Shown here one piece after another: positions 1 to 64,000 of a stretch of 64,000 nt of DNA. Both the position numbers and the translations under genes were made by a program. The stretch covers positions 1-64,000 of the forward strand of contig NZ_JAUSUR010000004.1 in assembly GCF_030814225.1 (NCBI RefSeq), read 5' to 3'. Each line of letters begins with the position of its first letter. Position 1 is the stretch's first letter. The DNA comes from Breznakia pachnodae. Its GTDB lineage: Bacteria > Bacillota_I > Bacilli_A > Erysipelotrichales > Erysipelotrichaceae. The notes under the pieces are model-generated. The model did not search any database. It was not told the origin of the DNA and saw only the letters and a list, made by a program, of their open reading frames with translations.

Positions 1-588
1 GTAGTTAGCTATTTCTTGTTTCTTTCTTTTCATCTTCCACAGCAACACCTTCAATCGATGATTCAAGTGTTTCATCATTACTTTGATATACAGCTCTTCA
101 AATAAATACAGATTTATTTCTTTTCCATCTACAATACAAGTATTATGTTTGGTATATGAAAACCCACATCCTTTAAAGATATGCAATTTAACACTATTTC
201 CTTGTGATATAGATATTAGACTATTGTGCACTTTCTTGAATTGCAAATATTGTTTTTCAACTTTCTTATACTTCTTTTTAATATTCTTATGTTCTCTAGT
301 TACTCGCTTTTCATGAAACTTTTGGATTTGAATACTTGTCTTTATTTTTGCTTTTACATCACTTATCACACTAAGTGGCATATAGTCATTAGTGCCATAT
401 CTTGCCTTCAACTTCTTTTGAAATCCTTTTCCTATTTTCACATCATAAAAAGTATCATCATAGCATCTACGATAGGTATAACGATACATTTGATTATATA
501 CTTTTAAATCATGATGGATACAATTTATTTGAGGTTCACTTAAATGTTTGAGATAGAATCGTTGACTTTGAGAGATAGTTTTTGACAT
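1..588 (-). CDS. TnpB-like (IS605 OrfB-type) transposase, N-terminal part
   Basis: The minus strand is open from an ATG at 588 to the window edge (196 codons), so the gene continues beyond position 1. The start follows an AAAGGAG ribosome-binding site eight bases upstream. The protein begins MSKTISQSQRFYLKHL and has a basic, Tyr/Arg-rich stretch (YNQMYRYTYRRCYDD) followed by Lys-rich helices and a KLHIFKGCGFSY segment. This resembles the N-terminal RNA-binding part of IS605 OrfB/TnpB-type proteins in gut Bacillota. The catalytic RuvC part would lie outside the window, so the assignment rests on resemblance only. No stop or frameshift is seen in the visible part. Confidence 0.5.
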   Translation of the reverse strand, partial: MSKTISQSQRFYLKHLSEPQINCIHHDLKVYNQMYRYTYRRCYDDTFYDVKIGKGFQKKLKARYGTNDYMPLSVISDVKAKIKTSIQIQKFHEKRVTREHKNIKKKYKKVEKQYLQFKKVHNSLISISQGNSVKLHIFKGCGFSYTKHNTCIVDGKEINLYLFEELYIKVMMKHLNHRLKVLLWKMKRKKQEIANY

Positions 589-778
589 AAGTATTACTCC
601 TTTTATTGGTTTATAATATTATATCAACGATTCAGTTTTGTTTATTTCTTATTAATCAAATAATACCATTATACCCCTAGTGATTCAATACTATTTTTAC
701 TAATATTTTCTCCAATTTCGCAGTGATTATTTTGTATATTTCACGCTTTCTCCTCTGACGAAACAAATTTCTTAATAT

Positions 779-804
779 ATAAAAAAAGAACATTAATCAT
801 GTTC
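779..804 (-). terminator. Intrinsic terminator after the MarR gene
   Basis: On the minus strand GAACAT-GATTA-ATGTTC forms a 6-bp hairpin followed by seven T. It lies directly behind the stop codon of the MarR-type gene. Confidence 0.7.
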
Positions 805-809
805 AATTT

Positions 810-1247
810 TTAAATCTTTAATTTCATGTAAGAGCTTAGTTTTTCATCATACTTCTTCAATGACTGTATTAACTCATCTAGCTCATCACCTAAATCATCA
901 TTTACTAAATCAAAGAAATGTTCATAACTCTCTTTTGATATTTTTCTTCCTTTGTCTGTAATTTCAATATAAGTAATACGTCGATCAACTTTAGATATTT
1001 TCTTTTTTAGCATTTTGTTTTCACTTAATTTTGTTACTACTACTGATAAGTTTGCTGCTGCCTTATTTAATACTTCAGAAAGTTTATTAAGTGTCATTTT
1101 ATCATGTGAATCACATATCCTAATCACTCTTAACTCTATATATGATATTTTATATTTTTCAAAAAAAGAAGCCATTAATGCCATTGCTGTATCTTGAATT
1201 CTATAACTTATCAATTCTACTTCTTCAATTTTCTTTTCATCCACCAT
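810..1247 (-). CDS. MarR-family transcriptional regulator
   Basis: A 145-residue protein with the MarR winged-helix layout: an N-terminal helix, a KMTLNKLSEVLNKAAANLSV recognition-helix region near residues 55-75, the wing with DRRITYIEITDKG, and a C-terminal dimerisation helix. The DRR-x-x-x-I-x-I-T-x-x-G wing signature is typical of the family. I chose the start at 1247 because a full AGGAGGT lies just upstream; an in-frame start at 1265 would sit upstream of that site. A perfect 11-bp inverted repeat lies over the upstream promoter, which fits autoregulation. The ligand and target genes cannot be told; no obvious efflux gene is adjacent. Confidence 0.85.
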   Translation of the reverse strand: MVDEKKIEEVELISYRIQDTAMALMASFFEKYKISYIELRVIRICDSHDKMTLNKLSEVLNKAAANLSVVVTKLSENKMLKKKISKVDRRITYIEITDKGRKISKESYEHFFDLVNDDLGDELDELIQSLKKYDEKLSSYMKLKI

Positions 1248-1262
1248 TGTACCTCCTGACAT

Positions 1263-1296
1263 CATTATATATAGTATAACATATTTATATATAATG
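1263..1296. promoter_or_regulatory. Candidate MarR operator/promoter dyad
   Basis: CATTATATATA (1263-1273) and TATATATAATG (1286-1296) form a perfect 11-bp inverted repeat with a 12-bp spacer. A TATACT -10-like box on the minus strand lies at the edge of the spacer (1273-1278). Position and symmetry fit a self-binding MarR dimer. Confidence 0.5.
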
Positions 1297-1321
1297 TATA
1301 ACCAAACGTTGAGTGAGGTAA

Positions 1322-1363
1322 TAAAAAAGAGAGATTAGAAAATATATAAAATCTAATGTCTCT
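1322..1363 (-). terminator. Intrinsic terminator after the zinc-ribbon/PH gene
   Basis: Twelve-base arms (1328-1339 and 1352-1363, one mismatch) make an AGAGACATTAGA/TCTAATCTCTCT hairpin followed on the minus strand by six T. Confidence 0.7.
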
Positions 1364-1370
1364 GTTTTTA

Positions 1371-1865
1371 TTATATCTTTTCGTGATATTGCACTGTCAT
1401 ATCTTCGCGAATGTTTAATACTGCTCTTCTGATAATATCTTTTACAGCAAATGCATCCAGAATATTCTGCATTACAAATACCCCTTCTGTGATATCTGTA
1501 GTATAGATGGTAATGTCACCAACTTTAGCAATACGATCAGTAACTGATTGTTTTACCTGAATGTCTTTCACATGACGTAATTCAACTTCAAACTGCTTTT
1601 TACCAATTAATCCATCAGTAATAATAATTCTTTCGTTTGTAACCTTATATCTTGTATCATTTAAAAAGCCCTTCGCTTTATCACCAATACCTTGAGGTTT
1701 CCCTTCCCAAAGTATAACCTCTTTGTCTGCTGGTTGAGCATTTGGACTAGTTTGATTACTTGGACTTTTTTGATTCATTTGAGCTTGTACGTTTGATAAA
1801 TCTGTACCACAGCTTGCACAAAATTGATTGTCTTGTGCATCGAATCCACATTTTGGACAAAACAT
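1371..1865 (-). CDS. Zinc-ribbon protein with PH-like domain
   Basis: A 164-residue protein. The first 25 residues hold a zinc ribbon (CPKCG...CASCG). A low-complexity Asn/Ser/Pro/Gln linker follows, then about 100 residues (EVILWEGKP..., RYKVTNERIIITDG, VELRHVKDIQVKQS, GDITIYT) with the pattern of a bacterial pleckstrin-homology domain. The start at 1865 (ATG) is preceded by AAGGAGGG; an in-frame GTG at 1874 overlaps that site. Function is unknown. It lies alone, with its own terminator. A related architecture recurs at 23749-24177, so this lineage keeps several such proteins. Confidence 0.75.
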   Translation of the reverse strand: MFCPKCGFDAQDNQFCASCGTDLSNVQAQMNQKSPSNQTSPNAQPADKEVILWEGKPQGIGDKAKGFLNDTRYKVTNERIIITDGLIGKKQFEVELRHVKDIQVKQSVTDRIAKVGDITIYTTDITEGVFVMQNILDAFAVKDIIRRAVLNIREDMTVQYHEKI

Positions 1866-1945
1866 TATTTGCACCCTCCTTAATTTTATTTCATTATACT
1901 ATAGGAAAATTGATATAACAATCTTTTGTCCACTATCTATTCTAT

Positions 1946-1988
1946 AGAAAAAGAGTCTATAGCAGTAATAATACTGATATAAACTCTT
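1946..1988 (-). terminator. Intrinsic terminator after the PTS/aldolase operon
   Basis: AAGAGT-CTATAGCAGTA (1951-1967) pairs with TACTGATATA-AACTCTT (1972-1988) around an ATAA loop with two mismatches. On the minus strand it is followed by a T-run. It sits just behind the aldolase stop. Confidence 0.75.
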
Positions 1989-1993
1989 AGTTG

Positions 1994-2848
1994 TTAGATT
2001 GCTTTATTTACACTGTCACAAACATGCATTTTTTCTTTAACATACTCTTTGACATATTCTTTTCCAATCGTATTATACTTTTTGGGATCAATTGTTTCTG
2101 GTTTATCTTCCAGAACTTCTTTGACACCTTTGGTAAATGCGATTCTTAAATCTGTAGCATAATTTACTTTACAGATTCCATTTTGAATACATTCTTTTAC
2201 TACTTCATCTGCTACTCCACTAGTTCCATGTAACACTAGTGGAATACTTACTACTTTTTTAATATCTTTTAATACATCTATTGCTAGTTTTGGTTCACCT
2301 TTGTACACTCCATGTGCGGTTCCAATACCAACTGCTAATGAAGATACATTGGTTCTCTTCACAAACTCTACTGCTTCTGTTGGATTGGTGTATGGATTTT
2401 CATCACCACCATCCAAGTCATCTTCTTTTCCTCCAACTTTACCCAGTTCTGCTTCTACTGAGATTGCAGAAGGTCGACAAGCATCTGCTACACGTTTTGA
2501 AATTTCAATATTATCTTCAAAGCTTTCATGTGAACCATCAATCATAATTGATGTATAACCAACTCTAAGTGCTTTCATACATAACTCAAAGCTATTTCCA
2601 TGATCTAAGTGAAGAGCAACTGGTATAGTTGCCTTATTCGCTAGAGCACTTACATTGGCAAGATATAACTCCAGTCCTGCATAACTGACTGTAGAAGGTG
2701 TTGTCTGGAGGATTACAGGAGACTTTAATTCCTCCGCTGCTTCGATAACTGCCATTACCATTTCCATATTTTCTACATTAAATGCACCTACTGCATACTT
2801 ATGTTTCTGTGCATCTTTTAACATTTGTTGTGTTGTAACTAAAGGCAT
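1994..2848 (-). CDS. Class II fructose/tagatose-bisphosphate aldolase
   Basis: 284 residues, the usual length of GatY/KbaY-type class II ketose-bisphosphate aldolases, which split the sugar bisphosphate into dihydroxyacetone phosphate and glyceraldehyde 3-phosphate. The metal and catalytic residues are visible: LHLDHGNS (Asp82, His83), VEAELGKVGG (Glu132/134), GIGTAHGVYKGEP (His179) and VLHGTSG (His207). It is the last gene of an operon with a PTS permease and a PfkB kinase, three bases from the PTS stop. The natural pathway is sugar uptake as the 1-phosphate, second phosphorylation, then cleavage. Whether the substrate is fructose or tagatose bisphosphate cannot be decided from the sequence. 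Confidence 0.9.
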   Translation of the reverse strand: MPLVTTQQMLKDAQKHKYAVGAFNVENMEMVMAVIEAAEELKSPVILQTTPSTVSYAGLELYLANVSALANKATIPVALHLDHGNSFELCMKALRVGYTSIMIDGSHESFEDNIEISKRVADACRPSAISVEAELGKVGGKEDDLDGGDENPYTNPTEAVEFVKRTNVSSLAVGIGTAHGVYKGEPKLAIDVLKDIKKVVSIPLVLHGTSGVADEVVKECIQNGICKVNYATDLRIAFTKGVKEVLEDKPETIDPKKYNTIGKEYVKEYVKEKMHVCDSVNKAI

Positions 2849-2851
2849 GAA

Positions 2852-4708
2852 TTAACCTCTGGTGCTTAAGACTGTAAGCACTTCTTTTTCATTTGGACAA
2901 TTACGTAATGCATCAATAAATTCTTCATGAATTAATTTCTTAGATAAATTTGCCAATGTCTGCAAATGCAAATTACCATCTGTTTCTTTTGCTGCTATCA
3001 TAAAGATTAAATTACATTTTTCACCATCTGGTGCATCATAATCAAATCCATTTTTCGATATACCTACTGCTACATTTGCTTTTTTCACTGCATTTGTTCT
3101 AGCATGAGGAATGGCAATTCCACTTCCTACTGCAGTACTTGCCTGAGCTTCTCTTTCTAAAATTGCTACTTTAAATTCTTCTTTATTACTAATCATTCCA
3201 TTCTCATCTAGTAATGCAATCATTTCGTCAATTACATCATTTTTATTTGTTGATTTTAAATCTATAGTAATTGTATTTTGGTCAAACAATTCTTCAAAGT
3301 CGATTGTGTTTTCTGAAATAGTTTCAGTTATTGTAGTTTCTTGTTCTACTTTAGGTGTTACAAAACGATAGAGTACTGCACCAACAACTGATCCAATTAA
3401 GATACATCCAACCCAAATAAATGGTTCATTCACAATTCCCAAAATTAAGAATCCACCATGAGGTGCAGGAACCTGAACTTTCATCATATACGTAAGAACT
3501 GCTGAAATTGAAGAAGCTATCATTAATACTGGTAAAACTTTTAATGGATTCTTTGCTGCAAAAGGAATTGCTCCTTCTGTAATATGTGTACACCCAAGAA
3601 TATAGTTAATAAGTCCTGCTGTACGATCTTCACTTGTAAAACGATCTTTAAAGAAGGTTGCTGCGATTGCAATTACAAGAGGAGGTGTAATACATGCTGC
3701 AGATACTCCAGCCATAAAGTAGAAGTTACCTTCTGCAAGTAATGCAGTTCCAGTTACATAAGCTGCTTTGTTTACTGGCCCACCCATATCAAATGCACTC
3801 ATACATCCTACTACGATTCCTAAAATAAATGGGTTTGAATCTTGTAGTCCTTTCAGGAAATCCATCATTGCCTGATTAAGTGCTGAGATTGGTTCTCCAA
3901 GTAATAACATCATTGCACCCATTACAAACACGGAAACAATTGGAAGAATGAAAATAGATTTTAATCCTTCTAAAGATCTTGGCATCTTTCTCATTGATTT
4001 TACTAAGAATAATACAAAGTAACCTGTTGCAAATCCACCAAGAATTCCTCCTAAGAATCCTCCACCTGTAGAATTTGCCAGCATACCTGTTACAAACCCA
4101 GTAATCATTCCTGGTCTACCTGCGATTGACTGTGCAATGAATGCAGTGAAAATCGGAACCATTAATCCCATTGCCACTCCACCAATCTCTTTAATAGATG
4201 CTGCTATCTCATTATATTGCGAACTTGTAGGATCAAATGAATAGATTCCCCACAGGAATGAAATAGCTGTTAATACCCCACCAGCCACTACTAGAGGAAG
4301 CATATGTGATACACCATTCATTAAATGTTTATAAATTGTATGCCCAACTGATTGTTTTCCTACTTCAACTGCTCCTGATTGTTTTGCCCCACCACGTACT
4401 GGTACTTTTCCATCAAGACATAATTGAATTAATTCCTTTGCCTTGTTGATTCCATCTGTTACTGATACTTCTAATACTGGTTTTCCATTAAAACGATCCA
4501 TATCAACGGTTTTATCACATGCAACAATAATTGCATCTGCACTATTGATATCTGCTGCTGTTAATTCATTTTCAGCTCCAATCGCTCCATTTGTTTCTAC
4601 TTTTATTTCTACACCCAATTCTTTTGCTGCTACTTCTAATGACTCTTGTGCCATATAGGTATGTGCTATCCCTGTTGGACATCCTGTTACTGCCAAAATC
4701 TTTTTCAT
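2852..4708 (-). CDS. fruA: PTS fructose-type transporter, fused EIIB-EIIC-EIIA
   Basis: A 618-residue phosphotransferase permease with all three domains in the order B-C-A. EIIB occupies about residues 1-100 with the phospho-cysteine in AVTGCPTGIAH (Cys10). EIIC is a membrane domain at about 125-460 with many Gly-rich hydrophobic helices. EIIA is at about 470-618 with the phospho-histidine in GSGIAIPHA (His535). This order is common in Bacillota fructose permeases. A gene two bases upstream encodes the matching kinase and one downstream the aldolase. Fructose is the likeliest substrate, but a related hexose or hexitol is possible. Start supported by AAGGATGGTGA. Confidence 0.93.
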   Translation of the reverse strand: MKKILAVTGCPTGIAHTYMAQESLEVAAKELGVEIKVETNGAIGAENELTAADINSADAIIVACDKTVDMDRFNGKPVLEVSVTDGINKAKELIQLCLDGKVPVRGGAKQSGAVEVGKQSVGHTIYKHLMNGVSHMLPLVVAGGVLTAISFLWGIYSFDPTSSQYNEIAASIKEIGGVAMGLMVPIFTAFIAQSIAGRPGMITGFVTGMLANSTGGGFLGGILGGFATGYFVLFLVKSMRKMPRSLEGLKSIFILPIVSVFVMGAMMLLLGEPISALNQAMMDFLKGLQDSNPFILGIVVGCMSAFDMGGPVNKAAYVTGTALLAEGNFYFMAGVSAACITPPLVIAIAATFFKDRFTSEDRTAGLINYILGCTHITEGAIPFAAKNPLKVLPVLMIASSISAVLTYMMKVQVPAPHGGFLILGIVNEPFIWVGCILIGSVVGAVLYRFVTPKVEQETTITETISENTIDFEELFDQNTITIDLKSTNKNDVIDEMIALLDENGMISNKEEFKVAILEREAQASTAVGSGIAIPHARTNAVKKANVAVGISKNGFDYDAPDGEKCNLIFMIAAKETDGNLHLQTLANLSKKLIHEEFIDALRNCPNEKEVLTVLSTRG

Positions 4709-4709
4709 A

Positions 4710-5630
4710 TTATTTCACCATCCTTACATGTATTTTATCTTTATAGTTTTCTACCTTCTTAAAATCACCCAATGCATTGCTTTCTGCAACATTTGCTCCA
4801 ATTGCTGCAGACTTTTTAAGTGCCTCTTCTATTTTGGTATTGTCCATTAACCATATACTCATAAATCCAGCCAATGCAGCATCACCTGCACATGCAGAAC
4901 TTAATAGTTCAATCTCAACTGCAGAAGCATAATATATATGTTCTCCATTATAGAAGTAAGAACCTTTTTCTCCTAACGTTAATAAGATATTTTGTGCACC
5001 TTGCTCATATAAATATTCAAGGGCATCAATAACATCTGCTTCATCTCGTATAATCAATCCAAAGATATCCTTAATTTCTTCATCATTTGGCTTAATTAAA
5101 TAGGGATGAAATTGAAGTAAACTTTTTAATTTCTTAGAACTTATATCTAAAATAACTTTTACCTCTTTCTCTTCACAAACCTTTAGGATACTCTGATAAT
5201 AATCCGAATCAATTCCTACTGGTAAACTGCCACTGATGGATAAGCAATCCATATCATCAGCATTCTTTATTAACTCTAATAATTCCGTCTGCTTACTTTC
5301 TGGAACATAAGATCCTTCATTGACCATCTTATACTCTTTTTCACCATCAAACAGAAAGATATTAATTCGGGTTGTATCCTCAATCCAAGTAGGTAAGACT
5401 TCATAACCATTCTTTAATGATTCTTCCACAATATATTTTCCAGAAAACCCACCAAAGAAGCCTAATATTTTCGTTGGGATATTATAGTATCCTAAAACAA
5501 AACTTACATTTAAACCTTTCCCATTTGGTGTATACACAGTATCTCGAGTACGGTTTACTACTTTTGGTTCTAATCCATCTGTTGTTATGTTCATATCAAT
5601 CGCTGGATTTGTAGTCAAAGTATAAATCAT
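4710..5630 (-). CDS. fruK: 1-phosphofructokinase (PfkB family)
   Basis: 306 residues, the family length. NPAIDMN near the start and PNGKGLNVS (36-44) are the sugar-phosphate-binding motifs of FruK/LacC-type kinases. The catalytic loop reads SACAGDAALAGF with the base Asp250; the usual first Gly of GAGD is Cys here, a mild variation. It phosphorylates the sugar 1-phosphate delivered by the PTS permease to the bisphosphate used by the aldolase. It is the first gene after the regulator, with GGAGGAG before the start. A tagatose-6-phosphate kinase role is the main alternative. Confidence 0.88.
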   Translation of the reverse strand: MIYTLTTNPAIDMNITTDGLEPKVVNRTRDTVYTPNGKGLNVSFVLGYYNIPTKILGFFGGFSGKYIVEESLKNGYEVLPTWIEDTTRINIFLFDGEKEYKMVNEGSYVPESKQTELLELIKNADDMDCLSISGSLPVGIDSDYYQSILKVCEEKEVKVILDISSKKLKSLLQFHPYLIKPNDEEIKDIFGLIIRDEADVIDALEYLYEQGAQNILLTLGEKGSYFYNGEHIYYASAVEIELLSSACAGDAALAGFMSIWLMDNTKIEEALKKSAAIGANVAESNALGDFKKVENYKDKIHVRMVK

Positions 5631-5716
5631 TAAACTCCTCCTCTCTTTACACTTTTAGTATAAGAAAAAGATAGATGAAAATCTTTCCAAAAAATGAAAA
5701 TCATCATCTACCTTGT

Positions 5717-6454
5717 CTAATAAATAGCTAAATAATCAATTATAATTCGTGCAATTATGCTGAGTGATACCCTTGAAGAAACCTCGTATTTTGATATTGC
5801 CTGGTGCTCATGTTTATATCCAATCAGGTTTACTGTTGCATATTTACTTAACTGTGAGTTCTCGTTGCAACAACAGTTAATAATCTTACAGCCATTACGA
5901 TTACCACTTTCAAGTGTTTCAATTAATTCCGTTGTTTTACCATTTAGCGAAAATGCAAATAGACATTCGTCACTTTTGATTTCACTTCCAACCTTTCGCA
6001 TAATATTTGGATCTTTAATACAAACAGCATTTACATCCAATAGTTGAAGTTTAAAAGCAAATTCCTCAGCTACATATTCACTTAATCCTCTTCCCAAGAC
6101 AAATACTCGTTTACTGTTTTTTATAATATAAATACTATCCAAAATATTCTGAATTGAAATTCTCTCAATATCATTTTGTGCTTCAATTAAAGATTTCTCC
6201 ATAATCTCTCTAGCAGCCTGAATATCCGTATCTTTATGTTTGGCAGAAGATTTATAACGTAGTTCATTAAATCCTGCAATACCACATTTACGAATCGCAC
6301 GTGATACAGTGGATGGTGATGAGAAGGTATTGAATGCAATATCTACAATTGATAATGTTGGAAGATTATCTTCATTATCATTAATATACCGTATTACTTC
6401 TAACTCCGTTTTTGACAAGCTATCAATAATATCCTGATTAAGTTGAATAATCAT
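5717..6454 (-). CDS. RpiR-family transcriptional regulator (HTH plus SIS domain)
   Basis: 245 residues with an N-terminal RpiR helix-turn-helix (about 1-77; SIVDIAFNTFSSPSTVSRAIRKCG) and a C-terminal SIS sugar-phosphate-binding domain (about 105-240; KRVFVLGRGLSEYVAEEF and FAFSLNGKTTEL). It lies upstream of the kinase-permease-aldolase genes in the same direction with an 86-bp gap. This makes it the likely local regulator responding to the phosphorylated sugar. The ATG at 6454 is chosen over the in-frame GTG at 6460 because GGAGGT lies seven bases before it. Confidence 0.88.
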   Translation of the reverse strand: MIIQLNQDIIDSLSKTELEVIRYINDNEDNLPTLSIVDIAFNTFSSPSTVSRAIRKCGIAGFNELRYKSSAKHKDTDIQAAREIMEKSLIEAQNDIERISIQNILDSIYIIKNSKRVFVLGRGLSEYVAEEFAFKLQLLDVNAVCIKDPNIMRKVGSEIKSDECLFAFSLNGKTTELIETLESGNRNGCKIINCCCNENSQLSKYATVNLIGYKHEHQAISKYEVSSRVSLSIIARIIIDYLAIY

Positions 6455-6532
6455 AAACACACCTCCATCTTATAGTTATATCCTACGATAAGAATAATCT
6501 ATACACAAGAATAAATTATTAGAACTTATAGC

Positions 6533-6862
6533 TTATGTTATAAATTCATTTACCTCAGATTCCAAAATATCAATCAAAGATTCTTCCATAAACTGATAAT
6601 CATCATAAATATTAAGAACAACTAATTTCTTATCTTCTATAACATCCTGATATTTCATCTTGATTCGCTGTGCATGCTTTTTTTCCATACAAAAAATAAT
6701 ATCTGCCCAACCAAGTAAACCAACAGTTACTTTAATCCTGGAGTTATTTTCGGTACCTGCTGAACGAGCAGTATGTCCATTTACTCCATTAAATATTTTT
6801 TCAGCAGTTAAGCTTCTTCTTTTGTTTTGACTACACAAAAACAGTAATTTCATCTTTTCCAT
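6533..6862 (-). CDS. Low-molecular-weight protein-tyrosine-phosphatase-like protein
   Basis: 109 residues from the ATG at 6862. The P-loop FLCSQNKRRS fits the CX5R signature (Cys10, Arg16) of low-molecular-weight phosphotyrosine phosphatases. A late NIYDDYQFMEES supplies the expected acid region. The family is usually about 150 residues; this is the short form found in many bacteria. ADIIFCMEKKHAQRI matches the central conserved strand and helix. The start is uncertain: a GTG at 6886 and an ATG at 6853 are in frame, and no strong ribosome-binding site singles one out. It stands alone between the PTS operon and the NlpC genes, so its substrate is unknown. Confidence 0.75.
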   Translation of the reverse strand: MEKMKLLFLCSQNKRRSLTAEKIFNGVNGHTARSAGTENNSRIKVTVGLLGWADIIFCMEKKHAQRIKMKYQDVIEDKKLVVLNIYDDYQFMEESLIDILESEVNEFIT

Positions 6863-6894
6863 ATATTCAATTATAACAAATCTCACTAGATATT

Positions 6895-6918
6895 GAAAAA
6901 GTCCTTTCGGACTTTATT
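6895..6918 (-). terminator. Intrinsic terminator after the NlpC/P60 operon
   Basis: AAAGTCC-GAAA-GGACTTT (6898-6915) with a stable GAAA tetraloop on the minus strand, followed by T residues. It closes the operon that starts near 11.85 kb. Confidence 0.85.
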
Positions 6919-6953
6919 GATTATATTTGAAAAAATATTTCATCATTTAGTAT

Positions 6954-8042
6954 TTATTCAACTCTTCTTATCTGATCAAAAGTTTCTAATCCATACAAAC
7001 TCCGAGTTATGATTCCTGTTTCTGCATTTTTAGCTTCTACTATTTTCCAGTCACCAAGATAAAGCATTGCATGATTTCCCCTAATCAAAATATCTCCTGG
7101 CTGTGCCTGAGCAATATCTGTCGATCCAATATCATATCCTGATACTAATACCGAGTATCCCATCGAGTAACCATTTTGTTGATAGGCAAATAAAATTAAA
7201 CCATCACAATCAAAACTATCCGGCCCATTAGTATCTAGAACATAGGGTTTCCCAACTTGGTTCAATGCAGTATTTATTACATCCTGAATTGTTCCTTTAT
7301 TTTGCACAGGAGCATTCTGTGTATTTTCTGATACTGAACTATTTATATTATCATTACTTGTATTATTTGTTTGTTCAAAAGACTTTTCTTCAATTTCTTT
7401 TTCTCTAACAGTAACTTTAAACTTTAGTTCCGTACTATTTCTATTACTATCTACTGCAACAACTGTAAGTTCATAATCACCCACAGTGTTAGTATCTACT
7501 GCTCCATCAATAGTATAATAATTTACTTTATCTACAGATACAGTTGCATCTCTATCCTTTGATTTCACATTTGTCTTTTCTAATTCTTCTTTAGATATAT
7601 ATTCAATAGCACCATCTACTGGATCGCTAACTGACTCTATGTTTGATAGAACATCATATTGATTATCTATATCAATGGTAGGATTTTCTTCCTTCATCTT
7701 TATTTTTGGTTTCTTCGTATCTATTATTTCAATAGTTTTATTAAACTTCTTTTTTTGACCATCTTTTTCAACAACAAAAATTAAAGTATGTTTTCCTATT
7801 TCCATTGTGTTTAGTATAGGATATTCTTTTATTTTCCCATCTATTTCTTTCACTAAAGTTTTGGATTCAAAATTTTCAGTTCCATACTCTATCTCCACTA
7901 GACTTTCATCAAAAGTCAAATTAATACTCTTTTTCACCTCATTCTTCTTATAGTTATCATATATATAATAACTACTGATACCAGCAACAATGATAAAAAG
8001 AGAAACTAATAATATTATATATTTGCTTTTATTCGCTTTCAT
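6954..8042 (-). CDS. Membrane-anchored NlpC/P60 cell-wall hydrolase, paralogue 1
   Basis: 362 residues. An N-terminal membrane anchor (about 8-28) is followed by two Ig/DUF5011-like beta-sandwich segments (DTKKPKIKMKEENPTIDID..., GDYELTVVAVDSNRNSTELKFKVTV), a Ser/Asn-rich linker and a C-terminal NlpC/P60 domain (about 252-362). The catalytic Cys is in DSFDCDGL (Cys279) and the His in GNHAMLYLG (His324). The usual Ser after Cys is replaced by Asp. It should cut peptidoglycan stem peptides outside the membrane. It is the third of three tandem paralogues, three bases from its neighbour. It is the most diverged of the three: DTNGPDSF replaces GGRGPDSF before the catalytic Cys. Confidence 0.85.
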   Translation of the reverse strand: MKANKSKYIILLVSLFIIVAGISSYYIYDNYKKNEVKKSINLTFDESLVEIEYGTENFESKTLVKEIDGKIKEYPILNTMEIGKHTLIFVVEKDGQKKKFNKTIEIIDTKKPKIKMKEENPTIDIDNQYDVLSNIESVSDPVDGAIEYISKEELEKTNVKSKDRDATVSVDKVNYYTIDGAVDTNTVGDYELTVVAVDSNRNSTELKFKVTVREKEIEEKSFEQTNNTSNDNINSSVSENTQNAPVQNKGTIQDVINTALNQVGKPYVLDTNGPDSFDCDGLILFAYQQNGYSMGYSVLVSGYDIGSTDIAQAQPGDILIRGNHAMLYLGDWKIVEAKNAETGIITRSLYGLETFDQIRRVE

Positions 8043-8045
8043 ACT

Positions 8046-9119
8046 CTATCTCACTCTTCTTATATCTAAAAATTTCCAAGCACCCGGTTCTCCATACAAA
8101 TATCTATCAGAAATTCGAACACCTGCAGATGAAACTGCTTCAATAACCTTTCCATCTCCTAAATATATAGATACATGATTTTCCGTATATATAATGTCAC
8201 CTGGTTGTGCTACATCTAATGTATTTCCCACACTATATCCTGAATACGCTCCTGATGATGCCATAGAATATCCATTCTGAACAAACGCATATAAGACTAA
8301 TCCATCACAGTCAAAAGAATCTGGTCCTCTGCCTCCAGTTACATAAGGTTTTCCAATTTGATTTAATGCTGTGTTTATTACATCTTGAATTGAACCCTTT
8401 GTCTGGACAGGGATATTCTGATTTTCATTTGTTGGGTTATTATTCGCTTGATTTTCACTTTCTGGTTTTCCTGCATCTTGTTGATTATTATTTTCAGTAT
8501 CATTTTCTCTCTGCTTGACACTGACTTTAAATACAGATTCCATGCTATTTCCATTTTTATCAACTGCTAGTACTTTGATTTCGTAATCGTCTACAACACT
8601 AGTATCGATAACTCCTGAAACAGTATAATAGTTTGCTCTTTTCTTTTCACTTAACTCATCCAATTCTTCTTTTGATATATATTCAATAACGCCATCTACT
8701 GGATCGCTAACTGACTCTATGTTTGATAGAACATCATATTGAGCATCTATATCAATGATAGGATTCTCCTCTTTTAATCTTATTTCTGGTTTCTTCGTAT
8801 CTACTATTTCAATTGTTTTTGTAAATTCCTTTTTTTGAGAATCCTTTGTGACTACAAATACTAAGGATTTCTTTCCTACCTCCATCGTATTTAAATCAGG
8901 ATATTTCTCAATCTTCCCTTCTACCTTTTTCACCAAAATTTTTGTATCAAAATCTTGTGTTCCATATTCAACTTCATTAAGTTCATCATCAAACTGTAAA
9001 ACAATACTATCTAAAATTTCATTCTTTTTATAATCATCAAATATTAAATATCCTCCAATACTAATTAAAATCACAATAACAATTATGATAATTATATATC
9101 TTTTCCTTTTCATTCCCAT
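8046..9119 (-). CDS. Membrane-anchored NlpC/P60 cell-wall hydrolase, paralogue 2
   Basis: 357 residues with the same layout as its neighbours: membrane anchor (about 8-27), Ig/DUF5011-like repeats, Asn/Gln-rich linker (about 205-240), NlpC/P60 domain. GGRGPDSFDCDGLV carries the catalytic Cys271 and ENHVSIYLGDG the His315. AQPGDI before the His is a family hallmark. GGAGGG lies ten bases before the ATG. The spacing of three bases to paralogue 1 and two to paralogue 3 shows one transcript. Long identical stretches between paralogues 1 and 2 (for example DVLSNIESVSDPVDG) point to a recent duplication. Confidence 0.87.
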   Translation of the reverse strand: MGMKRKRYIIIIIVIVILISIGGYLIFDDYKKNEILDSIVLQFDDELNEVEYGTQDFDTKILVKKVEGKIEKYPDLNTMEVGKKSLVFVVTKDSQKKEFTKTIEIVDTKKPEIRLKEENPIIDIDAQYDVLSNIESVSDPVDGVIEYISKEELDELSEKKRANYYTVSGVIDTSVVDDYEIKVLAVDKNGNSMESVFKVSVKQRENDTENNNQQDAGKPESENQANNNPTNENQNIPVQTKGSIQDVINTALNQIGKPYVTGGRGPDSFDCDGLVLYAFVQNGYSMASSGAYSGYSVGNTLDVAQPGDIIYTENHVSIYLGDGKVIEAVSSAGVRISDRYLYGEPGAWKFLDIRRVR

Positions 9120-9121
9120 TA

Positions 9122-10207
9122 TTATCTTACCCTCCGAATATCTATAAATTGAAATCCCTGCATGTTTGGGTCATCTGTCGCAAAATATGGTGCATAACTA
9201 TTAACACGAATTCCCTGTTGTGGATTTTTTGCTTCAATTGCAAATCCATTTCCAATATATATTGCTACATGATTAGGTGTAACCAGAATATCACCTGGTT
9301 GGGCTAATGAAGCATCATTTCCAATACTGTAACCAGCTATAGAGGCAGTGCTAGGCATTGAATATCCATTTTGTGTAAACGCATATAAAACCAATCCATC
9401 ACAATCAAAAGAATCAGGTCCTCTGCCACCAGCTACATAAGGTTTTCCCGCTTGAGCCATTGCTGTGTCAATTACATCTTGAATTGAACCTTTAGATGCT
9501 ACCTGGCTATCAACTGATGTATCTCCACCAACTTTATTTATATCTTCATTTCCTTGAATATATGATTGATTATCATCTATATTACTAACTTCTTTTTCCT
9601 TAATAGTAAGAATAAATTGTGACTCTGCTTTATTACCATTTCTATCAACTGCAATTATTGTAATTTCATAATCATTCGCAACATTGGTATCAATTACTCC
9701 ATATATAGTATAATAATTTATTTTATTTTCTAATTCTGATTCCTTATCTAAGTCTTCTTTAGATATATATTCTATATCTCCATCGATAGGATCCTTAACA
9801 ACATCTATATTTGATTTAACATCATATTCACTACCTACTTCAATTGTAGGATTGTCTTCTTTGATTATTATTTCAGGTTTTTTTGTATCCTTAATCTCAA
9901 TAGTTTTTGCAAACGTTTTGCTTTTCCCCTCTTTTTCAACTGTGAAAAGGAGTTTTTGTTTTCCTATTTTCATTGTATCAAGTTTGGGATAATTATTGAT
10001 TTTACCATTTATAGAAGTAACTAGATTCTTTGTATCAAAACTATCTCCATATTCTACTTCATTTATAGTGTTATCAAATGTCAATGAAATACTATTTATA
10101 ATCGCTTGTTTTTTATAGTTACAATATAATCCATAACTTACAACACAAGTAATTAAACCACATAGAATTAACACTAATATTTTCTTGTTCCTTTTCATTG
10201 TTTTCAT
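9122..10207 (-). CDS. Membrane-anchored NlpC/P60 cell-wall hydrolase, paralogue 3
   Basis: 361 residues: membrane anchor (about 10-27), Ig/DUF5011-like segments, linker and NlpC/P60 domain with Cys269 (DSFDCDGLV) and His313 (PNHVAIYIG). It is the first hydrolase gene of the operon and follows a 475-residue membrane protein. The start could be the ATG at 10207 or at 10198: an AGGG lies directly against the first and about ten bases before the second. Its sequence is more distant from the other two in the middle region, so the duplication that formed this copy is probably older. Confidence 0.85.
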   Translation of the reverse strand: MKTMKRNKKILVLILCGLITCVVSYGLYCNYKKQAIINSISLTFDNTINEVEYGDSFDTKNLVTSINGKINNYPKLDTMKIGKQKLLFTVEKEGKSKTFAKTIEIKDTKKPEIIIKEDNPTIEVGSEYDVKSNIDVVKDPIDGDIEYISKEDLDKESELENKINYYTIYGVIDTNVANDYEITIIAVDRNGNKAESQFILTIKEKEVSNIDDNQSYIQGNEDINKVGGDTSVDSQVASKGSIQDVIDTAMAQAGKPYVAGGRGPDSFDCDGLVLYAFTQNGYSMPSTASIAGYSIGNDASLAQPGDILVTPNHVAIYIGNGFAIEAKNPQQGIRVNSYAPYFATDDPNMQGFQFIDIRRVR

Positions 10208-10243
10208 ACCCTACTACACTAATTCATCTGCTAATTGCATTTA

Positions 10244-11671
10244 CTAATCTAGCTCAATTAACAGTTTCCCTTTCTCGCCTGATATCTCTTCAAAATCATT
10301 TATATTTAAATCATCTAAATCATATGTCTCTTTCATAAGTTCTTTTATAACATCTTTCCCCGAGACATTATCATTTAAAACAATAAACTTAGAAGTAAGT
10401 TTCCAATCAATTAATTGATCGTATTCTTCTTCTGAATTTATATCGTTAATTCGAAAATATAAATAAACTATACGCTCTTCTTGATTATCGCCAACTTTTC
10501 CCGAAGTTTTTACTTTATAAATATAGTGCAAATCAAGTTGTTTGTATTCCTTATCATAAGTTGTGTACTTTGATACAAGCTCCTTAGATTTCACCACATT
10601 GTCTTCAATGTCTTCGAAACTAAAGTCTCTGTCATTTGTTTTCGTTAAACTCATAAAATCTTTACGGTCATGTTCAATGATATCATTCATTTCGTCTACT
10701 GTTAACTGATCAATTTTTTTCATAGTTTTGGTAGGAATATCATCGGATGATTTATAACGCTCTATTAATCCTGTAACTTCATATTTGTTTTCCTTTATGG
10801 TTACATTGTAATTGTTTTCATCGGCTTTACTTTCATCATATACAATTTTAATCACTAATTCATCACCATTTGATAATTCCCCATTATTTGTAATTGTATA
10901 TTCTACTGTTGATAAAAAGTCATTCATAGCCACACTGTCATTTGTATCTTCAAGTTCATTATAATCATATGACTCTCTACAATAAAAACTAGCTGAACCT
11001 TCTCCGCTATCTCCTTCGTATGTAACTTCACATGAATCTCCTAATATAATATCTATTGACTTAGGTTTATTAAAGAAAAGTTGATATACTACACCAGCTA
11101 CAATTACAATGGCCAAAATAACTAAAATCAGTTTGCCTGTCTTTCCACTAACTACATTCTTTATATCCAGATTATTGTTATTGTTATCTGTTGCTTGAAT
11201 TGCATTTTCAATATATTCATTTTTCTTTAAATTAATAATTGCTTTTACACCTAGAATAATCTGAATAAGAATACTTAATATTATCAATATTATTTTCATC
11301 ATTAAATTTGACACAAATTGATCCAGCGATCCACTATTATCAGCAGAAGATACAATAGCAGATACTATTTGAGATCCATTAAATGCACCTAATAAAGATA
11401 TTATTTCTAATACTAAATAGAACATCATGTCTTTTTCATTCGTCTTTCTATAAAACTTAATGTAAGATGCTCCTGCAATCACTACTAATGAACCAATAAG
11501 AATAATCATAAATACCAATGACAATAGTCCAATTTTATTAGCTACATTATGAATATCATCTAAATCAAATAAATTTCTTATTTGAAAAATACTAATACAT
11601 GCAATTACTCCAAGTATTACTAATACATAATCTAAATTCTTTTTTGTAATATACGATTTTATTTTTTCCAT
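10244..11671 (-). CDS. Polytopic membrane protein of the NlpC operon, unknown function
   Basis: 475 residues. Hydrophobic segments at about 14-30, 48-68, 83-105, 120-145 and 180-198 are followed by a long soluble C-terminal part (about 205-475) rich in Asp, Glu, Asn and Tyr, likely extracellular. I do not recognise a named family. It lies between the 52-residue gene and the three NlpC/P60 genes and shares their ECF-type promoter, so a role in envelope stress or control of the hydrolases is plausible. AGGAAGG precedes the ATG. Confidence 0.7.
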   Translation of the reverse strand: MEKIKSYITKKNLDYVLVILGVIACISIFQIRNLFDLDDIHNVANKIGLLSLVFMIILIGSLVVIAGASYIKFYRKTNEKDMMFYLVLEIISLLGAFNGSQIVSAIVSSADNSGSLDQFVSNLMMKIILIILSILIQIILGVKAIINLKKNEYIENAIQATDNNNNNLDIKNVVSGKTGKLILVILAIVIVAGVVYQLFFNKPKSIDIILGDSCEVTYEGDSGEGSASFYCRESYDYNELEDTNDSVAMNDFLSTVEYTITNNGELSNGDELVIKIVYDESKADENNYNVTIKENKYEVTGLIERYKSSDDIPTKTMKKIDQLTVDEMNDIIEHDRKDFMSLTKTNDRDFSFEDIEDNVVKSKELVSKYTTYDKEYKQLDLHYIYKVKTSGKVGDNQEERIVYLYFRINDINSEEEYDQLIDWKLTSKFIVLNDNVSGKDVIKELMKETYDLDDLNINDFEEISGEKGKLLIELD

Positions 11672-11680
11672 TTTACCTTC

Positions 11681-11839
11681 CTAAAGTTTATTTTTATAAA
11701 CTTTTTCACCTTTCTTATTTACTTGTTTTAAAATTTCACTTATTTCCTGATATAAGTGTTTTGCCTGTTCTACAGACAATTCTCCATCCTCTTCTAATTT
11801 GTCTAGTAAAGCTTTTATAGCATCATTTCTTTCCTCCAT
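11681..11839 (-). CDS. Small cytosolic helical protein, first gene of the NlpC operon
   Basis: 52 residues from the ATG at 11839 (MEERNDAIKALLDKLEEDG...), a charged, fully helical-looking peptide. A longer frame starts at 11896 but would run through the promoter; GAGAGGTG lies just before the chosen ATG. It ends nine bases before the membrane-protein gene and lies directly behind the ECF-type promoter. Function unknown. Confidence 0.6.
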   Translation of the reverse strand: MEERNDAIKALLDKLEEDGELSVEQAKHLYQEISEILKQVNKKGEKVYKNKL

Positions 11840-11855
11840 TTTTTCACCTCTCGCT

Positions 11856-11888
11856 TTATTGACGAATTTCAAATAAAACGGTTTTATA
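11856..11888 (-). promoter_or_regulatory. ECF-sigma-type promoter of the NlpC operon
   Basis: On the minus strand TATAAAACC (11880-11888), 15 bases, then CGTCAATAA (11856-11864). The -35 AAAACC and -10 CGTC are typical ECF elements. The identical boxes at identical spacing recur before the sigma operon at 14334-14366. Confidence 0.75.
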
Positions 11889-11993
11889 AAAATCATAAAT
11901 TTTTCGAATTGTTATCATATATCACATTATGACTTTTACATTATTTTAACATATCATAAAATGACATACAATAAAGTAAATAGAGGTATCCCC

Positions 11994-12341
11994 ATGAAAT
12001 ATAGTGATTTAAATTATGAAGATATTGGTAATAGAATTAAAACATTTAGAAAAGAAAAAAATCTTACTCAACAAAAGCTTGCAGATATAGTAGATATTGT
12101 AACTAGTAATGTATCGCATATTGAGCGTGGTACTACAAAAGTTAGTTTACCTACTCTAGTAAAAATTGCGAATGCTCTTGAGGTTACTGTTGATGAAATA
12201 CTTTGTGGGAATGTAAAACAAGCAGCCCCTTTAATAAAAAAGGATATTGCAAAGCTTTTAGATGACTGTAATCCTAAAGAACTGAAAATACTGACTGATA
12301 TTCTTGTAGCTAGTAAAAAAACTATTCGTGATAATCATTAA
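11994..12341 (+). CDS. XRE-family helix-turn-helix regulator
   Basis: 115 residues from the ATG at 11994, preceded by AGAGGT; an in-frame ATG at 11961 lacks such a site. The HTH occupies about residues 9-63: IGNRIKTFRKEKNLTQQKLADIVDIVTSNVSHIERG, then PTLVKIANALEVTVDEIL. The C-terminal 45 residues are helical (KELKILTDILVASKKTI). It is divergent from the NlpC operon and ends at a strong terminator. It may control itself or that operon, but no operator is evident. Confidence 0.85.
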   Translation: MKYSDLNYEDIGNRIKTFRKEKNLTQQKLADIVDIVTSNVSHIERGTTKVSLPTLVKIANALEVTVDEILCGNVKQAAPLIKKDIAKLLDDCNPKELKILTDILVASKKTIRDNH

Positions 12342-12348
12342 AGCGTAT

Positions 12349-12380
12349 AAAAAGTACTCATTCAAAATGGGTACTTTTTT
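12349..12380 (+). terminator. Intrinsic terminator after the XRE regulator
   Basis: AAAAAGTACTCATT (12349-12362) pairs with AATGGGTACTTTTT (12366-12379) around a 3-base loop with one G-U pair, followed by T residues. The A-rich left arm lets it work for the convergent sigma gene too. Confidence 0.85.
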
Positions 12381-12458
12381 ATCATTTTATACAACCTTCA
12401 TCAACTATAAATTTAATATTTTAATGTGTAAAATGAACTCTTATATTAAGATATTTTA

Positions 12459-13907
12459 TTAATTCTCTTTAATTGATTCAAACATTTCTTTCGCTAATCG
12501 TATTCTTTTTTCTTTAAATTCATCAGTTCCAAAATTAGATTGATCATCACGAATCGTAATAACAAATAAATAGTGCTTTATTTGATTATCAATTCCATTC
12601 AAGTCAACATTTATCGTTAATCCTTCACCATATGTATATCCACCCTCACCTGTAAATGCGGTACCAGCTCCCATAACACCACTTACTCTCAATGTAGCAA
12701 ATACTTCACCATCTTCTTTATAAATTGATTCTATAGTAGTTTCGCTTCGGTCTTCAGCACCAGTAATAAAGTAATTATAACTTTGACCATTTAAATTATT
12801 AACAGCATCTTGAGCATTTTCTTTAGTATTAAAACCACAATGTATACAAGGCATCATTCCACCTTGAACTTTCCACATATCAATTCTGATTCCTTCAGGG
12901 CCAAACCTTGTATCATCATCTTTAGATTTCCATGTTATGATAGTATCATTTTCTTCCACTTTTTCGAGTCCTGATAACAGTGATATTTCTGCATTAACAT
13001 CTGATAAAAGTAGTTGTTCAAACTCAAATTCTGGCGCTTCCTCCACTTCAATCACTTCTTCATTATGATTATTTTCTAACTCTTTACTTTCTTCATTATC
13101 ATTCGTAGCTAAAAATACTCCTACTACAATGGTACAAATTGCCAAAGAACCAGCAAATAATTTAATTAATACCTGTTTAGCTATCTTAGATGATCCCTTA
13201 GTTGGAGTTATCTCTAATGATTTAGATATTAAATTCCCGTTTACATTCATCCATATTGAGCTAGATATTTTTGTTGATGCAGCGAATTCATTAAACATCC
13301 AAACCATAAATGGAATAGGTGCAACTCCTCTAAATTTAACGCCTTTAGCTTCTAGTGTCTCCACTTCTTTCTTTATGTGTTTTCTTCCATAGTTGAGCCT
13401 ACTTTTTATTGTTCCACTAGATAGTTCTAATGTATCAGCAATTTCACCTACTGATAATCCTTGAAAATAATACATTAGAATACACATTCTATTTTCTTCT
13501 GATAAGTTATCAATAATATCAGACATAGCAATCTTTAACTCTTCGTATTCATATTGATCTTTAGGTTTAAATTCTATAGTTTCATCTTCTAGAAATTCTT
13601 CAACATTTTGTTCTTCGCTTGTTATATTACTAAAAACTGTTGGTTTCTTTTTCTTTAAATAGTCTTTTGCTTTATTAGCAACAATTCGATTCAACCAATT
13701 TGGAAACTTTGAATCATCCTCTAACTGACTAATTTTTTTAAATGCAGTTATATAGGCATCTTGAACAACATCATTTGCATCTTGTTCATCCTTTATAAAT
13801 TTCCTAGCCATAAAATAACTTGTATGAATTGTTAAATTATATAATTCCTTTATAGCTTCATTGTCTCCAACTCTTGCTTTTTTTACATATTCAATAATCT
13901 TTTCCAT
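12459..13907 (-). CDS. ECF sigma factor with C-terminal membrane and extracellular extension
   Basis: 482 residues, more than twice a normal ECF factor. Region 2 lies at about 15-85 (DEQDANDVVQDAYITAFKKI, FPNWLNRIVANKAKDYL) and region 4 at about 125-180 (CILMYYFQGLSVGEIADTLELSSGTIKSRL). A linker leads to a transmembrane helix at about 246-267 and then about 215 residues likely outside the cell. Such fused extensions can act as built-in sensors or anti-sigma modules. It is co-transcribed with the membrane gene upstream from an ECF promoter that it probably recognises itself. GAGGGG precedes the ATG at a long distance. Confidence 0.85.
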   Translation of the reverse strand: MEKIIEYVKKARVGDNEAIKELYNLTIHTSYFMARKFIKDEQDANDVVQDAYITAFKKISQLEDDSKFPNWLNRIVANKAKDYLKKKKPTVFSNITSEEQNVEEFLEDETIEFKPKDQYEYEELKIAMSDIIDNLSEENRMCILMYYFQGLSVGEIADTLELSSGTIKSRLNYGRKHIKKEVETLEAKGVKFRGVAPIPFMVWMFNEFAASTKISSSIWMNVNGNLISKSLEITPTKGSSKIAKQVLIKLFAGSLAICTIVVGVFLATNDNEESKELENNHNEEVIEVEEAPEFEFEQLLLSDVNAEISLLSGLEKVEENDTIITWKSKDDDTRFGPEGIRIDMWKVQGGMMPCIHCGFNTKENAQDAVNNLNGQSYNYFITGAEDRSETTIESIYKEDGEVFATLRVSGVMGAGTAFTGEGGYTYGEGLTINVDLNGIDNQIKHYLFVITIRDDQSNFGTDEFKEKRIRLAKEMFESIKEN

Positions 13908-13931
13908 ATTTATATTAATTTCCCCTCTATA

Positions 13932-14300
13932 TTAATTACTCAACATTTTCATAATGCTTTTATAATTATCTATATTATAGTATACACAACCCGCTATGAC
14001 TACTAGCCAAGTTACTATACCAATCATTGATATAGTAGTTGTAAATAAAGCAATTGTTGCTCTAAATGCCAGTAATAGAAAGATAGGTCCATTGATTAAA
14101 CCTTTTCTTCTTTTTAATTTAGCTTTTAATTCTGGTGATTTATTCTTATCAAAAATACCTTTTCCATAAATCAATTCCATAATTTTCTTAGACAACTTCC
14201 ATACCGTTGGTCCAAATATTAAGAAGTAACTAATTACTTCATCTCCCATTCCTTCACTCACGTATTCTCTTTCGCCATACTCATTAATTCTTGTTTTCAT
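13932..14300 (-). CDS. Small membrane protein upstream of the ECF sigma gene
   Basis: 122 residues from the ATG at 14300, which has GAGGAG seven bases upstream. The N-terminus is soluble (MKTRINEYGEREYVSEGMGDE), a short hydrophobic stretch follows, then two helices near the C-terminus (PIFLLLAFRATIALFT and GIVTWLVVIAGCVYY). No family recognised. It is the first gene behind the ECF-type promoter and 24 bases before the sigma gene, so it is a candidate regulator or sensor for that factor. Confidence 0.65.
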   Translation of the reverse strand: MKTRINEYGEREYVSEGMGDEVISYFLIFGPTVWKLSKKIMELIYGKGIFDKNKSPELKAKLKRRKGLINGPIFLLLAFRATIALFTTTISMIGIVTWLVVIAGCVYYNIDNYKSIMKMLSN

Positions 14301-14333
14301 TTCTAATCTCCTCACTTTCTTATGTCCTTCACC

Positions 14334-14366
14334 TTATTGACGACATAGAATTCATATGGTTTTATA
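14334..14366 (-). promoter_or_regulatory. ECF-sigma-type promoter of the sigma operon
   Basis: TATAAAACC (14358-14366), 15 bases, CGTCAATAA (14334-14342) on the minus strand. Both boxes and the spacing are the same as at 11856-11888. The -10 lies about 35 bases before the start codon at 14300, which implies autoregulation by the sigma factor. Confidence 0.75.
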
Positions 14367-14476
14367 TCTTTTAAACTTTTCACAAATATTATTATACATC
14401 ATATTTGTATATACAATAACATTATTTTTAAAACCAAATTTTTATTTAATCGTCTATGAAGTAGAGGAGGTCAAGT

Positions 14477-14608
14477 ATGAACACTACTGTTACACTAAAG
14501 CAATTACTTTTAGATTTATCTAAAGACTGTAAAATAAGCAAGGAAGTACAATACAAAATATTACTGTGTGTCTTACATAACATAGTAAACAATCTATCAA
14601 ATGAATAA
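14477..14608 (+). CDS. Small 43-residue protein, unknown
   Basis: ATG at 14477 with a strong AGAGGAGGTC seven bases upstream, 44 codons, stop at 14608. The predicted protein (MNTTVTLKQLLLDLSKDCK..., then ...YKILLCVLHNIVNNLSNE) is helical and amphipathic with two Cys. It is alone on the plus strand between two minus-strand units. I do not recognise it. The ribosome-binding site is the main support. Confidence 0.55.
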   Translation: MNTTVTLKQLLLDLSKDCKISKEVQYKILLCVLHNIVNNLSNE

Positions 14609-14611
14609 AGA

Positions 14612-14631
14612 AAAAGCCCTTTTGGACTTTA
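14612..14631 (-). terminator. Intrinsic terminator after the FemABX-like gene
   Basis: AAAGTCC-AAAA-GGGCTTT on the minus strand with one G-U pair, followed by T residues. Its 5' arm begins at the stop codon of the FemABX-like gene. Confidence 0.7.
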
Positions 14632-15888
14632 TTGTTTCTTGATTAAATTATACAACTTATAATGCTCTTTCTTAATTGGTAATATAAAATCACCAATCAA
14701 TTCTTCCACATATCCATCAAATCCCTGTTTGAATTTGAATATACCATAGTCTTGCGCTTCTTCACGAAAGTCTCCACTTATTCCATAGAAATTATACTGT
14801 GAACAACCTCTCTCTATAGCCATTTGAATCATATGCCATTGTAATGCATAGTTTGCTTTATATTTCAAAAGATGTTTGTAAGATCCGCCAAACAAATAAA
14901 TAATCTCAGTATCTTCAATTACAAAGATACATGCAGATAACGGTATTTCATTTCCATATGTTTCTTTTAAAGCTAATACTTCATCAATATTGTTTTGGTA
15001 TGTATGAATTTTATCTTTTTCAGCTTTTATTATATTCTTACATTTCTGACATTTCTTTTCAGAAGATGAATCTAGTAATTGTTCATGTTTCGCTATTATT
15101 TCTTTTGATTCATCCTGATACTTCTTTTGTTTATTTATATATTTAGGTACATCTAAATATGCAAGTAATAATTGTGCCTTATCTCCATAGGCATCTAAAT
15201 AATCTTTATAGAACTTATGATCTCGAATATCAAAATGACGTCGCTCACCTGTATGTTCCATGATATCCAAGTAAATTGGTAAATCTTTTGTAGTAAGTTC
15301 TTTAATACACACTTCATCATGAATTGCCTTATGTACATTGTACCTTGTTCGTTTGTGCATATTTGCAAGTACATCTTCTTTTGATTTTCCTTTTAAAGGT
15401 AATACAAATGTCCACCTTGGCTGATACTTTTCACTATTACCTACTGTAAAGCCCTGATGTTGAAAACCTGCATCTTCTAATATTTGAACAATATCTTCAT
15501 TACTAAAACCATTATCTACTTCATCACCATTGATATCTCTTTCCTTATAAGTGATATATGGATCCATATGTAAATAGACACATCCTTTTTTAGATACATG
15601 TTTTTTTAATTCATGCATAAAGAAGTTAAACACTTCTTTATCACGATAGTCAATTAGCATTCCTCTCTGAATACAAGCATAGTGAAATTTCTTCATCAAA
15701 GGTTGATAAAATACCGCACACATCGCAATGAATTCATTATCACCTTTCACACCTAGCACTTCTAACTCAGATCCTCGTTCTTGCTTTAACCTTATCATTT
15801 CACACGAATTCATAAAATTACGATATTTATGATTCTTATGAAATCCCCTATAGTCCTCTTTACTTGCTACAACAAATTCTAATTTCAT
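14629..15888 (-). CDS. FemABX-family aminoacyltransferase (peptidoglycan branch formation)
   Basis: 419 residues from the ATG at 15888, which has AAAGGAG eight bases upstream. The protein has the two-GNAT-domain length of FemA/FemB/FemX, which add amino acids from aminoacyl-tRNA to the peptidoglycan stem peptide. Visible family features are RPWTFVLPL-like YQPRWTFVLPLKGKSKEDVLANMHKRTRYNVHKA, a Lys/Gln-rich coiled-coil insertion (about 260-310) with CQKCKN, and the C-terminal ALQWHMIQMAIERGCSQYNFYGISGDF...YGIFKFKQGFDG. The amino acid transferred cannot be predicted. It has its own terminator. Confidence 0.9.
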   Translation of the reverse strand: MKLEFVVASKEDYRGFHKNHKYRNFMNSCEMIRLKQERGSELEVLGVKGDNEFIAMCAVFYQPLMKKFHYACIQRGMLIDYRDKEVFNFFMHELKKHVSKKGCVYLHMDPYITYKERDINGDEVDNGFSNEDIVQILEDAGFQHQGFTVGNSEKYQPRWTFVLPLKGKSKEDVLANMHKRTRYNVHKAIHDEVCIKELTTKDLPIYLDIMEHTGERRHFDIRDHKFYKDYLDAYGDKAQLLLAYLDVPKYINKQKKYQDESKEIIAKHEQLLDSSSEKKCQKCKNIIKAEKDKIHTYQNNIDEVLALKETYGNEIPLSACIFVIEDTEIIYLFGGSYKHLLKYKANYALQWHMIQMAIERGCSQYNFYGISGDFREEAQDYGIFKFKQGFDGYVEELIGDFILPIKKEHYKLYNLIKKQ

Positions 15889-16042
15889 ATGTATTACTCC
15901 TTTATATAATCCCAGCATTCCTCGTCCCTGTTTTACTTTTTGCCTTGATTATTTAATTCAGTTTCATACGTATTTCATTAATCAACTATTACAGTATACA
16001 AAAATAATGTGTCTGCTTTGTGAAGATTTTGTTAAGAGTATA

Positions 16043-16065
16043 GAAAAAGACCATGTATGGCCTTT
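16043..16065 (-). terminator. Intrinsic terminator after the SUFU-domain gene
   Basis: On the minus strand AAAGGCCA-TACA-TGGTCTTT with one G-U pair, then T residues. Confidence 0.65.
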
Positions 16066-16076
16066 TCATTTTTACA

Positions 16077-16754
16077 CTAGCTTTTATATGCATTTTCACT
16101 TTTATAATAATTCTTGCGATTTGGATTAATAATGAAAGGATACTCATCTTTCATTAATTCTAACAAACTCTCTGCATCTTGTTCTAGTTTATAATTTACT
16201 TCTTCGTTATAAAGTGGAATAATCTGATAAAAATGAACTCGTTTACTATCCATATCAACAAACGTTCCTTTCTCTTCAACTGAGAATGGAGAAACTAACA
16301 TACTACTTGATAGGTTTGTTGTATCTGCAAATGGTCCCTGATTATCAATTGTATGACCAAAACCTAACCAAGTATCACAATTAATTGGCAGTCTTGCTAA
16401 ACCTTTTAATAAACGAATTGGCCAGTACCATTCTTCACTATTATCTTCTATCTTCCAATCTGGTGGAAGTACAATCATTAACTCAGCGTAGCCAAAGAAA
16501 CCTTCCAGTTGTGGAGGAATATTCATCTTATGTGCTCCCATTCCCATAGTTACTAATGTATAGTAATTACGCTCACTCGTTGGTGCTATAATTCCAATAT
16601 CCAAATGGATGTCTGGAGATACAATTTCATGAAATACATTATCTGCACTACCAAAATGTTCACTTATAAATGTATCTAGTTGTTCTAATTCTTGATCACT
16701 ATACAGTTCTAAATTTAATTCTTTTTCTTTCTTCTTACGTTTAAAAAAACTCAT
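16077..16754 (-). CDS. Suppressor-of-fused (SUFU) domain protein
   Basis: 225 residues. After a basic N-terminus the SUFU domain runs from about 25 to 215. Recognisable elements are HEIVSPDIHLDIGIIAPTSERNYYTLVTMGMGAHKMNIP, AELMIVLPPDWKI, WPIRLLKGLARLP and the late HFYQIIPLYNEEVNYKLEQDAESLL. Bacterial SUFU proteins often serve as immunity proteins against polymorphic toxins, but no toxin gene is adjacent. It is ten bases downstream of a membrane protein gene and probably co-transcribed with it. Confidence 0.88.
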   Translation of the reverse strand: MSFFKRKKKEKELNLELYSDQELEQLDTFISEHFGSADNVFHEIVSPDIHLDIGIIAPTSERNYYTLVTMGMGAHKMNIPPQLEGFFGYAELMIVLPPDWKIEDNSEEWYWPIRLLKGLARLPINCDTWLGFGHTIDNQGPFADTTNLSSSMLVSPFSVEEKGTFVDMDSKRVHFYQIIPLYNEEVNYKLEQDAESLLELMKDEYPFIINPNRKNYYKSENAYKS

Positions 16755-16763
16755 ATTTTCCTC

Positions 16764-17339
16764 CTAAAAATAACAATCAACATTCTTTTCAGTTAAGATA
16801 TCTTCGATAATATCAAGATCTTTCTTTTTCACATGCATTAGTCCTAATGTCTTATCTTCATGATTAAAGAATTCTAATTCATGCTCTTTAAATATTGGAA
16901 TTAAAAAATTATATCTCCATGTTGTAATTTTATACTGAACTGTATCTACTTTTTCATAAGGAACACACATATCTTTTGCTTTTCTTCCTAGGAAATAAAC
17001 ATTATTTTCTCCTAACCATAATCTTCCTCTTTCATATTTAGTATTTTCCATATCTGCTACAATCTTATTCAAATCATATTCATTATCAACACCTAGTAAT
17101 TTCATATAGTTCTTTTTCTTCAATAATAGGAAAAAAGTAATAAGTGTCATTGAAAAACCAAGAATAAAAAATAGAAGACCCATTGCAAAGAACCCGACAA
17201 ATTCACTCATCTGTGCTCCATCTTCATTTAATCCAATAAATCCAATAGCCAGTAATATTACTGCCATACTAAGTAAACTTATCCCCATAATTAACAATCG
17301 TTTTTTTGTGATATTTAGTGCTTTATCCAGTTTTTTCAT
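16764..17339 (-). CDS. Two-helix membrane protein, unknown
   Basis: 191 residues from the ATG at 17339, with GAGGGGG just upstream. Two transmembrane helices (about 13-33 and 47-69) are followed by a soluble C-terminal half with PH-like strand patterns (GRLWLGENNVYFLGRKAKDMCVPYEKVDTVQYKI). It lies ten bases before the SUFU gene, so the two may work together. No named family recognised. Confidence 0.65.
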   Translation of the reverse strand: MKKLDKALNITKKRLLIMGISLLSMAVILLAIGFIGLNEDGAQMSEFVGFFAMGLLFFILGFSMTLITFFLLLKKKNYMKLLGVDNEYDLNKIVADMENTKYERGRLWLGENNVYFLGRKAKDMCVPYEKVDTVQYKITTWRYNFLIPIFKEHELEFFNHEDKTLGLMHVKKKDLDIIEDILTEKNVDCYF

Positions 17340-17577
17340 ATGCCCCCTCATTAGCCATTTTTATTACTCTTCTATTCTATGCTTAAGTTTATCACATTAC
17401 TTCCTGAATTGCAGTTTCTTATATCAGTTTATTTATTGTACTTAGGATAAATATTCAATTCTTTTAAACTAAAATACCATGGATTTTAGATGTACATCTT
17501 TATAATAACTATCATTTAGCCAGTATGTTCTATAAGCAACAGAAAAGATAACGATTCTAATTTATACATATACAAAT

Positions 17578-18153
17578 TTATAATTCGAAAGTATCATACC
17601 CTAATTTTATTAAACGAGGTTTTACATAATTTCTATATCGAAATAAATTTGTTTTAACAGTACCTTCAGGTATGTTTAAAGAATTAGAAATTTCCTTAAT
17701 TGAATAATCATTAAGATATTTCATTTTTCCAACTTTTGACATTACGATTGGCATTTCTTTTGCTTCTTCCTTAATAACCTCTTTTATTTCTTTTCTATTC
17801 AATTTTTCAATTTGATTATCTGCTACTTCTATTATTTCTTCAAGATTAGTTTCATCATTAAGATGTACTTGTTTTACTCTCTTTCTCTGTGTGGAAATTA
17901 TAAGATTAAATGCAATTTTAAAAAGCCAGCAATGAAAAGAATTGCAGTTATTTAACTTATCGATACACTCAAATACTTTTATAAATGTATCTTGAACAAT
18001 TTCCTCAGCATCAAATTTATTTCTCATAAAATGGAGAGCAAAGTAGTAAACGGAATCATAATAGAAATCATAGATTGCAGTAAAAGAATTTATATCGCCC
18101 TTGTGGAATGCTTCAACATGCTTAATATCAATTTTCTTTCTTGAGTTATTCAT
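17578..18153 (-). CDS. ECF-family RNA polymerase sigma factor
   Basis: 191 residues. Region 2: FTAIYDFYYDSVYYFALHFMRNKFDAEEIVQDTFIKVFECI and HCWLFKIAFNLIISTQRK. Region 4: PIVMSKVGKMKYLNDYSIKEISNSLNIPEGTVKTNLFRYRNYV. AAGGGCG precedes the ATG. There is no anti-sigma gene on either side. The flanking 225-bp downstream gap and the 365-bp upstream gap show no ECF-like promoter that I can recognise. Confidence 0.87.
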   Translation of the reverse strand: MNNSRKKIDIKHVEAFHKGDINSFTAIYDFYYDSVYYFALHFMRNKFDAEEIVQDTFIKVFECIDKLNNCNSFHCWLFKIAFNLIISTQRKRVKQVHLNDETNLEEIIEVADNQIEKLNRKEIKEVIKEEAKEMPIVMSKVGKMKYLNDYSIKEISNSLNIPEGTVKTNLFRYRNYVKPRLIKLGYDTFEL

Positions 18154-18518
18154 AGTATCACGCCCTTTATATTTGCATTATATAATGTTTATTTATTATA
18201 AAGAAGTGATTTGACTATAAATTTATATATATAATAATATAATATATAAACAGTAACTATGATGTACTAAACCTTAATTATTCCTAAATAAAAAGTAGAT
18301 ACTCGTTTGAATCAAGTATCTACTTCATCATTAAATCTTATTGTACTTTTTTTCAAAATAATTTGATAGTCTTACTTTTAGCTGTACTGTCGTTAAAAAT
18401 TTGGTTAATTATAATCATTGTAATTTATTCTATGAAGTAAAATAATAGTTTTAAAAATTATAAATCATAGACTCTAGTTTGCTATTGTATCAAATACTTA
18501 TGATGATTATGCACAATA
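18154..18518. other. Intergenic stretch between lipoprotein gene and ECF sigma gene
   Basis: Contains the terminator at 18287-18325. The rest is AT-rich with no supported reading frame; part of it must hold the promoter of the sigma gene, which I cannot place. Confidence 0.4.
18287..18325 (-). terminator. Intrinsic terminator downstream of the lipoprotein gene
   Basis: AAGTAGATACT (18293-18303) and AGTATCTACTT (18315-18325) form a perfect 11-bp stem; on the minus strand five T follow. It lies about 190 bases after the lipoprotein stop. Confidence 0.7.
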
Positions 18519-18911
18519 TTACTTTTCATTAATACACCAAACTATAAAACCATTTATATCTTCCTCTGAATAGCCTAATGCATGAATTAAAACGATATAT
18601 CGATCATACTCATCTTCATTATTCATAATGGAAGTATATTCATGGTTATAGTATCTTTGTATATCAGTAACTTGATCTCCTTCGGTATAAAACATATAAC
18701 TACTATTTAAATCTTCACCCACCAAACTAACTCTTGAATAAGTATCACATTCAAAAACACCATCTTCACATTTAGCTTCAATTTCAAATCCATGTTCATT
18801 TATAAGTTTATCACTTACTTTATTGTAATCAATAGCCTTTTTTTCACTTCTCATACAACCAACTAGCATGAACAAGAAACTACATATAAAAATTATCTTT
18901 ACCTTTCTCAT
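18519..18911 (-). CDS. Small lipoprotein, unknown function
   Basis: 130 residues from the ATG at 18911, with AGGAG upstream. A lipoprotein signal peptide is clear: MRKVKIIFICSFLFMLVGC with the lipobox LVGC. The mature part is a small acidic domain with a Cys pair (AKCEDGVFECDTYSR) and one late Cys. It would be attached to the outer face of the membrane. It follows a small membrane-protein gene with which it nearly overlaps. No family recognised. Confidence 0.7.
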   Translation of the reverse strand: MRKVKIIFICSFLFMLVGCMRSEKKAIDYNKVSDKLINEHGFEIEAKCEDGVFECDTYSRVSLVGEDLNSSYMFYTEGDQVTDIQRYYNHEYTSIMNNEDEYDRYIVLIHALGYSEEDINGFIVWCINEK

Positions 18912-18928
18912 AATTACTCCTACTTTCA

Positions 18929-19177
18929 TTAACTATCTTTTGGTTTTGGATGATCAGGATTCATTATATATGAATATGTATTAAATTTAACAAAAAAGCT
19001 AATTCCAATTATCATAAGCATTATAGAAACAAAGACATTAAATACTAACTCTGATATATTTGGTAAACTGCCAATATCATATAATAGTATTTTCGCAATA
19101 CCTATAGGAACTACAAGCAAAAATAAATATGTTATCTTATTTTTTACTATAATCCATTTTTCTTTTTTTTTATTCAT
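18929..19177 (-). CDS. Small two-helix membrane protein
   Basis: 82 residues from the ATG at 19177. Two hydrophobic helices (about 17-35 and 46-66) and a short polar tail ending PDHPKPKDS. It lies 17 bases upstream of the lipoprotein gene. Unknown function; the pair is probably one envelope unit. Confidence 0.6.
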   Translation of the reverse strand: MNKKKEKWIIVKNKITYLFLLVVPIGIAKILLYDIGSLPNISELVFNVFVSIMLMIIGISFFVKFNTYSYIMNPDHPKPKDS

Positions 19178-19296
19178 GATTTCCACCACCTTCACTCATT
19201 TATAATATATCATAAATAGTTCATAAACATATTGATATGGTAATTTCTTATCAAAACTTGGAATTTTTAGGTGTAAATACTCAATAATTAAACTAT

Positions 19297-19899
19297 CTAT
19301 TCATATTTCTTTTCAACTAACTGCCACTTCAAATCAGGATATGATTTTGGTTTTGTCCACTTACCTGTGTCTTCTCCATTAAGATAATCTTCTATCTCAT
19401 CATCTTCTAACATCAAAGGTAATCGATTATGCAGCACCGTAAATTCTGGAGTAGCTTCTTGTGTAACAATTACAAAATAAGGTTCATTATCTTTATCGAT
19501 TTTGTAAAGTCCTGCAAACTTTAAAATATCTTGATGTTCTCTAAAAACAAGATATTTGTCTTTGTGATTTTGCCATTCATAAAATGCAGAAGCATATATA
19601 ATACATCGATGCTCCTGGAAGTCTTTTTTAAAAGTGACTTTCTCTTTTACTGTTTCCTGTCTGGCGTTAATAAGATTATTCTTTGTTGTTTTACCTGTTT
19701 TATAATCTTTCCATTCCGTTTTTATACCCCAGTCCATAATTTCAAGTTTATCCTGATCTTTACCACTTGTTTCTACCAAGCTGCTATTTGTTGGAAATGT
19801 TTCACCAAACTTCATATCAGAGATATCTAAATCCTGACCTACACCATTTAAAATATCTTTTAATTGTTCTTCACTTATTGATACAAAACGACCGCACAT
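19297..19899 (-). CDS. SOS response-associated peptidase (SRAP/YedK/HMCES family)
   Basis: 200 residues starting MCGRF, so that Cys2 becomes the N-terminal catalytic residue after Met removal. It forms a thiazolidine cross-link with abasic sites in single-stranded DNA. The other conserved elements are NARQET (Asn78, Arg80, Glu82), FYEW (Glu108) and LHNRLP (His157). The overall length is normal. It is divergent from a Y-family polymerase gene; the two share a 300-bp intergenic region, which fits a joint DNA-damage response. AAGGAGTGA precedes the start. Confidence 0.93.
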   Translation of the reverse strand: MCGRFVSISEEQLKDILNGVGQDLDISDMKFGETFPTNSSLVETSGKDQDKLEIMDWGIKTEWKDYKTGKTTKNNLINARQETVKEKVTFKKDFQEHRCIIYASAFYEWQNHKDKYLVFREHQDILKFAGLYKIDKDNEPYFVIVTQEATPEFTVLHNRLPLMLEDDEIEDYLNGEDTGKWTKPKSYPDLKWQLVEKKYE

Positions 19900-20080
19900 A
19901 CTCTCACTCCTTGTTTATATATAATCTTTATAACTACAATATAATATAAAAACCACATGTTGTCTTTTAAGTTAATCGCTTACTTATGGTTAATTTTATT
20001 TGTTATGGACTAAGGATGAAATTATTCTATCTTAATTAGATATTTCAATCACTGCTGCATCAATGTAATTTCACGAAAAT

Positions 20081-20098
20081 TATCACTTCAAAGTGATA
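20081..20098. promoter_or_regulatory. Perfect dyad between SRAP and polymerase genes
   Basis: TATCACTT-CA-AAGTGATA, an 8-bp perfect inverted repeat in the divergent intergenic region; candidate operator. It does not match the Gram-positive LexA consensus. Confidence 0.4.
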
Positions 20099-20130
20099 TA
20101 TGCAACTAAATCATAATTGTAAATATTTTC

Positions 20131-20159
20131 ATTCCCATTTAATATTGATTTTTGGGAAT
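20131..20159. promoter_or_regulatory. Second dyad at the polymerase promoter
   Basis: ATTCCCA (20131-20137) and TGGGAAT (20153-20159) are a perfect 7-bp inverted repeat with a 15-base spacer. It lies just upstream of a GATATAAAG -10-like box of the polymerase gene. Candidate operator. Confidence 0.4.
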
Positions 20160-20199
20160 TTATGATATAAAGTGTAAGTGCAAAGAGAGGGCAATTAAA

Positions 20200-21462
20200 A
20201 TGAATAAGGATAGAGTAATTCTTCACGTGGACATAAACCACTGTTACGCGCAGATAGAAGAAATGCTTAGTCCGCCTTGTAGGAAGGTTGCTATGGCAGT
20301 TGGTGGCAACGAGGATCAAAGACACGGCATTATTCTAGCTAAAAACTTAAAAGCAAAGCCATTTGGTATCAAGACTGGCGAACCAATTCGAGATGCATTA
20401 AAGAAGTGTCCTGGATTGTTTATCATTCCTCCTAAGTATGATGCATATCAGTATTATACAGAGAAGGTAAAAGATGTATATCGAGAATATTCTGATAAGG
20501 TTGAATCATTTGGATTGGATGAAGCATGGATTGATGTAACTGAATCAATTGCTTTATTTGGTTCTGGTGAACAAATTGCGAAGGAAATCCAAAATCGAGT
20601 ATTTACTGAATGGGGGTTAACTGTTTCCATTGGTGTTAGTTTTAATAAAGTATTTGCAAAATTAGGAAGTGATATGATAAAACCTTCTGGTCTTGTAGTT
20701 ATAAGTAGAGACAATTACAAAGATACAGCATGGAAACTTCCTGTTGAAGATTTATTGATGGTTGGAACTGCTACTGAAGTAAAGATGAATAAGATGAACA
20801 TCTATACAATTGGTGACTTGGCACAGACTCCGATAAAGGGATTACAGAAACGATTTGGAAAGATTGGTGTTCTTCTGTGGTCTTATGCTAATGGTTCTGA
20901 GACCTCTCAGGTAGATCCTACAGGAATTAAAAGAGTTCCTAAGTCAATTGGTAATTCATGGACAATGCCAAAGGATATCAACAACTTTAGAGAAGCGAAG
21001 ATTGTCTACGAACGACTTACTAATTCAGTTGCCTGCAGGCTTCGTGAAGAAGGATATAAAGGGAATGTCATTCATATCAGTATTAGAGATAAGAAATTGG
21101 ATTCTTTTGGCAAACAGATGAAAATAGATCATTACACTGATACAGCAAAAGAAATACTTCAGATAACGATGAATCTACTTGATGAGATATGGGATAGAGA
21201 TATTCCACTACGCAGTATAGGTATCAGTGTAACTGGCTTAAAATCATATATTACACATACACAGTATGATTTATTTGGAGTGGTTGAAGAAATGGAAAAA
21301 GAAAACCAAATTGAAATGACTTTAGAAGACATAAGAGCAAAATTTGGATTCTTTAAAATTGATAAATGTTCCGCTTTAATTGATACACAATTAAGTGATG
21401 TAGATCCAAAAGGTAATCATACGATATTCCCTGTTGGCGTGTTGAAAGGAAGTATTGAATGA
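20200..21462 (+). CDS. Y-family DNA polymerase (DinB/UmuC type)
   Basis: 420 residues from the ATG at 20200 (GAGAGGG upstream; an earlier in-frame ATG at 20152 lacks a site). Translesion polymerase: the metal-binding acids are Asp11 in LHVDIN and Asp107-Glu108 in SFGLDEAWID. The helix-hairpin region is GTATEVKMNKMNIYTIGDLA, and a little-finger domain ends the protein. FGIKTGEPIRDALKKCP marks the UmuC/UvrX-like side of the family found in Bacillota. The stop overlaps the start of an 80-residue gene, which indicates coupled translation. Confidence 0.92.
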   Translation: MNKDRVILHVDINHCYAQIEEMLSPPCRKVAMAVGGNEDQRHGIILAKNLKAKPFGIKTGEPIRDALKKCPGLFIIPPKYDAYQYYTEKVKDVYREYSDKVESFGLDEAWIDVTESIALFGSGEQIAKEIQNRVFTEWGLTVSIGVSFNKVFAKLGSDMIKPSGLVVISRDNYKDTAWKLPVEDLLMVGTATEVKMNKMNIYTIGDLAQTPIKGLQKRFGKIGVLLWSYANGSETSQVDPTGIKRVPKSIGNSWTMPKDINNFREAKIVYERLTNSVACRLREEGYKGNVIHISIRDKKLDSFGKQMKIDHYTDTAKEILQITMNLLDEIWDRDIPLRSIGISVTGLKSYITHTQYDLFGVVEEMEKENQIEMTLEDIRAKFGFFKIDKCSALIDTQLSDVDPKGNHTIFPVGVLKGSIE

Positions 21463-21701
21463 GAGTATTTAAGAAATATGTAAAAGTAATTGCCATATGT
21501 GATGAGGAAGGCAAACAAACTCCTTTATGTGTTGTTTGGCTAAATGGACATAAATATGCAATCGATAAGATTTTAGAGACCAGACAAGCAGCATCCGAAG
21601 TTGGAGGATGTGGCATCCTTTATAGATGTTTGATCAACAATAAAGAACGCAAACTATTTTATGAAGTAAATCGATGGTTTATAGAAAGTCCAAAACCATA
21701 A
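21459..21701 (+). CDS. Small protein translationally coupled to the Y-family polymerase
   Basis: 80 residues; its ATG overlaps the polymerase stop (ATGA). The pattern CVVWLNGHKYAIDKILETR...YRCLINNKERKLFYEVNRWFIES suggests a compact beta-rich domain. It recalls the small DUF6504-type proteins next to mutasome genes in Actinobacteria, where a tryptophan-glycine-arginine strand and a terminal Trp are conserved. That link is my inference from pattern only. A role as polymerase accessory factor is plausible from the coupling. Confidence 0.7.
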   Translation: MRVFKKYVKVIAICDEEGKQTPLCVVWLNGHKYAIDKILETRQAASEVGGCGILYRCLINNKERKLFYEVNRWFIESPKP

Positions 21702-21740
21702 AAACGTAATAATGATTTTATATTGAATTTTTAAAGGTTT

Positions 21741-21775
21741 AAAAAAATGAAAATTAAATTTTTTCATTTTTTTTA
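21741..21775 (+). terminator. AT-only hairpin terminator after the polymerase operon
   Basis: AAAAAAATGAAAA (21741-21753) and TTTTCATTTTTTT (21761-21773) are fully complementary. The stem is weak but ends in a T-run. Confidence 0.55.
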
Positions 21776-21816
21776 ATATTTATGAAAAAAACTACAAAGT
21801 CAAACGTAGTATTATT

Positions 21817-21860
21817 AGATAAGTAATTATAGACATTATAAATTCAATTATTACTTATCT
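21817..21860. promoter_or_regulatory. Inverted repeat upstream of the ECF sigma/anti-sigma operon
   Basis: AGATAAGTAAT (21817-21827) and ATTACTTATCT (21850-21860) are a perfect 11-bp inverted repeat separated by 22 bases, ending 59 bases before the sigma start codon. Two half-sites two helical turns apart would suit a dimeric or looping regulator. Confidence 0.45.
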
Positions 21861-21919
21861 ATCATATTCAAAGAAAAGATATGATAAAATGAGGAAGAAA
21901 GTTTAGAGGGTTATTCGCG

Positions 21920-22375
21920 ATGGACCATTCACAGTTTGAGGAATATATAGACAAATATTCCAATCTAGTTTTTCATGTTGCCTTGGCAAACACGTCAAAT
22001 TTTTATGACGCACAAGATATTACACAGGAAGTCTATATAAAACTATATAACAGTAAATCTTTTGAAAGCGAAGATCATCTAAAGAATTGGTTAGTACGGG
22101 TTACAATAAATCAATGCAATAGTTTATATCGACGGTTCTTTAAAAAGAAATATGTAGATGTTGATATTAGTGAATTCATTATCAGTAAAGAAAGTGTTCA
22201 AGTACATGATGAACTTATGATGCTTTCTAAAACTGAGAGAACAATTGTATATCTGTATTACATCGAAGGATACACCTATAAGGAAATATCTGATATGACT
22301 GGTCGCAGCATCAGTTCCGTATCACGTGATATTAAAAACTCATTAGAACATATCAAATCCCAATTAGAGGAGTAA
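21920..22375 (+). CDS. ECF-family RNA polymerase sigma factor
   Basis: 151 residues, a minimal ECF factor. Region 2: FEEYIDKYSNLVFHVALANTSNFYDAQDITQEVYIKLY and HLKNWLVRVTINQCNSLYR. Region 4: LSKTERTIVYLYYIEGYTYKEISDMTGRSISSVSRDIKNSLEHIK. AGAGGG precedes the start. The stop is two bases before the next gene, a membrane protein of the usual anti-sigma topology, so the pair forms one regulatory unit. Confidence 0.9.
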   Translation: MDHSQFEEYIDKYSNLVFHVALANTSNFYDAQDITQEVYIKLYNSKSFESEDHLKNWLVRVTINQCNSLYRRFFKKKYVDVDISEFIISKESVQVHDELMMLSKTERTIVYLYYIEGYTYKEISDMTGRSISSVSRDIKNSLEHIKSQLEE

Positions 22376-22377
22376 CT

Positions 22378-23592
22378 ATGAACGAAAATAACTATAAAAA
22401 ATATGTAGATGAAGTAAATAAAAACAACAAAATAAAAGAACATCTGCAAGAGATTCCAAATAAAAAATCATCAAAGAAATACACAAAACCAATTGTAGCT
22501 TTAGCTATGGTTGTATGTTTAGTGATTGTAAGTGTATTTGCTTTACAGAATAATAATTCAAAGCCTGAAAAAAAGAAAGAAACACCAAAAACCGCTGATG
22601 TTATACCAAATTCTCGTAAAGGAGATGATGGACTGGTTTATTTAAAAGAAGATGTTGACTATCCCAATAACATAGGAATATCTGATACTCCTTTGTATGA
22701 TACATTACCAGTCTATGAGAATGTGGAGTTAGAATATTCATCAGACGGTTATGTAAACCAAAGTATTACAGATATAATTTCACAGGAACAAATGGAAGAA
22801 GACTATGTAGAACCAATTGAAAAAATATTAAACCTTGATCCTAATGATAGAACTAGAACGGATAACGTCACTGACTGGGGAGTAACAACAAGTATTTCTT
22901 ACTCTTATCCTAATGGTGTTTCATTTACTATTGATTTACATATATATGTAGCTATTTACTTTGAAAACCCTCAAGAATATGGTATCAAAGATGGAGAGTC
23001 CGCAAATGAGTTTGCACTTAAAGTCTTAGAAGAATTCACTGGTAAACCATATGAAACATATAATTACACAAGTGCATTTGATAATCCACCAAAATCAAAT
23101 CGCAAGGGATATGTAACTCGTAGTGATGTAAATGATATGATGAAGACATTCGAAAAAATGAATTATCATTTATTCAAAGGTGATAACGGAGATGAACTTA
23201 GCATATCATTACCTAATTATTTTGGTTTATCTAAAGCAGCTGATAAAAAAATGATCAGTACAAAACAAGCGCTAGAAAATTTGAAAAATGATTATGGTGT
23301 TGGACCAACAGAGTATCCAGATTTTGGTGACCCTAATGCCGACTATGAAGCTCTTTTTCAAGAATATGATACCATTATCCAAAATGCATTAAGTGATGAA
23401 ACTTATGAAGATGTATTGAGTATTGAATTATATAACAGTCGTCATTGGAGTTCTTACAACTATGTATATCCATCATACTTAGTCTTAATCAAAATACCAG
23501 ATGATGTCGAAACAAATGCTGAGCCAGGAGAAACACCGTGTATTATAGTAATGGTAACTGCAACAGAACTTATTCATACACCTAGAGAGTAG
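22378..23592 (+). CDS. Membrane-anchored partner of the ECF sigma factor, probable anti-sigma
   Basis: 404 residues: a short basic cytosolic N-terminus (about 1-38), one transmembrane helix (about 39-56, IVALAMVVCLVIVSVFAL) and about 345 extracellular residues. The extracellular part has many Tyr, Asp and Pro and no motif I recognise. Position directly behind an ECF factor and topology suggest an anti-sigma factor or sensor of the DUF4179-like kind. The ribosome-binding site GAGGAGTAA overlaps the sigma stop, which implies coupled translation. Confidence 0.75.
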   Translation: MNENNYKKYVDEVNKNNKIKEHLQEIPNKKSSKKYTKPIVALAMVVCLVIVSVFALQNNNSKPEKKKETPKTADVIPNSRKGDDGLVYLKEDVDYPNNIGISDTPLYDTLPVYENVELEYSSDGYVNQSITDIISQEQMEEDYVEPIEKILNLDPNDRTRTDNVTDWGVTTSISYSYPNGVSFTIDLHIYVAIYFENPQEYGIKDGESANEFALKVLEEFTGKPYETYNYTSAFDNPPKSNRKGYVTRSDVNDMMKTFEKMNYHLFKGDNGDELSISLPNYFGLSKAADKKMISTKQALENLKNDYGVGPTEYPDFGDPNADYEALFQEYDTIIQNALSDETYEDVLSIELYNSRHWSSYNYVYPSYLVLIKIPDDVETNAEPGETPCIIVMVTATELIHTPRE

Positions 23593-23636
23593 CTATGTTA
23601 TTCAGGAGATTGCAATTTGAAGCATTCATAAAAGAA

Positions 23637-23690
23637 AACAGCAGAATATTGAAAATCATTATGATATCCAGCATTCTGCTGTTTTTATTT
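23637..23690 (+). terminator. Intrinsic terminator, probably bidirectional
   Basis: AACAGCAGAAT (23637-23647) and ATTCTGCTGTT (23673-23683), perfect 11-bp stem, followed by TTTATTTT on the plus strand. Sits between convergent genes. Confidence 0.8.
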
Positions 23691-23748
23691 TCTAAGTTAA
23701 TGATAGTACTTTATAACTTCATCATGCTCAAGTATATAAATACTTAAA

Positions 23749-24177
23749 TTAATTATTCACACCTTTATAAGGACTAAACAACTTATCAATTTCTTCATGC
23801 TTACTTACTTCTATAAAATATGAGTCTGTTTCCAGCTGTATTGAATATTTCTTACCATAGCGCTTTATCTCTTTAATATCATTAAGATCAATTGATATAT
23901 AGGATGCTTTAATTCTAGCATTGCGTGATTTAAAAAACCCAGCAGATGTATTATAAGCTTCAGGTTTGATTTTATAAATCACGAATCTTCTATTTGTAAA
24001 AGCGAATTTACAACTAGCTGGCATGTTATTATACTTCTCATCATCACTATAATAAATTAAGCCATTTACTTTTAATTTCAATTGTTCATATGTATCAATA
24101 CTAAGATCTGCTCCACATTGATGACAAATTTCTTCTTTGTTTTTTGCGGAACAAATAGAACATTTTATTTTCCCCAT
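23749..24177 (-). CDS. Zinc-ribbon protein with PH/GRAM-like domain
   Basis: 142 residues. An N-terminal zinc ribbon (CSICSAKNKEEICHQCG) is followed by a beta-rich domain (SCKFAFTNRRFVIYKI..., ASYISIDLNDIKEIKRYGKKYSIQLET) like bacterial PH/GRAM domains. The architecture parallels the 1371-1865 protein, but that one has a linker. It is twelve bases downstream of the 206-residue gene and shares its direction. Function unknown. Confidence 0.7.
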   Translation of the reverse strand: MGKIKCSICSAKNKEEICHQCGADLSIDTYEQLKLKVNGLIYYSDDEKYNNMPASCKFAFTNRRFVIYKIKPEAYNTSAGFFKSRNARIKASYISIDLNDIKEIKRYGKKYSIQLETDSYFIEVSKHEEIDKLFSPYKGVNN

Positions 24178-24189
24178 AATATATCCTTA

Positions 24190-24810
24190 CTAGCCAAAGA
24201 TTGCATCAAGAACATATGGGATAACCAAATTATTATCATCTGACAATCTATTAGAATGCCATATGATGTTCCCCTCTTTATCAAAAACTTCAACACCAAG
24301 ATTCTGTGTCATCAAACTATCACGATAATTATCTTTAGTTATAACAATCTGCTCTTTGCGTGATTTTTTAATTGGTACAGCTTGCATATTATTAACAGCA
24401 AGTCCACTAATCTCACACTCTTTTCCACTCTTAATCTCTTCGATATATCTTTGTGCGACATTTCTAACAACAACAGATTCTACTGCATCGAACAAAGTCT
24501 CATAAAGAGCTGGTGTTTTTTTGGGACTTCCTCCATAAATAGGTATCCCAAATACTGACATTGAACGCATACCAATATTATGTTTTTTTCCATCCGTTGT
24601 TTGTAACGTAATTGGACCTTCAAAGTCACGACCAACACTAATGAATACATATTTATGTACCGTACTTCTCCCTACTGACACATTTACTTTTGCAATATCT
24701 TTGTAATAAATGCTTTTTCCTTTAAACTCCAGGTAATCATCATAAAAGTTAGTAACCTTCCCTTTCTTATGATATGGTACCTCTACTAATAAATTATTTG
24801 TATTACTCAT
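24190..24810 (-). CDS. Conserved-looking soluble protein, unknown
   Basis: 206 residues without a signal peptide or membrane segment. The first 80 residues look like a PH-type beta domain (NFYDDYLEFKGKSIYYKDIAKVNVSVG...). A helix and a C-terminal part (EQIVITKDNYRDSLMTQNLGVEVFDKEGNIIWHSNRLS) follow. I do not recognise the family. It is the first gene of a two-gene unit with the zinc-ribbon protein; GAGGGAAAA precedes the ATG. Confidence 0.65.
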   Translation of the reverse strand: MSNTNNLLVEVPYHKKGKVTNFYDDYLEFKGKSIYYKDIAKVNVSVGRSTVHKYVFISVGRDFEGPITLQTTDGKKHNIGMRSMSVFGIPIYGGSPKKTPALYETLFDAVESVVVRNVAQRYIEEIKSGKECEISGLAVNNMQAVPIKKSRKEQIVITKDNYRDSLMTQNLGVEVFDKEGNIIWHSNRLSDDNNLVIPYVLDAIFG

Positions 24811-24913
24811 ATATTTTTCCCTCCATATAAATATTTACCTAAAACAGTATAGCATTCGCTATTAACGACTGTCAATTTCGATTACATCCTTAGTGTAAAA
24901 TGAATACGGAATG

Positions 24914-24935
24914 AAAAAGCCCTTATAAAAGGACT
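24914..24935 (-). terminator. Intrinsic terminator after the 78-residue membrane gene
   Basis: On the minus strand AGTCCTT-TTAT-AAGGGCT with one G-U pair and a following T-run, adjacent to the stop codon. Confidence 0.65.
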
Positions 24936-24936
24936 C

Positions 24937-25173
24937 TTAAGTAAATGCATTTATTGATAGAAATATCCACAAGATAGTCATACCAATCCAAAAATATACA
25001 TATTTGCTCACTCCAGTTTCTGAATCTTTAGAATTAACAAAATATTCGTATGCATTATATGCACTAAATAAAATCCACCAGTAGTTTATATATTCATCAT
25101 ATCCTAAAGCAAATAAACCTATCACTGCAATTGCTAAAATAATGAAAACTGGTGATTTTGAAAATTTTATCAT
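24937..25173 (-). CDS. Small membrane protein, unknown
   Basis: 78 residues from the ATG at 25173, with GAGAGGG upstream. Two or three hydrophobic segments (VFIILAIAVIGLFALGY, WWILFSAYNAYEYF, YVYFWIGMTILWIFLSINAF). Monocistronic with its own terminator. No function can be assigned. Confidence 0.6.
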   Translation of the reverse strand: MIKFSKSPVFIILAIAVIGLFALGYDEYINYWWILFSAYNAYEYFVNSKDSETGVSKYVYFWIGMTILWIFLSINAFT

Positions 25174-25414
25174 ATCATTCCCTCTCTTTCTCATAGTATA
25201 GCATCTGATTAAACTATAATCAAAAAAGTCGTTGAATAAGTGGCTTAATTATCTATGTCAGGGGGTGACAGGAAACGATTTCTTAATATCATTAAGTATT
25301 AAAATATGATGAATACATCTTTTTTCATCATTTTGTATTATATAGATTCATTGCAAATCATTAGTTTTAAATATTTTTTAGACTTCGCAAAAACATATAT
25401 ATACAGATGTATTA

Positions 25415-26944
25415 TTATATTATAATACAATTTTCCGAGCCACAAACATTACAAATTTTTTTATCTGATCCTACTACTATAACATTATCATTTAAACAAT
25501 CATTACAAAATAACACTTCTTTTGTAGATATTTTTGAAACTTTATCTAATCTAAATAATGAAAGTTTAGACTTTTCTATATTATTAGTTGATATAAAATC
25601 AGGATACAAGAATAATGTAGATTTCATTTTTAAAAATCTGTTATCGATCGCTATATTTTTATAAGTTAAAATATCTTTTGAAAGACTAACTTCATATCTT
25701 CTCTCTTTTTCATTCATCCACTTCTTATCTTTAAATGAGTATATCCAATAAGGAATTATCTGATTTGCAAAATCTACTTTTTTTGAATCACTTACATTAA
25801 ATTGATTTATGATTTCAAATAAATCATTTAACTCCTTCTTTGCTTCTTTTTTTCCATATATAATATCATAAAAATAAACATTTCCTAATATCAATCCAAC
25901 TTCAGACTTTTCTTGAATTGGTGCTAAAACATTCCCAATTCTATCTGTTTTATATCCAAAGTAATTTTTTCCATATTCTTTTTCTAGTGCAGCTGTGGGC
26001 TTGCTCATAGAAAAGGATGTCACAAACACATTGTCTTTTTTATTTACTTGTATTTTTTTTGCCCAATTAAATTTTATCCAATTTTTATCTTTGAAGATTT
26101 CAGCTACCATGGTGCCCTCTCTTTTGTCATTGAGAAATTCAAGCTTTTGCATCCATATTTCATGATTGTTTAAAGCACTAGTAGTTGCATTATCGTCCAT
26201 ATATTTATACAAATAATTTTCATTATAATTGTGCCTTGATTTCAAAATCCAGTTACTAATTGTAATACATAAAGTTCCTCTAAGAGGTCGTGTATTAATA
26301 TCAGTATTAGTTTTCTTTAATAACCTAGCCATAAGCGAAAATAATTTTTTTAACTCATCTCTTGTGAAAGTTATTATTCCTAAAATACTTGAATTCGAAA
26401 TAAAACTTAAATCATTCATCATCTGTATGTATGAATGGACAAGTGAATCATAAATATCATCATTATCATTACAATAGTTTATGCCTTGTTTCATTTCATG
26501 AAGAACTGCATCAGAAAATTTCCGTATTTTTTCTGTTCGGAAATTAAAATAGCAAATATAAAAAAGGCTGAGTTGTGAAATTAATCCATCCATATTATCA
26601 AAAAAATTATTATCTACTCCTAAGCCCATCATAGGCAACATTCTATAAGAAAGTATAATTGTATAAACATGAATATACATATATTCTCTTAAACTGTTAA
26701 TATTGAAACGAATTGCATAAAAATATAGTGAATTAATTAGTGCTATTTCATATTCACTTACTCTAGCTACCCCCATGATATTCGATTCATTTAAATCGTT
26801 ATATGTTGTCAGTGAAACTAGAACTTCTTTTTTCTTATAATCAGGATCTTCAATAAAATCTTCAACAACATCTTGTAAATTTTCAAGTCTAGCTTCACGA
26901 TTATTTGCAGGCCAATCATTTGGTTTTTCAACTTTCATCATCAT
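25415..26944 (-). CDS. DUF2971-like protein with C-terminal zinc ribbon
   Basis: 509 residues. The long N-terminal half (about 1-260) is helical. Around 270-330 comes WMQKLEFLNDKREGTMVAEIF...VFVTSFSMSKP, the pattern of DUF2971 proteins (a loosely conserved N-D-x-x-E and C/T-F-S). The last 30 residues hold a Cys4 cluster, CNDC...CNVCGSENC, probably binding zinc. DUF2971 proteins are common in accessory and defence regions, but the activity is unknown. AAGGAGG lies 14 bases before the ATG, a long spacing. The gene is isolated, at the start of an accessory zone. Confidence 0.6.
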   Translation of the reverse strand: MMMKVEKPNDWPANNREARLENLQDVVEDFIEDPDYKKKEVLVSLTTYNDLNESNIMGVARVSEYEIALINSLYFYAIRFNINSLREYMYIHVYTIILSYRMLPMMGLGVDNNFFDNMDGLISQLSLFYICYFNFRTEKIRKFSDAVLHEMKQGINYCNDNDDIYDSLVHSYIQMMNDLSFISNSSILGIITFTRDELKKLFSLMARLLKKTNTDINTRPLRGTLCITISNWILKSRHNYNENYLYKYMDDNATTSALNNHEIWMQKLEFLNDKREGTMVAEIFKDKNWIKFNWAKKIQVNKKDNVFVTSFSMSKPTAALEKEYGKNYFGYKTDRIGNVLAPIQEKSEVGLILGNVYFYDIIYGKKEAKKELNDLFEIINQFNVSDSKKVDFANQIIPYWIYSFKDKKWMNEKERRYEVSLSKDILTYKNIAIDNRFLKMKSTLFLYPDFISTNNIEKSKLSLFRLDKVSKISTKEVLFCNDCLNDNVIVVGSDKKICNVCGSENCIII

Positions 26945-27052
26945 ATTATATCAATGAACCTCCTTTTTTCTATAAAATTTTATTACTCTACTTGAGTCTT
27001 AATAACATAACTTATAATTTTATCAGTATGATATAATTATAAGGGTGATAAG

Positions 27053-27922
27053 ATGGATTTTTCAAATTTTTTTGTATTTTTTGTAACCATAATAATACTA
27101 CTGTTTATATTTTTAACTAAGAATAAAGCTTTAAGCATTCTTTTTAATGATATATTATCAAATAAATATTCAATAATTGTTATCTTGATTGTGCTAATCA
27201 TTACATTGTTAGCATCTCAAATAGTCAACAATATTTTTAATTATAAATTTTTAAGTGTAATTAACATTATAATGATTTTTTTTGTATTAACGAATAATTA
27301 TAACCATTGGGATAATCATATAGGATTAAATAAAATAAAAGTCTTGATTAACTCTCTAGTTAAAATGTTTATCATTGATGCATATATGATATTTTTTGAA
27401 GTTCTATTTTCACAAAGGTTTAATATTTTAGTATCTACTATTCTATCAATTATCGTTTCAATACTTTTATCATTTAAAGTAGTTTATTATTTTTTGCCTG
27501 ATTTACCTTCAATGAAAAAATCTAGTGAGCCCGTCGAGTCCTTTGATTGGATTCCATATTTCGTGAATAATACTTTGTTCTATATTTCATTTATTGTAGT
27601 CTTTTTTACATATAATTCTTTTTCATTTACTTTCCAAAATTTTTTTGTTATTATCTCTTCAATTGTCGCTTTACTATATGATTTATATAAAATTTTTGTT
27701 CCTAAAATAATGAACAATCTAACTAATATGAAGAAGCTATATATCATCTGTTTTTTTATATCATTTGATTACAAGAATTATAATGGGTTTTATAATTACT
27801 TTATAAAACCATTTCTCATTGATAATTTAATAATATCTATAATCATAATTGTTTGTGTAATAATATTTAGATATACTGACTCAATTATCAAGTGGTATGC
27901 TAGAAAGACTTACAATAAATAA
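27053..27922 (+). CDS. Polytopic membrane protein, unknown
   Basis: 289 residues, mostly hydrophobic, with about eight predicted helices (for example IIVILIVLIITLLASQIV and VSTILSIIVSILLSFKVVYYFL) and one conserved-looking loop, LPSMKKSSEPVESFDWIPYF. AAGGGTGA precedes the ATG. Very AT-rich codon use, more so than the chromosomal-looking genes before 25 kb, which suggests accessory DNA. No family recognised; a membrane effector of a defence system is one possibility. Confidence 0.6.
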   Translation: MDFSNFFVFFVTIIILLFIFLTKNKALSILFNDILSNKYSIIVILIVLIITLLASQIVNNIFNYKFLSVINIIMIFFVLTNNYNHWDNHIGLNKIKVLINSLVKMFIIDAYMIFFEVLFSQRFNILVSTILSIIVSILLSFKVVYYFLPDLPSMKKSSEPVESFDWIPYFVNNTLFYISFIVVFFTYNSFSFTFQNFFVIISSIVALLYDLYKIFVPKIMNNLTNMKKLYIICFFISFDYKNYNGFYNYFIKPFLIDNLIISIIIIVCVIIFRYTDSIIKWYARKTYNK

Positions 27923-28428
27923 TTAAAAAATTATTATCGCTAAGCAACCTTCATAAGCGCCTAAAAAGTGTAATTATATATAACATACAGTCCTATATAT
28001 CTTTATAAAATTGAATGCTATAAATATTAAAACGAGTAATTTTATCCAAATTAATATTAAAATTCAATTCTCTTATTATATATGATATTTTTGTTCTATC
28101 TTATGATAATTATTTCTTACTTCTTAATATTTATTATATTAACTATCAAAACAAATATAGACGTAATGTATAAACTTGTTTCTTATCCATTTCTTATCTC
28201 AATCAAAATCATACATCATATGCTTAAAAAGAAAAGTTGCAATTACACAATATGTTCTAGTTAGTTTATCATTAACATAAATATATAAGTATTTTCTCAT
28301 CTCATTTTTTCACAATAACTATTATTTTAATTATTTCATTATAATTTACTCATATAGTACTATTTTCCTTTATAAAAAAATTCTAATATATTAGAATTCT
28401 CAGCAAATACCAGGAGGACAGGACGTAA
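27923..28428. other. Intergenic stretch without a supported gene
   Basis: About 500 bases, over 75 percent A+T. One 60-codon hydrophobic frame (28082-28264) has no ribosome-binding site. The promoter of the next gene must lie near its right end. Confidence 0.4.
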
Positions 28429-29151
28429 ATGGATACTGAAAATAATATCACTAATGAACTATTTAATTCACCAATTGTAAACGGGCTATTAATAATACTA
28501 ATTGCCATATTAACTCTAGCTATTATTTTTCTACTATTTAAATTTTTATTTGTTTTTATTAAGGATAAAATACAATCGCATGATACTCTTTATTTTAAAA
28601 AAGATGTTTATAATGGACAATCAATAATAATTCTCACAGTGAATATACTTCAACCAAAGAGAAAGAAAATAATATTTAATAGATTTTATGTTGGAAAAAG
28701 ATTTGGGCAATCAAATGAATTGGTCATCACTGAATTTATGGGAGAAAAGTTGATTAAGAAGGCTTTCCCAAATGAATTCCAGTATGTCTTTAAATATGAT
28801 ATATACAAAGAAGACATCCCTGCAAACTATTATAATAAATATGAAGATAAAAGAAATTATGGAAACCAAATCAATAATAAAGGAGATGGGAACAATCAAA
28901 TTGCAAGTGATTTTGGTCATACAGAAATTATTGATTATAGGAAATATAATCAAATAATAAAAGATATAGGAAATAGTGTTAATATTTCAAATATCCATAA
29001 AAATATGATGCTTCATACGATTGAGCTAATTGAAAACGAAAAGCTAACCAAAGAAGATTCTAATGACTCTATTAATATATTTAAAAAATATAAAGATGAA
29101 ATTAGTGGGGTTATAGGTATTCTAAATATTTTAAGCAACTTTATAAAATGA
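28429..29151 (+). CDS. Single-helix membrane protein with helical C-terminus, unknown
   Basis: 240 residues. One long transmembrane segment (about 16-46) follows a short acidic N-terminus. Then comes a beta-rich part (TLYFKKDVYNGQSIIILTVNILQPKRKKIIFNRFYVG), an Asn/Gly-rich loop, and a helical C-terminus ending in a hydrophobic VIGILNILSNFIK. AGGAGGACAGGACG precedes the ATG. It ends at a strong terminator and stands alone. No family recognised. Confidence 0.6.
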   Translation: MDTENNITNELFNSPIVNGLLIILIAILTLAIIFLLFKFLFVFIKDKIQSHDTLYFKKDVYNGQSIIILTVNILQPKRKKIIFNRFYVGKRFGQSNELVITEFMGEKLIKKAFPNEFQYVFKYDIYKEDIPANYYNKYEDKRNYGNQINNKGDGNNQIASDFGHTEIIDYRKYNQIIKDIGNSVNISNIHKNMMLHTIELIENEKLTKEDSNDSINIFKKYKDEISGVIGILNILSNFIK

Positions 29152-29152
29152 C

Positions 29153-29193
29153 AAAGACATCAATACATTTATTGCAAGTATTGATGTCTTTTT
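29153..29193 (+). terminator. Strong intrinsic terminator
   Basis: AAAGACATCAATAC (29153-29166) and GTATTGATGTCTTT (29178-29191) form a perfect 14-bp stem followed by T residues, directly behind the stop codon. Confidence 0.9.
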
Positions 29194-29694
29194 ATGACGA
29201 TAAATTTTCATATCTCCAAAACATAATTTTCAATTCTCTTAATAATTAAACGGAGTGCAAGAAAGATTTCTATATCATCTGATAGGATCGTACGTAATTA
29301 ATCTAATCTATCACATATGTTTTCTAATATGAGCAACTTTGAGTTAAGCAATAATGTGTATTTAAACACAAACTAATTATAATTACAATTCTATATTGTC
29401 TAATACCTGTTTATAATTAACAAAATTACCACTTTCAGTTTCATGATAAATAGAATAACTAAAATTAATTATCAACCTTATTTCAAGAAATTTTTTAGAT
29501 ATTTCAATTCACTATCAATGATAATTAGACCACATTAACACTTTTATAATCGTAAATAAATTTACTTTCGATGATATCGACACATTTATTACCTGAAATG
29601 CTATTGTTAACTAATTTATATCGACTGTTTATAATTGAACTATCCTCATTTATTTTGCTTTTATCTTTAAGTAAACTAGCATTTCCGTACTCTT
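29194..29694. other. Intergenic stretch; possible remnant frame at its right end
   Basis: No gene with a start is supported. On the minus strand a stop-free frame of about 60 codons (29515-29697) begins exactly at the stop of the AlbA_2 gene in the -1 frame and encodes a polar peptide (DLEEYGNASLLKDKSKINED...). It lacks a start codon, so it is either a lost C-terminal part or chance. Confidence 0.35.
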
Positions 29695-30903
29695 CTAAGT
29701 CCCTTTTATATCATTTAACCTTTTTTTAATTGCTTTTGCTATATTGATTTGTAATAATGACGATCGCCCAAATTTAGGGTTTTCTTGTTGCAGTTTTTCA
29801 ATTTCCTCTTTAGTTGGCTCAATCCTAACATTAAAATCATTCTCTAAATCCTCAATTGTCATATTATATCTATAATTATCTTCAATATATTTACGTTCTT
29901 CTTCATCTTCATAAACCACAACATTACTAAGAATAGTTCTAGACGAGTAGTATGCACTATCAAACCCTTCAATCATATGATTATTCCAAGCAGAAATATA
30001 TAGTAACATAAACTTCCAATCCAATGAATCTTTAGTGAAATAACTATATTTCAAATCTCGATTAGTACCAAAACCACCAAGTCTTGGCGCAATCGTCAAG
30101 CCTCTATCTCTATCAAAATTGAATAAAAATGAAAAATCAAGTATTTTATGTTGTCCATACATAGCAGAGATATTACTGTACTTTTGTATCCTCCATTCAC
30201 TTGGAAATGAGCTCGAATTAGCGAGCCAGCCATAATAATCTCCAGTGTGAATTCGGTCTCTTTCATCATCAGAATCTAATGGTTCAATTAGAATGTAAAA
30301 ATTAGGGTCAAAATTATATAAAAGTTTTTGTTCCCAATCAATGTAAGTCCAGTCGTTTACATGCTCCATTAAATATTGATATCGCTCATAAATTGTTTGA
30401 TCTAAACGCATTCTTTTTCGATAGAGTTTTTCAACAATCGAATCACTTGCTGAACTATTAGAAGAAGTATTTGTATCAGAAATTCTTGTAATAATCTGAC
30501 CTAAATGAATTCTTTTTCCTTGTACTTCATTTGAGTTCTTAGTAAGAAACAAAGGAACGTTTAAAGTATTAAATACAGTTAATATATCAATAATTTTATC
30601 ATCTATCACTACCGTATTTATTTGTATCTTTGGTGCTTCTCCTGAAAAGGGCTGATGAATTAACATATCTGTTATTTGCTGAGTATTCCTTCTATTTGTA
30701 TCTTCGTTAACTCCAAATATCTCAAAAGTATTATCTTCAACGCCAAATACCAAATAGCAATCTCTATGATGAGTTGTATTGGCAAATGCTAAAATATCTC
30801 TAAGAAGTTCAATCTTATTTGCATGCCATTCGCGTTTATAATCAAGCCATTCATTCTCATCTGTTTTTGAGCTTATTAAGTTATTTAATTGTATTTTATC
30901 CAA
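29695..30903 (-). CDS. AlbA_2/Schlafen-like putative ATP-binding protein
   Basis: 402 residues. The first 140 residues match the AlbA_2 domain: ENEWLDYKREWHANKIELLRDILAFANTTHHRDCYLVFGVEDN..., with the E-x-x-x-x-E/K-ANT-GG-like core. The remainder (about 170-402) is unique to this protein type. AlbA_2 proteins occur in phage-defence and regulatory contexts; some relatives cleave tRNA or bind nucleic acid. A TTG at 30903 is chosen as start because AGGAGG lies seven bases upstream. The neighbour upstream is a RES-like gene. Confidence 0.75.
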   Translation of the reverse strand: MDKIQLNNLISSKTDENEWLDYKREWHANKIELLRDILAFANTTHHRDCYLVFGVEDNTFEIFGVNEDTNRRNTQQITDMLIHQPFSGEAPKIQINTVVIDDKIIDILTVFNTLNVPLFLTKNSNEVQGKRIHLGQIITRISDTNTSSNSSASDSIVEKLYRKRMRLDQTIYERYQYLMEHVNDWTYIDWEQKLLYNFDPNFYILIEPLDSDDERDRIHTGDYYGWLANSSSFPSEWRIQKYSNISAMYGQHKILDFSFLFNFDRDRGLTIAPRLGGFGTNRDLKYSYFTKDSLDWKFMLLYISAWNNHMIEGFDSAYYSSRTILSNVVVYEDEEERKYIEDNYRYNMTIEDLENDFNVRIEPTKEEIEKLQQENPKFGRSSLLQINIAKAIKKRLNDIKGT

Positions 30904-31008
30904 GCTTATACCTCCTTGCAATGAATCATTTCAATTTTATTATATAGATAAAGAAAAATTGACATTATTATTAGTTGATTATAATTTTATTTACTTCATC
31001 CTTAATTT

Positions 31009-32109
31009 TTATAACATTCTATATAAATTAGATATCAAATAATTATCAAACTTAAAGAAAATGGTATCATTATATCGCATAATCCTTCCAGCAAAATAAA
31101 TCATATCTCTATGATAGTTTGTTATCAGTTCTTTTTGGGAATTAGCAGGTAGAACGGCTGCCATACTATTGTTGTAAAGCAAAAATTCCTTAAAATTAAT
31201 TGGACTTGAATTTCTCATCTTAAATTTCAAATTTGAGTTATTCCACGAATCATCAAAGTATGCAGGAAATGCGTAACATCTTGATAAATATGAACAAAAT
31301 GATGAACCTACTTTATTTGAATGGTACACAATACCATCACAATTTAAATGTTCTAGATTCATCATGATCAGCTGAGGAAAAATATATTCCACCTTAAAAT
31401 TTCGATCAGATTTTTCATTTTTCATTGAGCATGCGATTATCAATGGATAAATCTTTAAAATTTCATTTATTTTTTGAATGTTTGTTTCACTTATAGCATT
31501 ATTTAACTCTAATATGTCATTACTTGAATATGCTAGATTTATTAGTTTAAGACTTTTTTCAAGTTCAAAAATACATACATTTAATAATTCTTCTGCAGGT
31601 TCTCCAAGTTCTCTCCAAACAGTGTAAGAAGATTCTCCTAAATATATACATGGTATTCCAGGAATACTATATCGTTGACTTTTTATAATCTCTCTTTGAT
31701 TAAAAGGTATATGAAACATACCTTCCTCTGTTATTTTTGTATTGCTCTCCACACGTCCCTTAAATAAATAACTTGAATAACTTATATTATTTATTGATTT
31801 ATGTGCATTTTCATATTTAGTAAAAAACAATGAATTATGCTTAAATTTATCAAGAATTGTTTTTGTTGACCTAATTGCTTTTGCAACATCTGCTTTCAAG
31901 TAATAATTGATTATTTTAGGGATTTGCTTACAATCAAGAGCTACGCTTTTTCTTATTTTAGAATCTATCTTTAAGTTCCCAACAAAATTTGAATATAAAT
32001 CTAATTTTTCTCTTAATATACTTTCAAATTTAGAATCACTATCATACATAATAGGTATTTCAAAATCACTAATTCTTTCTATATTTTCAATTTTTTCGAT
32101 ATTATTCAT
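31009..32109 (-). CDS. RES-domain-like protein
   Basis: 366 residues from the ATG at 32109 (AGGAGGG upstream). A RES-like core lies at about 115-185: YLFKGRVESNTKITEEGMFHIPFNQREIIKSQRYSIPGIPCIYLGESSYTVWREL. It has the Arg, the R-Y/F-S-x-P-G-x-P-x-x-Y-L and the following Glu expected of this fold. RES domains are NAD-consuming toxins in type II toxin-antitoxin systems, but this longer form is often found without an Xre antitoxin, as here. It lies 105 bases upstream of the AlbA_2 gene in the same direction. Confidence 0.65.
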   Translation of the reverse strand: MNNIEKIENIERISDFEIPIMYDSDSKFESILREKLDLYSNFVGNLKIDSKIRKSVALDCKQIPKIINYYLKADVAKAIRSTKTILDKFKHNSLFFTKYENAHKSINNISYSSYLFKGRVESNTKITEEGMFHIPFNQREIIKSQRYSIPGIPCIYLGESSYTVWRELGEPAEELLNVCIFELEKSLKLINLAYSSNDILELNNAISETNIQKINEILKIYPLIIACSMKNEKSDRNFKVEYIFPQLIMMNLEHLNCDGIVYHSNKVGSSFCSYLSRCYAFPAYFDDSWNNSNLKFKMRNSSPINFKEFLLYNNSMAAVLPANSQKELITNYHRDMIYFAGRIMRYNDTIFFKFDNYLISNLYRML

Positions 32110-32159
32110 AATCCCTCCTATCTTCTTGTATTTTAACATATTAAGTAAATAAAAATTTA

Positions 32160-32529
32160 TAATATTATTTTTAATAGTTAAAACCTATAAACCTTTTAAA
32201 ATACTTTCTTAATAAATTAGATATTTCATTTATAAACCAAAATAGCTAATTCAAATAAAAAAAAGTCCATTTCTGAACTCTCAAATTCCATCATGGCACC
32301 AAAGCAAGGTTTAAAACTAACCCTTCTCTTGTGTTTACGTAAAGAGATTTTAAATCCCTTTAAAGACATTTTTGTTAACTATTAACTACATATTATCGTA
32401 GGCACGATATAATGTCAATACTTTATTTAACTCATTTTCACTTTTTCACTTCAGGACTCATTCTCATTTTTCATTAAAAAATGGACAAAAGAATAATATT
32501 ATTTTTTTACATGTAAGTAGGCGGGGACA
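32160..32529. other. Intergenic stretch without a supported gene
   Basis: AT-rich; no reading frame with a ribosome-binding site. It contains weak local symmetry (AAAGAGATTTTAAATCCCTTT near 32340-32360) and, at the right end, the GGCGGGG site of the decayed gene that follows. Confidence 0.35.
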
Positions 32530-32990
32530 ATGATCGATAATATATTTAATCAATTTACTACAAGAAAAGTTGCAATACTAATTTGGGCAGGTATACTACT
32601 CATATCCATGAAGTTCAATAAAAAATGCGATTAAGTATAATTGAGGTTATTAAGTATACCTTTATATATAAAATAATCATTTTAGTTCTAACCATAATTT
32701 GTTATGTTGTGATATTAACCTCTATATTAAAGATATTATACAATGGTTTTTATTTATTAGTATTCCGCTTTGTTTCAATAGCATCTATACTAAAAATCAA
32801 GATTATTATCTGAAGAATATATTTATTAGCAATTTTAAACTATCAAGATTTATTACTATCTATTATAATTCCAATAATTTATTCTATTGTTTTCACTACG
32901 TTTATATATATTCATGGTTATTGTTAAATACGAAAGTATATTTTTTAAGCATTTTATTTTTCTTATTTGTCCAATTTTTGAATTAGACAA
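32530..32990 (+). pseudogene. Frameshifted membrane-protein gene
   Basis: Three consecutive reading frames together spell one hydrophobic protein. Frame 1 (32530-32634) starts ATG behind GGCGGGG and gives MIDNIFNQFTTRKVAILIWA...MKFNKK. It breaks at an A-run, and the next frame (from 32625) continues RLSIIEVIKYTF...ICYVVILTSILK. The third frame (from about 32730) continues DIIQWFLFISIPLCFNSIYT, KNQDYYLKNIFISNFKLS. A further shift is likely near 32850. The pieces follow each other without gap in the order of one protein, so I read it as a decayed gene. I cannot name the family. Confidence 0.55.
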
Positions 32991-33000
32991 ATAAGAAAAA
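32957..33000. repeat. Perfect 15-bp inverted repeat
   Basis: TTTTTCTTATTTGTC (32957-32971) and GACAAATAAGAAAAA (32986-33000) with a 14-base loop. It lacks a T-tail on either strand beyond the stem itself, so it is not a classical terminator. It sits at the end of the decayed gene. Confidence 0.6.
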
Positions 33001-33043
33001 AAGGGAGGTTTCATTGAAATGCACCCCCTTGGCTATTCCCTTT
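32996..33043 (-). terminator. Probable terminator after the ABC exporter operon
   Basis: On the minus strand AAAGGGA...TCCCTTT (33000-33043) followed by a run of T. The loop is long (30 bases) and includes the smaller TTTCA-TTGAAA symmetry. Confidence 0.5.
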
Positions 33044-33126
33044 TTGTCTAAGTATGTCCAACTTTTTTATTACAGATTACCTAGGTCTATTCATTTGAAA
33101 CTTTTCACAAAATTATTTATAGGATT

Positions 33127-34890
33127 TTACGATTCATATGCGCTTGATTGAAGTGTATACATGTCAGCGTATAATCCAGCTTGCTTCATCAGTTGTTCAT
33201 GATTTCCTTTCTCCTTCACCTGTCCATCTTCTAATAATATAATACAATCACTTTGACTGCAACTGGATAAACGATGACTAATTAGAATCGATAACTTATT
33301 ATTGGTGATATGTTGAAAGTGTTTGTATACCTCTTCTTCTGCTAATGGATCCAAAGAAGCAGCGGGCTCATCTAAAATCATTAAAGAACCACCTTTATAA
33401 ATACTTCTAGCAATGGCAAGTTTCTGTTCCTGACCTTTAGATAGATGAATACCATCATTTGAGAACTCTTTTCCTACATGAGTGTGAATGCCATTTGGGA
33501 ATGTGTTCACTTCTTTTTTTAAGTCAGCTTGCTTTATCGCTTCTTCTAATTTCTCTCTATTGACATTATTGAAGGTAATGTTTTCTTCAATACTTTCTTG
33601 AAAGTTTTTAAAGTCCTGAAAGATAATCGATAGTTGGTTTAAATATGAGGTATATTCATATTCATTAATATTGACTCCATTGACAAGTATTTCTCCTGAT
33701 GTTGGTTGATAGAGTCTGGATAATAATTTAACGATGGTTGTTTTACCACTGCCATTACGGCCAACTAAAGAAATGGTCAGTTTATCCGTTATCGTTAGAT
33801 TTAGATGATTTAAAACAAGCACATCACTTTTAGGGTATGAAAAGCATACATCTTTAAATTCTACACAATGAATAGGTTCATCTAAGACCTTTGTGCCAGA
33901 AAGGTGGTCAGAAGTAACCGCTTTTTCAAACTCCACAAACCCTTCTAAATAAATTAGTGCTTGATTTACATTCAATAACTCTGTCTGCATTAAATTTAGT
34001 GTCATAAACATAGAAGTTGCAGCATTCACAAGCAAAATAAGATACGATGCATCAATTGGGTTTTTGATAGTTGAATATACCAAAAATATATACATAAAGG
34101 CCATCACCAACGTAGAGCATACCTTTCCAATCAATTCTCGTATATCACGGATACCATATCCTCTTGATCCTGAGTATATGAAATGATTATACACCTCAGA
34201 AACTTTTTGAAGTAAAAATGGCTGTAATTTGTATACACGAATATCTTTTGCGGAAGTAATATCATTCATCGTCCTAAGATAATACCAATATGCTTTATTT
34301 TCTTTGAAGGATGATTTAGCATATTCAGTTTCCTTTTTAACTCCCTGCCGATTAAATAAAAATTGAAGGGAAGATAAACTAACAATAAATATAACTAGCC
34401 AGACATTATAGATCAATAGAATAAAAATAACTCCGATTAATGTAATCGTGTATTGGATAATATTTGGAATTGCTATAAATAGCATATCGACTACATTTAG
34501 GTTTTGGATTGGCTCAATTGCGTTGGCACATTTATCGATAAAAGTAGGATCTTCAAGAGTTTCAAATGATACATTCGTCATCTGCTCACTCATATATCCG
34601 CATATTTGATTTATAAGTACATGATTCAGCAAAGTTACTTTTGCTTTTAGATAAACGCTAAGTAAACGAACAACTAAAGCAATAGTCAATATAGTAATAA
34701 TTCTAGGAATCGCTTCTTTTGCGTGTGTTGCCTGAGTAAGTTGATTAATTACAAAAGATGGTAAATAAATACTAATAAAAACTAAGACTAACTGTGTGCA
34801 GGCAAATAAAAATTGAAGTGGTAAAAAAGAAGGTTGTAATGAATTGGTAGTTTTTAATGTAAGACGAAGAACTTCTACTTTTTTTTTCAT
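33127..34890 (-). CDS. ABC exporter half-transporter (permease-ATPase), second subunit
   Basis: 587 residues: six membrane helices (about 25-300) and a C-terminal ATPase. Walker A is GRNGSGKT (377-384), Walker B MILDEPAASLD, and the H-loop is in LISHRLSS. The signature motif is LSKGQ instead of LSGGQ, a variation seen in one half of heterodimeric exporters. The gene overlaps its partner by four bases. There is no C39 peptidase domain. The substrate is unknown; export of the product of the nearby cluster is possible but an IS remnant lies between. Confidence 0.9.
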   Translation of the reverse strand: MKKKVEVLRLTLKTTNSLQPSFLPLQFLFACTQLVLVFISIYLPSFVINQLTQATHAKEAIPRIITILTIALVVRLLSVYLKAKVTLLNHVLINQICGYMSEQMTNVSFETLEDPTFIDKCANAIEPIQNLNVVDMLFIAIPNIIQYTITLIGVIFILLIYNVWLVIFIVSLSSLQFLFNRQGVKKETEYAKSSFKENKAYWYYLRTMNDITSAKDIRVYKLQPFLLQKVSEVYNHFIYSGSRGYGIRDIRELIGKVCSTLVMAFMYIFLVYSTIKNPIDASYLILLVNAATSMFMTLNLMQTELLNVNQALIYLEGFVEFEKAVTSDHLSGTKVLDEPIHCVEFKDVCFSYPKSDVLVLNHLNLTITDKLTISLVGRNGSGKTTIVKLLSRLYQPTSGEILVNGVNINEYEYTSYLNQLSIIFQDFKNFQESIEENITFNNVNREKLEEAIKQADLKKEVNTFPNGIHTHVGKEFSNDGIHLSKGQEQKLAIARSIYKGGSLMILDEPAASLDPLAEEEVYKHFQHITNNKLSILISHRLSSCSQSDCIILLEDGQVKEKGNHEQLMKQAGLYADMYTLQSSAYES

Positions 34891-36656
34891 ATAGACACCT
34901 CCTCTTGATAATGTTTCGACTGTACTTGGAATAAGTTATAATATGATCCTTGTTTTTTCATTAACTCATCATGGGTTCCGTATTCAGAAATATTTCGATT
35001 GTCTATCAAAATAATCTCATCGCAAAAGCTTGTACTTGCTAGCCGATGAGAAACAAATAAAATGGTATGAACTTTATATTCATGATTAATTTTGTGATAA
35101 AAGTCATATTCGGCGATAGCATCTAATGCAGATGTAGGTTCATCTAAGATTAGAATTGGGCGTTTTGAACAAAGTGCTCTTGCTATTGCAAATTTTTGCG
35201 CTTCTCCACCAGATAGATTCATTCCATCTTCACTTAGATATTTTGTGAGCTCTTGCTCATAAGAAATATCTTTCATTTTTTCACCAAGACCAACTTTTTT
35301 AAATACATCATCAATTTCTTCCTCTGTGATATCTTTTCCAAAGGTTAAATTATCCTTAATAGAATAAGGATATAAGTTAATTTCTTGAAACACAGGGGCA
35401 AACAAATCAAAATATTCAGAAAGTTTATAGGATTGAATATTGATTCCATTTAGTAATATTTCTCCTTCTATTGGTTCATATAGTCGCATTAACAGGTTCA
35501 CAAACGTTGATTTTCCTACCCCATTTAAACCAATAATCGCTAGTTTCTTACCATTTTTAATTTTAAAGTTTAGATTTTTATAAATATAGTTAGTGCTTCC
35601 TGGATAATGGAAACTTATATTTTTAAATTCGATTTCCCAATCACTAGCTAGTGTAACAGACATTCCTTTTTCATCCACATCCTCCATTCCAAGCATAGCA
35701 AATAAGTCATTGTATTGCGTATATCTACGGCACATCTTCTCAAAGTTATTCATTCCTTTATCGAGTGCAGAATTTAATTGCATAACGAGTACAGAATAGG
35801 TCGAAAATGAAGCTATATCAATTTGACCATCAAAGTAGAGTTGAAGTAAAGAAATGTACATAAAGGCATCCCTAATAAATTGATATACACCATCACATAA
35901 TAAAGGAGCACTAGCAAGGTTGGTGATTTTGCTCATGATATTTTCTAATGTATGAATCATCTTGTGTAGTTTATTTGAGAACCATGATTTTAAAGAAAAT
36001 ACGCGTAATTCTTTTCCAAAGGCAACATCCATGGCGACATCTGAATAATATTGAAAATGGCGGAATTCTCTGCTGCTTTCCTCATATAGTGTATCAATTT
36101 TTTCGTTAACAGAAATATTCATATATACATAAACAAAAAACCATACAATGATAAAAATGGATAATAATACATGCAATTGAAATAAAATACCAACGGATAC
36201 AAATATGATGGATAAAGAGCTGCTTAGTTCCGCAAAGTGTAAGAAAAACCACTGAATACCATCAACCGAAGATACCGGCCTAGAAATTGTCCATAAATTA
36301 TCACGAATCTCAGGTTTTTCTAGTTCTGATAGTGGCAAATGAAATATTTTATCATTTAATTCAAGGAGTTTTTTATAACGAAGTTCATACCCAATTGGTG
36401 TATATTTGTACTTACAAAAGGATGCACCAAGTCCTGCGAAAAGAATAGCCACAAATAGTATAAAAAGTTGTGCTATATCCACCTGCGTTGATTCAATCAT
36501 TCTTAAAACAATTTTGGGGACTTGAATCACACAATAACTATAGATTCCCACAAACATAAAGTTTAGTAGGACATAAAGAAAATATATTTTTTCTTCATCC
36601 CACATAATTGAAAATAGTCTTTTAAATGTGTGTACTAGCGAACGAATTTTCTTCAT
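34887..36656 (-). CDS. ABC exporter half-transporter (permease-ATPase), first subunit
   Basis: 589 residues with the same layout as the next gene: six membrane helices and an ATPase with Walker A (GLNGVGKS), signature LSGGE, Walker B ILILDEPTSALD and LFVSHRLAS. Four-base overlap with the second subunit indicates a heterodimer. No good ribosome-binding site lies before the ATG at 36656; a perfect 18-bp hairpin about 100 bases upstream may mark its leader. Confidence 0.9.
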   Translation of the reverse strand: MKKIRSLVHTFKRLFSIMWDEEKIYFLYVLLNFMFVGIYSYCVIQVPKIVLRMIESTQVDIAQLFILFVAILFAGLGASFCKYKYTPIGYELRYKKLLELNDKIFHLPLSELEKPEIRDNLWTISRPVSSVDGIQWFFLHFAELSSSLSIIFVSVGILFQLHVLLSIFIIVWFFVYVYMNISVNEKIDTLYEESSREFRHFQYYSDVAMDVAFGKELRVFSLKSWFSNKLHKMIHTLENIMSKITNLASAPLLCDGVYQFIRDAFMYISLLQLYFDGQIDIASFSTYSVLVMQLNSALDKGMNNFEKMCRRYTQYNDLFAMLGMEDVDEKGMSVTLASDWEIEFKNISFHYPGSTNYIYKNLNFKIKNGKKLAIIGLNGVGKSTFVNLLMRLYEPIEGEILLNGINIQSYKLSEYFDLFAPVFQEINLYPYSIKDNLTFGKDITEEEIDDVFKKVGLGEKMKDISYEQELTKYLSEDGMNLSGGEAQKFAIARALCSKRPILILDEPTSALDAIAEYDFYHKINHEYKVHTILFVSHRLASTSFCDEIILIDNRNISEYGTHDELMKKQGSYYNLFQVQSKHYQEEVSI

Positions 36657-36757
36657 AATTCAATTGTATGATTAAAACGTACCTTGTAGACGACTGAACC
36701 ATACTTCTCCTTTCATGCATTGCTATAATGAATTCGACCTATACAGATTTCTCTGAT

Positions 36758-36797
36758 ACCAAACATATCTTCCTTATTGAAGGAAGATATGTTTGGT
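36758..36797. repeat. Perfect 18-bp hairpin upstream of the ABC operon
   Basis: ACCAAACATATCTTCCTT (36758-36775), loop ATTG, AAGGAAGATATGTTTGGT (36780-36797). Completely complementary. No T-run follows directly on either strand. It may be a leader hairpin or the terminator of lost upstream DNA. Confidence 0.7.
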
Positions 36798-37073
36798 TTA
36801 AGTCTTCTTCGTATTACCATTAAGTTCTTTATCTTTTTCGTTCCTCTAGAAGATTTAAAACTAAATTAATGAATTCTTTAGGAGATATGCCTTTTCACAA
36901 GGTAAATCTTCGTAATGTAAGAACGATAAAATTTACGTATAAAACTCTTGTCTTGTGCTTGTTCACTCTTTTCAGAAACTTCTCCAATCTTCTGTAAATA
37001 ATGATTTCTATAACTTACATCTATATAGATATGGTTTAATTACTTTGAAATCACGTATTAAGACTGACCTGTT

Positions 37074-37293
37074 ACCTATGCTGGACTGAATCCAATCGTT
37101 CGTCAATACAATCAATTTAATGCAACGCGTACGCGAATCTCTATTCATGATAAGAAACTACTTCGTTATGTACTCGTGTGCTCTGCTTGGAACGTTATAT
37201 TTTCAACTAATTCTTTAAAGCATTTTATGATCATAAACGTCTGACTGAAAAATTGCAATACCGCTCTTGAGCATCGACTAATAAACCAGTTCG
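37074..37293 (+). pseudogene. IS110-family transposase remnant
   Basis: The frame from 37074 reads TYAGLNPIVRQYNQFNATRT then RISIHDKKLLRYVLVCSAWNVI, the conserved C-terminal segment of IS110-type transposases (YAGLxP...GKxSKRGxxxLRxxL). It shifts frame near 37210 into FFKAFYDHKRLTEKLQYRS, then a stop, ASTNKPVRYI. No start, no upstream catalytic half, so only a decayed tail remains. It separates the ABC operon from the biosynthetic cluster. Confidence 0.75.
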
Positions 37294-37485
37294 TTATATA
37301 TATATATATTGTATCAAAATAATATAATGCGCCATTCAATCTAAAATATTTAGAAACTTCACTATTTTAAATGTTCTTTTGATGAGTTATTTTTATTATA
37401 TTTAATTTCCTTTATTCTTGACGATCCATAGCAAGTCTTCTGTTAATATATTCATTATTGAGTGTAAAGATTACGTTAATCAATT

Positions 37486-38160
37486 CTATTTATTTTGAAT
37501 GAAACGATTTCTTTTTAACTCATTCCTGTTTTCTATTGGCATTTTTTCCATTGCATAATTAAATGTAATCACATTCATTTGTAATAAGTGGTTATTTATA
37601 AAGGAAATTGTTTGCTCTGGATATGAAAGATAACTATATTTCAAGAGCCATCCCACAGCTTTCTTTATGTGTAAATGTTCTTCATCAAGTAGTTCTTCAC
37701 ACACAGCATCGACGATTTCATAATCTACATTAATTGAAAAAGTTTGCGATGAGTGAATAAGGCAAACAGCCGCAGCTCTCTTTACATAAATACATGATGC
37801 TTTAGTCCAATTTAAAATATTTTTATATAGCAGTGGATATCTTTCAACAAACGGATTCAATACCCTATAACAATATTGGTCACATTCATACCATTCATTT
37901 ACATACTCATAAAGAAAATTCTCAAAGAAATGAAAATATTCTAAAATATATATATTTGAAGATTTAATAAATAATGTCCCAAATGAAAATAATTTGAAAT
38001 TTCCACTATCAATCATTTTTTCAAATAACATTATTTTTTCAATATCTTTTAATTTCAAAAATTGACTTTTAAATAATTTGTTTATTTTCATAAAATTGAA
38101 TTCATCTGCATTTAGTATATTACACTTTACTTTATCAGCTAATTCTTCAATATTTTCCAT
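37486..38160 (-). CDS. AlkD-family DNA alkylation repair protein-like (HEAT-like repeats)
   Basis: 224 residues. The C-terminal half carries family elements: NWTKASCIYVKRAAAVCL and EEHLHIKKAVGWLLKYSYLSYPEQTISFI, the latter matching the (R/K)KAxGWxLRE segment of AlkD. AlkD proteins excise bulky or charged alkyl bases with HEAT-like repeats. By my alignment the Asp four residues after the conserved Trp is Ser here (Trp118, Ser122), so glycosylase activity is uncertain. Its place at the end of the biosynthetic cluster suggests self-protection, as YtkR2 does for yatakemycin. Its ribosome-binding site is separated from the ATG by a 22-base hairpin. Confidence 0.75.
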   Translation of the reverse strand: MENIEELADKVKCNILNADEFNFMKINKLFKSQFLKLKDIEKIMLFEKMIDSGNFKLFSFGTLFIKSSNIYILEYFHFFENFLYEYVNEWYECDQYCYRVLNPFVERYPLLYKNILNWTKASCIYVKRAAAVCLIHSSQTFSINVDYEIVDAVCEELLDEEHLHIKKAVGWLLKYSYLSYPEQTISFINNHLLQMNVITFNYAMEKMPIENRNELKRNRFIQNK

Positions 38161-38172
38161 TTTTCAACAAAA

Positions 38173-38194
38173 ATAATTGATTAAAATCAATTAT
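38173..38194. promoter_or_regulatory. Hairpin between ribosome-binding site and start of the AlkD-like gene
   Basis: ATAATTGATT-AA-AATCAATTAT is a perfect 10-bp dyad. On the minus strand AGGAGG (38197-38202) lies before it and the ATG (38160) after it, 36 bases away. Folding the dyad would bring the site to about 13 bases from the ATG. No nearer in-frame start exists, because a stop lies two codons upstream of the ATG. Confidence 0.55.
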
Positions 38195-38215
38195 ATCCTC
38201 CTTTACTTTTATCTT

Positions 38216-39088
38216 CTAGATTATATAATAATATTTACTTAAATTAATTATTTTATCACAAAACTGAAGTTCTAATTCAAATGCTCTATTTAAATCATCT
38301 TCTAATAAATAACTTGCTTTTTTTATATATGCTTTCATAAACGAATATTTTATCTCTATCCACGTCTGAAGTAAATATTCTATATCAAATTTCAAAAGAT
38401 TCAAAAAATTAAATTCTGGAAATTTATTTAAATACATCAAAAAAGAAGCAAATAGTTCTCTTGAATTAATAATATATGTTAATGGATTATGATCAATGAC
38501 ATCAATTAAATCATTATCGTCAATTTTCGAACTTTTATTTTTATCTTTATCAGAAAGCGCACTTATCACTTCATCCAAATTTCTTAGATATTCTTTAGTA
38601 CTCAATTCAGAAAGCATTTTTTTCCATAAAACTTTTCTATCGATATCCTGTTTATTATAATAAATTTTAATCCGTTTTCTTGTGATTTTGTTAAAATCCG
38701 AAACATTAATCTTAATTCCCATTGCATCAAAATTCGAATCAAATATTTCTACAAAATTATTTAAATAATGAACAGCTAATGTATGTGGAATATGTTTCTT
38801 TTTGTAGTAACGTTTTGCCCAAAATGCATCAAATAAATCAATTTCACAGATTCGATATGAACTATCAACAATATTTAAATTATCAATTTTATCTTCTAAC
38901 GCAAATAAACTCTCCATATTTTTAAAAATCTGTTTTTCTTCAGAAAATTTTTCTTGTATTTTTATGAACAAGCTGTTATAAAATAATAAATTTACATCAG
39001 CTTCATTGATAATTTGAAAATAATTAATTACTGCTGCTAGATAACAATCCATTCCGCTGTACTTCTTGTATTTTCTTTTATTAATCAT
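38216..39088 (-). CDS. BtrH-like (C39-type fold) putative acyltransferase
   Basis: 290 residues. The N-terminus SGMDCYLAAVINYFQI resembles the start of BtrH_N/C39-like domains, where the Cys in a D-C-x-x-A/T motif is the nucleophile; here Cys15. BtrH transfers an acyl group from the carrier protein BtrI in butirosin synthesis, and this cluster also contains a carrier protein. The rest is helical without motifs I recognise, and the family link is weak. AAGGGA precedes the ATG. It lies 467 bases from the main operon and 55 bases from the AlkD-like gene. Confidence 0.45.
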   Translation of the reverse strand: MINKRKYKKYSGMDCYLAAVINYFQIINEADVNLLFYNSLFIKIQEKFSEEKQIFKNMESLFALEDKIDNLNIVDSSYRICEIDLFDAFWAKRYYKKKHIPHTLAVHYLNNFVEIFDSNFDAMGIKINVSDFNKITRKRIKIYYNKQDIDRKVLWKKMLSELSTKEYLRNLDEVISALSDKDKNKSSKIDDNDLIDVIDHNPLTYIINSRELFASFLMYLNKFPEFNFLNLLKFDIEYLLQTWIEIKYSFMKAYIKKASYLLEDDLNRAFELELQFCDKIINLSKYYYII

Positions 39089-39555
39089 TATTTGTTTCCC
39101 TTCAATTCAAGTAAGTCAATAAATATTTTAGCATGTTCTAGCTGATAAGTTTATAAAAATTCAATTAATTTTAAATGAATATAACGTTCACTTTGTTCTA
39201 TTTATTTGGTAAATCGTTACAATATAAATCATTTATCTATTCAAAAAAATAATCTTAACACCTATTAACTAAAGGTTATTCTATTCGTTTAATATTTAGT
39301 TGATTTAATTAGTTTTCCTTCGCAATTTCATTTATTTCATTTCTTCTTCAGGTAAATAATTTTATAAATCATACAAATCGAGTGATGATTATTAATCAAC
39401 CAAGATTAATTACTATTCAGATGAAACGCCTTTCGAATATAATTTATTGCTTACCTACCTTTAGCCACCAAATGACATATATAATATATTGATAACTTTT
39501 AAATTATTTCTGATTTTTTGAGCAACCTAATATATCATTTCATTTTCAAGTGGAT
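39089..39555. other. Gap between main cluster operon and the BtrH/AlkD genes
   Basis: No supported reading frame on either strand. It separates two same-strand units, so it probably holds a terminator for the upstream operon and a promoter for the downstream pair, but I could place neither with confidence. Confidence 0.4.
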
Positions 39556-40827
39556 CTATTCATGTGTATCAAATTCATTTAATTCATCTAAAATATTCAA
39601 AAAATACTTTTCATTATTTTCAGGAAATAATTTTTTTGAAATCCATTTGGAAATTATTTTAATTTGTATTTTTTCATTAGAATTATATTTATTTAAATTT
39701 GACATATATTCTTTGTATAATTTTTCATTACTTATATCACAAAAAAAATCATCGCATATCGAAAATATTATTTTATCTTTAGTATATTTTTTAAAATGCT
39801 CCACAACTTTAAGTTCAAGTTCTTTATATTTTGGCTTGTCTCTTATATTTTCTTTACATTGATCAAGAAAATCATATAATGAAAAATTGCTAATGTTAAT
39901 TTTATTCATTATGTTGTTATTCATTATGTATAACTGTTCTAATGCATAATAAAATGAAACTGCAGTAATACTACCATCATAAGCTTTTTCATAATAAAAA
40001 TTTTCATCAATAAATTTTTGTAAAGTGTTTGTTTTTAATAATAGAGGAGAGACTACTATGCCAGACACCCATGTTTGTTCTGATAACCATTGAATTGTTT
40101 CAATGAAGTTATTTATTGATAATAATGGGTTAAATCCTGGTATACCAAACAATACATTTACACTAACTCTACCCTTGTTCATAGAATCAATTAACTTTCC
40201 ACTTTCAATAATCTGCTTATTTGAGATTATTTTATTTAACCAATGAACTCTTAACCACTCATTAGCTGTTTCCATTCCAATACTAGTATTCAAAATCTTT
40301 CTCGTCATACTTTCTAATCGGATATATCTATTTTTCTCAATTGTAGAGGCCTTACATTGCACATTCAAAATCACTGGTTTTTCAGATAAATTACTAGATA
40401 TCATTTCCAACGTACTATCTGGAAGTTGAAAATTACAAAATACATCTTCAATGGCAAATTCATCAATAAACAAATCACGATATCCATTTAATAAACTGAT
40501 ACTTTCTTTTGCACATTCATTATATAATGAGATATCATTTTTCCGAAGATATTGCATTTTTGCAATCATATCAAACTTTTCACATAAAAAATTGCAAAAG
40601 GAACAACCATTAATGCTCTTTTTATTACAAGCATATGTACATCCAGAAGTAAGAATAAAAGTAGAAGAGTCATCTTGCCATTCATCAGTAGTCGATAATA
40701 AATTCATTTCATCTATTAACTCATCAAAAACTGATTGTGTTCCTTTTTTTTCGCAATCATCTAAAATCATACTAAATTTTTCTGAATCACTTTCCCACAA
40801 TTTTTCTACAATATTTGTTATAAACAT
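39556..40827 (-). CDS. Radical SAM enzyme with extended cysteine motif
   Basis: 423 residues. The cluster motif is unusual: TSGCTYACNKKSINGCSFCNF, with Cys63, Cys67, Cys75 and Cys78. It resembles the GC-x-x-x-C...GC-x-x-C arrangement of Elp3/COG1244-type radical SAM proteins rather than plain CX3CX2C. ILNTSIGMETANEWLR and VSVNVLFGIPGFNPLLS fit the later strands of the TIM barrel. It is the last gene of the main operon, 17 bases behind the dehydrogenase. Its reaction is unknown; action on a carrier-bound or peptide substrate is possible. Confidence 0.8.
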   Translation of the reverse strand: MFITNIVEKLWESDSEKFSMILDDCEKKGTQSVFDELIDEMNLLSTTDEWQDDSSTFILTSGCTYACNKKSINGCSFCNFLCEKFDMIAKMQYLRKNDISLYNECAKESISLLNGYRDLFIDEFAIEDVFCNFQLPDSTLEMISSNLSEKPVILNVQCKASTIEKNRYIRLESMTRKILNTSIGMETANEWLRVHWLNKIISNKQIIESGKLIDSMNKGRVSVNVLFGIPGFNPLLSINNFIETIQWLSEQTWVSGIVVSPLLLKTNTLQKFIDENFYYEKAYDGSITAVSFYYALEQLYIMNNNIMNKINISNFSLYDFLDQCKENIRDKPKYKELELKVVEHFKKYTKDKIIFSICDDFFCDISNEKLYKEYMSNLNKYNSNEKIQIKIISKWISKKLFPENNEKYFLNILDELNEFDTHE

Positions 40828-40844
40828 GACTAATTACCTCACTT

Positions 40845-41561
40845 TCATGTATCAGAGATATATTTGTCTCCTTCTAATTGATAAATAGCTCCCTGCTTGT
40901 TAAAGAAAACATCACTGCACATATAAATTATTTGTTTTTTAAATATATTTATTTCCATATTATTCCGCCTGCTATTTTTATTAATTGAAGATGGAATACT
41001 TGGTGGATATATTAAACTAATTGAAATATCTAACTCTCTCAATTCGCTGGCTACCGATTTTGTTAATCCAATTAAACCACTTTTTGAACAAGAATAGCAG
41101 GTATTATAGACGATGCCTTCACGTCCTCTACGTGAACCTATATTGATTATCTTTATTTTTTTATTCAATCTTAATTTTATAAAGTATTTGATAGTTAATA
41201 ATGTCCCAAATAAATTAATATTGATTACTTTATTCATTATATCAATATCTGTATACAAAAATGGAGAGTTTTCAGAAATGGCTGCACAGTTGATTAAAAT
41301 ATCAATTGGCCCAAACACTTTTTCTGCAACAATCATTAGCTTATTAACTTCAGATTTATCTGAAATATCTGCTTTTATAAAAAAATAGTTACCTTGATAC
41401 TTAGAGAAATACATTTCTGAAATATTCTTTTTTTCTTCATTTCTATAATAGTTGACAATAATCCTGGCTCCATTTTCTAAAAGTGATAAACCAATTATTT
41501 TTCCTATCTCACCTGTACCACCAGTAATTAAAACCACTTTATCTGATAAGTTCATAATCAT
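40845..41561 (-). CDS. Short-chain dehydrogenase/reductase (FabG-like)
   Basis: 238 residues with the SDR hallmarks: LITGGTGEIGKIIG (cofactor loop), INCAA (91-94), and the catalytic Ser143, Tyr156 and Lys160 (NIGSRRG..., YSCSK). It follows the carrier-protein gene with an ATGA overlap, so it most likely reduces or oxidises an acyl group on that carrier, as FabG does. The C-terminus is short and ends with a cluster-specific ...YQLEGDKYISDT. NADP versus NAD use cannot be decided. Confidence 0.87.
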   Translation of the reverse strand: MIMNLSDKVVLITGGTGEIGKIIGLSLLENGARIIVNYYRNEEKKNISEMYFSKYQGNYFFIKADISDKSEVNKLMIVAEKVFGPIDILINCAAISENSPFLYTDIDIMNKVININLFGTLLTIKYFIKLRLNKKIKIINIGSRRGREGIVYNTCYSCSKSGLIGLTKSVASELRELDISISLIYPPSIPSSINKNSRRNNMEINIFKKQIIYMCSDVFFNKQGAIYQLEGDKYISDT

Positions 41562-41794
41562 ATATATTTCTCAACAGCTTCAATTAAATCTGATACTTTT
41601 TTTATGTTTTTATAATCAATTGATTCAATTTCGATTGAAAAATGATCCTCAATCTCTATTAGTAACCTAATAAAAGATAGCGAGTCGAAAAACAAGTCAT
41701 CAACCAATGAAGACTCAATTGTCACGTTAGTAACATGTACCTGTTCTCTTTCAATACAATTCTTAATTATTTTTAAAATAGATTGTTTAACCAT
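41558..41794 (-). CDS. Acyl carrier protein
   Basis: 78 residues from the ATG at 41794 (AGGAG eight bases upstream). The phosphopantetheine attachment site is DSLSFIRLLIEIED with Ser38, and the family pattern (acidic helix II, IEIESIDYKNIKKVSDLIEAVEKYI) is complete. It overlaps the AMP-ligase gene by eight bases and the dehydrogenase by four. The ligase therefore probably loads it and the dehydrogenase modifies its cargo. An earlier in-frame ATG at 41842 lies inside the ligase gene and is unlikely. Confidence 0.92.
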   Translation of the reverse strand: MVKQSILKIIKNCIEREQVHVTNVTIESSLVDDLFFDSLSFIRLLIEIEDHFSIEIESIDYKNIKKVSDLIEAVEKYI

Positions 41795-43220
41795 AATATT
41801 TACTCCTATTTTTTTTCCCATTTTTTGTATGCTTAATTTCATTTACTAGATTAAATTTCTTAGGAATTTTATATGTACTTAAATATTTTTTACAATGATT
41901 ATATATCTCTTCATGAAAAATATTTTTATCGGAAACAATATCAGCAACTAGCAAGTTATCTTCTTCAAACACTATACAATCCATAATTTTTTTATTTTTC
42001 AAAATACACTCTTCAATTTCCTCAGGATGAATTAGATTCCCATTAATTTTAACAATATTTTTTATCCTTCCTTCTATAAATAATTCTTTATTGTGTAAAT
42101 ATCCGAAATCTCCAGTCTTTAACCATCCCTTTTGAATTACTTTATTTGTTAGTTTATCATTATATATATATCCAGCCATTACACTTGCACTTTTAAGAAT
42201 TATTTCTCCCTTTACAAAGTCTTCATTTGTAACGATACATCCATCACCATATATCCCAACTTCTACATTATCTATTGGAAAACCTACAGAATTAGGTAGA
42301 GATTTGTTCATATTGTATTTCAGCGTAGATACCCGTGGTCCTGCTTCAGTAAGTCCATATGTGATATATATTGTCGCATTTGAGAAATGATATTGAACTT
42401 TTCGCCTACTATCCTCTGAAATATAATCGCTACCAATACATACTTTTGTTAAACTACTTACTGAATGCTTTGCGTCACGTTTAATATATTCTAGTATTAA
42501 ATTAGGCGAAACCATTAAACATGTAATTTTATCCATCAAAATAGTTCTATAAAATTCAGTTGTTGTCAAAATTCTAGATTTTCCAATAACTAGTGTTCCT
42601 CCAACATACAGAATTGATAGTACCTGAGCATGCATACAGTAGGAAAAAGCCATCGATAATAATACTAGTGTTTTATCATTCATACAAAAATCAAGAGATG
42701 CCACATTTGCTTTAATATTACTAAAAATCGCCTTATTTTCAAATCCGACAAATTTCGGCAAATTTGTACTTCCAGAAGTTCTATAAACTACATTATATTT
42801 CCCTAAATCGTTAAATACATATTTATTTTTTTTAATAAACTTACCATTATCTAATATGTAATAATTCACATCCAAGTTTTGGATTTTTTGTGCCCCTTCT
42901 ATATCAGTCAATATCAAATCAGCTTGACAATATAAATAACTTTCTTCAATTTCATAACATGTACAAAAGTAATCCATCGGGACAACTGTAGCAGCAATTC
43001 CTTGAACAGCAAAATAGCTAATTATAAATTGAAATGAATTAGGGAGAAATAGTATCACACATTTTATATTGATATTCAAACTATATAATCGTGCCACTAG
43101 ACTCTCAGTATAATAATATAATTTTTTATATGAATATCTATTTGAACCATCATAGACAGCAATTTTTTCAAGTTCTTTTTTTTGGTTTATTATATCAATT
43201 ATTATATTTTTATTTGACAT
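41787..43220 (-). CDS. AMP-forming acyl ligase (ANL superfamily)
   Basis: 477 residues. Adenylation motifs in order: YRTSGSTNLPKFVGF (phosphate loop), ITYGLTEAGPR (A5), GWLKTGDFGYL (A7), EGRIKNIVKINGNLIHPEEIEE (A8) and KHTKNGKKNRSKYYG with the catalytic Lys (A10). It activates a carboxylic acid as adenylate and, given the overlap with the carrier-protein gene, probably attaches it to that carrier. Its start overlaps the upstream ligase gene by 19 bases. The substrate pocket cannot be read by eye. Confidence 0.9.
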   Translation of the reverse strand: MSNKNIIIDIINQKKELEKIAVYDGSNRYSYKKLYYYTESLVARLYSLNINIKCVILFLPNSFQFIISYFAVQGIAATVVPMDYFCTCYEIEESYLYCQADLILTDIEGAQKIQNLDVNYYILDNGKFIKKNKYVFNDLGKYNVVYRTSGSTNLPKFVGFENKAIFSNIKANVASLDFCMNDKTLVLLSMAFSYCMHAQVLSILYVGGTLVIGKSRILTTTEFYRTILMDKITCLMVSPNLILEYIKRDAKHSVSSLTKVCIGSDYISEDSRRKVQYHFSNATIYITYGLTEAGPRVSTLKYNMNKSLPNSVGFPIDNVEVGIYGDGCIVTNEDFVKGEIILKSASVMAGYIYNDKLTNKVIQKGWLKTGDFGYLHNKELFIEGRIKNIVKINGNLIHPEEIEECILKNKKIMDCIVFEEDNLLVADIVSDKNIFHEEIYNHCKKYLSTYKIPKKFNLVNEIKHTKNGKKNRSKYYG

Positions 43221-44545
43221 TCAAAGCACCTGTACTTTTCTTTAAATGGAACATTTGTCCATTTACCAACCTTTTTTACAACAAAATACACATCATATCC
43301 TAATATTTTCTTTAGATTCTCTTCCAAATATGTCTTCAATTCCTCTGAGTAAGCAATTGTTAGAGTGTTTGAAAATTTAAATATAAAATTTTCATATGTA
43401 AGTTGTATAACTTTATATCTTCCAAAAAAAATTTGATTTTTGTTTTGAAAAAAATGAATTAAATCATTTACTATATTAAATTCATATTTTTCATTTTTTT
43501 TGGACAATAAGTGATCATTCTCTCGACACCCCACAAGTTTAAATAAAAAAGGATATCCGTCTTTTTCTTTAAATCTTGAATTGGAGTCAATCCACTCTGC
43601 TAAATCTCCTAAATTATATCGGATGAGAGAACTATCAGGACTATTTAAATTTGTAATTACTGTCTCATATCTTCCGTTTGCATTAGGAATCAATTCTAAA
43701 AAAACATTTTTATCTAGCAAATGAAATAAATCATCATTTATGGAAACTCCAATAAAATTACTCTCATTCCCACTATATACATTTAAAATTTTTGTTCCTA
43801 TTTCTTTTTCAATCTTCTCACGTTGATAATTGCTTAAATATTCACTATTTACCTCAAAATAATTTATGCATTCTACTGTTTCTTTCATTTTTGAAAAATC
43901 AGAAATATAATCACATAAGCCTTCTAAAAAGGATGGCCAGGAAATAATTGCAGTAATTTTATTGATTTCACAAAAATCAATAAAATTACTATATGTTTCT
44001 GGATTCAAGCAATCTATACATGCGATATATCCATATTTTGTATACTGAAATATTGGCTCTTCACTGTTAAAAACATATTTCCTGGCTACTATAGATTCAG
44101 GAAGGACCCATACATGATTTGATAAGTCTATAATATTTTTATGCTTTCTTCTATAAATATTCAATTCTCTATAATTATTAAATATATCTGTATCACTTCT
44201 AATCACTTCCAAGGGTATTCCTGTTGATCCACTTGTTATTAATATATTTAATGATGATAATTTTAATATCTCATCTTTCTCCGCATAGTTAGAAAAATCC
44301 TTAGTTAAATTATCGTATTGTTTCTCGTTTAACATTCCTTCTCGTATAAAGTCTAGTTTATTTTCTAAATAATCCATCTTATTTGTGATTGGTATTTTTT
44401 TAAACTCTTCATAAGTGTTTATTTTATTGATTATTATTTCATTTTCTTGAAACAACTTCATATAATACTTTGTTTTTGATGCAAAATGCAAACAACTTAT
44501 GATTTGCTCTTTGTTTCTATTAAACTGTTTATGTTCAATTTTCAT
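43202..44545 (-). CDS. PaaK/CapK-like adenylate-forming enzyme, divergent
   Basis: 447 residues of the phenylacetate-CoA-ligase type. LNILITSGSTGIPLEVIRS is the phosphate loop, LNVYSGNESNFIG the A5-like motif and DSSLIRYNLGDLAEWID the A7-like motif. The C-terminal subdomain is unusual: it has no clear catalytic Lys motif and ends with Cys-containing KYRCFECQIKI. It may use another acceptor or have lost one half-reaction. It lies five bases behind a second PaaK-like gene, so the two may act on different amino or carboxyl groups of the product. Confidence 0.8.
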   Translation of the reverse strand: MKIEHKQFNRNKEQIISCLHFASKTKYYMKLFQENEIIINKINTYEEFKKIPITNKMDYLENKLDFIREGMLNEKQYDNLTKDFSNYAEKDEILKLSSLNILITSGSTGIPLEVIRSDTDIFNNYRELNIYRRKHKNIIDLSNHVWVLPESIVARKYVFNSEEPIFQYTKYGYIACIDCLNPETYSNFIDFCEINKITAIISWPSFLEGLCDYISDFSKMKETVECINYFEVNSEYLSNYQREKIEKEIGTKILNVYSGNESNFIGVSINDDLFHLLDKNVFLELIPNANGRYETVITNLNSPDSSLIRYNLGDLAEWIDSNSRFKEKDGYPFLFKLVGCRENDHLLSKKNEKYEFNIVNDLIHFFQNKNQIFFGRYKVIQLTYENFIFKFSNTLTIAYSEELKTYLEENLKKILGYDVYFVVKKVGKWTNVPFKEKYRCFECQIKI

Positions 44546-44550
44546 GTCTA

Positions 44551-45753
44551 TTACCTCAAATCAATAATTTTTTTGTTTTTACCAGTTTTTGATAATTCAA
44601 GGTCATCACATTTCTGTACTTCAATTTCTATTTTATTTCCTTTTGATAACTCATATATATCAATAGACGCATTGGCTATTTCTTGCTCTATGACGTCTGT
44701 GCAAATTGGATTATCTGTTCTAATTAGTATTTTCAATTGAATTACTCCATTTATTTCTTTAATTTCACATTGCCAGATATCTACTGCACTAAGATGTTTT
44801 TGAACAATAGTTTCTATATGAAAAGGATATAACTTAACACTATCATATAATACAACTCCATTGTTTGACCTGCCAATGATCTCGATAAGGTCTTTTTCTT
44901 TATCAATTATTTTTACTTCATCTCCAATTTCATATCTAATTAAAGGTGTCCCAAACAAATTTAAGGAGGTTATAACCAGGTTTCCTATTCCACCCCCCTT
45001 TACATACCCATCATCATTTATCACCTCGAAAATGAAGTCATGACTTAATAAATAAATTAGAGAGGAATTTTCTTCCGAAAAACCTAATGCATCTGTTTCT
45101 TCACTTCCATAATGGTTATAAATTTTACACCCTAAAAGTTCAATCACTTTATGTATAAATGATTCCTCCAACTTTTCTCCTGAACTTAATATTGTCTTAA
45201 TAGATAAATATTTAATTTTATTTGTTTTTATACCAAGCTTTATTAGGCTTTTTAATCGTGAAGGAGAAATATCTATTATATTAATCCTATAATCTATTAA
45301 TATATCAAGCAAGATATTGTCAGAAATATCATTCAACGGAAAAACTTCTAATCCTATCCGTTTAGAGGCAATTTGAGTTATTTCTCCATATCCCCAAAAT
45401 CCAAAAGGTTGAATAATTCCAATTTTATCGTATCTGGTTATACCGCTTTTCTGCATTAACATAATTTGATTGAAAATGCTAGACTCAAAATCTTCATAAG
45501 TTCTAAACATTAACTTTGGATTCCCTAATGTACCAGAACTGGCGCACACCTTATAGAAGGAAATATTTGATTTAAATTCTTTTGAAAATTTAAATAAATC
45601 AATTGAGCTCGTAAGCGGTATTGATGTTAATTCGTTTATATTTTCTACATCAACATGTCTGAATTTTTTTTTATAATATTCATTATTATCTTTTGAAAAT
45701 TTTATTATTTTTTTTAATTTTTCTAATTGGATGGTTGTAATTGAATTAATCAT
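44551..45753 (-). CDS. PaaK-like adenylate-forming ligase
   Basis: 400 residues from the ATG at 45753, which has TTGAGGA upstream; an in-frame TTG at 45768 lies inside the creatininase gene. Motifs: ASSGTLGNPKLMFRTYEDF, NHYGSEETDALGF, GTPLIRYEIGDEVKII, IIGRSNNGVV and the C-terminal LSKTGKNKKI with the catalytic Lys. The end overlaps nothing, but six bases separate it from the next PaaK-like gene. It activates an unknown carboxylate; the family makes aryl-CoA thioesters or amide bonds. Confidence 0.85.
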   Translation of the reverse strand: MINSITTIQLEKLKKIIKFSKDNNEYYKKKFRHVDVENINELTSIPLTSSIDLFKFSKEFKSNISFYKVCASSGTLGNPKLMFRTYEDFESSIFNQIMLMQKSGITRYDKIGIIQPFGFWGYGEITQIASKRIGLEVFPLNDISDNILLDILIDYRINIIDISPSRLKSLIKLGIKTNKIKYLSIKTILSSGEKLEESFIHKVIELLGCKIYNHYGSEETDALGFSEENSSLIYLLSHDFIFEVINDDGYVKGGGIGNLVITSLNLFGTPLIRYEIGDEVKIIDKEKDLIEIIGRSNNGVVLYDSVKLYPFHIETIVQKHLSAVDIWQCEIKEINGVIQLKILIRTDNPICTDVIEQEIANASIDIYELSKGNKIEIEVQKCDDLELSKTGKNKKIIDLR

Positions 45754-46495
45754 ATAATATTTCCTCAACTACCTTTATAATTTGCTGCTCCAATAATTCA
45801 TACAATTCTTTTCCCATATCTACTGTAACGTGTTCAACTTTACTCAACACTCCATCATTCCCCTTCCATTTGTTGGGAATCGGATACGCGTATATCCCTT
45901 CTGGAGGAGGTGATATACAATCTTTCATTTTATTAATTCTCACACTTTCAGGTTTAAAATACATCATCAAACTAGTTTCAGATGCCCCTGCATGCTCGAT
46001 ACTCCAATTATCAAATTCTCCAAAAATATTTCTCATTTTTTCTCCAGAAACTAAATTCCACCAACTGAATGCAATAACTTTTATATCAATAAGAACTTCC
46101 TCTTCCCTTAACTGCTCAATTGCTTCAAAAATACAGGATTCATTTTCCCAATGGCCATTAAGAATTATTAAATTTTTAGCACCATTTTGAAAAATGGAAC
46201 GCAATAAGCTTTTCAAATAAGAAATGAAGATATTCGAGTCCACATAGAGTGTTCCTGGGAATTCATACCCACCACCACTGCTTGGTAAACTTCTGCATGA
46301 ATAATTAACTGGCGGGAGTAATGCACTATAATAATTATTCTCTATTATTTCCGATAAATTTAAACTAATCTCAGCATCTACATTCATTGGTAAATGTGGT
46401 CCATGTTGTTCACAAGACCCTATTGGTAATATAAATAAGCATTTATCTTTTTCAATTAAGTCAATTTCTTTCCATGTCATTTCTGAATATTTCAT
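45746..46495 (-). CDS. Creatininase-family metal amidohydrolase (MftE-like or cyclic-amide hydrolase)
   Basis: 249 residues. The metal ligands are in LPIGSCEQHGPHLPMNVDAEIS (Glu29, His31, His34, Asp40), LNGHWENE and EHAGASETSLMM, all as in creatininases. Family members open cyclic amides (creatinine, formamidopyrimidines) or, as MftE in mycofactocin synthesis, cut a radical-SAM-modified peptide. Both roles would make sense here: next to a dihydroorotate-dehydrogenase-like gene (ATGA overlap), and in a cluster with short peptides and SPASM enzymes. The sequence does not decide between them. Confidence 0.87.
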   Translation of the reverse strand: MKYSEMTWKEIDLIEKDKCLFILPIGSCEQHGPHLPMNVDAEISLNLSEIIENNYYSALLPPVNYSCRSLPSSGGGYEFPGTLYVDSNIFISYLKSLLRSIFQNGAKNLIILNGHWENESCIFEAIEQLREEEVLIDIKVIAFSWWNLVSGEKMRNIFGEFDNWSIEHAGASETSLMMYFKPESVRINKMKDCISPPPEGIYAYPIPNKWKGNDGVLSKVEHVTVDMGKELYELLEQQIIKVVEEILYD

Positions 46496-47328
46496 AACTC
46501 TTCCTCTTCTAATATTTGTTTTGTTCTTTTAATTGTATCAATAACATCACTAACACCTTTTGTATATAAGCATGCGCATTGACCCACTCCTATTGCCCCC
46601 AATTTAAAATAATTAATACAATCCCTGCTTGAAGACACACCACCTATAGCGATTTTTGGAAAATTTATTTCTTTTGTATCCTCAAGAAACTTCAATACAA
46701 GAAATTTCATAAAATCTCCAGTCATTCCCTTTTTCTCGAATTTCCCTTCATCATCAAATTCAATAATCGGCAAACAATCGGTTACTGATACAGCATGACA
46801 ACCGCTTTTTTTTACAATTTCAACCATTCTACGATTTTTCTTCTCTTCGGTAGACAGCAATAATTTAACGATTATTGGTATTTTAATTTTGCTAGACAAT
46901 GCTTTACAGTATTCATATAGTAAAACTTCATTAAAGCATAGTGGTTCTTCTCCAAATGTTGGACAAGAGCAACATAATTCGATATATTTTACTCCGATTG
47001 CCTCCATCTCACATGCAATATTTATTGCCTCTTCAACATCCTTTGAAAAAATACTTACTATAACACGATCTAATAAATGAAAATGTTTTAATGATATTAT
47101 CCAGTCACTAAAATTGATATTGGAAAATCCATCTTTATTAAATGTCATCCCATTCTTGATTGCTATGCTGCCAGAAATATAGTCAGCTTTATCTGTAATA
47201 GTTTTGGTTGTAATATAATCAAATCCAATCTCATATAAACGTTTTATGCCTTTTATATTTCCGGAATAAGGACCAGCAGCAGCAATAAGCGGAAACGATA
47301 TATCAAATAAATTATCCTTATTATTCAT
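46492..47328 (-). CDS. Dihydroorotate-dehydrogenase-like flavoprotein
   Basis: 278 residues with the TIM-barrel pattern of the PyrD/PreA group: an early IAAAGPYSGNI strand, KYIELCCSCPTFGEEPLC in place of the usual E-L-N-x-S-C-P-N, VKLLLSTEEKK, IAIGGVSSSRDCINYFKLGAIGVGQCACLY (FMN phosphate site). The Asn of the N-x-S-C-P-N loop is missing, so orotate is unlikely to be the substrate. I infer a reductase or oxidase for a pyrimidine-like or other small ring. It overlaps both neighbours by four to eight bases. Confidence 0.82.
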   Translation of the reverse strand: MNNKDNLFDISFPLIAAAGPYSGNIKGIKRLYEIGFDYITTKTITDKADYISGSIAIKNGMTFNKDGFSNINFSDWIISLKHFHLLDRVIVSIFSKDVEEAINIACEMEAIGVKYIELCCSCPTFGEEPLCFNEVLLYEYCKALSSKIKIPIIVKLLLSTEEKKNRRMVEIVKKSGCHAVSVTDCLPIIEFDDEGKFEKKGMTGDFMKFLVLKFLEDTKEINFPKIAIGGVSSSRDCINYFKLGAIGVGQCACLYTKGVSDVIDTIKRTKQILEEEEL

Positions 47329-47782
47329 ATGTAATACTCCTAATATCTTTTTTTAACTGTTCTACAGTCTCATAATGCTTAATTTTTTTTAAATCTGTTG
47401 CACCTTTTAATAAATACGAGCAATTTTCAAACTGTTCCTTGCGACATATCATTATTATTTTTTTATTCGCTTCTAATGCCCATCCTAATTCAATACACGT
47501 ACCATCACTTCTAATTGAATAAGGATTTTCTTGTGAACCGAATATAACAAATAAATATATGTCGCAAATCTTCATAAATCTCGAATCTCGAATATATATG
47601 TCTTCTGCAGAGAAATCATCAGTTTTTTTTCCGAAATCTTCTTCTAAATGAGCTGAAAGCACTCTAAAATCATTTTTTTTAAAAAATTCAAATAAATCGA
47701 TAAATATTTTTTTTATTTCTGAATCAAATTCCCCACATTCCGTGACATATTGAATGGGTCCTCCAATATAAATGTTTTTCAC
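47321..47782 (-). CDS. Nucleoside 2-deoxyribosyltransferase-like N-glycosidase
   Basis: 153 residues of the NDT/RCL/BlsM fold: KNIYIGGPIQ at the start, DSRFMKICDIYLFVI and RSDGTCIELGWALEANKKII, with Glu98 as the likely nucleophile. BlsM and MilB, relatives in nucleoside antibiotic pathways, split pyrimidine nucleotides to release the base. A GTG at 47782 is the start, with AGGAAGG about 11 bases upstream. It overlaps the dihydroorotate-dehydrogenase-like gene by eight bases, which suggests consecutive steps on a nucleobase. Confidence 0.78.
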   Translation of the reverse strand: MKNIYIGGPIQYVTECGEFDSEIKKIFIDLFEFFKKNDFRVLSAHLEEDFGKKTDDFSAEDIYIRDSRFMKICDIYLFVIFGSQENPYSIRSDGTCIELGWALEANKKIIMICRKEQFENCSYLLKGATDLKKIKHYETVEQLKKDIRSITYE

Positions 47783-47821
47783 TCTTTTTTTACCTTCCTA
47801 TTATTGTTTTACTCTAATGTA

Positions 47822-48769
47822 TTAATTATTTTTATAATAACAAAAATCTATTTCAAAATTATTTAAAAACTCCGATGGTCTGTCTCTAATTTTACTGACC
47901 ACAAATTGAGAAGTTAATTCAGAATTAATTATTTTTCCTTCTTTTCTATACGGTACGACATCCGAACACCCTGGACTAATAATATCGATATATTCTAAGA
48001 CTTTTTTTATTAAATTAACATCTTCTCTCGATGTCATTATTATTTTTGCCCACGGACACTTACTTTTCATATTCTTTATTAACTTTATATAGTTTTCATT
48101 TTTAATTAATTTGAAATTTTCGCTATTCCCTATAACCCTTGGTAAAGATATATATATATTAGCTCCTTTACTTTTAAGTTTTTCCGCATGAATTATTAAT
48201 GATTTGAAATCTTCTTCTAAATCATTAAGTCCTACCAATATACCTATATCAACTGACTCAAAACCATGATCAATCCATTTTTCACATGTTTTATATCGGA
48301 AATCGAAATCCTCTTTGGGGCTATTTTTTATAAAGCTGTTAGAAAAAAACTTTTTATAACTACTTCTTGAATATGTTTCTTGAAATAATGATAATATTAA
48401 AACTTCGGTTTTGATTACATTTCTTCTAATATAAATTATTTCATCATCTGTCAATGCTCCAATATTAAAATAAACCTTTTTAAAGCCTATTTGTATTGCT
48501 AGGTTAATTGACCAAATAACCAAATCCAAATTATCTCTTCGCTTTCTTCCAGTAATATGCTCACCTGTTAAAATACACACCGCACTTATTTTTTCTATCG
48601 AATATATGATATTCAGTTGATCATATATTTCTTCTTTCGTTGCTGTTTTTCTAATAATTTTATTATTATTTTTCCTTAAATTACATATTTTGCACACTGA
48701 ATCACATTCATTGCTAATATATAATGGAACAAATGTCTCTTTATATGGTTTGTCACTCACTTTATCCAT
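47822..48769 (-). CDS. ThiH/HydG-like radical SAM enzyme
   Basis: 315 residues. ETFVPLYISNECDSVCKICNLRKNN contains CX3CX2C (Cys22, Cys26, Cys29) in the VPLYxSNxCxxxCxxCxFR context of ThiH and HydG, which cleave tyrosine. VCILTGEHI and the late IISPGCSDVVPYR also fit (compare CSPGSR in ThiH). It is shorter than ThiH, about 370 residues. It overlaps the upstream SPASM gene by eight bases. It may cleave or rearrange an aromatic amino acid or a peptide residue; the substrate is not predictable. Confidence 0.8.
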   Translation of the reverse strand: MDKVSDKPYKETFVPLYISNECDSVCKICNLRKNNNKIIRKTATKEEIYDQLNIIYSIEKISAVCILTGEHITGRKRRDNLDLVIWSINLAIQIGFKKVYFNIGALTDDEIIYIRRNVIKTEVLILSLFQETYSRSSYKKFFSNSFIKNSPKEDFDFRYKTCEKWIDHGFESVDIGILVGLNDLEEDFKSLIIHAEKLKSKGANIYISLPRVIGNSENFKLIKNENYIKLIKNMKSKCPWAKIIMTSREDVNLIKKVLEYIDIISPGCSDVVPYRKEGKIINSELTSQFVVSKIRDRPSEFLNNFEIDFCYYKNN

Positions 48770-49820
48770 TTAACTCCTTAATTGCATTTTCTAAATGGCT
48801 CTTTAAAATTGAGCAGTTATATTTAATTATTTTATCGCACTTTTCGCCTGACATCCTACAATTAGCACAAAACCTACCTTTGCAATATTTATATACGGAA
48901 CAGTCTCTACATTCATCTAACTTTAAATAATTTATTTCTTCTTGTACTTTATATTCATTAAATTCCTTTATTAGGTTATCAATATCTGATGATTGTTTTA
49001 CATCATTGATATGTCCCATGTAATAACCGTCTTCATCTGAAATAGGACAAGGATAAATATACCCACCTGGAGTGATTTTTATTGTAAGTTCATTAATACA
49101 ATCTGATTCTCCGCATGAATTAATTTTTGATATAATTTGTTCAATCCTATTAGATGATATTTCCGTAATACTTTTATTTTCAATAATATTTTGAATTATT
49201 TCATTTTCGATACTCACCTGCTTTTTGATAGGTGGCGCAATCTGTTTCCAACTTTTTTTTGCATTCCCTACAGGTAATAAAACCGGAAAATAGACATAAG
49301 AAAAACCATTATCTTTACAAAAAGATATCATTTTACTAACTTCCTGAATGTTTTCATTCATTATCGTCATAGAAATACCAACTTTATTTGCTATCTCATA
49401 CTTAACAATATCTTTTAAAAGCTTTTCAACTTTCACATACGTATTCTTACCTCTTATTTTTTCGAATGTTTCCTGAGTGCTGCCATCCAAACTAATTTGA
49501 ACCATCACGTTATCATTTCCAATTACCATTGACTTCAAATCGTCAATAGATAATGTAGTTCCGTTTGTAGTAATAATAACTTTAGTTACTTTTGATAGTT
49601 CACTAACTAATGTGAAAAAATCATTATGCAAAGTTGGCTCTCCACCTGTAATGATACAAGTTTCAATTCCTTTTTTTACTGCAATTTCATGAAATTTTAG
49701 TAAATCACTTGAGCTAATTTGTTTTCTTTTACTACTTTTTAGCAAATCGCTACAGTGAATACATTGAAGATTGCACTTAGATTCAATTTCATAATATATT
49801 CGTTTTGAAAGATTTGGCAT
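48762..49820 (-). CDS. SPASM-domain radical SAM enzyme (second)
   Basis: 352 residues. CNLQCIHC (Cys16, Cys20, Cys23) binds the radical cluster; ITGGEPTLHND and VQISLDGSTQETFEKIRG are core strands. The C-terminal part has many Cys (CGESDC, GYIYPCP, CRDCSVYKYCKGRFCANCRMSGEKCD), the auxiliary-cluster SPASM type used on peptide substrates. It has no N-terminal recognition domain and begins almost at the cluster motif. It lies one base behind the methyltransferase gene. Confidence 0.88.
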   Translation of the reverse strand: MPNLSKRIYYEIESKCNLQCIHCSDLLKSSKRKQISSSDLLKFHEIAVKKGIETCIITGGEPTLHNDFFTLVSELSKVTKVIITTNGTTLSIDDLKSMVIGNDNVMVQISLDGSTQETFEKIRGKNTYVKVEKLLKDIVKYEIANKVGISMTIMNENIQEVSKMISFCKDNGFSYVYFPVLLPVGNAKKSWKQIAPPIKKQVSIENEIIQNIIENKSITEISSNRIEQIISKINSCGESDCINELTIKITPGGYIYPCPISDEDGYYMGHINDVKQSSDIDNLIKEFNEYKVQEEINYLKLDECRDCSVYKYCKGRFCANCRMSGEKCDKIIKYNCSILKSHLENAIKELNG

Positions 49821-49821
49821 A

Positions 49822-50637
49822 TTATTCTCTTACTTTCCTCCACCCAACAAAGTACTCAACCATGTGTGGTGGATTAATACATTTATCAACTTCGACCAAT
49901 TTATGTTTTGGTAAAATTTCATATTCTTTTTCATCATATGATAAAGGTGAATCTAAATATTCATCTGGTATGACATCTAAATAGTCTCTATCTTTGTCCA
50001 TATTTAATTTTCCAGATATATCTTTGTATAAGTATACTGCATCCCATTTAACGAGGTATCCATCATATTCGTAATAATTTAATCTAACTGCAAAATCACC
50101 TATTTTATCATCTGCTACCTCGATATTAGATTCTATAAAAGATTCATTTATATTTACATCATTTTCATAACCAAAAACATCTGTAATAAAAACACCACCT
50201 TCTTTAATTAAACTTTTGATATTGTCCAAAGTAACAGAATAATCATCTATACTAATAGGAACCAATAGTAAAAGTACTATATCAAACTGTTCATTTATAT
50301 TCATAAAATTGTTTGCCATATTATTATTCAAAAAATCATACTCAATAAAGTTAATTTCTACATTGGATTTTCTTGCATATTCTTTTGCAATTTCAATGGA
50401 CTCTTTATTCTTTTCAATTGCAGTCACATTATATCCTAATTTAACTAACTCAACTTCATGTCTTCCTGTTCCTGAACCTAATGATAAAACTCTATTCCCA
50501 TTACTTTTCTTATATTTCTTTATATATTTATCAAGAATCTTATCAAATTTGGGATATTGGAAATACTTTTCTCTAAATAAATCAATATATTTAATTATTC
50601 CCGCAGGATAATTCACCTGCCAACTATCTTTTTTCAA
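49822..50637 (-). CDS. SAM-dependent methyltransferase
   Basis: 271 residues, class I fold. VLSLGSGTGRHEVELVKLG (50-68) is motif I; VTAIEKNKESIEIA and FDIVLLLLVPISIDD follow. The C-terminal part (PPHMVEYFVGWRK) is typical of small-molecule methyltransferases. It lies two bases behind the HemN-like gene. In CC-1065 and yatakemycin pathways a HemN-like radical SAM and a methyltransferase of this kind act together to build a cyclopropane, so the pairing may be functional. Confidence 0.87.
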   Translation of the reverse strand: MKKDSWQVNYPAGIIKYIDLFREKYFQYPKFDKILDKYIKKYKKSNGNRVLSLGSGTGRHEVELVKLGYNVTAIEKNKESIEIAKEYARKSNVEINFIEYDFLNNNMANNFMNINEQFDIVLLLLVPISIDDYSVTLDNIKSLIKEGGVFITDVFGYENDVNINESFIESNIEVADDKIGDFAVRLNYYEYDGYLVKWDAVYLYKDISGKLNMDKDRDYLDVIPDEYLDSPLSYDEKEYEILPKHKLVEVDKCINPPHMVEYFVGWRKVRE

Positions 50638-50639
50638 AT

Positions 50640-52034
50640 TTAAATCTCCTCTACTTTTACTTTTAAATAACTTTGACTAATTAAACCTTGCATTTTCTCC
50701 CCCCAAGGTTGCAATCTACATCTATTAGAAACAGAATAAAACTCCTTAGAAATGTTATCCACATAATACTTGCCTTTTTTTGTAACAATCATGCTATCAT
50801 CTTTTTCTTCTACCAAACCGAATGATTTTAATTTTTCAATTTCATTTCTATATATATTTCTAAATTCACAGTTGAATATTTCCCTGAATTCTTTGTATGG
50901 AATTTTAAAACACCTCACACCTAAAACGACATACCTACTCATTGCATCTTCGATTGTAAATTTCTGTCCTATCAAAACAGGCAAACATTGTTCAGATATA
51001 GCATTTTTATATTCTTCTATATTATGCACATTACAATATGTATTCCCATTAAATACAGAACTTGCTCCAGCACCAAGACCTATAGTTTGACCTTGCGGTG
51101 CCTTCCAGGTAGTTAATATCTCTTGTTGAATGTGTCCGTTTTTTGCATAATCTGGTTGCGCAGTATGATCCCACCCCTTACTAGTCAAGTAATCATTTAT
51201 TACATAAAACATACTTTGGTCTTCGGCCTCTGTTGGTTGTATTTTTTCTATTGCTGACTGTCTAACAGACAATTCTAAGCTATATGCACTAATTGAATTT
51301 ACTCCAATATTAATAAATTTTTCTAATTGCTCTTTTAAATCATTTATGTTTTGATTAGGAAGCCTATAAAGTAGATCAGCAGCAACTGTTTTAAATCCCA
51401 AGTTTACACAATCTTTTAAAACTCTCTCATTTTGCTTTGAAGTTTGATGTAATCCTAACGTTTTGAGTGAACAATCACAAAATGTTTGTATACCGAAAGA
51501 GACTCTATTGACTCCTATTTCTTTTAATGCAGATAAGTAATTGTAATCCACTGTACTAGGATGACCTTCTACTGTAATCTCGATTTCTCCATTGTAGGGT
51601 ATAACTTTTTTTATTTCTTGAATTATGCGCTCAATCTCTTCTGGATATAGTAGTGACGCTGTTCCCCCTCCAAAATATATAGTTTTTAAATTTAATTTTT
51701 TTGTTAATGCAGCCATTTTATACATTTTTATTTCTTTAATAATTGCTTCAAAATACCTTCCTAATTCTTTTCTACTTTTAATTATTTCTACATAAAAGGG
51801 GCACATTGGACATCTAAATAAACATGCAGGTACATGTATATAAACTACAGTATCATAAGAAGTAATTGGTATATCCGTCTCCATGAAAATATCCCGAGGA
51901 TCAAAAGCATTAGGACCATGATAAAGAGGGTAACTCCATACATATTCACGATCAACCTTTGGAAACTCTTTTATCCACTCATCATAAGTCACTAGTGGAG
52001 TAAAAAGATTATTTGATAACATTTTATTTTTCAC
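50640..52034 (-). CDS. HemN/HemW-like (class C) radical SAM enzyme
   Basis: 464 residues. VVYIHVPACLFRCPMCPFYVE has CX3CX2C (Cys71, Cys75, Cys78) in the IHVPxCxxxCxxCxF context of the HemN superfamily. TIYFGGGTASLL, RVSFGIQTF and DLLYRLPNQ are core elements that bind two SAM molecules in this group. The C-terminal HemN domain is present (about 350-460). Relatives methylate or cyclopropanate sp2 carbons of secondary metabolites. A GTG at 52034 with AGGAG upstream is the likely start. Confidence 0.88.
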   Translation of the reverse strand: MKNKMLSNNLFTPLVTYDEWIKEFPKVDREYVWSYPLYHGPNAFDPRDIFMETDIPITSYDTVVYIHVPACLFRCPMCPFYVEIIKSRKELGRYFEAIIKEIKMYKMAALTKKLNLKTIYFGGGTASLLYPEEIERIIQEIKKVIPYNGEIEITVEGHPSTVDYNYLSALKEIGVNRVSFGIQTFCDCSLKTLGLHQTSKQNERVLKDCVNLGFKTVAADLLYRLPNQNINDLKEQLEKFINIGVNSISAYSLELSVRQSAIEKIQPTEAEDQSMFYVINDYLTSKGWDHTAQPDYAKNGHIQQEILTTWKAPQGQTIGLGAGASSVFNGNTYCNVHNIEEYKNAISEQCLPVLIGQKFTIEDAMSRYVVLGVRCFKIPYKEFREIFNCEFRNIYRNEIEKLKSFGLVEEKDDSMIVTKKGKYYVDNISKEFYSVSNRCRLQPWGEKMQGLISQSYLKVKVEEI

Positions 52035-52047
52035 AGTAATTTCTCTC

Positions 52048-52539
52048 CTAATTCCTATTTTCAGTTTGTGGCAATGCCCAATCTTCAGCTACTAATTCAG
52101 GTATTGCTCTACCTAGAGTATAATAAAAAGCAACAATCTGTCCCTGATGAAAAGTTTCATGAGCTACCAAAGAACATAAATGACTTGAAATAGTTTTGAT
52201 GTCTCCAAACCAATCAATTGTAAATAGATGATCTTTTCTAGCTATAATATTAACCATCGATTCATCCAACTCTTTCATCATATTCGTTAACTCAATATAA
52301 CTAATCTCACCGTGATAAGTATCTGAAGTTAGGTCAAAACTCATATTTCCTTTTTCAATCGCCATTACATATGCTTGCTGAATGTCAATCATTTCCTGAA
52401 AATGTTTTTTTAAAGTGTTCAATATTGGCCTAGGTAAATTAAAGTCAATGTCTTCATTTTTTAAATCATTTATTAACTCAATAGTATTTTTTCTTGTCGA
52501 TTTCCACTCATCTAAAGTGAATTCTATTTCTTTAATCAT
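52048..52539 (-). CDS. DinB/YfiT-fold putative metal-dependent protein
   Basis: 163 residues from the ATG at 52539, which follows GGGAGGAA; a longer frame to 52662 would run antisense-like through the upstream hairpin and peptide gene and is not real. Four-helix DinB pattern with His46 and the HETFH pair His127/His131 as probable metal ligands, then GQIVAFYYTLG. The superfamily includes thiol transferases and, more distantly, ClbS, which inactivates the cyclopropane of colibactin. Inside this cluster a self-resistance or tailoring role is plausible. Confidence 0.82.
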   Translation of the reverse strand: MIKEIEFTLDEWKSTRKNTIELINDLKNEDIDFNLPRPILNTLKKHFQEMIDIQQAYVMAIEKGNMSFDLTSDTYHGEISYIELTNMMKELDESMVNIIARKDHLFTIDWFGDIKTISSHLCSLVAHETFHQGQIVAFYYTLGRAIPELVAEDWALPQTENRN

Positions 52540-52574
52540 AAATTTCCTCCCGTTTCCGTATCGATATTTTATAA

Positions 52575-52616
52575 AAGAAAGCATAATGATATCAAATGGA
52601 AATGATATCATTATGC
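52575..52616 (-). terminator. Terminator/attenuator hairpin after the second short peptide
   Basis: GCATAATGATATCA (52581-52594) and TGATATCATTATGC (52603-52616), a perfect 14-bp stem with 8-base loop, followed on the minus strand by TTTCTTTTAT. It begins six bases after the peptide stop codon. Partial termination would make the peptide messages more abundant than the enzyme messages downstream. Confidence 0.75.
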
Positions 52617-52621
52617 GTAGT

Positions 52622-52699
52622 CTACTTAGCCGATTGCCATGCAGCGGATTGCCAACCATCATTGTGATGCTTTGTTAAGTAGATTAATTTTCTCCACAT
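52622..52699 (-). CDS. Short basic peptide with tandem WQSA repeat, putative precursor
   Basis: 25 codons, ATG at 52699, stop TAG at 52622. The ribosome-binding site AAGGAGGTGA with eight-base spacing is one of the best in the window. The peptide starts MWRKLIYLTKHH and ends GWQSAAWQSAK: a direct repeat WQSA-A-WQSA capped by Lys. Net charge about +3. It lies between a SPASM radical SAM gene and a terminator hairpin, the usual place of a RiPP precursor or peptide scaffold. The repeat is the likely modified core. A regulatory Trp-codon leader is the alternative. Confidence 0.7.
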   Translation of the reverse strand: MWRKLIYLTKHHNDGWQSAAWQSAK

Positions 52700-52739
52700 A
52701 TATCTCACCTCCTTCTTGTATATAAAATTTATAGTTTTC

Positions 52740-53996
52740 TCAACAATCTGCATAAATTAGTTTAATCATTCTAGGTATGTAAGAATCATAGAATTCTTTT
52801 AAACACTGTTTTTCTCCATGCATTTCTTCCTGCCATTTACATCCACCTCCGCAGTAATTAATATATGCACACTCTTGACACTCTAAGTCATACTCTCTAT
52901 TCAGATAGTCATAATAATTTTCATTGAAAAGTTTGCTAGTTAAGCTTCCCACTTTTTTTTCATCAAATCCAATGTGTGAGCAACACTTATGTAAAGACCC
53001 ATCTGTGTCGAAAACCCATCTTCCGAATGATGATATTCCACAGTTCATAGAGAAAATAAAAGGTTTAATATTATACTTTCGCTTAAGATGTAAATAGCAA
53101 TCATACATTTGATTTGCTGTTGCAACCAAATCTTCATGCAAACTTTTAAAGTTTACATTTTTTTTGTTTGGGACTACAGGAAATAATCTGAACTCAATAT
53201 CGCTACTTTCAATATTTGATAGTATTTGATCTACAGCTTCTTTTAAATATAAGCGATTATCTTTATCAACATTCATTCGGATGCTAATATTTTTCTTCCC
53301 ATATTTTTTAATGTATTTATTTATATTTGCAACAATTTTCCTATAACTTCCTGAGCCATCAGGACACACTCTTCTTGAATCATGCAAAGCTGATAGTCCA
53401 TCAATTGTGATTCTATAAGAATCGATGTATGGAATTATATCTGGATGATCTAATAATCTCATTCCATTAGTTACCATAATAAATTTGGTTTTAACTGGTA
53501 GACTATTCATTTTTTTTATTAAGTATAATAAAATGCTTTTGTTTATCATTAATGGTTCACCACCATAAAAATTGAACCCAATTTCCTCCGTTTTAAATTT
53601 TTGAATATACTCTAAAAGCCAAGTGTAATAATTATCTATTATTTTTTCAGTCATAAAATGACTATCATGATTATTAAAAAGGTTATTCTGTATACAATAT
53701 GTACATCGCAAATTACATAATCTAGAAGGAACAAGCGTTACACCAATTCTCCTAGTTTCTGTGTTAAGGTTTTTATAAATATATGAAAATAAACTTTTTT
53801 CATCTGATCCATGTTTATAAATAAAAAAGCCTTTTAAAAGATATTCTCCTATATCTCCTTGAAAACCTGGGTTTTCTAAACACTCTTGTAATTTATTTTT
53901 ACTTATTTTTATTACTGCCCTAGATAATGAATTAAAAATAAGTAAATGATTTTTGTCTAATTCGTTTATTATATTGTAGCTTGTTAATTCATACAT
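52740..53996 (-). CDS. SPASM-domain radical SAM peptide maturase (first)
   Basis: 418 residues. The N-terminal 85 residues (YELTSYNIINELDKNHLLIFNSLSRAVIKIS...) are the leader segment common in peptide-modifying SPASM enzymes. The radical-cluster motif is CNLRCTYC (Cys94, Cys98, Cys101), followed by FNFYGGEPLM and YRITIDGLSALHDSRR. The C-terminal SPASM region has CGISSFG, HKCCSH, CQECAYINYCGGGCKWQ and QC. It lies between two 25-codon peptide genes and is the best candidate for modifying one or both. GAGGTGAAAT precedes the ATG. Confidence 0.92.
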   Translation of the reverse strand: MYELTSYNIINELDKNHLLIFNSLSRAVIKISKNKLQECLENPGFQGDIGEYLLKGFFIYKHGSDEKSLFSYIYKNLNTETRRIGVTLVPSRLCNLRCTYCIQNNLFNNHDSHFMTEKIIDNYYTWLLEYIQKFKTEEIGFNFYGGEPLMINKSILLYLIKKMNSLPVKTKFIMVTNGMRLLDHPDIIPYIDSYRITIDGLSALHDSRRVCPDGSGSYRKIVANINKYIKKYGKKNISIRMNVDKDNRLYLKEAVDQILSNIESSDIEFRLFPVVPNKKNVNFKSLHEDLVATANQMYDCYLHLKRKYNIKPFIFSMNCGISSFGRWVFDTDGSLHKCCSHIGFDEKKVGSLTSKLFNENYYDYLNREYDLECQECAYINYCGGGCKWQEEMHGEKQCLKEFYDSYIPRMIKLIYADC

Positions 53997-54013
53997 ATTT
54001 CACCTCATTATGC

Positions 54014-54043
54014 GAGAACTAGTAAAATTTTTCACTAGTTCTC
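54014..54043 (-). promoter_or_regulatory. Intercistronic hairpin after the first short peptide
   Basis: GAGAACTAGT (54014-54023) and ACTAGTTCTC (54034-54043), perfect 10-bp stem, 10-base loop. No T-run on the minus strand, so rather an mRNA-stabilising or processing element than a terminator. Confidence 0.6.
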
Positions 54044-54052
54044 ATGAATCAA

Positions 54053-54130
54053 TCATTCATATTGAAAATCAAACTGAAAGTTTTCATTATCTTCATCAAC
54101 GATATCTTCTATTATTAAGAAATCTTCCAT
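54053..54130 (-). CDS. Short acidic peptide, putative precursor
   Basis: 25 codons, ATG at 54130 behind AAAAGGAGGTAA with nine-base spacing, stop TGA at 54053. The peptide has ten Asp/Glu and no Lys or Arg. The C-terminus NFQFDFQYE alternates aromatic residues (Phe18, Phe20, Phe22, Tyr24) with polar ones. It is the first gene of the cluster, 17 bases behind which the SPASM enzyme region begins after a hairpin. Size, position and the aromatic pattern fit a radical-SAM-modified precursor or scaffold. Too short for routine gene callers. Confidence 0.7.
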   Translation of the reverse strand: MEDFLIIEDIVDEDNENFQFDFQYE

Positions 54131-54152
54131 TATAGTTTACCTCCTTTTTTAT

Positions 54153-54181
54153 ATTGTAAGCCCTTACATTATAAAAATCAA
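54153..54181 (-). promoter_or_regulatory. Promoter of the biosynthetic cluster with overlapping operator dyad
   Basis: Minus-strand TTGATT (54176-54181), 17 bases, TACAAT (54153-54158). The perfect dyad TGTAAG-CC-CTTACA (54155-54168) overlaps the -10, as a repressor site would. The -10 lies 23 bases before the start codon of the acidic peptide. Confidence 0.65.
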
Positions 54182-54392
54182 TATACTTTTTTCTTAAGAA
54201 AATCAAGAAAATGAGAAAAGCGAAATGAGAAAGTCCACATTTTCATTCTTCATTTTCATTTTTTTATAGCCATTTTTATAGATAATGCTGCAGAGTATTT
54301 ACTTTGATATTTGCAATTACTCGTTTTGTGAACCCCCTCCACAATCCTCATCACTATATTAATATATGCTAAGTTTTAAGTTATTATAATTT

Positions 54393-55739
54393 CTATTTAG
54401 TTTCTTTACTTTTCAACACTATATTTACTTCAATGTTATTATCATCAAAACTATCGACTTCAATTCTATCTACATAGTTTCTTAGAAAATCTCTTTTCTT
54501 CGAATAATCAAAATCCTTCCATTTTATATTATTTTTAGATTGTTGATTAATCAAATCTACTAATTCCATTCTTTTCTTTAGTAGCTCATGTTCCTTATTA
54601 CGATGATACTCTTCATTTATTAGAGAATTAATAAGATTTTCATCATTCTCATCTATCAGATGTTGCACATTCTCTAGTTTCTTTTGATTCTCACTCGCAG
54701 GAGTTGCCTCTAATAACTGAACGATAATTACATCTAAATCATATTGTATTGACTCATATAACTTTTTGTGATTAATTCTTTTTTTGCAACACGGACAGTA
54801 GTAGTATAAATATACGTTTTTACTTTTTCCATTTTTTGCAGGCTGTGCTTTCATTTCTGTGTCACATATTTTACAATATACATACCTTTTAAAATCATAT
54901 TTATACTTATTTATTGCCTTGTATCGCTTTTGCAGATCCCTTTGAACTGCATAAAACAATTCTTCTGAAATAAGTTTTGGCGTATGATTTTTTATTACTA
55001 ATTTAGGATTTCGTAACGTATTTTGATATGTTCCAATATAGATTTTATTCTTAACTAAGGTTAACAAAACATCTTCATTCCAATGATCTTTTAAATAATG
55101 ATTTGAATTTAACCATGCCAACATTTTTCGAATTCCTAATTTCTCATCATGTATTTTCTCAAATATATACCTTACCTTCGGTGCAATTTCCTCATCAAGC
55201 ATCAAAGGTGCTGATCCAAATTCATTATGAATCCTCTTATACCCTAATGGGATAATAGATTTAGGATAATTCCCCTTTTCTGCACTTGTTTTTAGAGATG
55301 CTGATGTTCTTTCACTTGTTCTCTCACTTTCATATTGGTTATCCACTCCTTTTCTTCTTATATTTGCTCTTCCATCAGCTGTTGTGAAATCCAGAGTATT
55401 TTCTGTCGAGGATACTACATTTACATTATGTTTATGAAACAAGATAAATAGTTGTTCTGTTTTCACACTATTCCTAACTAAGCGATCTAATTTCCATATA
55501 AATATATTTGCTATTTTATCTTCCTTTACTAACTGTATCATCTCATTATAATCTTTTCTAACCACATTTTTTTGAAATGCTGATTTGCCTTCATCAATAA
55601 AGAACTTATCTATTGTCATTTGTTGTACTTCAGCAGTTCTAATTACTGTTAACTCTTGGTTAGCAATTGAAAAACCTCTAACTTGCTCCTCTGTTGAAAC
55701 TCTTAGATACGCAACATTCATCCTTCCGTTTTCATCCAT
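54393..55739 (-). CDS. Large serine recombinase
   Basis: 448 residues from the ATG at 55739 (GGGAGGA upstream). The resolvase domain has the nucleophile in AYLRVSTEEQ (Ser15) and IFIWKLDRLVRN. A recombinase domain with KGNYPKSIIPLGYKR and a zinc ribbon (YCKICDTEM...YYYCPCCKKR), then a coiled-coil C-terminus follow. This is the TnpX/Tn4451-to-ICE type that integrates and excises mobile elements. It is the third gene of a unit with topoisomerase III and lies 212 bases from the biosynthetic promoter; attachment sites usually lie close to such genes, but I could not identify one. Confidence 0.92.
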   Translation of the reverse strand: MDENGRMNVAYLRVSTEEQVRGFSIANQELTVIRTAEVQQMTIDKFFIDEGKSAFQKNVVRKDYNEMIQLVKEDKIANIFIWKLDRLVRNSVKTEQLFILFHKHNVNVVSSTENTLDFTTADGRANIRRKGVDNQYESERTSERTSASLKTSAEKGNYPKSIIPLGYKRIHNEFGSAPLMLDEEIAPKVRYIFEKIHDEKLGIRKMLAWLNSNHYLKDHWNEDVLLTLVKNKIYIGTYQNTLRNPKLVIKNHTPKLISEELFYAVQRDLQKRYKAINKYKYDFKRYVYCKICDTEMKAQPAKNGKSKNVYLYYYCPCCKKRINHKKLYESIQYDLDVIIVQLLEATPASENQKKLENVQHLIDENDENLINSLINEEYHRNKEHELLKKRMELVDLINQQSKNNIKWKDFDYSKKRDFLRNYVDRIEVDSFDDNNIEVNIVLKSKETK

Positions 55740-55923
55740 CAATTTTGTCCTCCCTGTTCATATGTTTATCATCTTCTGATAAATCATTTAAGGATGATGG
55801 AGGGAATTCATTAGTTACTTTAACAAATACAGGACAATAATTTAAGTGGAGAAGACATACTAGCATAAAAAAAACAGAGACAAATTTTAACAGCTGCTTC
55901 TGTTTCTCGTTATTAATCATCCT
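55732..55923 (-). CDS. Small membrane-anchored protein between topoisomerase and recombinase genes
   Basis: 63 residues; the ATG at 55923 overlaps the topoisomerase stop (ATGA) and its end overlaps the recombinase start by eight bases. A basic N-terminus and one hydrophobic segment (LLKFVSVFFMLVCLLHLNY) lead to an acidic tail. The two overlaps make it a real, coupled gene. Function unknown. Confidence 0.65.
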   Translation of the reverse strand, partial: RMINNEKQKQLLKFVSVFFMLVCLLHLNYCPVFVKVTNEFPPSSLNDLSEDDKHMNREDKIDG

Positions 55924-58045
55924 AAATTTTTCTAAGATTTGCATATTTACCATTAAGTACAAGTTCAAATTCTGCTGGATATTTTTTTCCTAATTTACTT
56001 TTAATATTAAACTCCACAGACTTCCCTGCTAGTAGTTGAGTTACCTTATTGCTTGTTAACTTTAAAGTATTATCAAAGTACTTAACATTTTCAAATAATC
56101 GAAAGTCACATCCACTATCATCCTTACTATACTTTTCACAATACCAAGTTGTTTTACCTTCTATTACATTAGATCCACATAAAGGGCATTTACCTACTAT
56201 TATTTTGTTTGGCTTACTCGCAGTGATTGATACATTCTTGTATGCACTATCCATGTGAGAGCGAAATTCATTAACTACAGACTTTTGCAAATCATTAACA
56301 TCTCTTGTTCCATTTTTTATATCTTCCTGTATCAACCACCACAATGCAGTTAAATCAGCTGTTTTAATTCCATCCGGTAGTAAATCATAGAATTCTCTAC
56401 CTAATGTAGTAGAAATAATTGAATTACCTTTCATTTCTAAAAATTTTCTCTTTAATAGCAATTCAATAATTGCACCTCTTGTCGCTACTGTGCCAATCGA
56501 TCCATTTTCTCCCTTAACTCCCTTATCCTTTTCCTTCAATATATTTCTAATTTTCTCATCTGATACATATTTGGCTATACTACTTAGATCACTGTTAAGA
56601 GATGCAGGTGTATATCTTTTTAAGGGTTTCGTTTCTTTTTCGATAATTTCATAATCTTTAGATGCAAAATCATATATTCCTTCTTCAACAAATATTTCAT
56701 GATTTTCTTGGTCCGATTTATTTGAAAAGTATTTTTTATAACCACTGTCTACTACCCTACTTTCTTTATAAACAAATACACCTGTTTTATATGGTAGTTT
56801 AAATTCTGATTCTTCAATTTTCTCTGTAGGTAAAAATTGCATTGCATATCTTTCAACAATTGCAACATACACATTTCTTTCCGCTTCAGTGAACTTACTA
56901 ATATCAAGTTTAATGTTTTGAGGAATGATTGCATGGTGCGCTGAAACATTTTCACTACTGAAGCACTTTGATTTTATAGAATAATCTAACGGTAATGAGC
57001 TATTCACATTACTTAACGCTACTGCTAATACACCTGGTGCTTTCTCGTAGAATTCGTCACTTAAATATTGGCAATCACTTCGATTATAAGTAATTGCTTT
57101 GTATTTATCTCTAAGTGACTGAGTAATATCAAGCGTTTGCTTAATTCCATATCCATATTTTTTATTCATATCACTCTGCAATTTTGTAAGATTATAAGGT
57201 AGAGGTGGAGCATTTTTCTTTGGCTTGTTTGTTACTTCTACTTCGCCTTTGAAATCGGTCAGCCCGTTAATGATATCACTATAAAATGATTTGTCTGTAA
57301 CTAATTGTTCAGTATCGTTTTCTTTATTAAATTTAAACTTTGCTATTACATCAGAATAACTATTACTATTCGAAGTCAGATTCATTTTTAGCATCAATTC
57401 ATAATAACGTTGTTTTTCATGATTTTCTATTGCTCTGTCCCTACTTACAACCAACCCCAATGTTGGTGTTTGTACTCTACCTGTTGATATGTTAGATAAC
57501 CCTAATTTCAAACTTGCTAATCTTGTTTCATTAATACCAAAAGCCAAATCAGCCATTTGTCTGGCATATGCTGCTAATCCTAATTTTCGAAATTCTTGAT
57601 TATCCTTTAGCACTTGAAATTCCTTCTTTATATTTTCAGGAATATTATCATTTATAAGAACTCGATATACCTTCCCTTTGTAACTGAAATAATCTAAAAT
57701 TTCATCAATTAAAAGTTGTCCTTCATCATCTGGATCCCCTGCATGAATGACTTCATCACTTTCTTTTAATAATTTACCAATAAGTGCCAATCTTTTTCTT
57801 TTATAGCCTTCGTTGTCTGGTACCCTTTTCCAATTCTCAAAGTATATTGGTAAATCATTTATGTTCCATGTTTTATATTTCTCATCATATACTTGTGGAT
57901 CTGCTAACGTTAACAAATGCCCATATGCTGAGACAATGGCATAATCATTCCCATATATTACATCATTTCTTTCTTCTTTTCTATCTAAAATGGCATTAGC
58001 TATATCTTTTGCTAATGCTGGCTTTTCTGCTATTACTAGTTTCAT
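55922..58045 (-). CDS. topB: DNA topoisomerase III (type IA)
   Basis: 707 residues. Toprim acids: Glu7 in VIAEKPA and DPDDEGQ (Asp104, Asp106, Glu108). The active-site tyrosine is Tyr320 in ITYNRSDCQYL. STGRVQTPTLG and a C-terminal zinc-ribbon segment (CPLCGSNVIEGKTTWYCEKY...GCDFRLF) complete the family pattern. Topoisomerase III genes are a standard part of conjugative elements in Bacillota. It is followed by overlapping small and recombinase genes. Confidence 0.95.
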   Translation of the reverse strand: MKLVIAEKPALAKDIANAILDRKEERNDVIYGNDYAIVSAYGHLLTLADPQVYDEKYKTWNINDLPIYFENWKRVPDNEGYKRKRLALIGKLLKESDEVIHAGDPDDEGQLLIDEILDYFSYKGKVYRVLINDNIPENIKKEFQVLKDNQEFRKLGLAAYARQMADLAFGINETRLASLKLGLSNISTGRVQTPTLGLVVSRDRAIENHEKQRYYELMLKMNLTSNSNSYSDVIAKFKFNKENDTEQLVTDKSFYSDIINGLTDFKGEVEVTNKPKKNAPPLPYNLTKLQSDMNKKYGYGIKQTLDITQSLRDKYKAITYNRSDCQYLSDEFYEKAPGVLAVALSNVNSSLPLDYSIKSKCFSSENVSAHHAIIPQNIKLDISKFTEAERNVYVAIVERYAMQFLPTEKIEESEFKLPYKTGVFVYKESRVVDSGYKKYFSNKSDQENHEIFVEEGIYDFASKDYEIIEKETKPLKRYTPASLNSDLSSIAKYVSDEKIRNILKEKDKGVKGENGSIGTVATRGAIIELLLKRKFLEMKGNSIISTTLGREFYDLLPDGIKTADLTALWWLIQEDIKNGTRDVNDLQKSVVNEFRSHMDSAYKNVSITASKPNKIIVGKCPLCGSNVIEGKTTWYCEKYSKDDSGCDFRLFENVKYFDNTLKLTSNKVTQLLAGKSVEFNIKSKLGKKYPAEFELVLNGKYANLRKI

Positions 58046-58066
58046 ATTACCTCCGTTAATTTACTA

Positions 58067-58093
58067 TAAAAAAAGATGGAAATTTCACCATCT
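58067..58093 (-). terminator. Intrinsic terminator between the 468-residue gene and topB
   Basis: AGATGG-TGAAATTT-CCATCT followed by seven T on the minus strand. Confidence 0.75.
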
Positions 58094-58119
58094 CTTCCTC
58101 TTATTTCGCTAGTTGATTT

Positions 58120-59526
58120 CTACTTCTCTATATTATTATCTTCCAGTTGCATCAGCCTAAGTTTTTTTTGCTTTGTACTTAATTCTTCTATTAAGATATC
58201 TATTTTTATTTTCCAAATTTCTTTTTGCTGACTTGTGACTTGCTTTGCATAATAATAAAGATTCGAAAGTATCGTTTCTAAATTTCTTAGAACAAAATCA
58301 TTTTGCATATGTTCAATATCATTAATTATATCATTTAAATAGTCTATGACTACATCTTCATTTAGCACACCACGCTTGAATACCTCAATGTATTTATTTC
58401 CAAAATTGGTCTCTTTATATCCAGAAATATTACCAATGTAATAGGCAAACCTTCCATCATCTGTATTTAATTTGTTACTCTTCTGCATTGCCAAGACTTT
58501 TGAAGATAAAATATCTTTGACTATGTCAAGTAAAACCTTTTGCTGATCAACTGTTAATTTACTAATATATACACGAATATTATTTATGAGTTCAACTGTC
58601 TTAAATATGAACTCTTTTTTTATTTCATCATCACTATCCTCCAATGTATACCTAAAGTTCAATATGGAATTTATAACTTCCTGAATTGATTTATTTTCTT
58701 CAATGAGATATTTATTATCTATATATTTTTTCTTTGCATTTTCCAACTTCTTATTATATCCAAATTCATCAATTTTACATTCCAATAAAAAAGCATATTC
58801 CAAGAAAGGATAATACAATTTTGAATCACTATAATCACTAAAGTTTCTTATGAATGTATCATTCTCATATGAATATTCACTTATATATGCATCGCCTGAA
58901 AGATTATTATTAGTGTAAATATAATAAGAATAATCATTAGCATCAAACAATAAATACTTTGATAACTCATTAATCAAATCTGCTCTTATAATATTTATAA
59001 AACTTCTGCCAATGTCAGCAAACCTCACTTCTAATGATCTATTAGTAGATGAATTTGAAAAATGTATAATTTTATTTGTTTCATCTAAAAACAGATAATA
59101 AAGTTCATAACCAACAACTCTCTGCTTATAGATAAAAAGATAATTGTTATTTTGAACAGGAAATAAATAGTGTATTCTTTCTTCAATAAGCAGCGTTATC
59201 GGTCCATTTGTAAACTTTGAAATTTGATTTTTTTCTAAAATTGAATATAAAACCGCCATCATTACTTGAGATATCGTTAATTGTAATGACTTTGAAAGTT
59301 CTTCAATTTCTCTTATAACCCTTTTGTCAAGATATAAGGATACATTAATTTTGTCACTAATGGAATTTAATACATACTTATTTGCTAAATTCAGTTTTGC
59401 GTTACTCATATTAAAATCGTGAATAAACTTAGTTACCTCATCACTAATGTTTATTGATCGACTTGAAGCCCATTTTCTAACCACAATCATTAATTCTTCA
59501 CTAACTACATATGTCTTTGATTTCAT
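58120..59526 (-). CDS. Mobile-element protein with RHH-like segment, unknown
   Basis: 468 residues, Ile/Asn/Lys-rich. A segment at about 53-95 (KINVSLYLDKRVIREIEELSKSLQLTISQVMMAVLYSILEKN) looks like a ribbon-helix-helix DNA-binding unit: a short strand and two helices. The rest is largely helical and shows no motif I recognise. AAAGGAG precedes the ATG. Between a terminator and other element genes, it may be an element regulator or mobilisation protein. Confidence 0.6.
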   Translation of the reverse strand: MKSKTYVVSEELMIVVRKWASSRSINISDEVTKFIHDFNMSNAKLNLANKYVLNSISDKINVSLYLDKRVIREIEELSKSLQLTISQVMMAVLYSILEKNQISKFTNGPITLLIEERIHYLFPVQNNNYLFIYKQRVVGYELYYLFLDETNKIIHFSNSSTNRSLEVRFADIGRSFINIIRADLINELSKYLLFDANDYSYYIYTNNNLSGDAYISEYSYENDTFIRNFSDYSDSKLYYPFLEYAFLLECKIDEFGYNKKLENAKKKYIDNKYLIEENKSIQEVINSILNFRYTLEDSDDEIKKEFIFKTVELINNIRVYISKLTVDQQKVLLDIVKDILSSKVLAMQKSNKLNTDDGRFAYYIGNISGYKETNFGNKYIEVFKRGVLNEDVVIDYLNDIINDIEHMQNDFVLRNLETILSNLYYYAKQVTSQQKEIWKIKIDILIEELSTKQKKLRLMQLEDNNIEK

Positions 59527-59642
59527 ACCATTCTCCTTTTGATAATACTTATATTATTAATAATAATACACTATTTTAAAGAAGTCAATTTTTTGAATCC
59601 ATTTTATATGTAATTGATTGCTCATCAACGAAGTTAAGCTCT

Positions 59643-60410
59643 CTAATTTATTTGTAATGGTTTTGCATTATACTTTACTTTGTATCTAATTATTTCTACA
59701 TCAATTTCACTGTCTACTGGTATTGATAAGGTATTCACTCTATCCTTAAAGTAGTTTTTTTCCTTCTCTAAACTGTTTAATAGATTTGCTAGAAATGTAG
59801 TTTCTTCTTTTGTTATTTTTCTTGACGCAGAAGTATAATCTATATACTCATTTATAAACCAACCATCATCAAAGTCTAGACTCGCTATACAACCTACAAC
59901 CTCACTATAATTGTTTCTATTGTGTTTGGTGTCACACAGTAGAGTGCTTTTCGAATATAGTGCATATATACGGTCATTTTCATTTTTGGTAAATGATAAC
60001 TCATATTCAGCTATGCACACTGATAAACTAAAATTAAAAGGCTCATCGCACATATATGATAAATACTCACAATCCCATCGTACAAATACTTTAGTCACAT
60101 CACTCATTTCTTCAAAAGAATTAAAAACTATTGGGATGCCTATTGTCTTTTTCCGTCCTTGCTTAGCTGCAATTTGCCATATCCTTTTATTGATATAAGG
60201 TTTTTTCACTATTTGATTATCATCAAATGGAATTATCTGATCACCTTTACTTGTTTCAATTATGACCTGTCCTTTTACTTCCTCTATTGCATGGCAAACA
60301 AATAAATCCATGATGATCCATAAAACATAATCATCTTTTCTATAATCTGGAAAAACTCTTTTTAACTCTTCAGTGTTCAAACTCCTTCTTTGTGGTATAT
60401 AATCATTCAT
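59643..60410 (-). CDS. Mobile-element protein, unknown
   Basis: 255 residues from the ATG at 60410, overlapping the membrane-protein gene by eight bases. Soluble, beta-rich in the first half (VIWIIMDLFVCHAIEEVKGQVIIETSKGDQIIPFD) with a C-terminal helical and strand part. No family recognised. The overlap places it in the same operon as the genes up to 64 kb. Confidence 0.6.
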   Translation of the reverse strand: MNDYIPQRRSLNTEELKRVFPDYRKDDYVLWIIMDLFVCHAIEEVKGQVIIETSKGDQIIPFDDNQIVKKPYINKRIWQIAAKQGRKKTIGIPIVFNSFEEMSDVTKVFVRWDCEYLSYMCDEPFNFSLSVCIAEYELSFTKNENDRIYALYSKSTLLCDTKHNRNNYSEVVGCIASLDFDDGWFINEYIDYTSASRKITKEETTFLANLLNSLEKEKNYFKDRVNTLSIPVDSEIDVEIIRYKVKYNAKPLQIN

Positions 60411-61617
60411 TTTCTTCACCACCCAAATTAAAAGATGGATATAGATCCATCTTTGTTTGCTTTATATGATTGCTCAAATTACACACAACTAAATGTACAT
60501 CAACCTTATGTAACGGCTTATCAATTACATGTTTGTAATTTTCGTTCCTAATTGATTCTTTCATAATCTCTTGCAGTTTTAGAAATGCCTCTTTATACTT
60601 CATATCGTCAAAATTCACAGTATCTCTATTATTATTCATAGTAAACAATACTTGCTTATTTGAATTTGCTAATAAATCGTTTGCAATATTACTTAACAAA
60701 ATAAAAGGGATTCTAATTTCCAATATATCTAACACTACGTCATCGTCAAGTTTGCTTTCTAATAAATCAGAGTATTGATTTTGATATTTAAATAAATCAT
60801 CAAGCATTGCATCCGCTGCTTTTAACAACATCTCCTGATTTACCTTTATATAATTCTCTTGCTCATCTGTTGTTAATTCTCCAGCTTCGTTTCTATATAG
60901 ATCCTCCAATTCACAATTATTAAAAATCATTTCCAAATATGATTCCAATAACCCAATTTCTTCTTTACTAAGTTTCAAAGTTGTATTGAATAATTTCTGT
61001 AAAATTACTTCTCTATTTTTAACTTGAATACTATCTCCAACCACTTCTGGCATTGAACACGTTTTTGACTTTTCCAAAACATAATATCCTTTTATTGTTG
61101 TATCATCTAAAACAATCGAAATATCATACTTCTTGTCATTTCGTACATCTATGATAAGCTTTATTACTTTACATATGATCCAAACAATTAGGAGCCACAA
61201 AACATGCAATAAATCATTAAACATATAAAATGTAATCAACACTCCAAAAAAAGATAAAATCATTACAATCATATCTATAGTTAAATAATGCACTATTATG
61301 TTTGTTTTTCTATTGGAAGCGCTATTTGACATCCATGTTAGAAAAGCAACAATCATAAGGATTGGTAACAGCAGAACAATAAACCTAATTACTGTCTTTT
61401 CATCAAAAGGGACAACTCCACCTTCCTGGATAAATGTTGTGCTTATGTGAATAGCCCCTAATACTCCAATCCAAAAACCAATTGCATATATTACATTTAA
61501 AATTCCTAAAAATAGTTTATCAATATCTCGAAATACTTGTGCTGTAAAGTAAAGCTTTTGTTCATCATTTTGTTCATTCCATTTATTTTTTATTTTATCT
61601 ACAATTTTTTTAATCAT
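60403..61617 (-). CDS. Membrane protein with cytosolic helical domain, mobile element
   Basis: 404 residues. Four hydrophobic helices at about 31-57, 78-100, 108-130 and 131-155 (the last WLLIVWIICKVIKLII), then about 240 soluble residues, mostly helical and acidic. It overlaps the ASCH-like gene by eight bases. Possibly part of the transfer or host-interaction module; no family recognised. Confidence 0.6.
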   Translation of the reverse strand: MIKKIVDKIKNKWNEQNDEQKLYFTAQVFRDIDKLFLGILNVIYAIGFWIGVLGAIHISTTFIQEGGVVPFDEKTVIRFIVLLLPILMIVAFLTWMSNSASNRKTNIIVHYLTIDMIVMILSFFGVLITFYMFNDLLHVLWLLIVWIICKVIKLIIDVRNDKKYDISIVLDDTTIKGYYVLEKSKTCSMPEVVGDSIQVKNREVILQKLFNTTLKLSKEEIGLLESYLEMIFNNCELEDLYRNEAGELTTDEQENYIKVNQEMLLKAADAMLDDLFKYQNQYSDLLESKLDDDVVLDILEIRIPFILLSNIANDLLANSNKQVLFTMNNNRDTVNFDDMKYKEAFLKLQEIMKESIRNENYKHVIDKPLHKVDVHLVVCNLSNHIKQTKMDLYPSFNLGGEENE

Positions 61618-62269
61618 TCTCTGTACCTCTCATTTCTGCATAACACATATTTTGTGGTGGTCTACTCATTACATTTCCTTTACTATCCAAAAATTCTGAT
61701 ATTTCTATAGACTTCTGGTATTCCTGTACATTGGCAAACCATAGAATATAATCGAAATCATGTGTTTCCCATCCGATTTTCTCAAGATAAGATATAAACT
61801 TTTTACTTGAAAACCAACCTTCATTTAAATTCGGTTTTAAGTTATTCATAAAACACCAGTCTAGATATAAGTTTTTTATGGCAAGATGCCTACATTTTGC
61901 ATAGTCACAATCAACACGATAACCTTCCTCTTTTTCTCTAATATAGCCAATTGGGAAAACAGTAAATAAATCTGCTTCTCCTACTATCTTTCCACTTCCA
62001 CCTTTGTTTTTTGTTTCATAGATATAGATTTTGGTTACTTCATTCATAGGCTCTTTATTCGTGCATGCTTGATGAAAATCATCATTTCTTAATTTCAACC
62101 AATTCTCACTAGTATTAAAGCGATAAAAAGACGCATACCACTCTGTTAAGCTAAATTCAGTTCTTGGATGCATATCTTTCAGGATCTTCTTTCTAAATTC
62201 ATACCACTTCTCTTTTGATAGTATCTGATGGGTATATGGTGGATTGATACTAATCATTATTGATTTCAT
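61610..62269 (-). CDS. ASCH-like domain protein
   Basis: 219 residues. ISINPPYTHQILSKEKWYEFRKKI is the ASCH-type start (ligand or RNA-binding beta barrel: I-x-P-x-Y-a-x-x-I-l-x-G-x-K-x-x-E-x-R), followed by the KIVGEADLFTVFPI strand. The C-terminal NLYLDWCFMNNLKPNLNEGWFSSKKFISYLEKIGW is shared with the protein at 63483-63998, so the two are paralogues. AGGAGGAG precedes the ATG. ASCH proteins bind nucleic acids or modified nucleosides; the role in the element is unknown. Confidence 0.7.
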   Translation of the reverse strand: MKSIMISINPPYTHQILSKEKWYEFRKKILKDMHPRTEFSLTEWYASFYRFNTSENWLKLRNDDFHQACTNKEPMNEVTKIYIYETKNKGGSGKIVGEADLFTVFPIGYIREKEEGYRVDCDYAKCRHLAIKNLYLDWCFMNNLKPNLNEGWFSSKKFISYLEKIGWETHDFDYILWFANVQEYQKSIEISEFLDSKGNVMSRPPQNMCYAEMRGTEND

Positions 62270-62816
62270 TTACATCACTCCTCCTATCTTTAGTTTTGAT
62301 CCAAGAACTGGGAACTTGGGCATTCTTGTTATCTGATATATCAAATTCTTCGTCATTACACACAAAATTCATAAATACTTCCTCACTAACAGTAATTGAT
62401 CTGCTTGAAGGTAAGTCTAAAATACTTCCAAGTTTTAGTTTCACATTATCACTTAATGTAGGATTATCACGGAGTGTACCTTCTAATACATCAATGGAAT
62501 AACTCACAACTTCAAAATGAATTCCGGAAAGTTTCTCCATGATAACTTTATTTGCCTGATTAAGCGATGGATTGATTTCAAATCCTTTTTCTAAATCGTA
62601 AGAAACGCTTATTACATCACATAAGTAATATTCTTCTCCATTGATTTCTATTGCAGTTTCTTCATCAAACAATTGTTCTTTTCCATCATCACTGGTAATA
62701 TGAAAAGCAATTGAAACCGTTGCACCCGTTACAAGCTGACCTTCAAATTTCTTTTCTCCAAAATAATTGAATTGATAGTCGTAACACAAAATTCCTTTTT
62801 CTTTATTATTTTCCAT
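62250..62816 (-). CDS. Mobile-element protein, unknown
   Basis: 188 residues, soluble and beta-rich at first (GILCYDYQFNYFGEKKFEGQLVTGATVSIAFHITSDDG), acidic overall, ending in a polar tail. It overlaps the ASCH-like gene by 20 bases. I do not recognise a family. Confidence 0.6.
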   Translation of the reverse strand: MENNKEKGILCYDYQFNYFGEKKFEGQLVTGATVSIAFHITSDDGKEQLFDEETAIEINGEEYYLCDVISVSYDLEKGFEINPSLNQANKVIMEKLSGIHFEVVSYSIDVLEGTLRDNPTLSDNVKLKLGSILDLPSSRSITVSEEVFMNFVCNDEEFDISDNKNAQVPSSWIKTKDRRSDVNEINND

Positions 62817-62819
62817 TTT

Positions 62820-63242
62820 CTAATATCCTTTCATCATCAGGTTCACGATTGCCTGATTCATTATCAAATCCTTTTTGAAGTATGGTTGATGAATAATGCT
62901 CCAACGCCCACCCTCTTCCACTCCAATTACTCCGATATATTTCTTTTCCTTCAGATAACCGAAATATTTGTTTAATATCAGTTCCTTCTTTTCAATTGGA
63001 ATTACAATCCAACTTTTGTGTACATACTTCATATTTTCTTCTGCCTGCAAGAACACTTTCTTGATATCCGTTAATTTAAATTCGAATGCATTTATTTGAA
63101 AGTTATCCTGGTACTTTTCAATTGTTACTAAATCCGAACAACCTTCTCGGATCTCACATTCAAATTGATGTTTAATTGCTCTGCCCTTCTGGTTGTAATA
63201 CTTCCAAAATAGATCTTTTAAATTCTTCTCAGTTAAAAACAT
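62820..63242 (-). CDS. PD-(D/E)XK-like nuclease protein
   Basis: 140 residues. REGCSDLVTIEKYQDNFQINAFEFKLTDIKK has the D-x(n)-E-x-K pattern of the restriction-endonuclease fold (Asp37, Glu54, Lys56). QAEENMKYVHKSWIVIPIEK is the following helix and strand typical of the fold. Such small nuclease-like proteins occur in Tn916-type and related elements. It could be a nuclease or a DNA-binding relic. AAGGAGGAA precedes the ATG. Confidence 0.65.
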   Translation of the reverse strand: MFLTEKNLKDLFWKYYNQKGRAIKHQFECEIREGCSDLVTIEKYQDNFQINAFEFKLTDIKKVFLQAEENMKYVHKSWIVIPIEKKELILNKYFGYLKEKKYIGVIGVEEGGRWSIIHQPYFKKDLIMNQAIVNLMMKGY

Positions 63243-63253
63243 CAGTTCCTCCT

Positions 63254-63448
63254 TTATAGTTGTTTTGCCTTTTCTTCAATCTCACTCAAGCGCTTTTTAG
63301 CTGCATCTGCATCACTCTTCAACTTATAGAGTGGTTTCAACTGTTGATCAATATCTTCTAACTCTTTCTTGATTTTTTCTTGTTCATTAAGTTGCTTTTG
63401 TTTCTTCTTTTCTAAATCACTAATTTTCTTATCTAACACTTTGCTCAT
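63254..63448 (-). CDS. DUF4315-like coiled-coil protein
   Basis: 64 residues, one continuous Lys/Glu/Gln-rich coiled coil (SDLEKKKQKQLNEQEKIKKE...). Length and composition match the DUF4315 family, a regular small component of conjugative elements of the Tn1549 type in Bacillota. AAAGGAG precedes the ATG. Function unknown. Confidence 0.65.
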   Translation of the reverse strand: MSKVLDKKISDLEKKKQKQLNEQEKIKKELEDIDQQLKPLYKLKSDADAAKKRLSEIEEKAKQL

Positions 63449-63482
63449 ATTAGTTTTCTCCTTTACAATGTTCTTATGTCTT

Positions 63483-63998
63483 TTATTTATATGAAATCAA
63501 TGTATCAAAAGCAATTGCATAATTACTTTTAACATCCCAACTAATTTCTTCAAGGTATTTCTTGAATTTTTTGCTTTTCATATGCCCTTCACTTAAATTA
63601 GGCTGTATATCTTTCATTAAGCACCAACCTAAATAAAGATCTCGTAATATCAATTCTCTATCCTTTGCGACATTTATCATTTCATTTTCATCAATTAAAT
63701 CATTACTTGAATACATAAGTTTATAAATACGTCTAATGGTACATTCTGCCAAAACTTTATTATTATCTTCATCAAGAAGACATAGTTTAATCTTTTCTTT
63801 TTCAATATATTGCTCGATCATTTCAGGTGGTAAGTAGTTAAAAAAAGATATATTTTTGTATCCTGTTAAAATCATTTCAATTGATTCTTTATTTACTCCT
63901 AAAAAATATATATTTCCTTTTGCTAAACCCAATATTTTAGAGACTTTTTTTTCATATTCTAATGATTTTAATTTTGCTGAACCCATACAATTAACCAT
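63483..63998 (-). CDS. ASCH-like protein, paralogue of 61610-62269 (start near window edge)
   Basis: 171 residues if the ATG at 63998 is used; only two bases lie beyond it, so a longer start outside the window cannot be excluded, and an in-frame ATG at 63986 is another choice. NIYFLGVNKESIEMILTGYKNISFFNYLP is an ASCH-like first strand and helix. LYLGWCLMKDIQPNLSEGHMKSKKFKKYLEEISW matches the other ASCH-like protein closely. Confidence 0.65.
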   Translation of the reverse strand: MVNCMGSAKLKSLEYEKKVSKILGLAKGNIYFLGVNKESIEMILTGYKNISFFNYLPPEMIEQYIEKEKIKLCLLDEDNNKVLAECTIRRIYKLMYSSNDLIDENEMINVAKDRELILRDLYLGWCLMKDIQPNLSEGHMKSKKFKKYLEEISWDVKSNYAIAFDTLISYK

Positions 63999-64000
63999 CT

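Follow-up and report, generated by a model that had tools for sequence, protein, structure and literature searches.

What is made by a tightly packed run of genes in Breznakia pachnodae in which two very short peptide genes stand among radical SAM enzymes, ligases and a carrier protein? The run is part of a stretch of 64,000 nucleotides that was analysed as a whole and is termed the window in the following. A first-pass annotation of this DNA had stated that no described pathway is known to have this combination of genes and, in agreement with this, literature searches gave no description of such a peptide-to-metabolite route. Here, we propose, with a probability of roughly 0.6, a RiPP-type pathway in which tryptophan of a WQSA peptide would be converted into a small molecule of the indole-2-carboxylate type by a shared set of radical SAM and partner enzymes. 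Directly observed are the peptide family, the conservation of its repeat at the amino acid level, the conserved gene set and diagnostic residues in NosL-, HemN- and AlkD-like proteins.

Gene organization and related loci

The genes reside on the minus strand as annotated earlier, and the earlier gene list proved real, except that it left out a DinB-family gene (52048-52539). A run of 17 genes begins with peptide 1 and ends with a RaSEA-like gene; the gaps within it do not exceed 82 bp, seven genes overlap their predecessor, and a 467-bp gap precedes two genes located 3' of this run, labelled BtrH-like and AlkD-like.

The WQSA system is very rare. A two-pattern scan of about 85,000 species genomes yielded two loci, and none beyond G000 was present in 395, 392 and 294 genomes sharing members. 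Due to this rarity only three full loci were compared, i.e., the window, Clostridiaceae bacterium M8S5 (L013) and a metagenome-assembled genome labelled Bacteroidetes (L014, 20.9 kb). Eight gene kinds are common to all three:

52622..52699, minus strand: peptide 2, 25 aa, MWRKLIYLTKHHNDGWQSAAWQSAK, with WQSA repeats
52048..52539, minus strand: DinB/YfiT-fold protein with conserved H46, H127 and H131, its gene flanked by those of peptide 2 and the HemN-like enzyme
50640..52034, minus strand: HemN-family radical SAM enzyme, 40 and 52% identical to its L013 and L014 counterparts
49822..50637, minus strand: class I SAM methyltransferase, neighbour of the HemN-like gene at each of the three loci
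48762..49820, minus strand: MftC/MoaA-like radical SAM enzyme with a C-terminal cysteine-rich (SPASM-like) region (alignment A8)
47822..48769, minus strand: NosL-like radical SAM enzyme, predicted tryptophan lyase
44551..45768, minus strand: PaaK-like adenylate-forming ligase
37486..38160, minus strand: AlkD-like DNA glycosylase

Because these eight kinds recur jointly in L013 and in L014, their clustering goes beyond chance. In the neighbourhood comparison suggested with the first-pass annotation, support for a single pathway was obtained in both relatives for peptide 2, for three radical SAM enzymes (MftC-, NosL- and HemN-like), and for the methyltransferase, one ligase and the AlkD-like protein. 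Further genes, the first of them only weakly matched, are shared by the window and L013; the creatininase- and DHODH-like ones are without a match in the 20.9-kb L014:

47321..47782, minus strand: nucleoside 2-deoxyribosyltransferase-like/N-glycosidase-like protein (PF05014)
46492..47328, minus strand: DHODH-like flavoprotein (PF01180; 30% to L013)
45746..46495, minus strand: creatininase-family hydrolase (PF02633, E 2e-49; 40% to L013)

The view of the locus as a hybrid of RiPP/peptide and carrier-protein chemistry is partly supported: its peptide 2 part is found in all three loci, its carrier-protein part in the window only. Exporter genes were noted as well, MATE in L013 and an ABC pair near the window cluster.

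The WQSA-repeat peptide

Peptide 2 is the hallmark of the system. Both 25-codon peptide genes reported previously are open reading frames with a strong Shine-Dalgarno sequence (AAAAAAGGAGGT for peptide 1, AAGAAGGAGGTG for peptide 2), each followed by a strong hairpin; the repeat that characterizes peptide 2 had been overlooked. Peptides of this kind, encoded beside the same enzymes in the window, L013 and L014, follow the pattern MW...(W[QN]S[AV])n, where the window has 2, L013 4 and L014 3 units. A WQSA-A-WQSA DNA pattern matched peptide 2 alone in 272 genomes of the family. Among 5.8 billion proteins, a peptide profile search listed six matches, five of which are convincing (P0087-P0091) and carry two to five repeat units, five WQSA units being present in P0089. 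For three of these five, the longest contig is exactly as long as that of a NosL-like entry (P0087/P0039, 127612; P0088/P0022, 145105; P0091/P0007, 14931), which ties P0088 and P0091 to NosL-like relatives on two further contigs, while for P0089 and P0090 no NosL-like contig match was obtained. With a small ribosomal peptide kept beside modifying enzymes in all three loci, peptide 2 likely serves as a precursor, i.e., as candidate substrate of the cluster enzymes. Cysteine, which thiopeptide precursors contain for their thiazoles, is absent from the WQSA peptides of the window, L013, L014 and P0087-P0091.

The region 3' of the peptide 2 gene contains a further element:

52565..52623, minus strand: strong hairpin (-19.5 kcal/mol, z -8.0), proposed as attenuator or processing signal

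Peptide 2 could accordingly be read as a mere regulatory leader, a tryptophan-codon attenuator 5' of the hairpin, the metabolite being formed from free tryptophan. A short open reading frame with three tryptophan codons ahead of a strong hairpin in the window fits this, as does the strong hairpin following the L013 peptide. We nevertheless consider it improbable: Gln, Ser and Ala are kept along with Trp although the repeat codons differ synonymously, WQSA units number four in L013 and five in P0089, and in L014 the peptide reading frame runs 8 bp into the DinB gene, so that there is no space for a terminator between the two.

The NosL-like enzyme

With regard to the protein encoded at 47822..48769, the ThiH-like label of the first-pass annotation was rejected. 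A profile built from 52 relatives (A1) places NosL closest (6htk, E 1.5e-91), ahead of the HydG entry 4rtb (6e-33) and ThiH (8e-29). In the 52-row alignment, the tryptophan-lyase markers are present (R323 equivalent in 52/52, Y90 in 51/51 with one gap, S340 in 50/52), whereas those of tyrosine lyases are absent: the position of arginine R306 is occupied by I, L or M throughout, and the one-residue insertion occurs in no row. The enzyme does not reach the TIGR04158 equivalog cut-off of 400 bits (229.8 in the window, 231 in L013, 196 in L014). Indeed, none of the NosL-, HemN- and MftC-like proteins scanned, the latter represented by the window protein only, attains a curated NCBIfam cut-off. In two proteins, P0010 and P0014, the NosL-like enzyme is fused to the N-glycosidase-like protein that neighbours it in the window.

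NosL, the 3-methyl-2-indolic acid synthase, acts on free tryptophan. The NosL-like enzyme may therefore likewise use free tryptophan, with the indolic acid attached to the peptide afterwards. In its full form, this nosiheptide-like alternative would start with activation of the acid by a ligase, continue with its methylation by the HemN-like enzyme and end with its attachment to the WQSA peptide, e.g., at serine, the product being a decorated peptide. According to the account in PMC5585349, the acid of nosiheptide is carried by NosJ, to which NosI couples it; methylation by NosN takes place in this bound state, and NosK frees the acid. Co-occurrence of NosL-, NosN- and NosI-like parts resembles nosiheptide and nocathiacin biosynthesis (NosL, NosN, NosI, NosJ, NosK), as do the NosL-type tryptophan-lyase residues, the HemN-family enzyme with the SAM-II residues of NocN and the adenylating ligase, to which the window adds a carrier protein. 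Unlike in those systems, the peptides lack Cys, the NosL-like protein, which has no N-terminal alpha-domain, attains 230 of 400 bits, and additional MftC-, creatininase-, DHODH-, DinB- and AlkD-like genes are present. Moreover, the carrier protein gave zero matches in L013 and L014, a free tryptophan substrate leaves the tryptophan repeats unexplained, and the MftC-like enzyme together with the creatininase-family hydrolase suggests processing of a peptide to a small molecule. Taken together, we regard a decorated peptide as rather unlikely.

The MftC-like enzyme and its partners

The best NCBIfam family of the window enzyme at 48762..49820 is MftC and, as in mycofactocin biosynthesis (MftA-F), it occurs with a creatininase-family hydrolase, a TIM-barrel flavoprotein and a short ribosomal peptide. 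Its score, 96 of 265 bits for TIGR03962, is far below the mycofactocin cut-off, and so is that of the hydrolase for MftE (TIGR03964, 92.9 of 172 bits), the hydrolase being nearer to creatininase (TIGR04448, 194 of 235 bits). In addition, the peptide consists of WQSA repeats and does not possess the Val-Tyr end of MftA-type peptides. A ribosomally derived redox cofactor, comparable to mycofactocin or PQQ, would agree with the operons of two of the three loci, each of which combines an MftC-like enzyme with a creatininase-family hydrolase and a flavoprotein; the rarity and patchy distribution of the system, and an AlkD gene and exporters that better fit a secreted product, make such a cofactor a most doubtful candidate.

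The HemN-like enzyme and the methyltransferase

Binding of two SAM molecules and transfer of a methylene group are predicted for the HemN-like enzyme. Residues Y34, Y96, R153, D196 and S225 of NocN correspond to Y65, Y120, R177, D220 and S249, and these five SAM-II positions are invariant in the HemN-like proteins of all three loci (alignment A6). As E. coli HemN has four of the five (H replacing Y96), the residues do not single out a class C radical SAM methylase. The match to E. coli HemN (1olt, E 3e-26) is also stronger than that to NocN (4e-23), and HemW is the best NCBIfam family (TIGR00539, 191 of 205 bits), followed by HutW (187 bits), both under the cut-off. For these reasons methylene transfer is only predicted. 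For the methyltransferase, no histidine is invariant in a four-row alignment (A7); the residue of interest in C10Q is His138.

AlkD- and DinB-like proteins

Assignment of the gene at 37486..38160 to the AlkD family, as annotated before, is confirmed by the family profile (PF08713, 77.1 bits against a cut-off of 21) and by the catalytic Trp/Asp/Trp: W90, D94 and W171, equivalent to W109, D113 and W187 of AlkD, are invariant in the three loci. The gene is co-located with the cluster in all of them. A metagenome protein search did not extend this co-occurrence; among the 120 of 737 AlkD matches listed, no new contig was shared with 86 NosL-like entries, the shared ones being the window's own, M8S5 and L014 type only. 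The DinB superfamily also includes ClbS, the colibactin cyclopropane hydrolase.

CC-1065/yatakemycin biosynthesis (C10P, C10Q, C10R5, YtkR2) likewise pairs a HemN-like enzyme with a methyltransferase, and its cluster contains an AlkD-family glycosylase bearing the catalytic Trp/Asp/Trp; the likeness to C10P and C10Q is by kind of enzyme. CC-1065 is built from tyrosine-derived DOPA, serine and methionine, in contrast to the ribosomal tryptophan-rich peptide and NosL-like enzyme encountered here. It is possible, with partial support only, that the product reacts with DNA and that AlkD protects the producer. The more specific idea of a ribosomally templated DNA-alkylating product, in which the tryptophan string would yield indole-2-carboxylates equipped with a methylene/cyclopropane electrophile by HemN-like enzyme and methyltransferase as for CC-1065, with AlkD-like and DinB-fold proteins as protection, is speculative and rather unlikely. 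If correct, it would mean a class of genotoxins encoded by a 25-residue gene and, for any DNA-reactive product, a route to a genotoxin without PKS or NRPS.

Proposed pathway

In the preferred conversion of peptide tryptophan into an indole-2-carboxylate-type molecule, the MftC-like enzyme would modify the W(Q/N)SA units, and creatininase-family hydrolase and DHODH-like flavoprotein may then release and oxidise the modified unit, comparable to MftE and to MftD, the oxidation step of mycofactocin formation. The NosL-like enzyme would cleave the tryptophan side chain to a 3-methylindole-2-carboxylate-type acid, which the PaaK-like ligase may activate, in the window perhaps onto the acyl carrier protein as NosI does with NosJ. 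NosN and C10P add a SAM-derived methylene to their rings; the HemN-like enzyme could do the same with the electron-rich indole, the neighbouring methyltransferase completing methylation or ring closure. Should the product be electrophilic, self-protection would fall to the AlkD- and DinB-like proteins. Mycofactocin-type peptide-to-metabolite conversion, tryptophan lysis as in nosiheptide formation and one-carbon transfer of the HemN type, three logics separate until now, would thereby be joined. Single enzymes suffice to test each step, the repeat number can be related to product size, and this rare RiPP-type family can be searched for by a simple mark, a NosL-like gene with an MW...(WQSA)n peptide next to it.

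Genes specific to the window

The remaining genes have no counterpart of their own in L013 and L014:

54053..54130, minus strand: peptide 1, 25 aa, MEDFLIIEDIVDEDNENFQFDFQYE, followed by a hairpin (z -5.1)
52740..53996, minus strand: SPASM radical SAM enzyme, geopeptide-maturase type
43202..44545, minus strand: divergent PaaK-like protein
41787..43220, minus strand: AMP-binding acyl ligase (PF00501, E 7e-42)
41558..41794, minus strand: acyl carrier protein (PF00550), start read as ATG at 41794
40845..41561, minus strand: short-chain dehydrogenase (PF00106)
39556..40827, minus strand: RaSEA-like radical SAM protein (TIGR01210, E 3.7e-7, 30 of 212 bits)
38216..39088, minus strand: 290-aa protein

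Three adenylating enzymes had been listed. This stands for 44551..45768 and 41787..43220 and weakly for 43202..44545, which attains 42 of 300 bits in NCBIfam (NF045666, E 8e-11) and in Pfam only a sub-threshold GH113 match. The latter two match nothing in the relatives except the PaaK-like gene (43202..44545 that of L013, 22%; 41787..43220 that of L014, E 5e-6). The BtrH-like label of the 290-aa protein was not confirmed: there is no Pfam or NCBIfam match at E 0.01, and the single-sequence model is unreliable (pLDDT 36). Like peptide 1, its SPASM enzyme, the carrier protein, the dehydrogenase and the RaSEA-like protein, the 290-aa protein gave zero matches in L013 and L014.

The SPASM enzyme remains under its family cut-off (TIGR04280, 138 of 400 bits) and, unlike the shared enzymes, is without relatives in the two other loci; in 145 relative genomes searched at E 1e-30, it detected besides itself only a 27% relative in G004. 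Peptide 1 is probably its substrate, and the pair, which resembles small stand-alone RiPP modules of the geopeptide type, may constitute an added, lineage-specific module.

Organization of the Cluster

On the minus strand of the window, 19 genes lie between 54130 (peptide 1) and 37486 (AlkD-like gene). Gaps never exceed 82 bp in the run that starts with peptide 1 and closes with the RaSEA-like gene, where seven genes overlap their predecessor. The last two genes, encoding a 290-aa protein and the AlkD-like protein, are set off from it by 467 bp. Family searches bore out the gene content given in the first-pass annotation apart from four changes: a DinB-family gene had been missed, the enzyme listed as ThiH-like (47822–48769) is NosL-like, as profile comparison also indicated, the middle ligase is weakly supported as an adenylating enzyme, and the BtrH-like identity of the 290-aa protein (38216–39088) was left unconfirmed by these searches. 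The cluster is flanked by the following genes:

54393–55742 and 55922–58045, minus strand: serine recombinase and topoisomerase III, directly upstream of peptide 1
33127–36656, minus strand: two ABC half-transporters, about 0.8 kb past the AlkD-like gene; the one tested is MsbA-like

The region with recombinase and topoisomerase III may represent a mobile element carrying the cluster; none of seven ORFs tested between 58 and 64 kb of the window matched a Pfam family. The half-transporters could constitute an exporter for the cluster.

Distribution of NosL-Like Relatives

A protein search yielded 86 relatives of the NosL-like enzyme, 52 of which were taken into alignment A1, with two fusions, short fragments, some further family members and the longer distant matches P0072–P0086 making up the 34 omitted. 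When about 85,000 species genomes were scanned with two patterns derived from A1, two loci were found, L013 from Clostridiaceae bacterium M8S5 and L014 on a metagenome-assembled contig labelled Bacteroidetes. At E 1e-40, only the window itself was recovered from 395, 392, and 294 genomes of its class, phylum and order, sets that share members. None of 41 stretches of genome contigs probed with the single NosL-like protein of the window was confirmed, nor were any of 26 stretches of viral contigs with A1 or any of three with the HemN-like protein. The single NosL-like protein also matched 20 of 145 genomes of relatives; apart from the window's own, these matches (26–33% identity, mostly in longer frames) were taken as HydG/ThiH-type. 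Among the matches listed for plasmids there are distant relatives only (<60% identity), namely HydG-type proteins (eight of eight records, some without annotation), HemN/HemW-type proteins (best 25 of 76 matches, all <60%) and MftC/MoaA-type proteins (10 of 10 records, all <60%).

A Repeat Peptide as Hallmark

Short ORFs upstream of the L013 and L014 enzymes have the MW start and the repeat of peptide 2 (52622–52699). The L013 peptide reads MWKEAVKKSTSGWQSASGWQSASGWQSASGWQSAVR and is preceded by AAGGAGGG; that of L014 comprises 59 residues with the units WQSA, WQSA, and WNSA. A profile of the three peptides, run against 5.8 billion proteins, retrieved six entries. P0087–P0091 have E-values from 3e-15 to 9e-3, P0087 being identical to the L014 peptide and the others containing four (P0088), five (P0089) or two repeat units (P0090 and P0091), while P0092 (E 6) was treated as a chance match. 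The longest contigs of P0087, P0088, and P0091 are each exactly equal in size to one with a NosL-like relative, and only two of these three links are new because P0087 is of L014 type; for P0089 and P0090 no such contig occurs in the list of 86 relatives. Identical repeat residues are encoded by different codons, pointing to selection at the peptide level rather than to a simple Trp attenuator, although both the window and L013 have a strong hairpin 3' of this ORF. A degenerate DNA pattern for WQSA-A-WQSA matched a single viral contig (L021), out of frame with the covering 202-aa ORF, and was judged a chance occurrence.

In a literature search that had most subscription journals outside its reach, WQSA was not found together with radical SAM, and the matches listed for WQSA anywhere look unrelated by title. 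As far as titles and the beginnings of abstracts tell, none of the matches listed for combinations of creatininase, HemN, radical SAM and precursor peptide describes the cluster.

Gene Set Common to the Three Loci

Compared by tblastn, proteins of the window with matches in both L013 and L014 are the HemN-like (42 and 53% identity, respectively), NosL-like (45 and 45%), MftC-like (35 and 38%), PaaK-like (30 and 35%), DinB (33 and 36%), methyltransferase (34 and 31%; L014 has two) and AlkD (28 and 25%) proteins. Creatininase (40%) and DHODH (30%) are matched in L013 only, and for the other two ligases the PaaK-like gene is the sole match, one at 22% identity in L013, the other at E 5e-6 in L014. 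In neither locus did tblastn find a match for the SPASM enzyme of peptide 1, the ACP, the SDR, the RaSEA-like protein, the 290-aa protein or the N-glycosidase-like protein. In L013, the gene directly after the NosL-like gene has a weak N-glycosidase-like match in Pfam, with 22 bits against a cut-off of 28.8 bits. In two metagenome proteins, P0010 and P0014, a NosL-like enzyme is fused to an N-glycosidase/nucleoside-deoxyribosyltransferase-like domain, and these fusions tie together the two functions. The nucleoside-deoxyribosyltransferase-like protein might remove 5'-deoxyadenosine or an adenosyl group.

Beside these genes, the AlkD-like gene of L014 overlaps at its end with a SET-domain protein gene (L014:11630–12046) adjoining the pathway. 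The M8S5 operon is followed by two protein genes, of which the first is weakly SnoaL-like, and by a gene for a MATE exporter (L013:11461–14516).

Proposed Route from Peptide to Metabolite

We infer that the cluster encodes a route from peptide to metabolite. The MftC-like enzyme would modify the W(Q/N)SA units and the creatininase-family hydrolase would release the modified unit, the Trp side chain of which is predicted to be cleaved by the NosL-like enzyme; the PaaK-like ligase is the candidate for an activation step, and one-carbon transfer would fall to the HemN-like enzyme and its methyltransferase. In mycofactocin formation, the MftA peptide ends in Val-Tyr and MftD oxidizes the released unit. 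Cleavage there by MftE, a creatininase homologue, is described in PMC10885120, and HemN-family one-carbon transfer to an indole-like ring has precedents in NosN (PMC5585349) and C10P/C10Q (PMC6050322). No His of the C10Q type is invariant in the four-row methyltransferase alignment.

AlkD and Possible Self-Resistance

In all three loci the NosL-like gene has, less than 10 kb away, an AlkD-family gene whose catalytic residues are intact; the two ORFs overlap in L014. PMC8626424 and PMC9570651 report that the CC-1065 and yatakemycin clusters carry AlkD-family glycosylases for self-resistance. A DNA-damaging product with AlkD-like self-protection would fit this arrangement, but there are five AlkD-family matches in the window genome alone, the L013 copy is 6.5 kb off, with genes for a Clp-type ATPase, the MATE exporter and further proteins in between, and the window copy sits beyond the 467-bp gap. 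Nor did a test on metagenome proteins add any further case: among the best 120 of 737 matches, AlkD was co-located with NosL-like contigs only in the window's own, M8S5 and L014-type cases. Given these points, we hold a DNA-damaging product to be possible but rather unlikely. Nine AlkD proteins among the matches listed (P0120, P0124, P0128, P0133–P0135, P0166, P0179, and P0202), 47–55% identical to that of the window, reside on metagenome contigs of 1.5–15.5 kb, none of which corresponds to a contig with a NosL-like relative. As 9.7 kb separates the AlkD-like from the NosL-like gene in the window, this speaks neither for nor against a link.

DinB Proteins and Plasmid-Borne Neighborhoods

The DinB protein belongs to the same superfamily as ClbS; fold comparison places other DinB/YfiT proteins nearer, and kinship with ClbS was dropped as evidence. 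HemN and DinB also meet on a plasmid of Cytobacillus kochii (L018):

L018, 6896–10029: consecutive genes for a HemN-like radical SAM protein, an MFS exporter and a DinB-family protein

No WQSA peptide is present among the ATG-started ORFs of at least 20 aa between 3 and 10.4 kb of L018. A stretch of a Paraclostridium sordellii plasmid (L017, 6770–12162) features three consecutive radical SAM genes together with genes for an S8 peptidase and an ABC transporter and is perhaps a RiPP cluster of unassigned kind.
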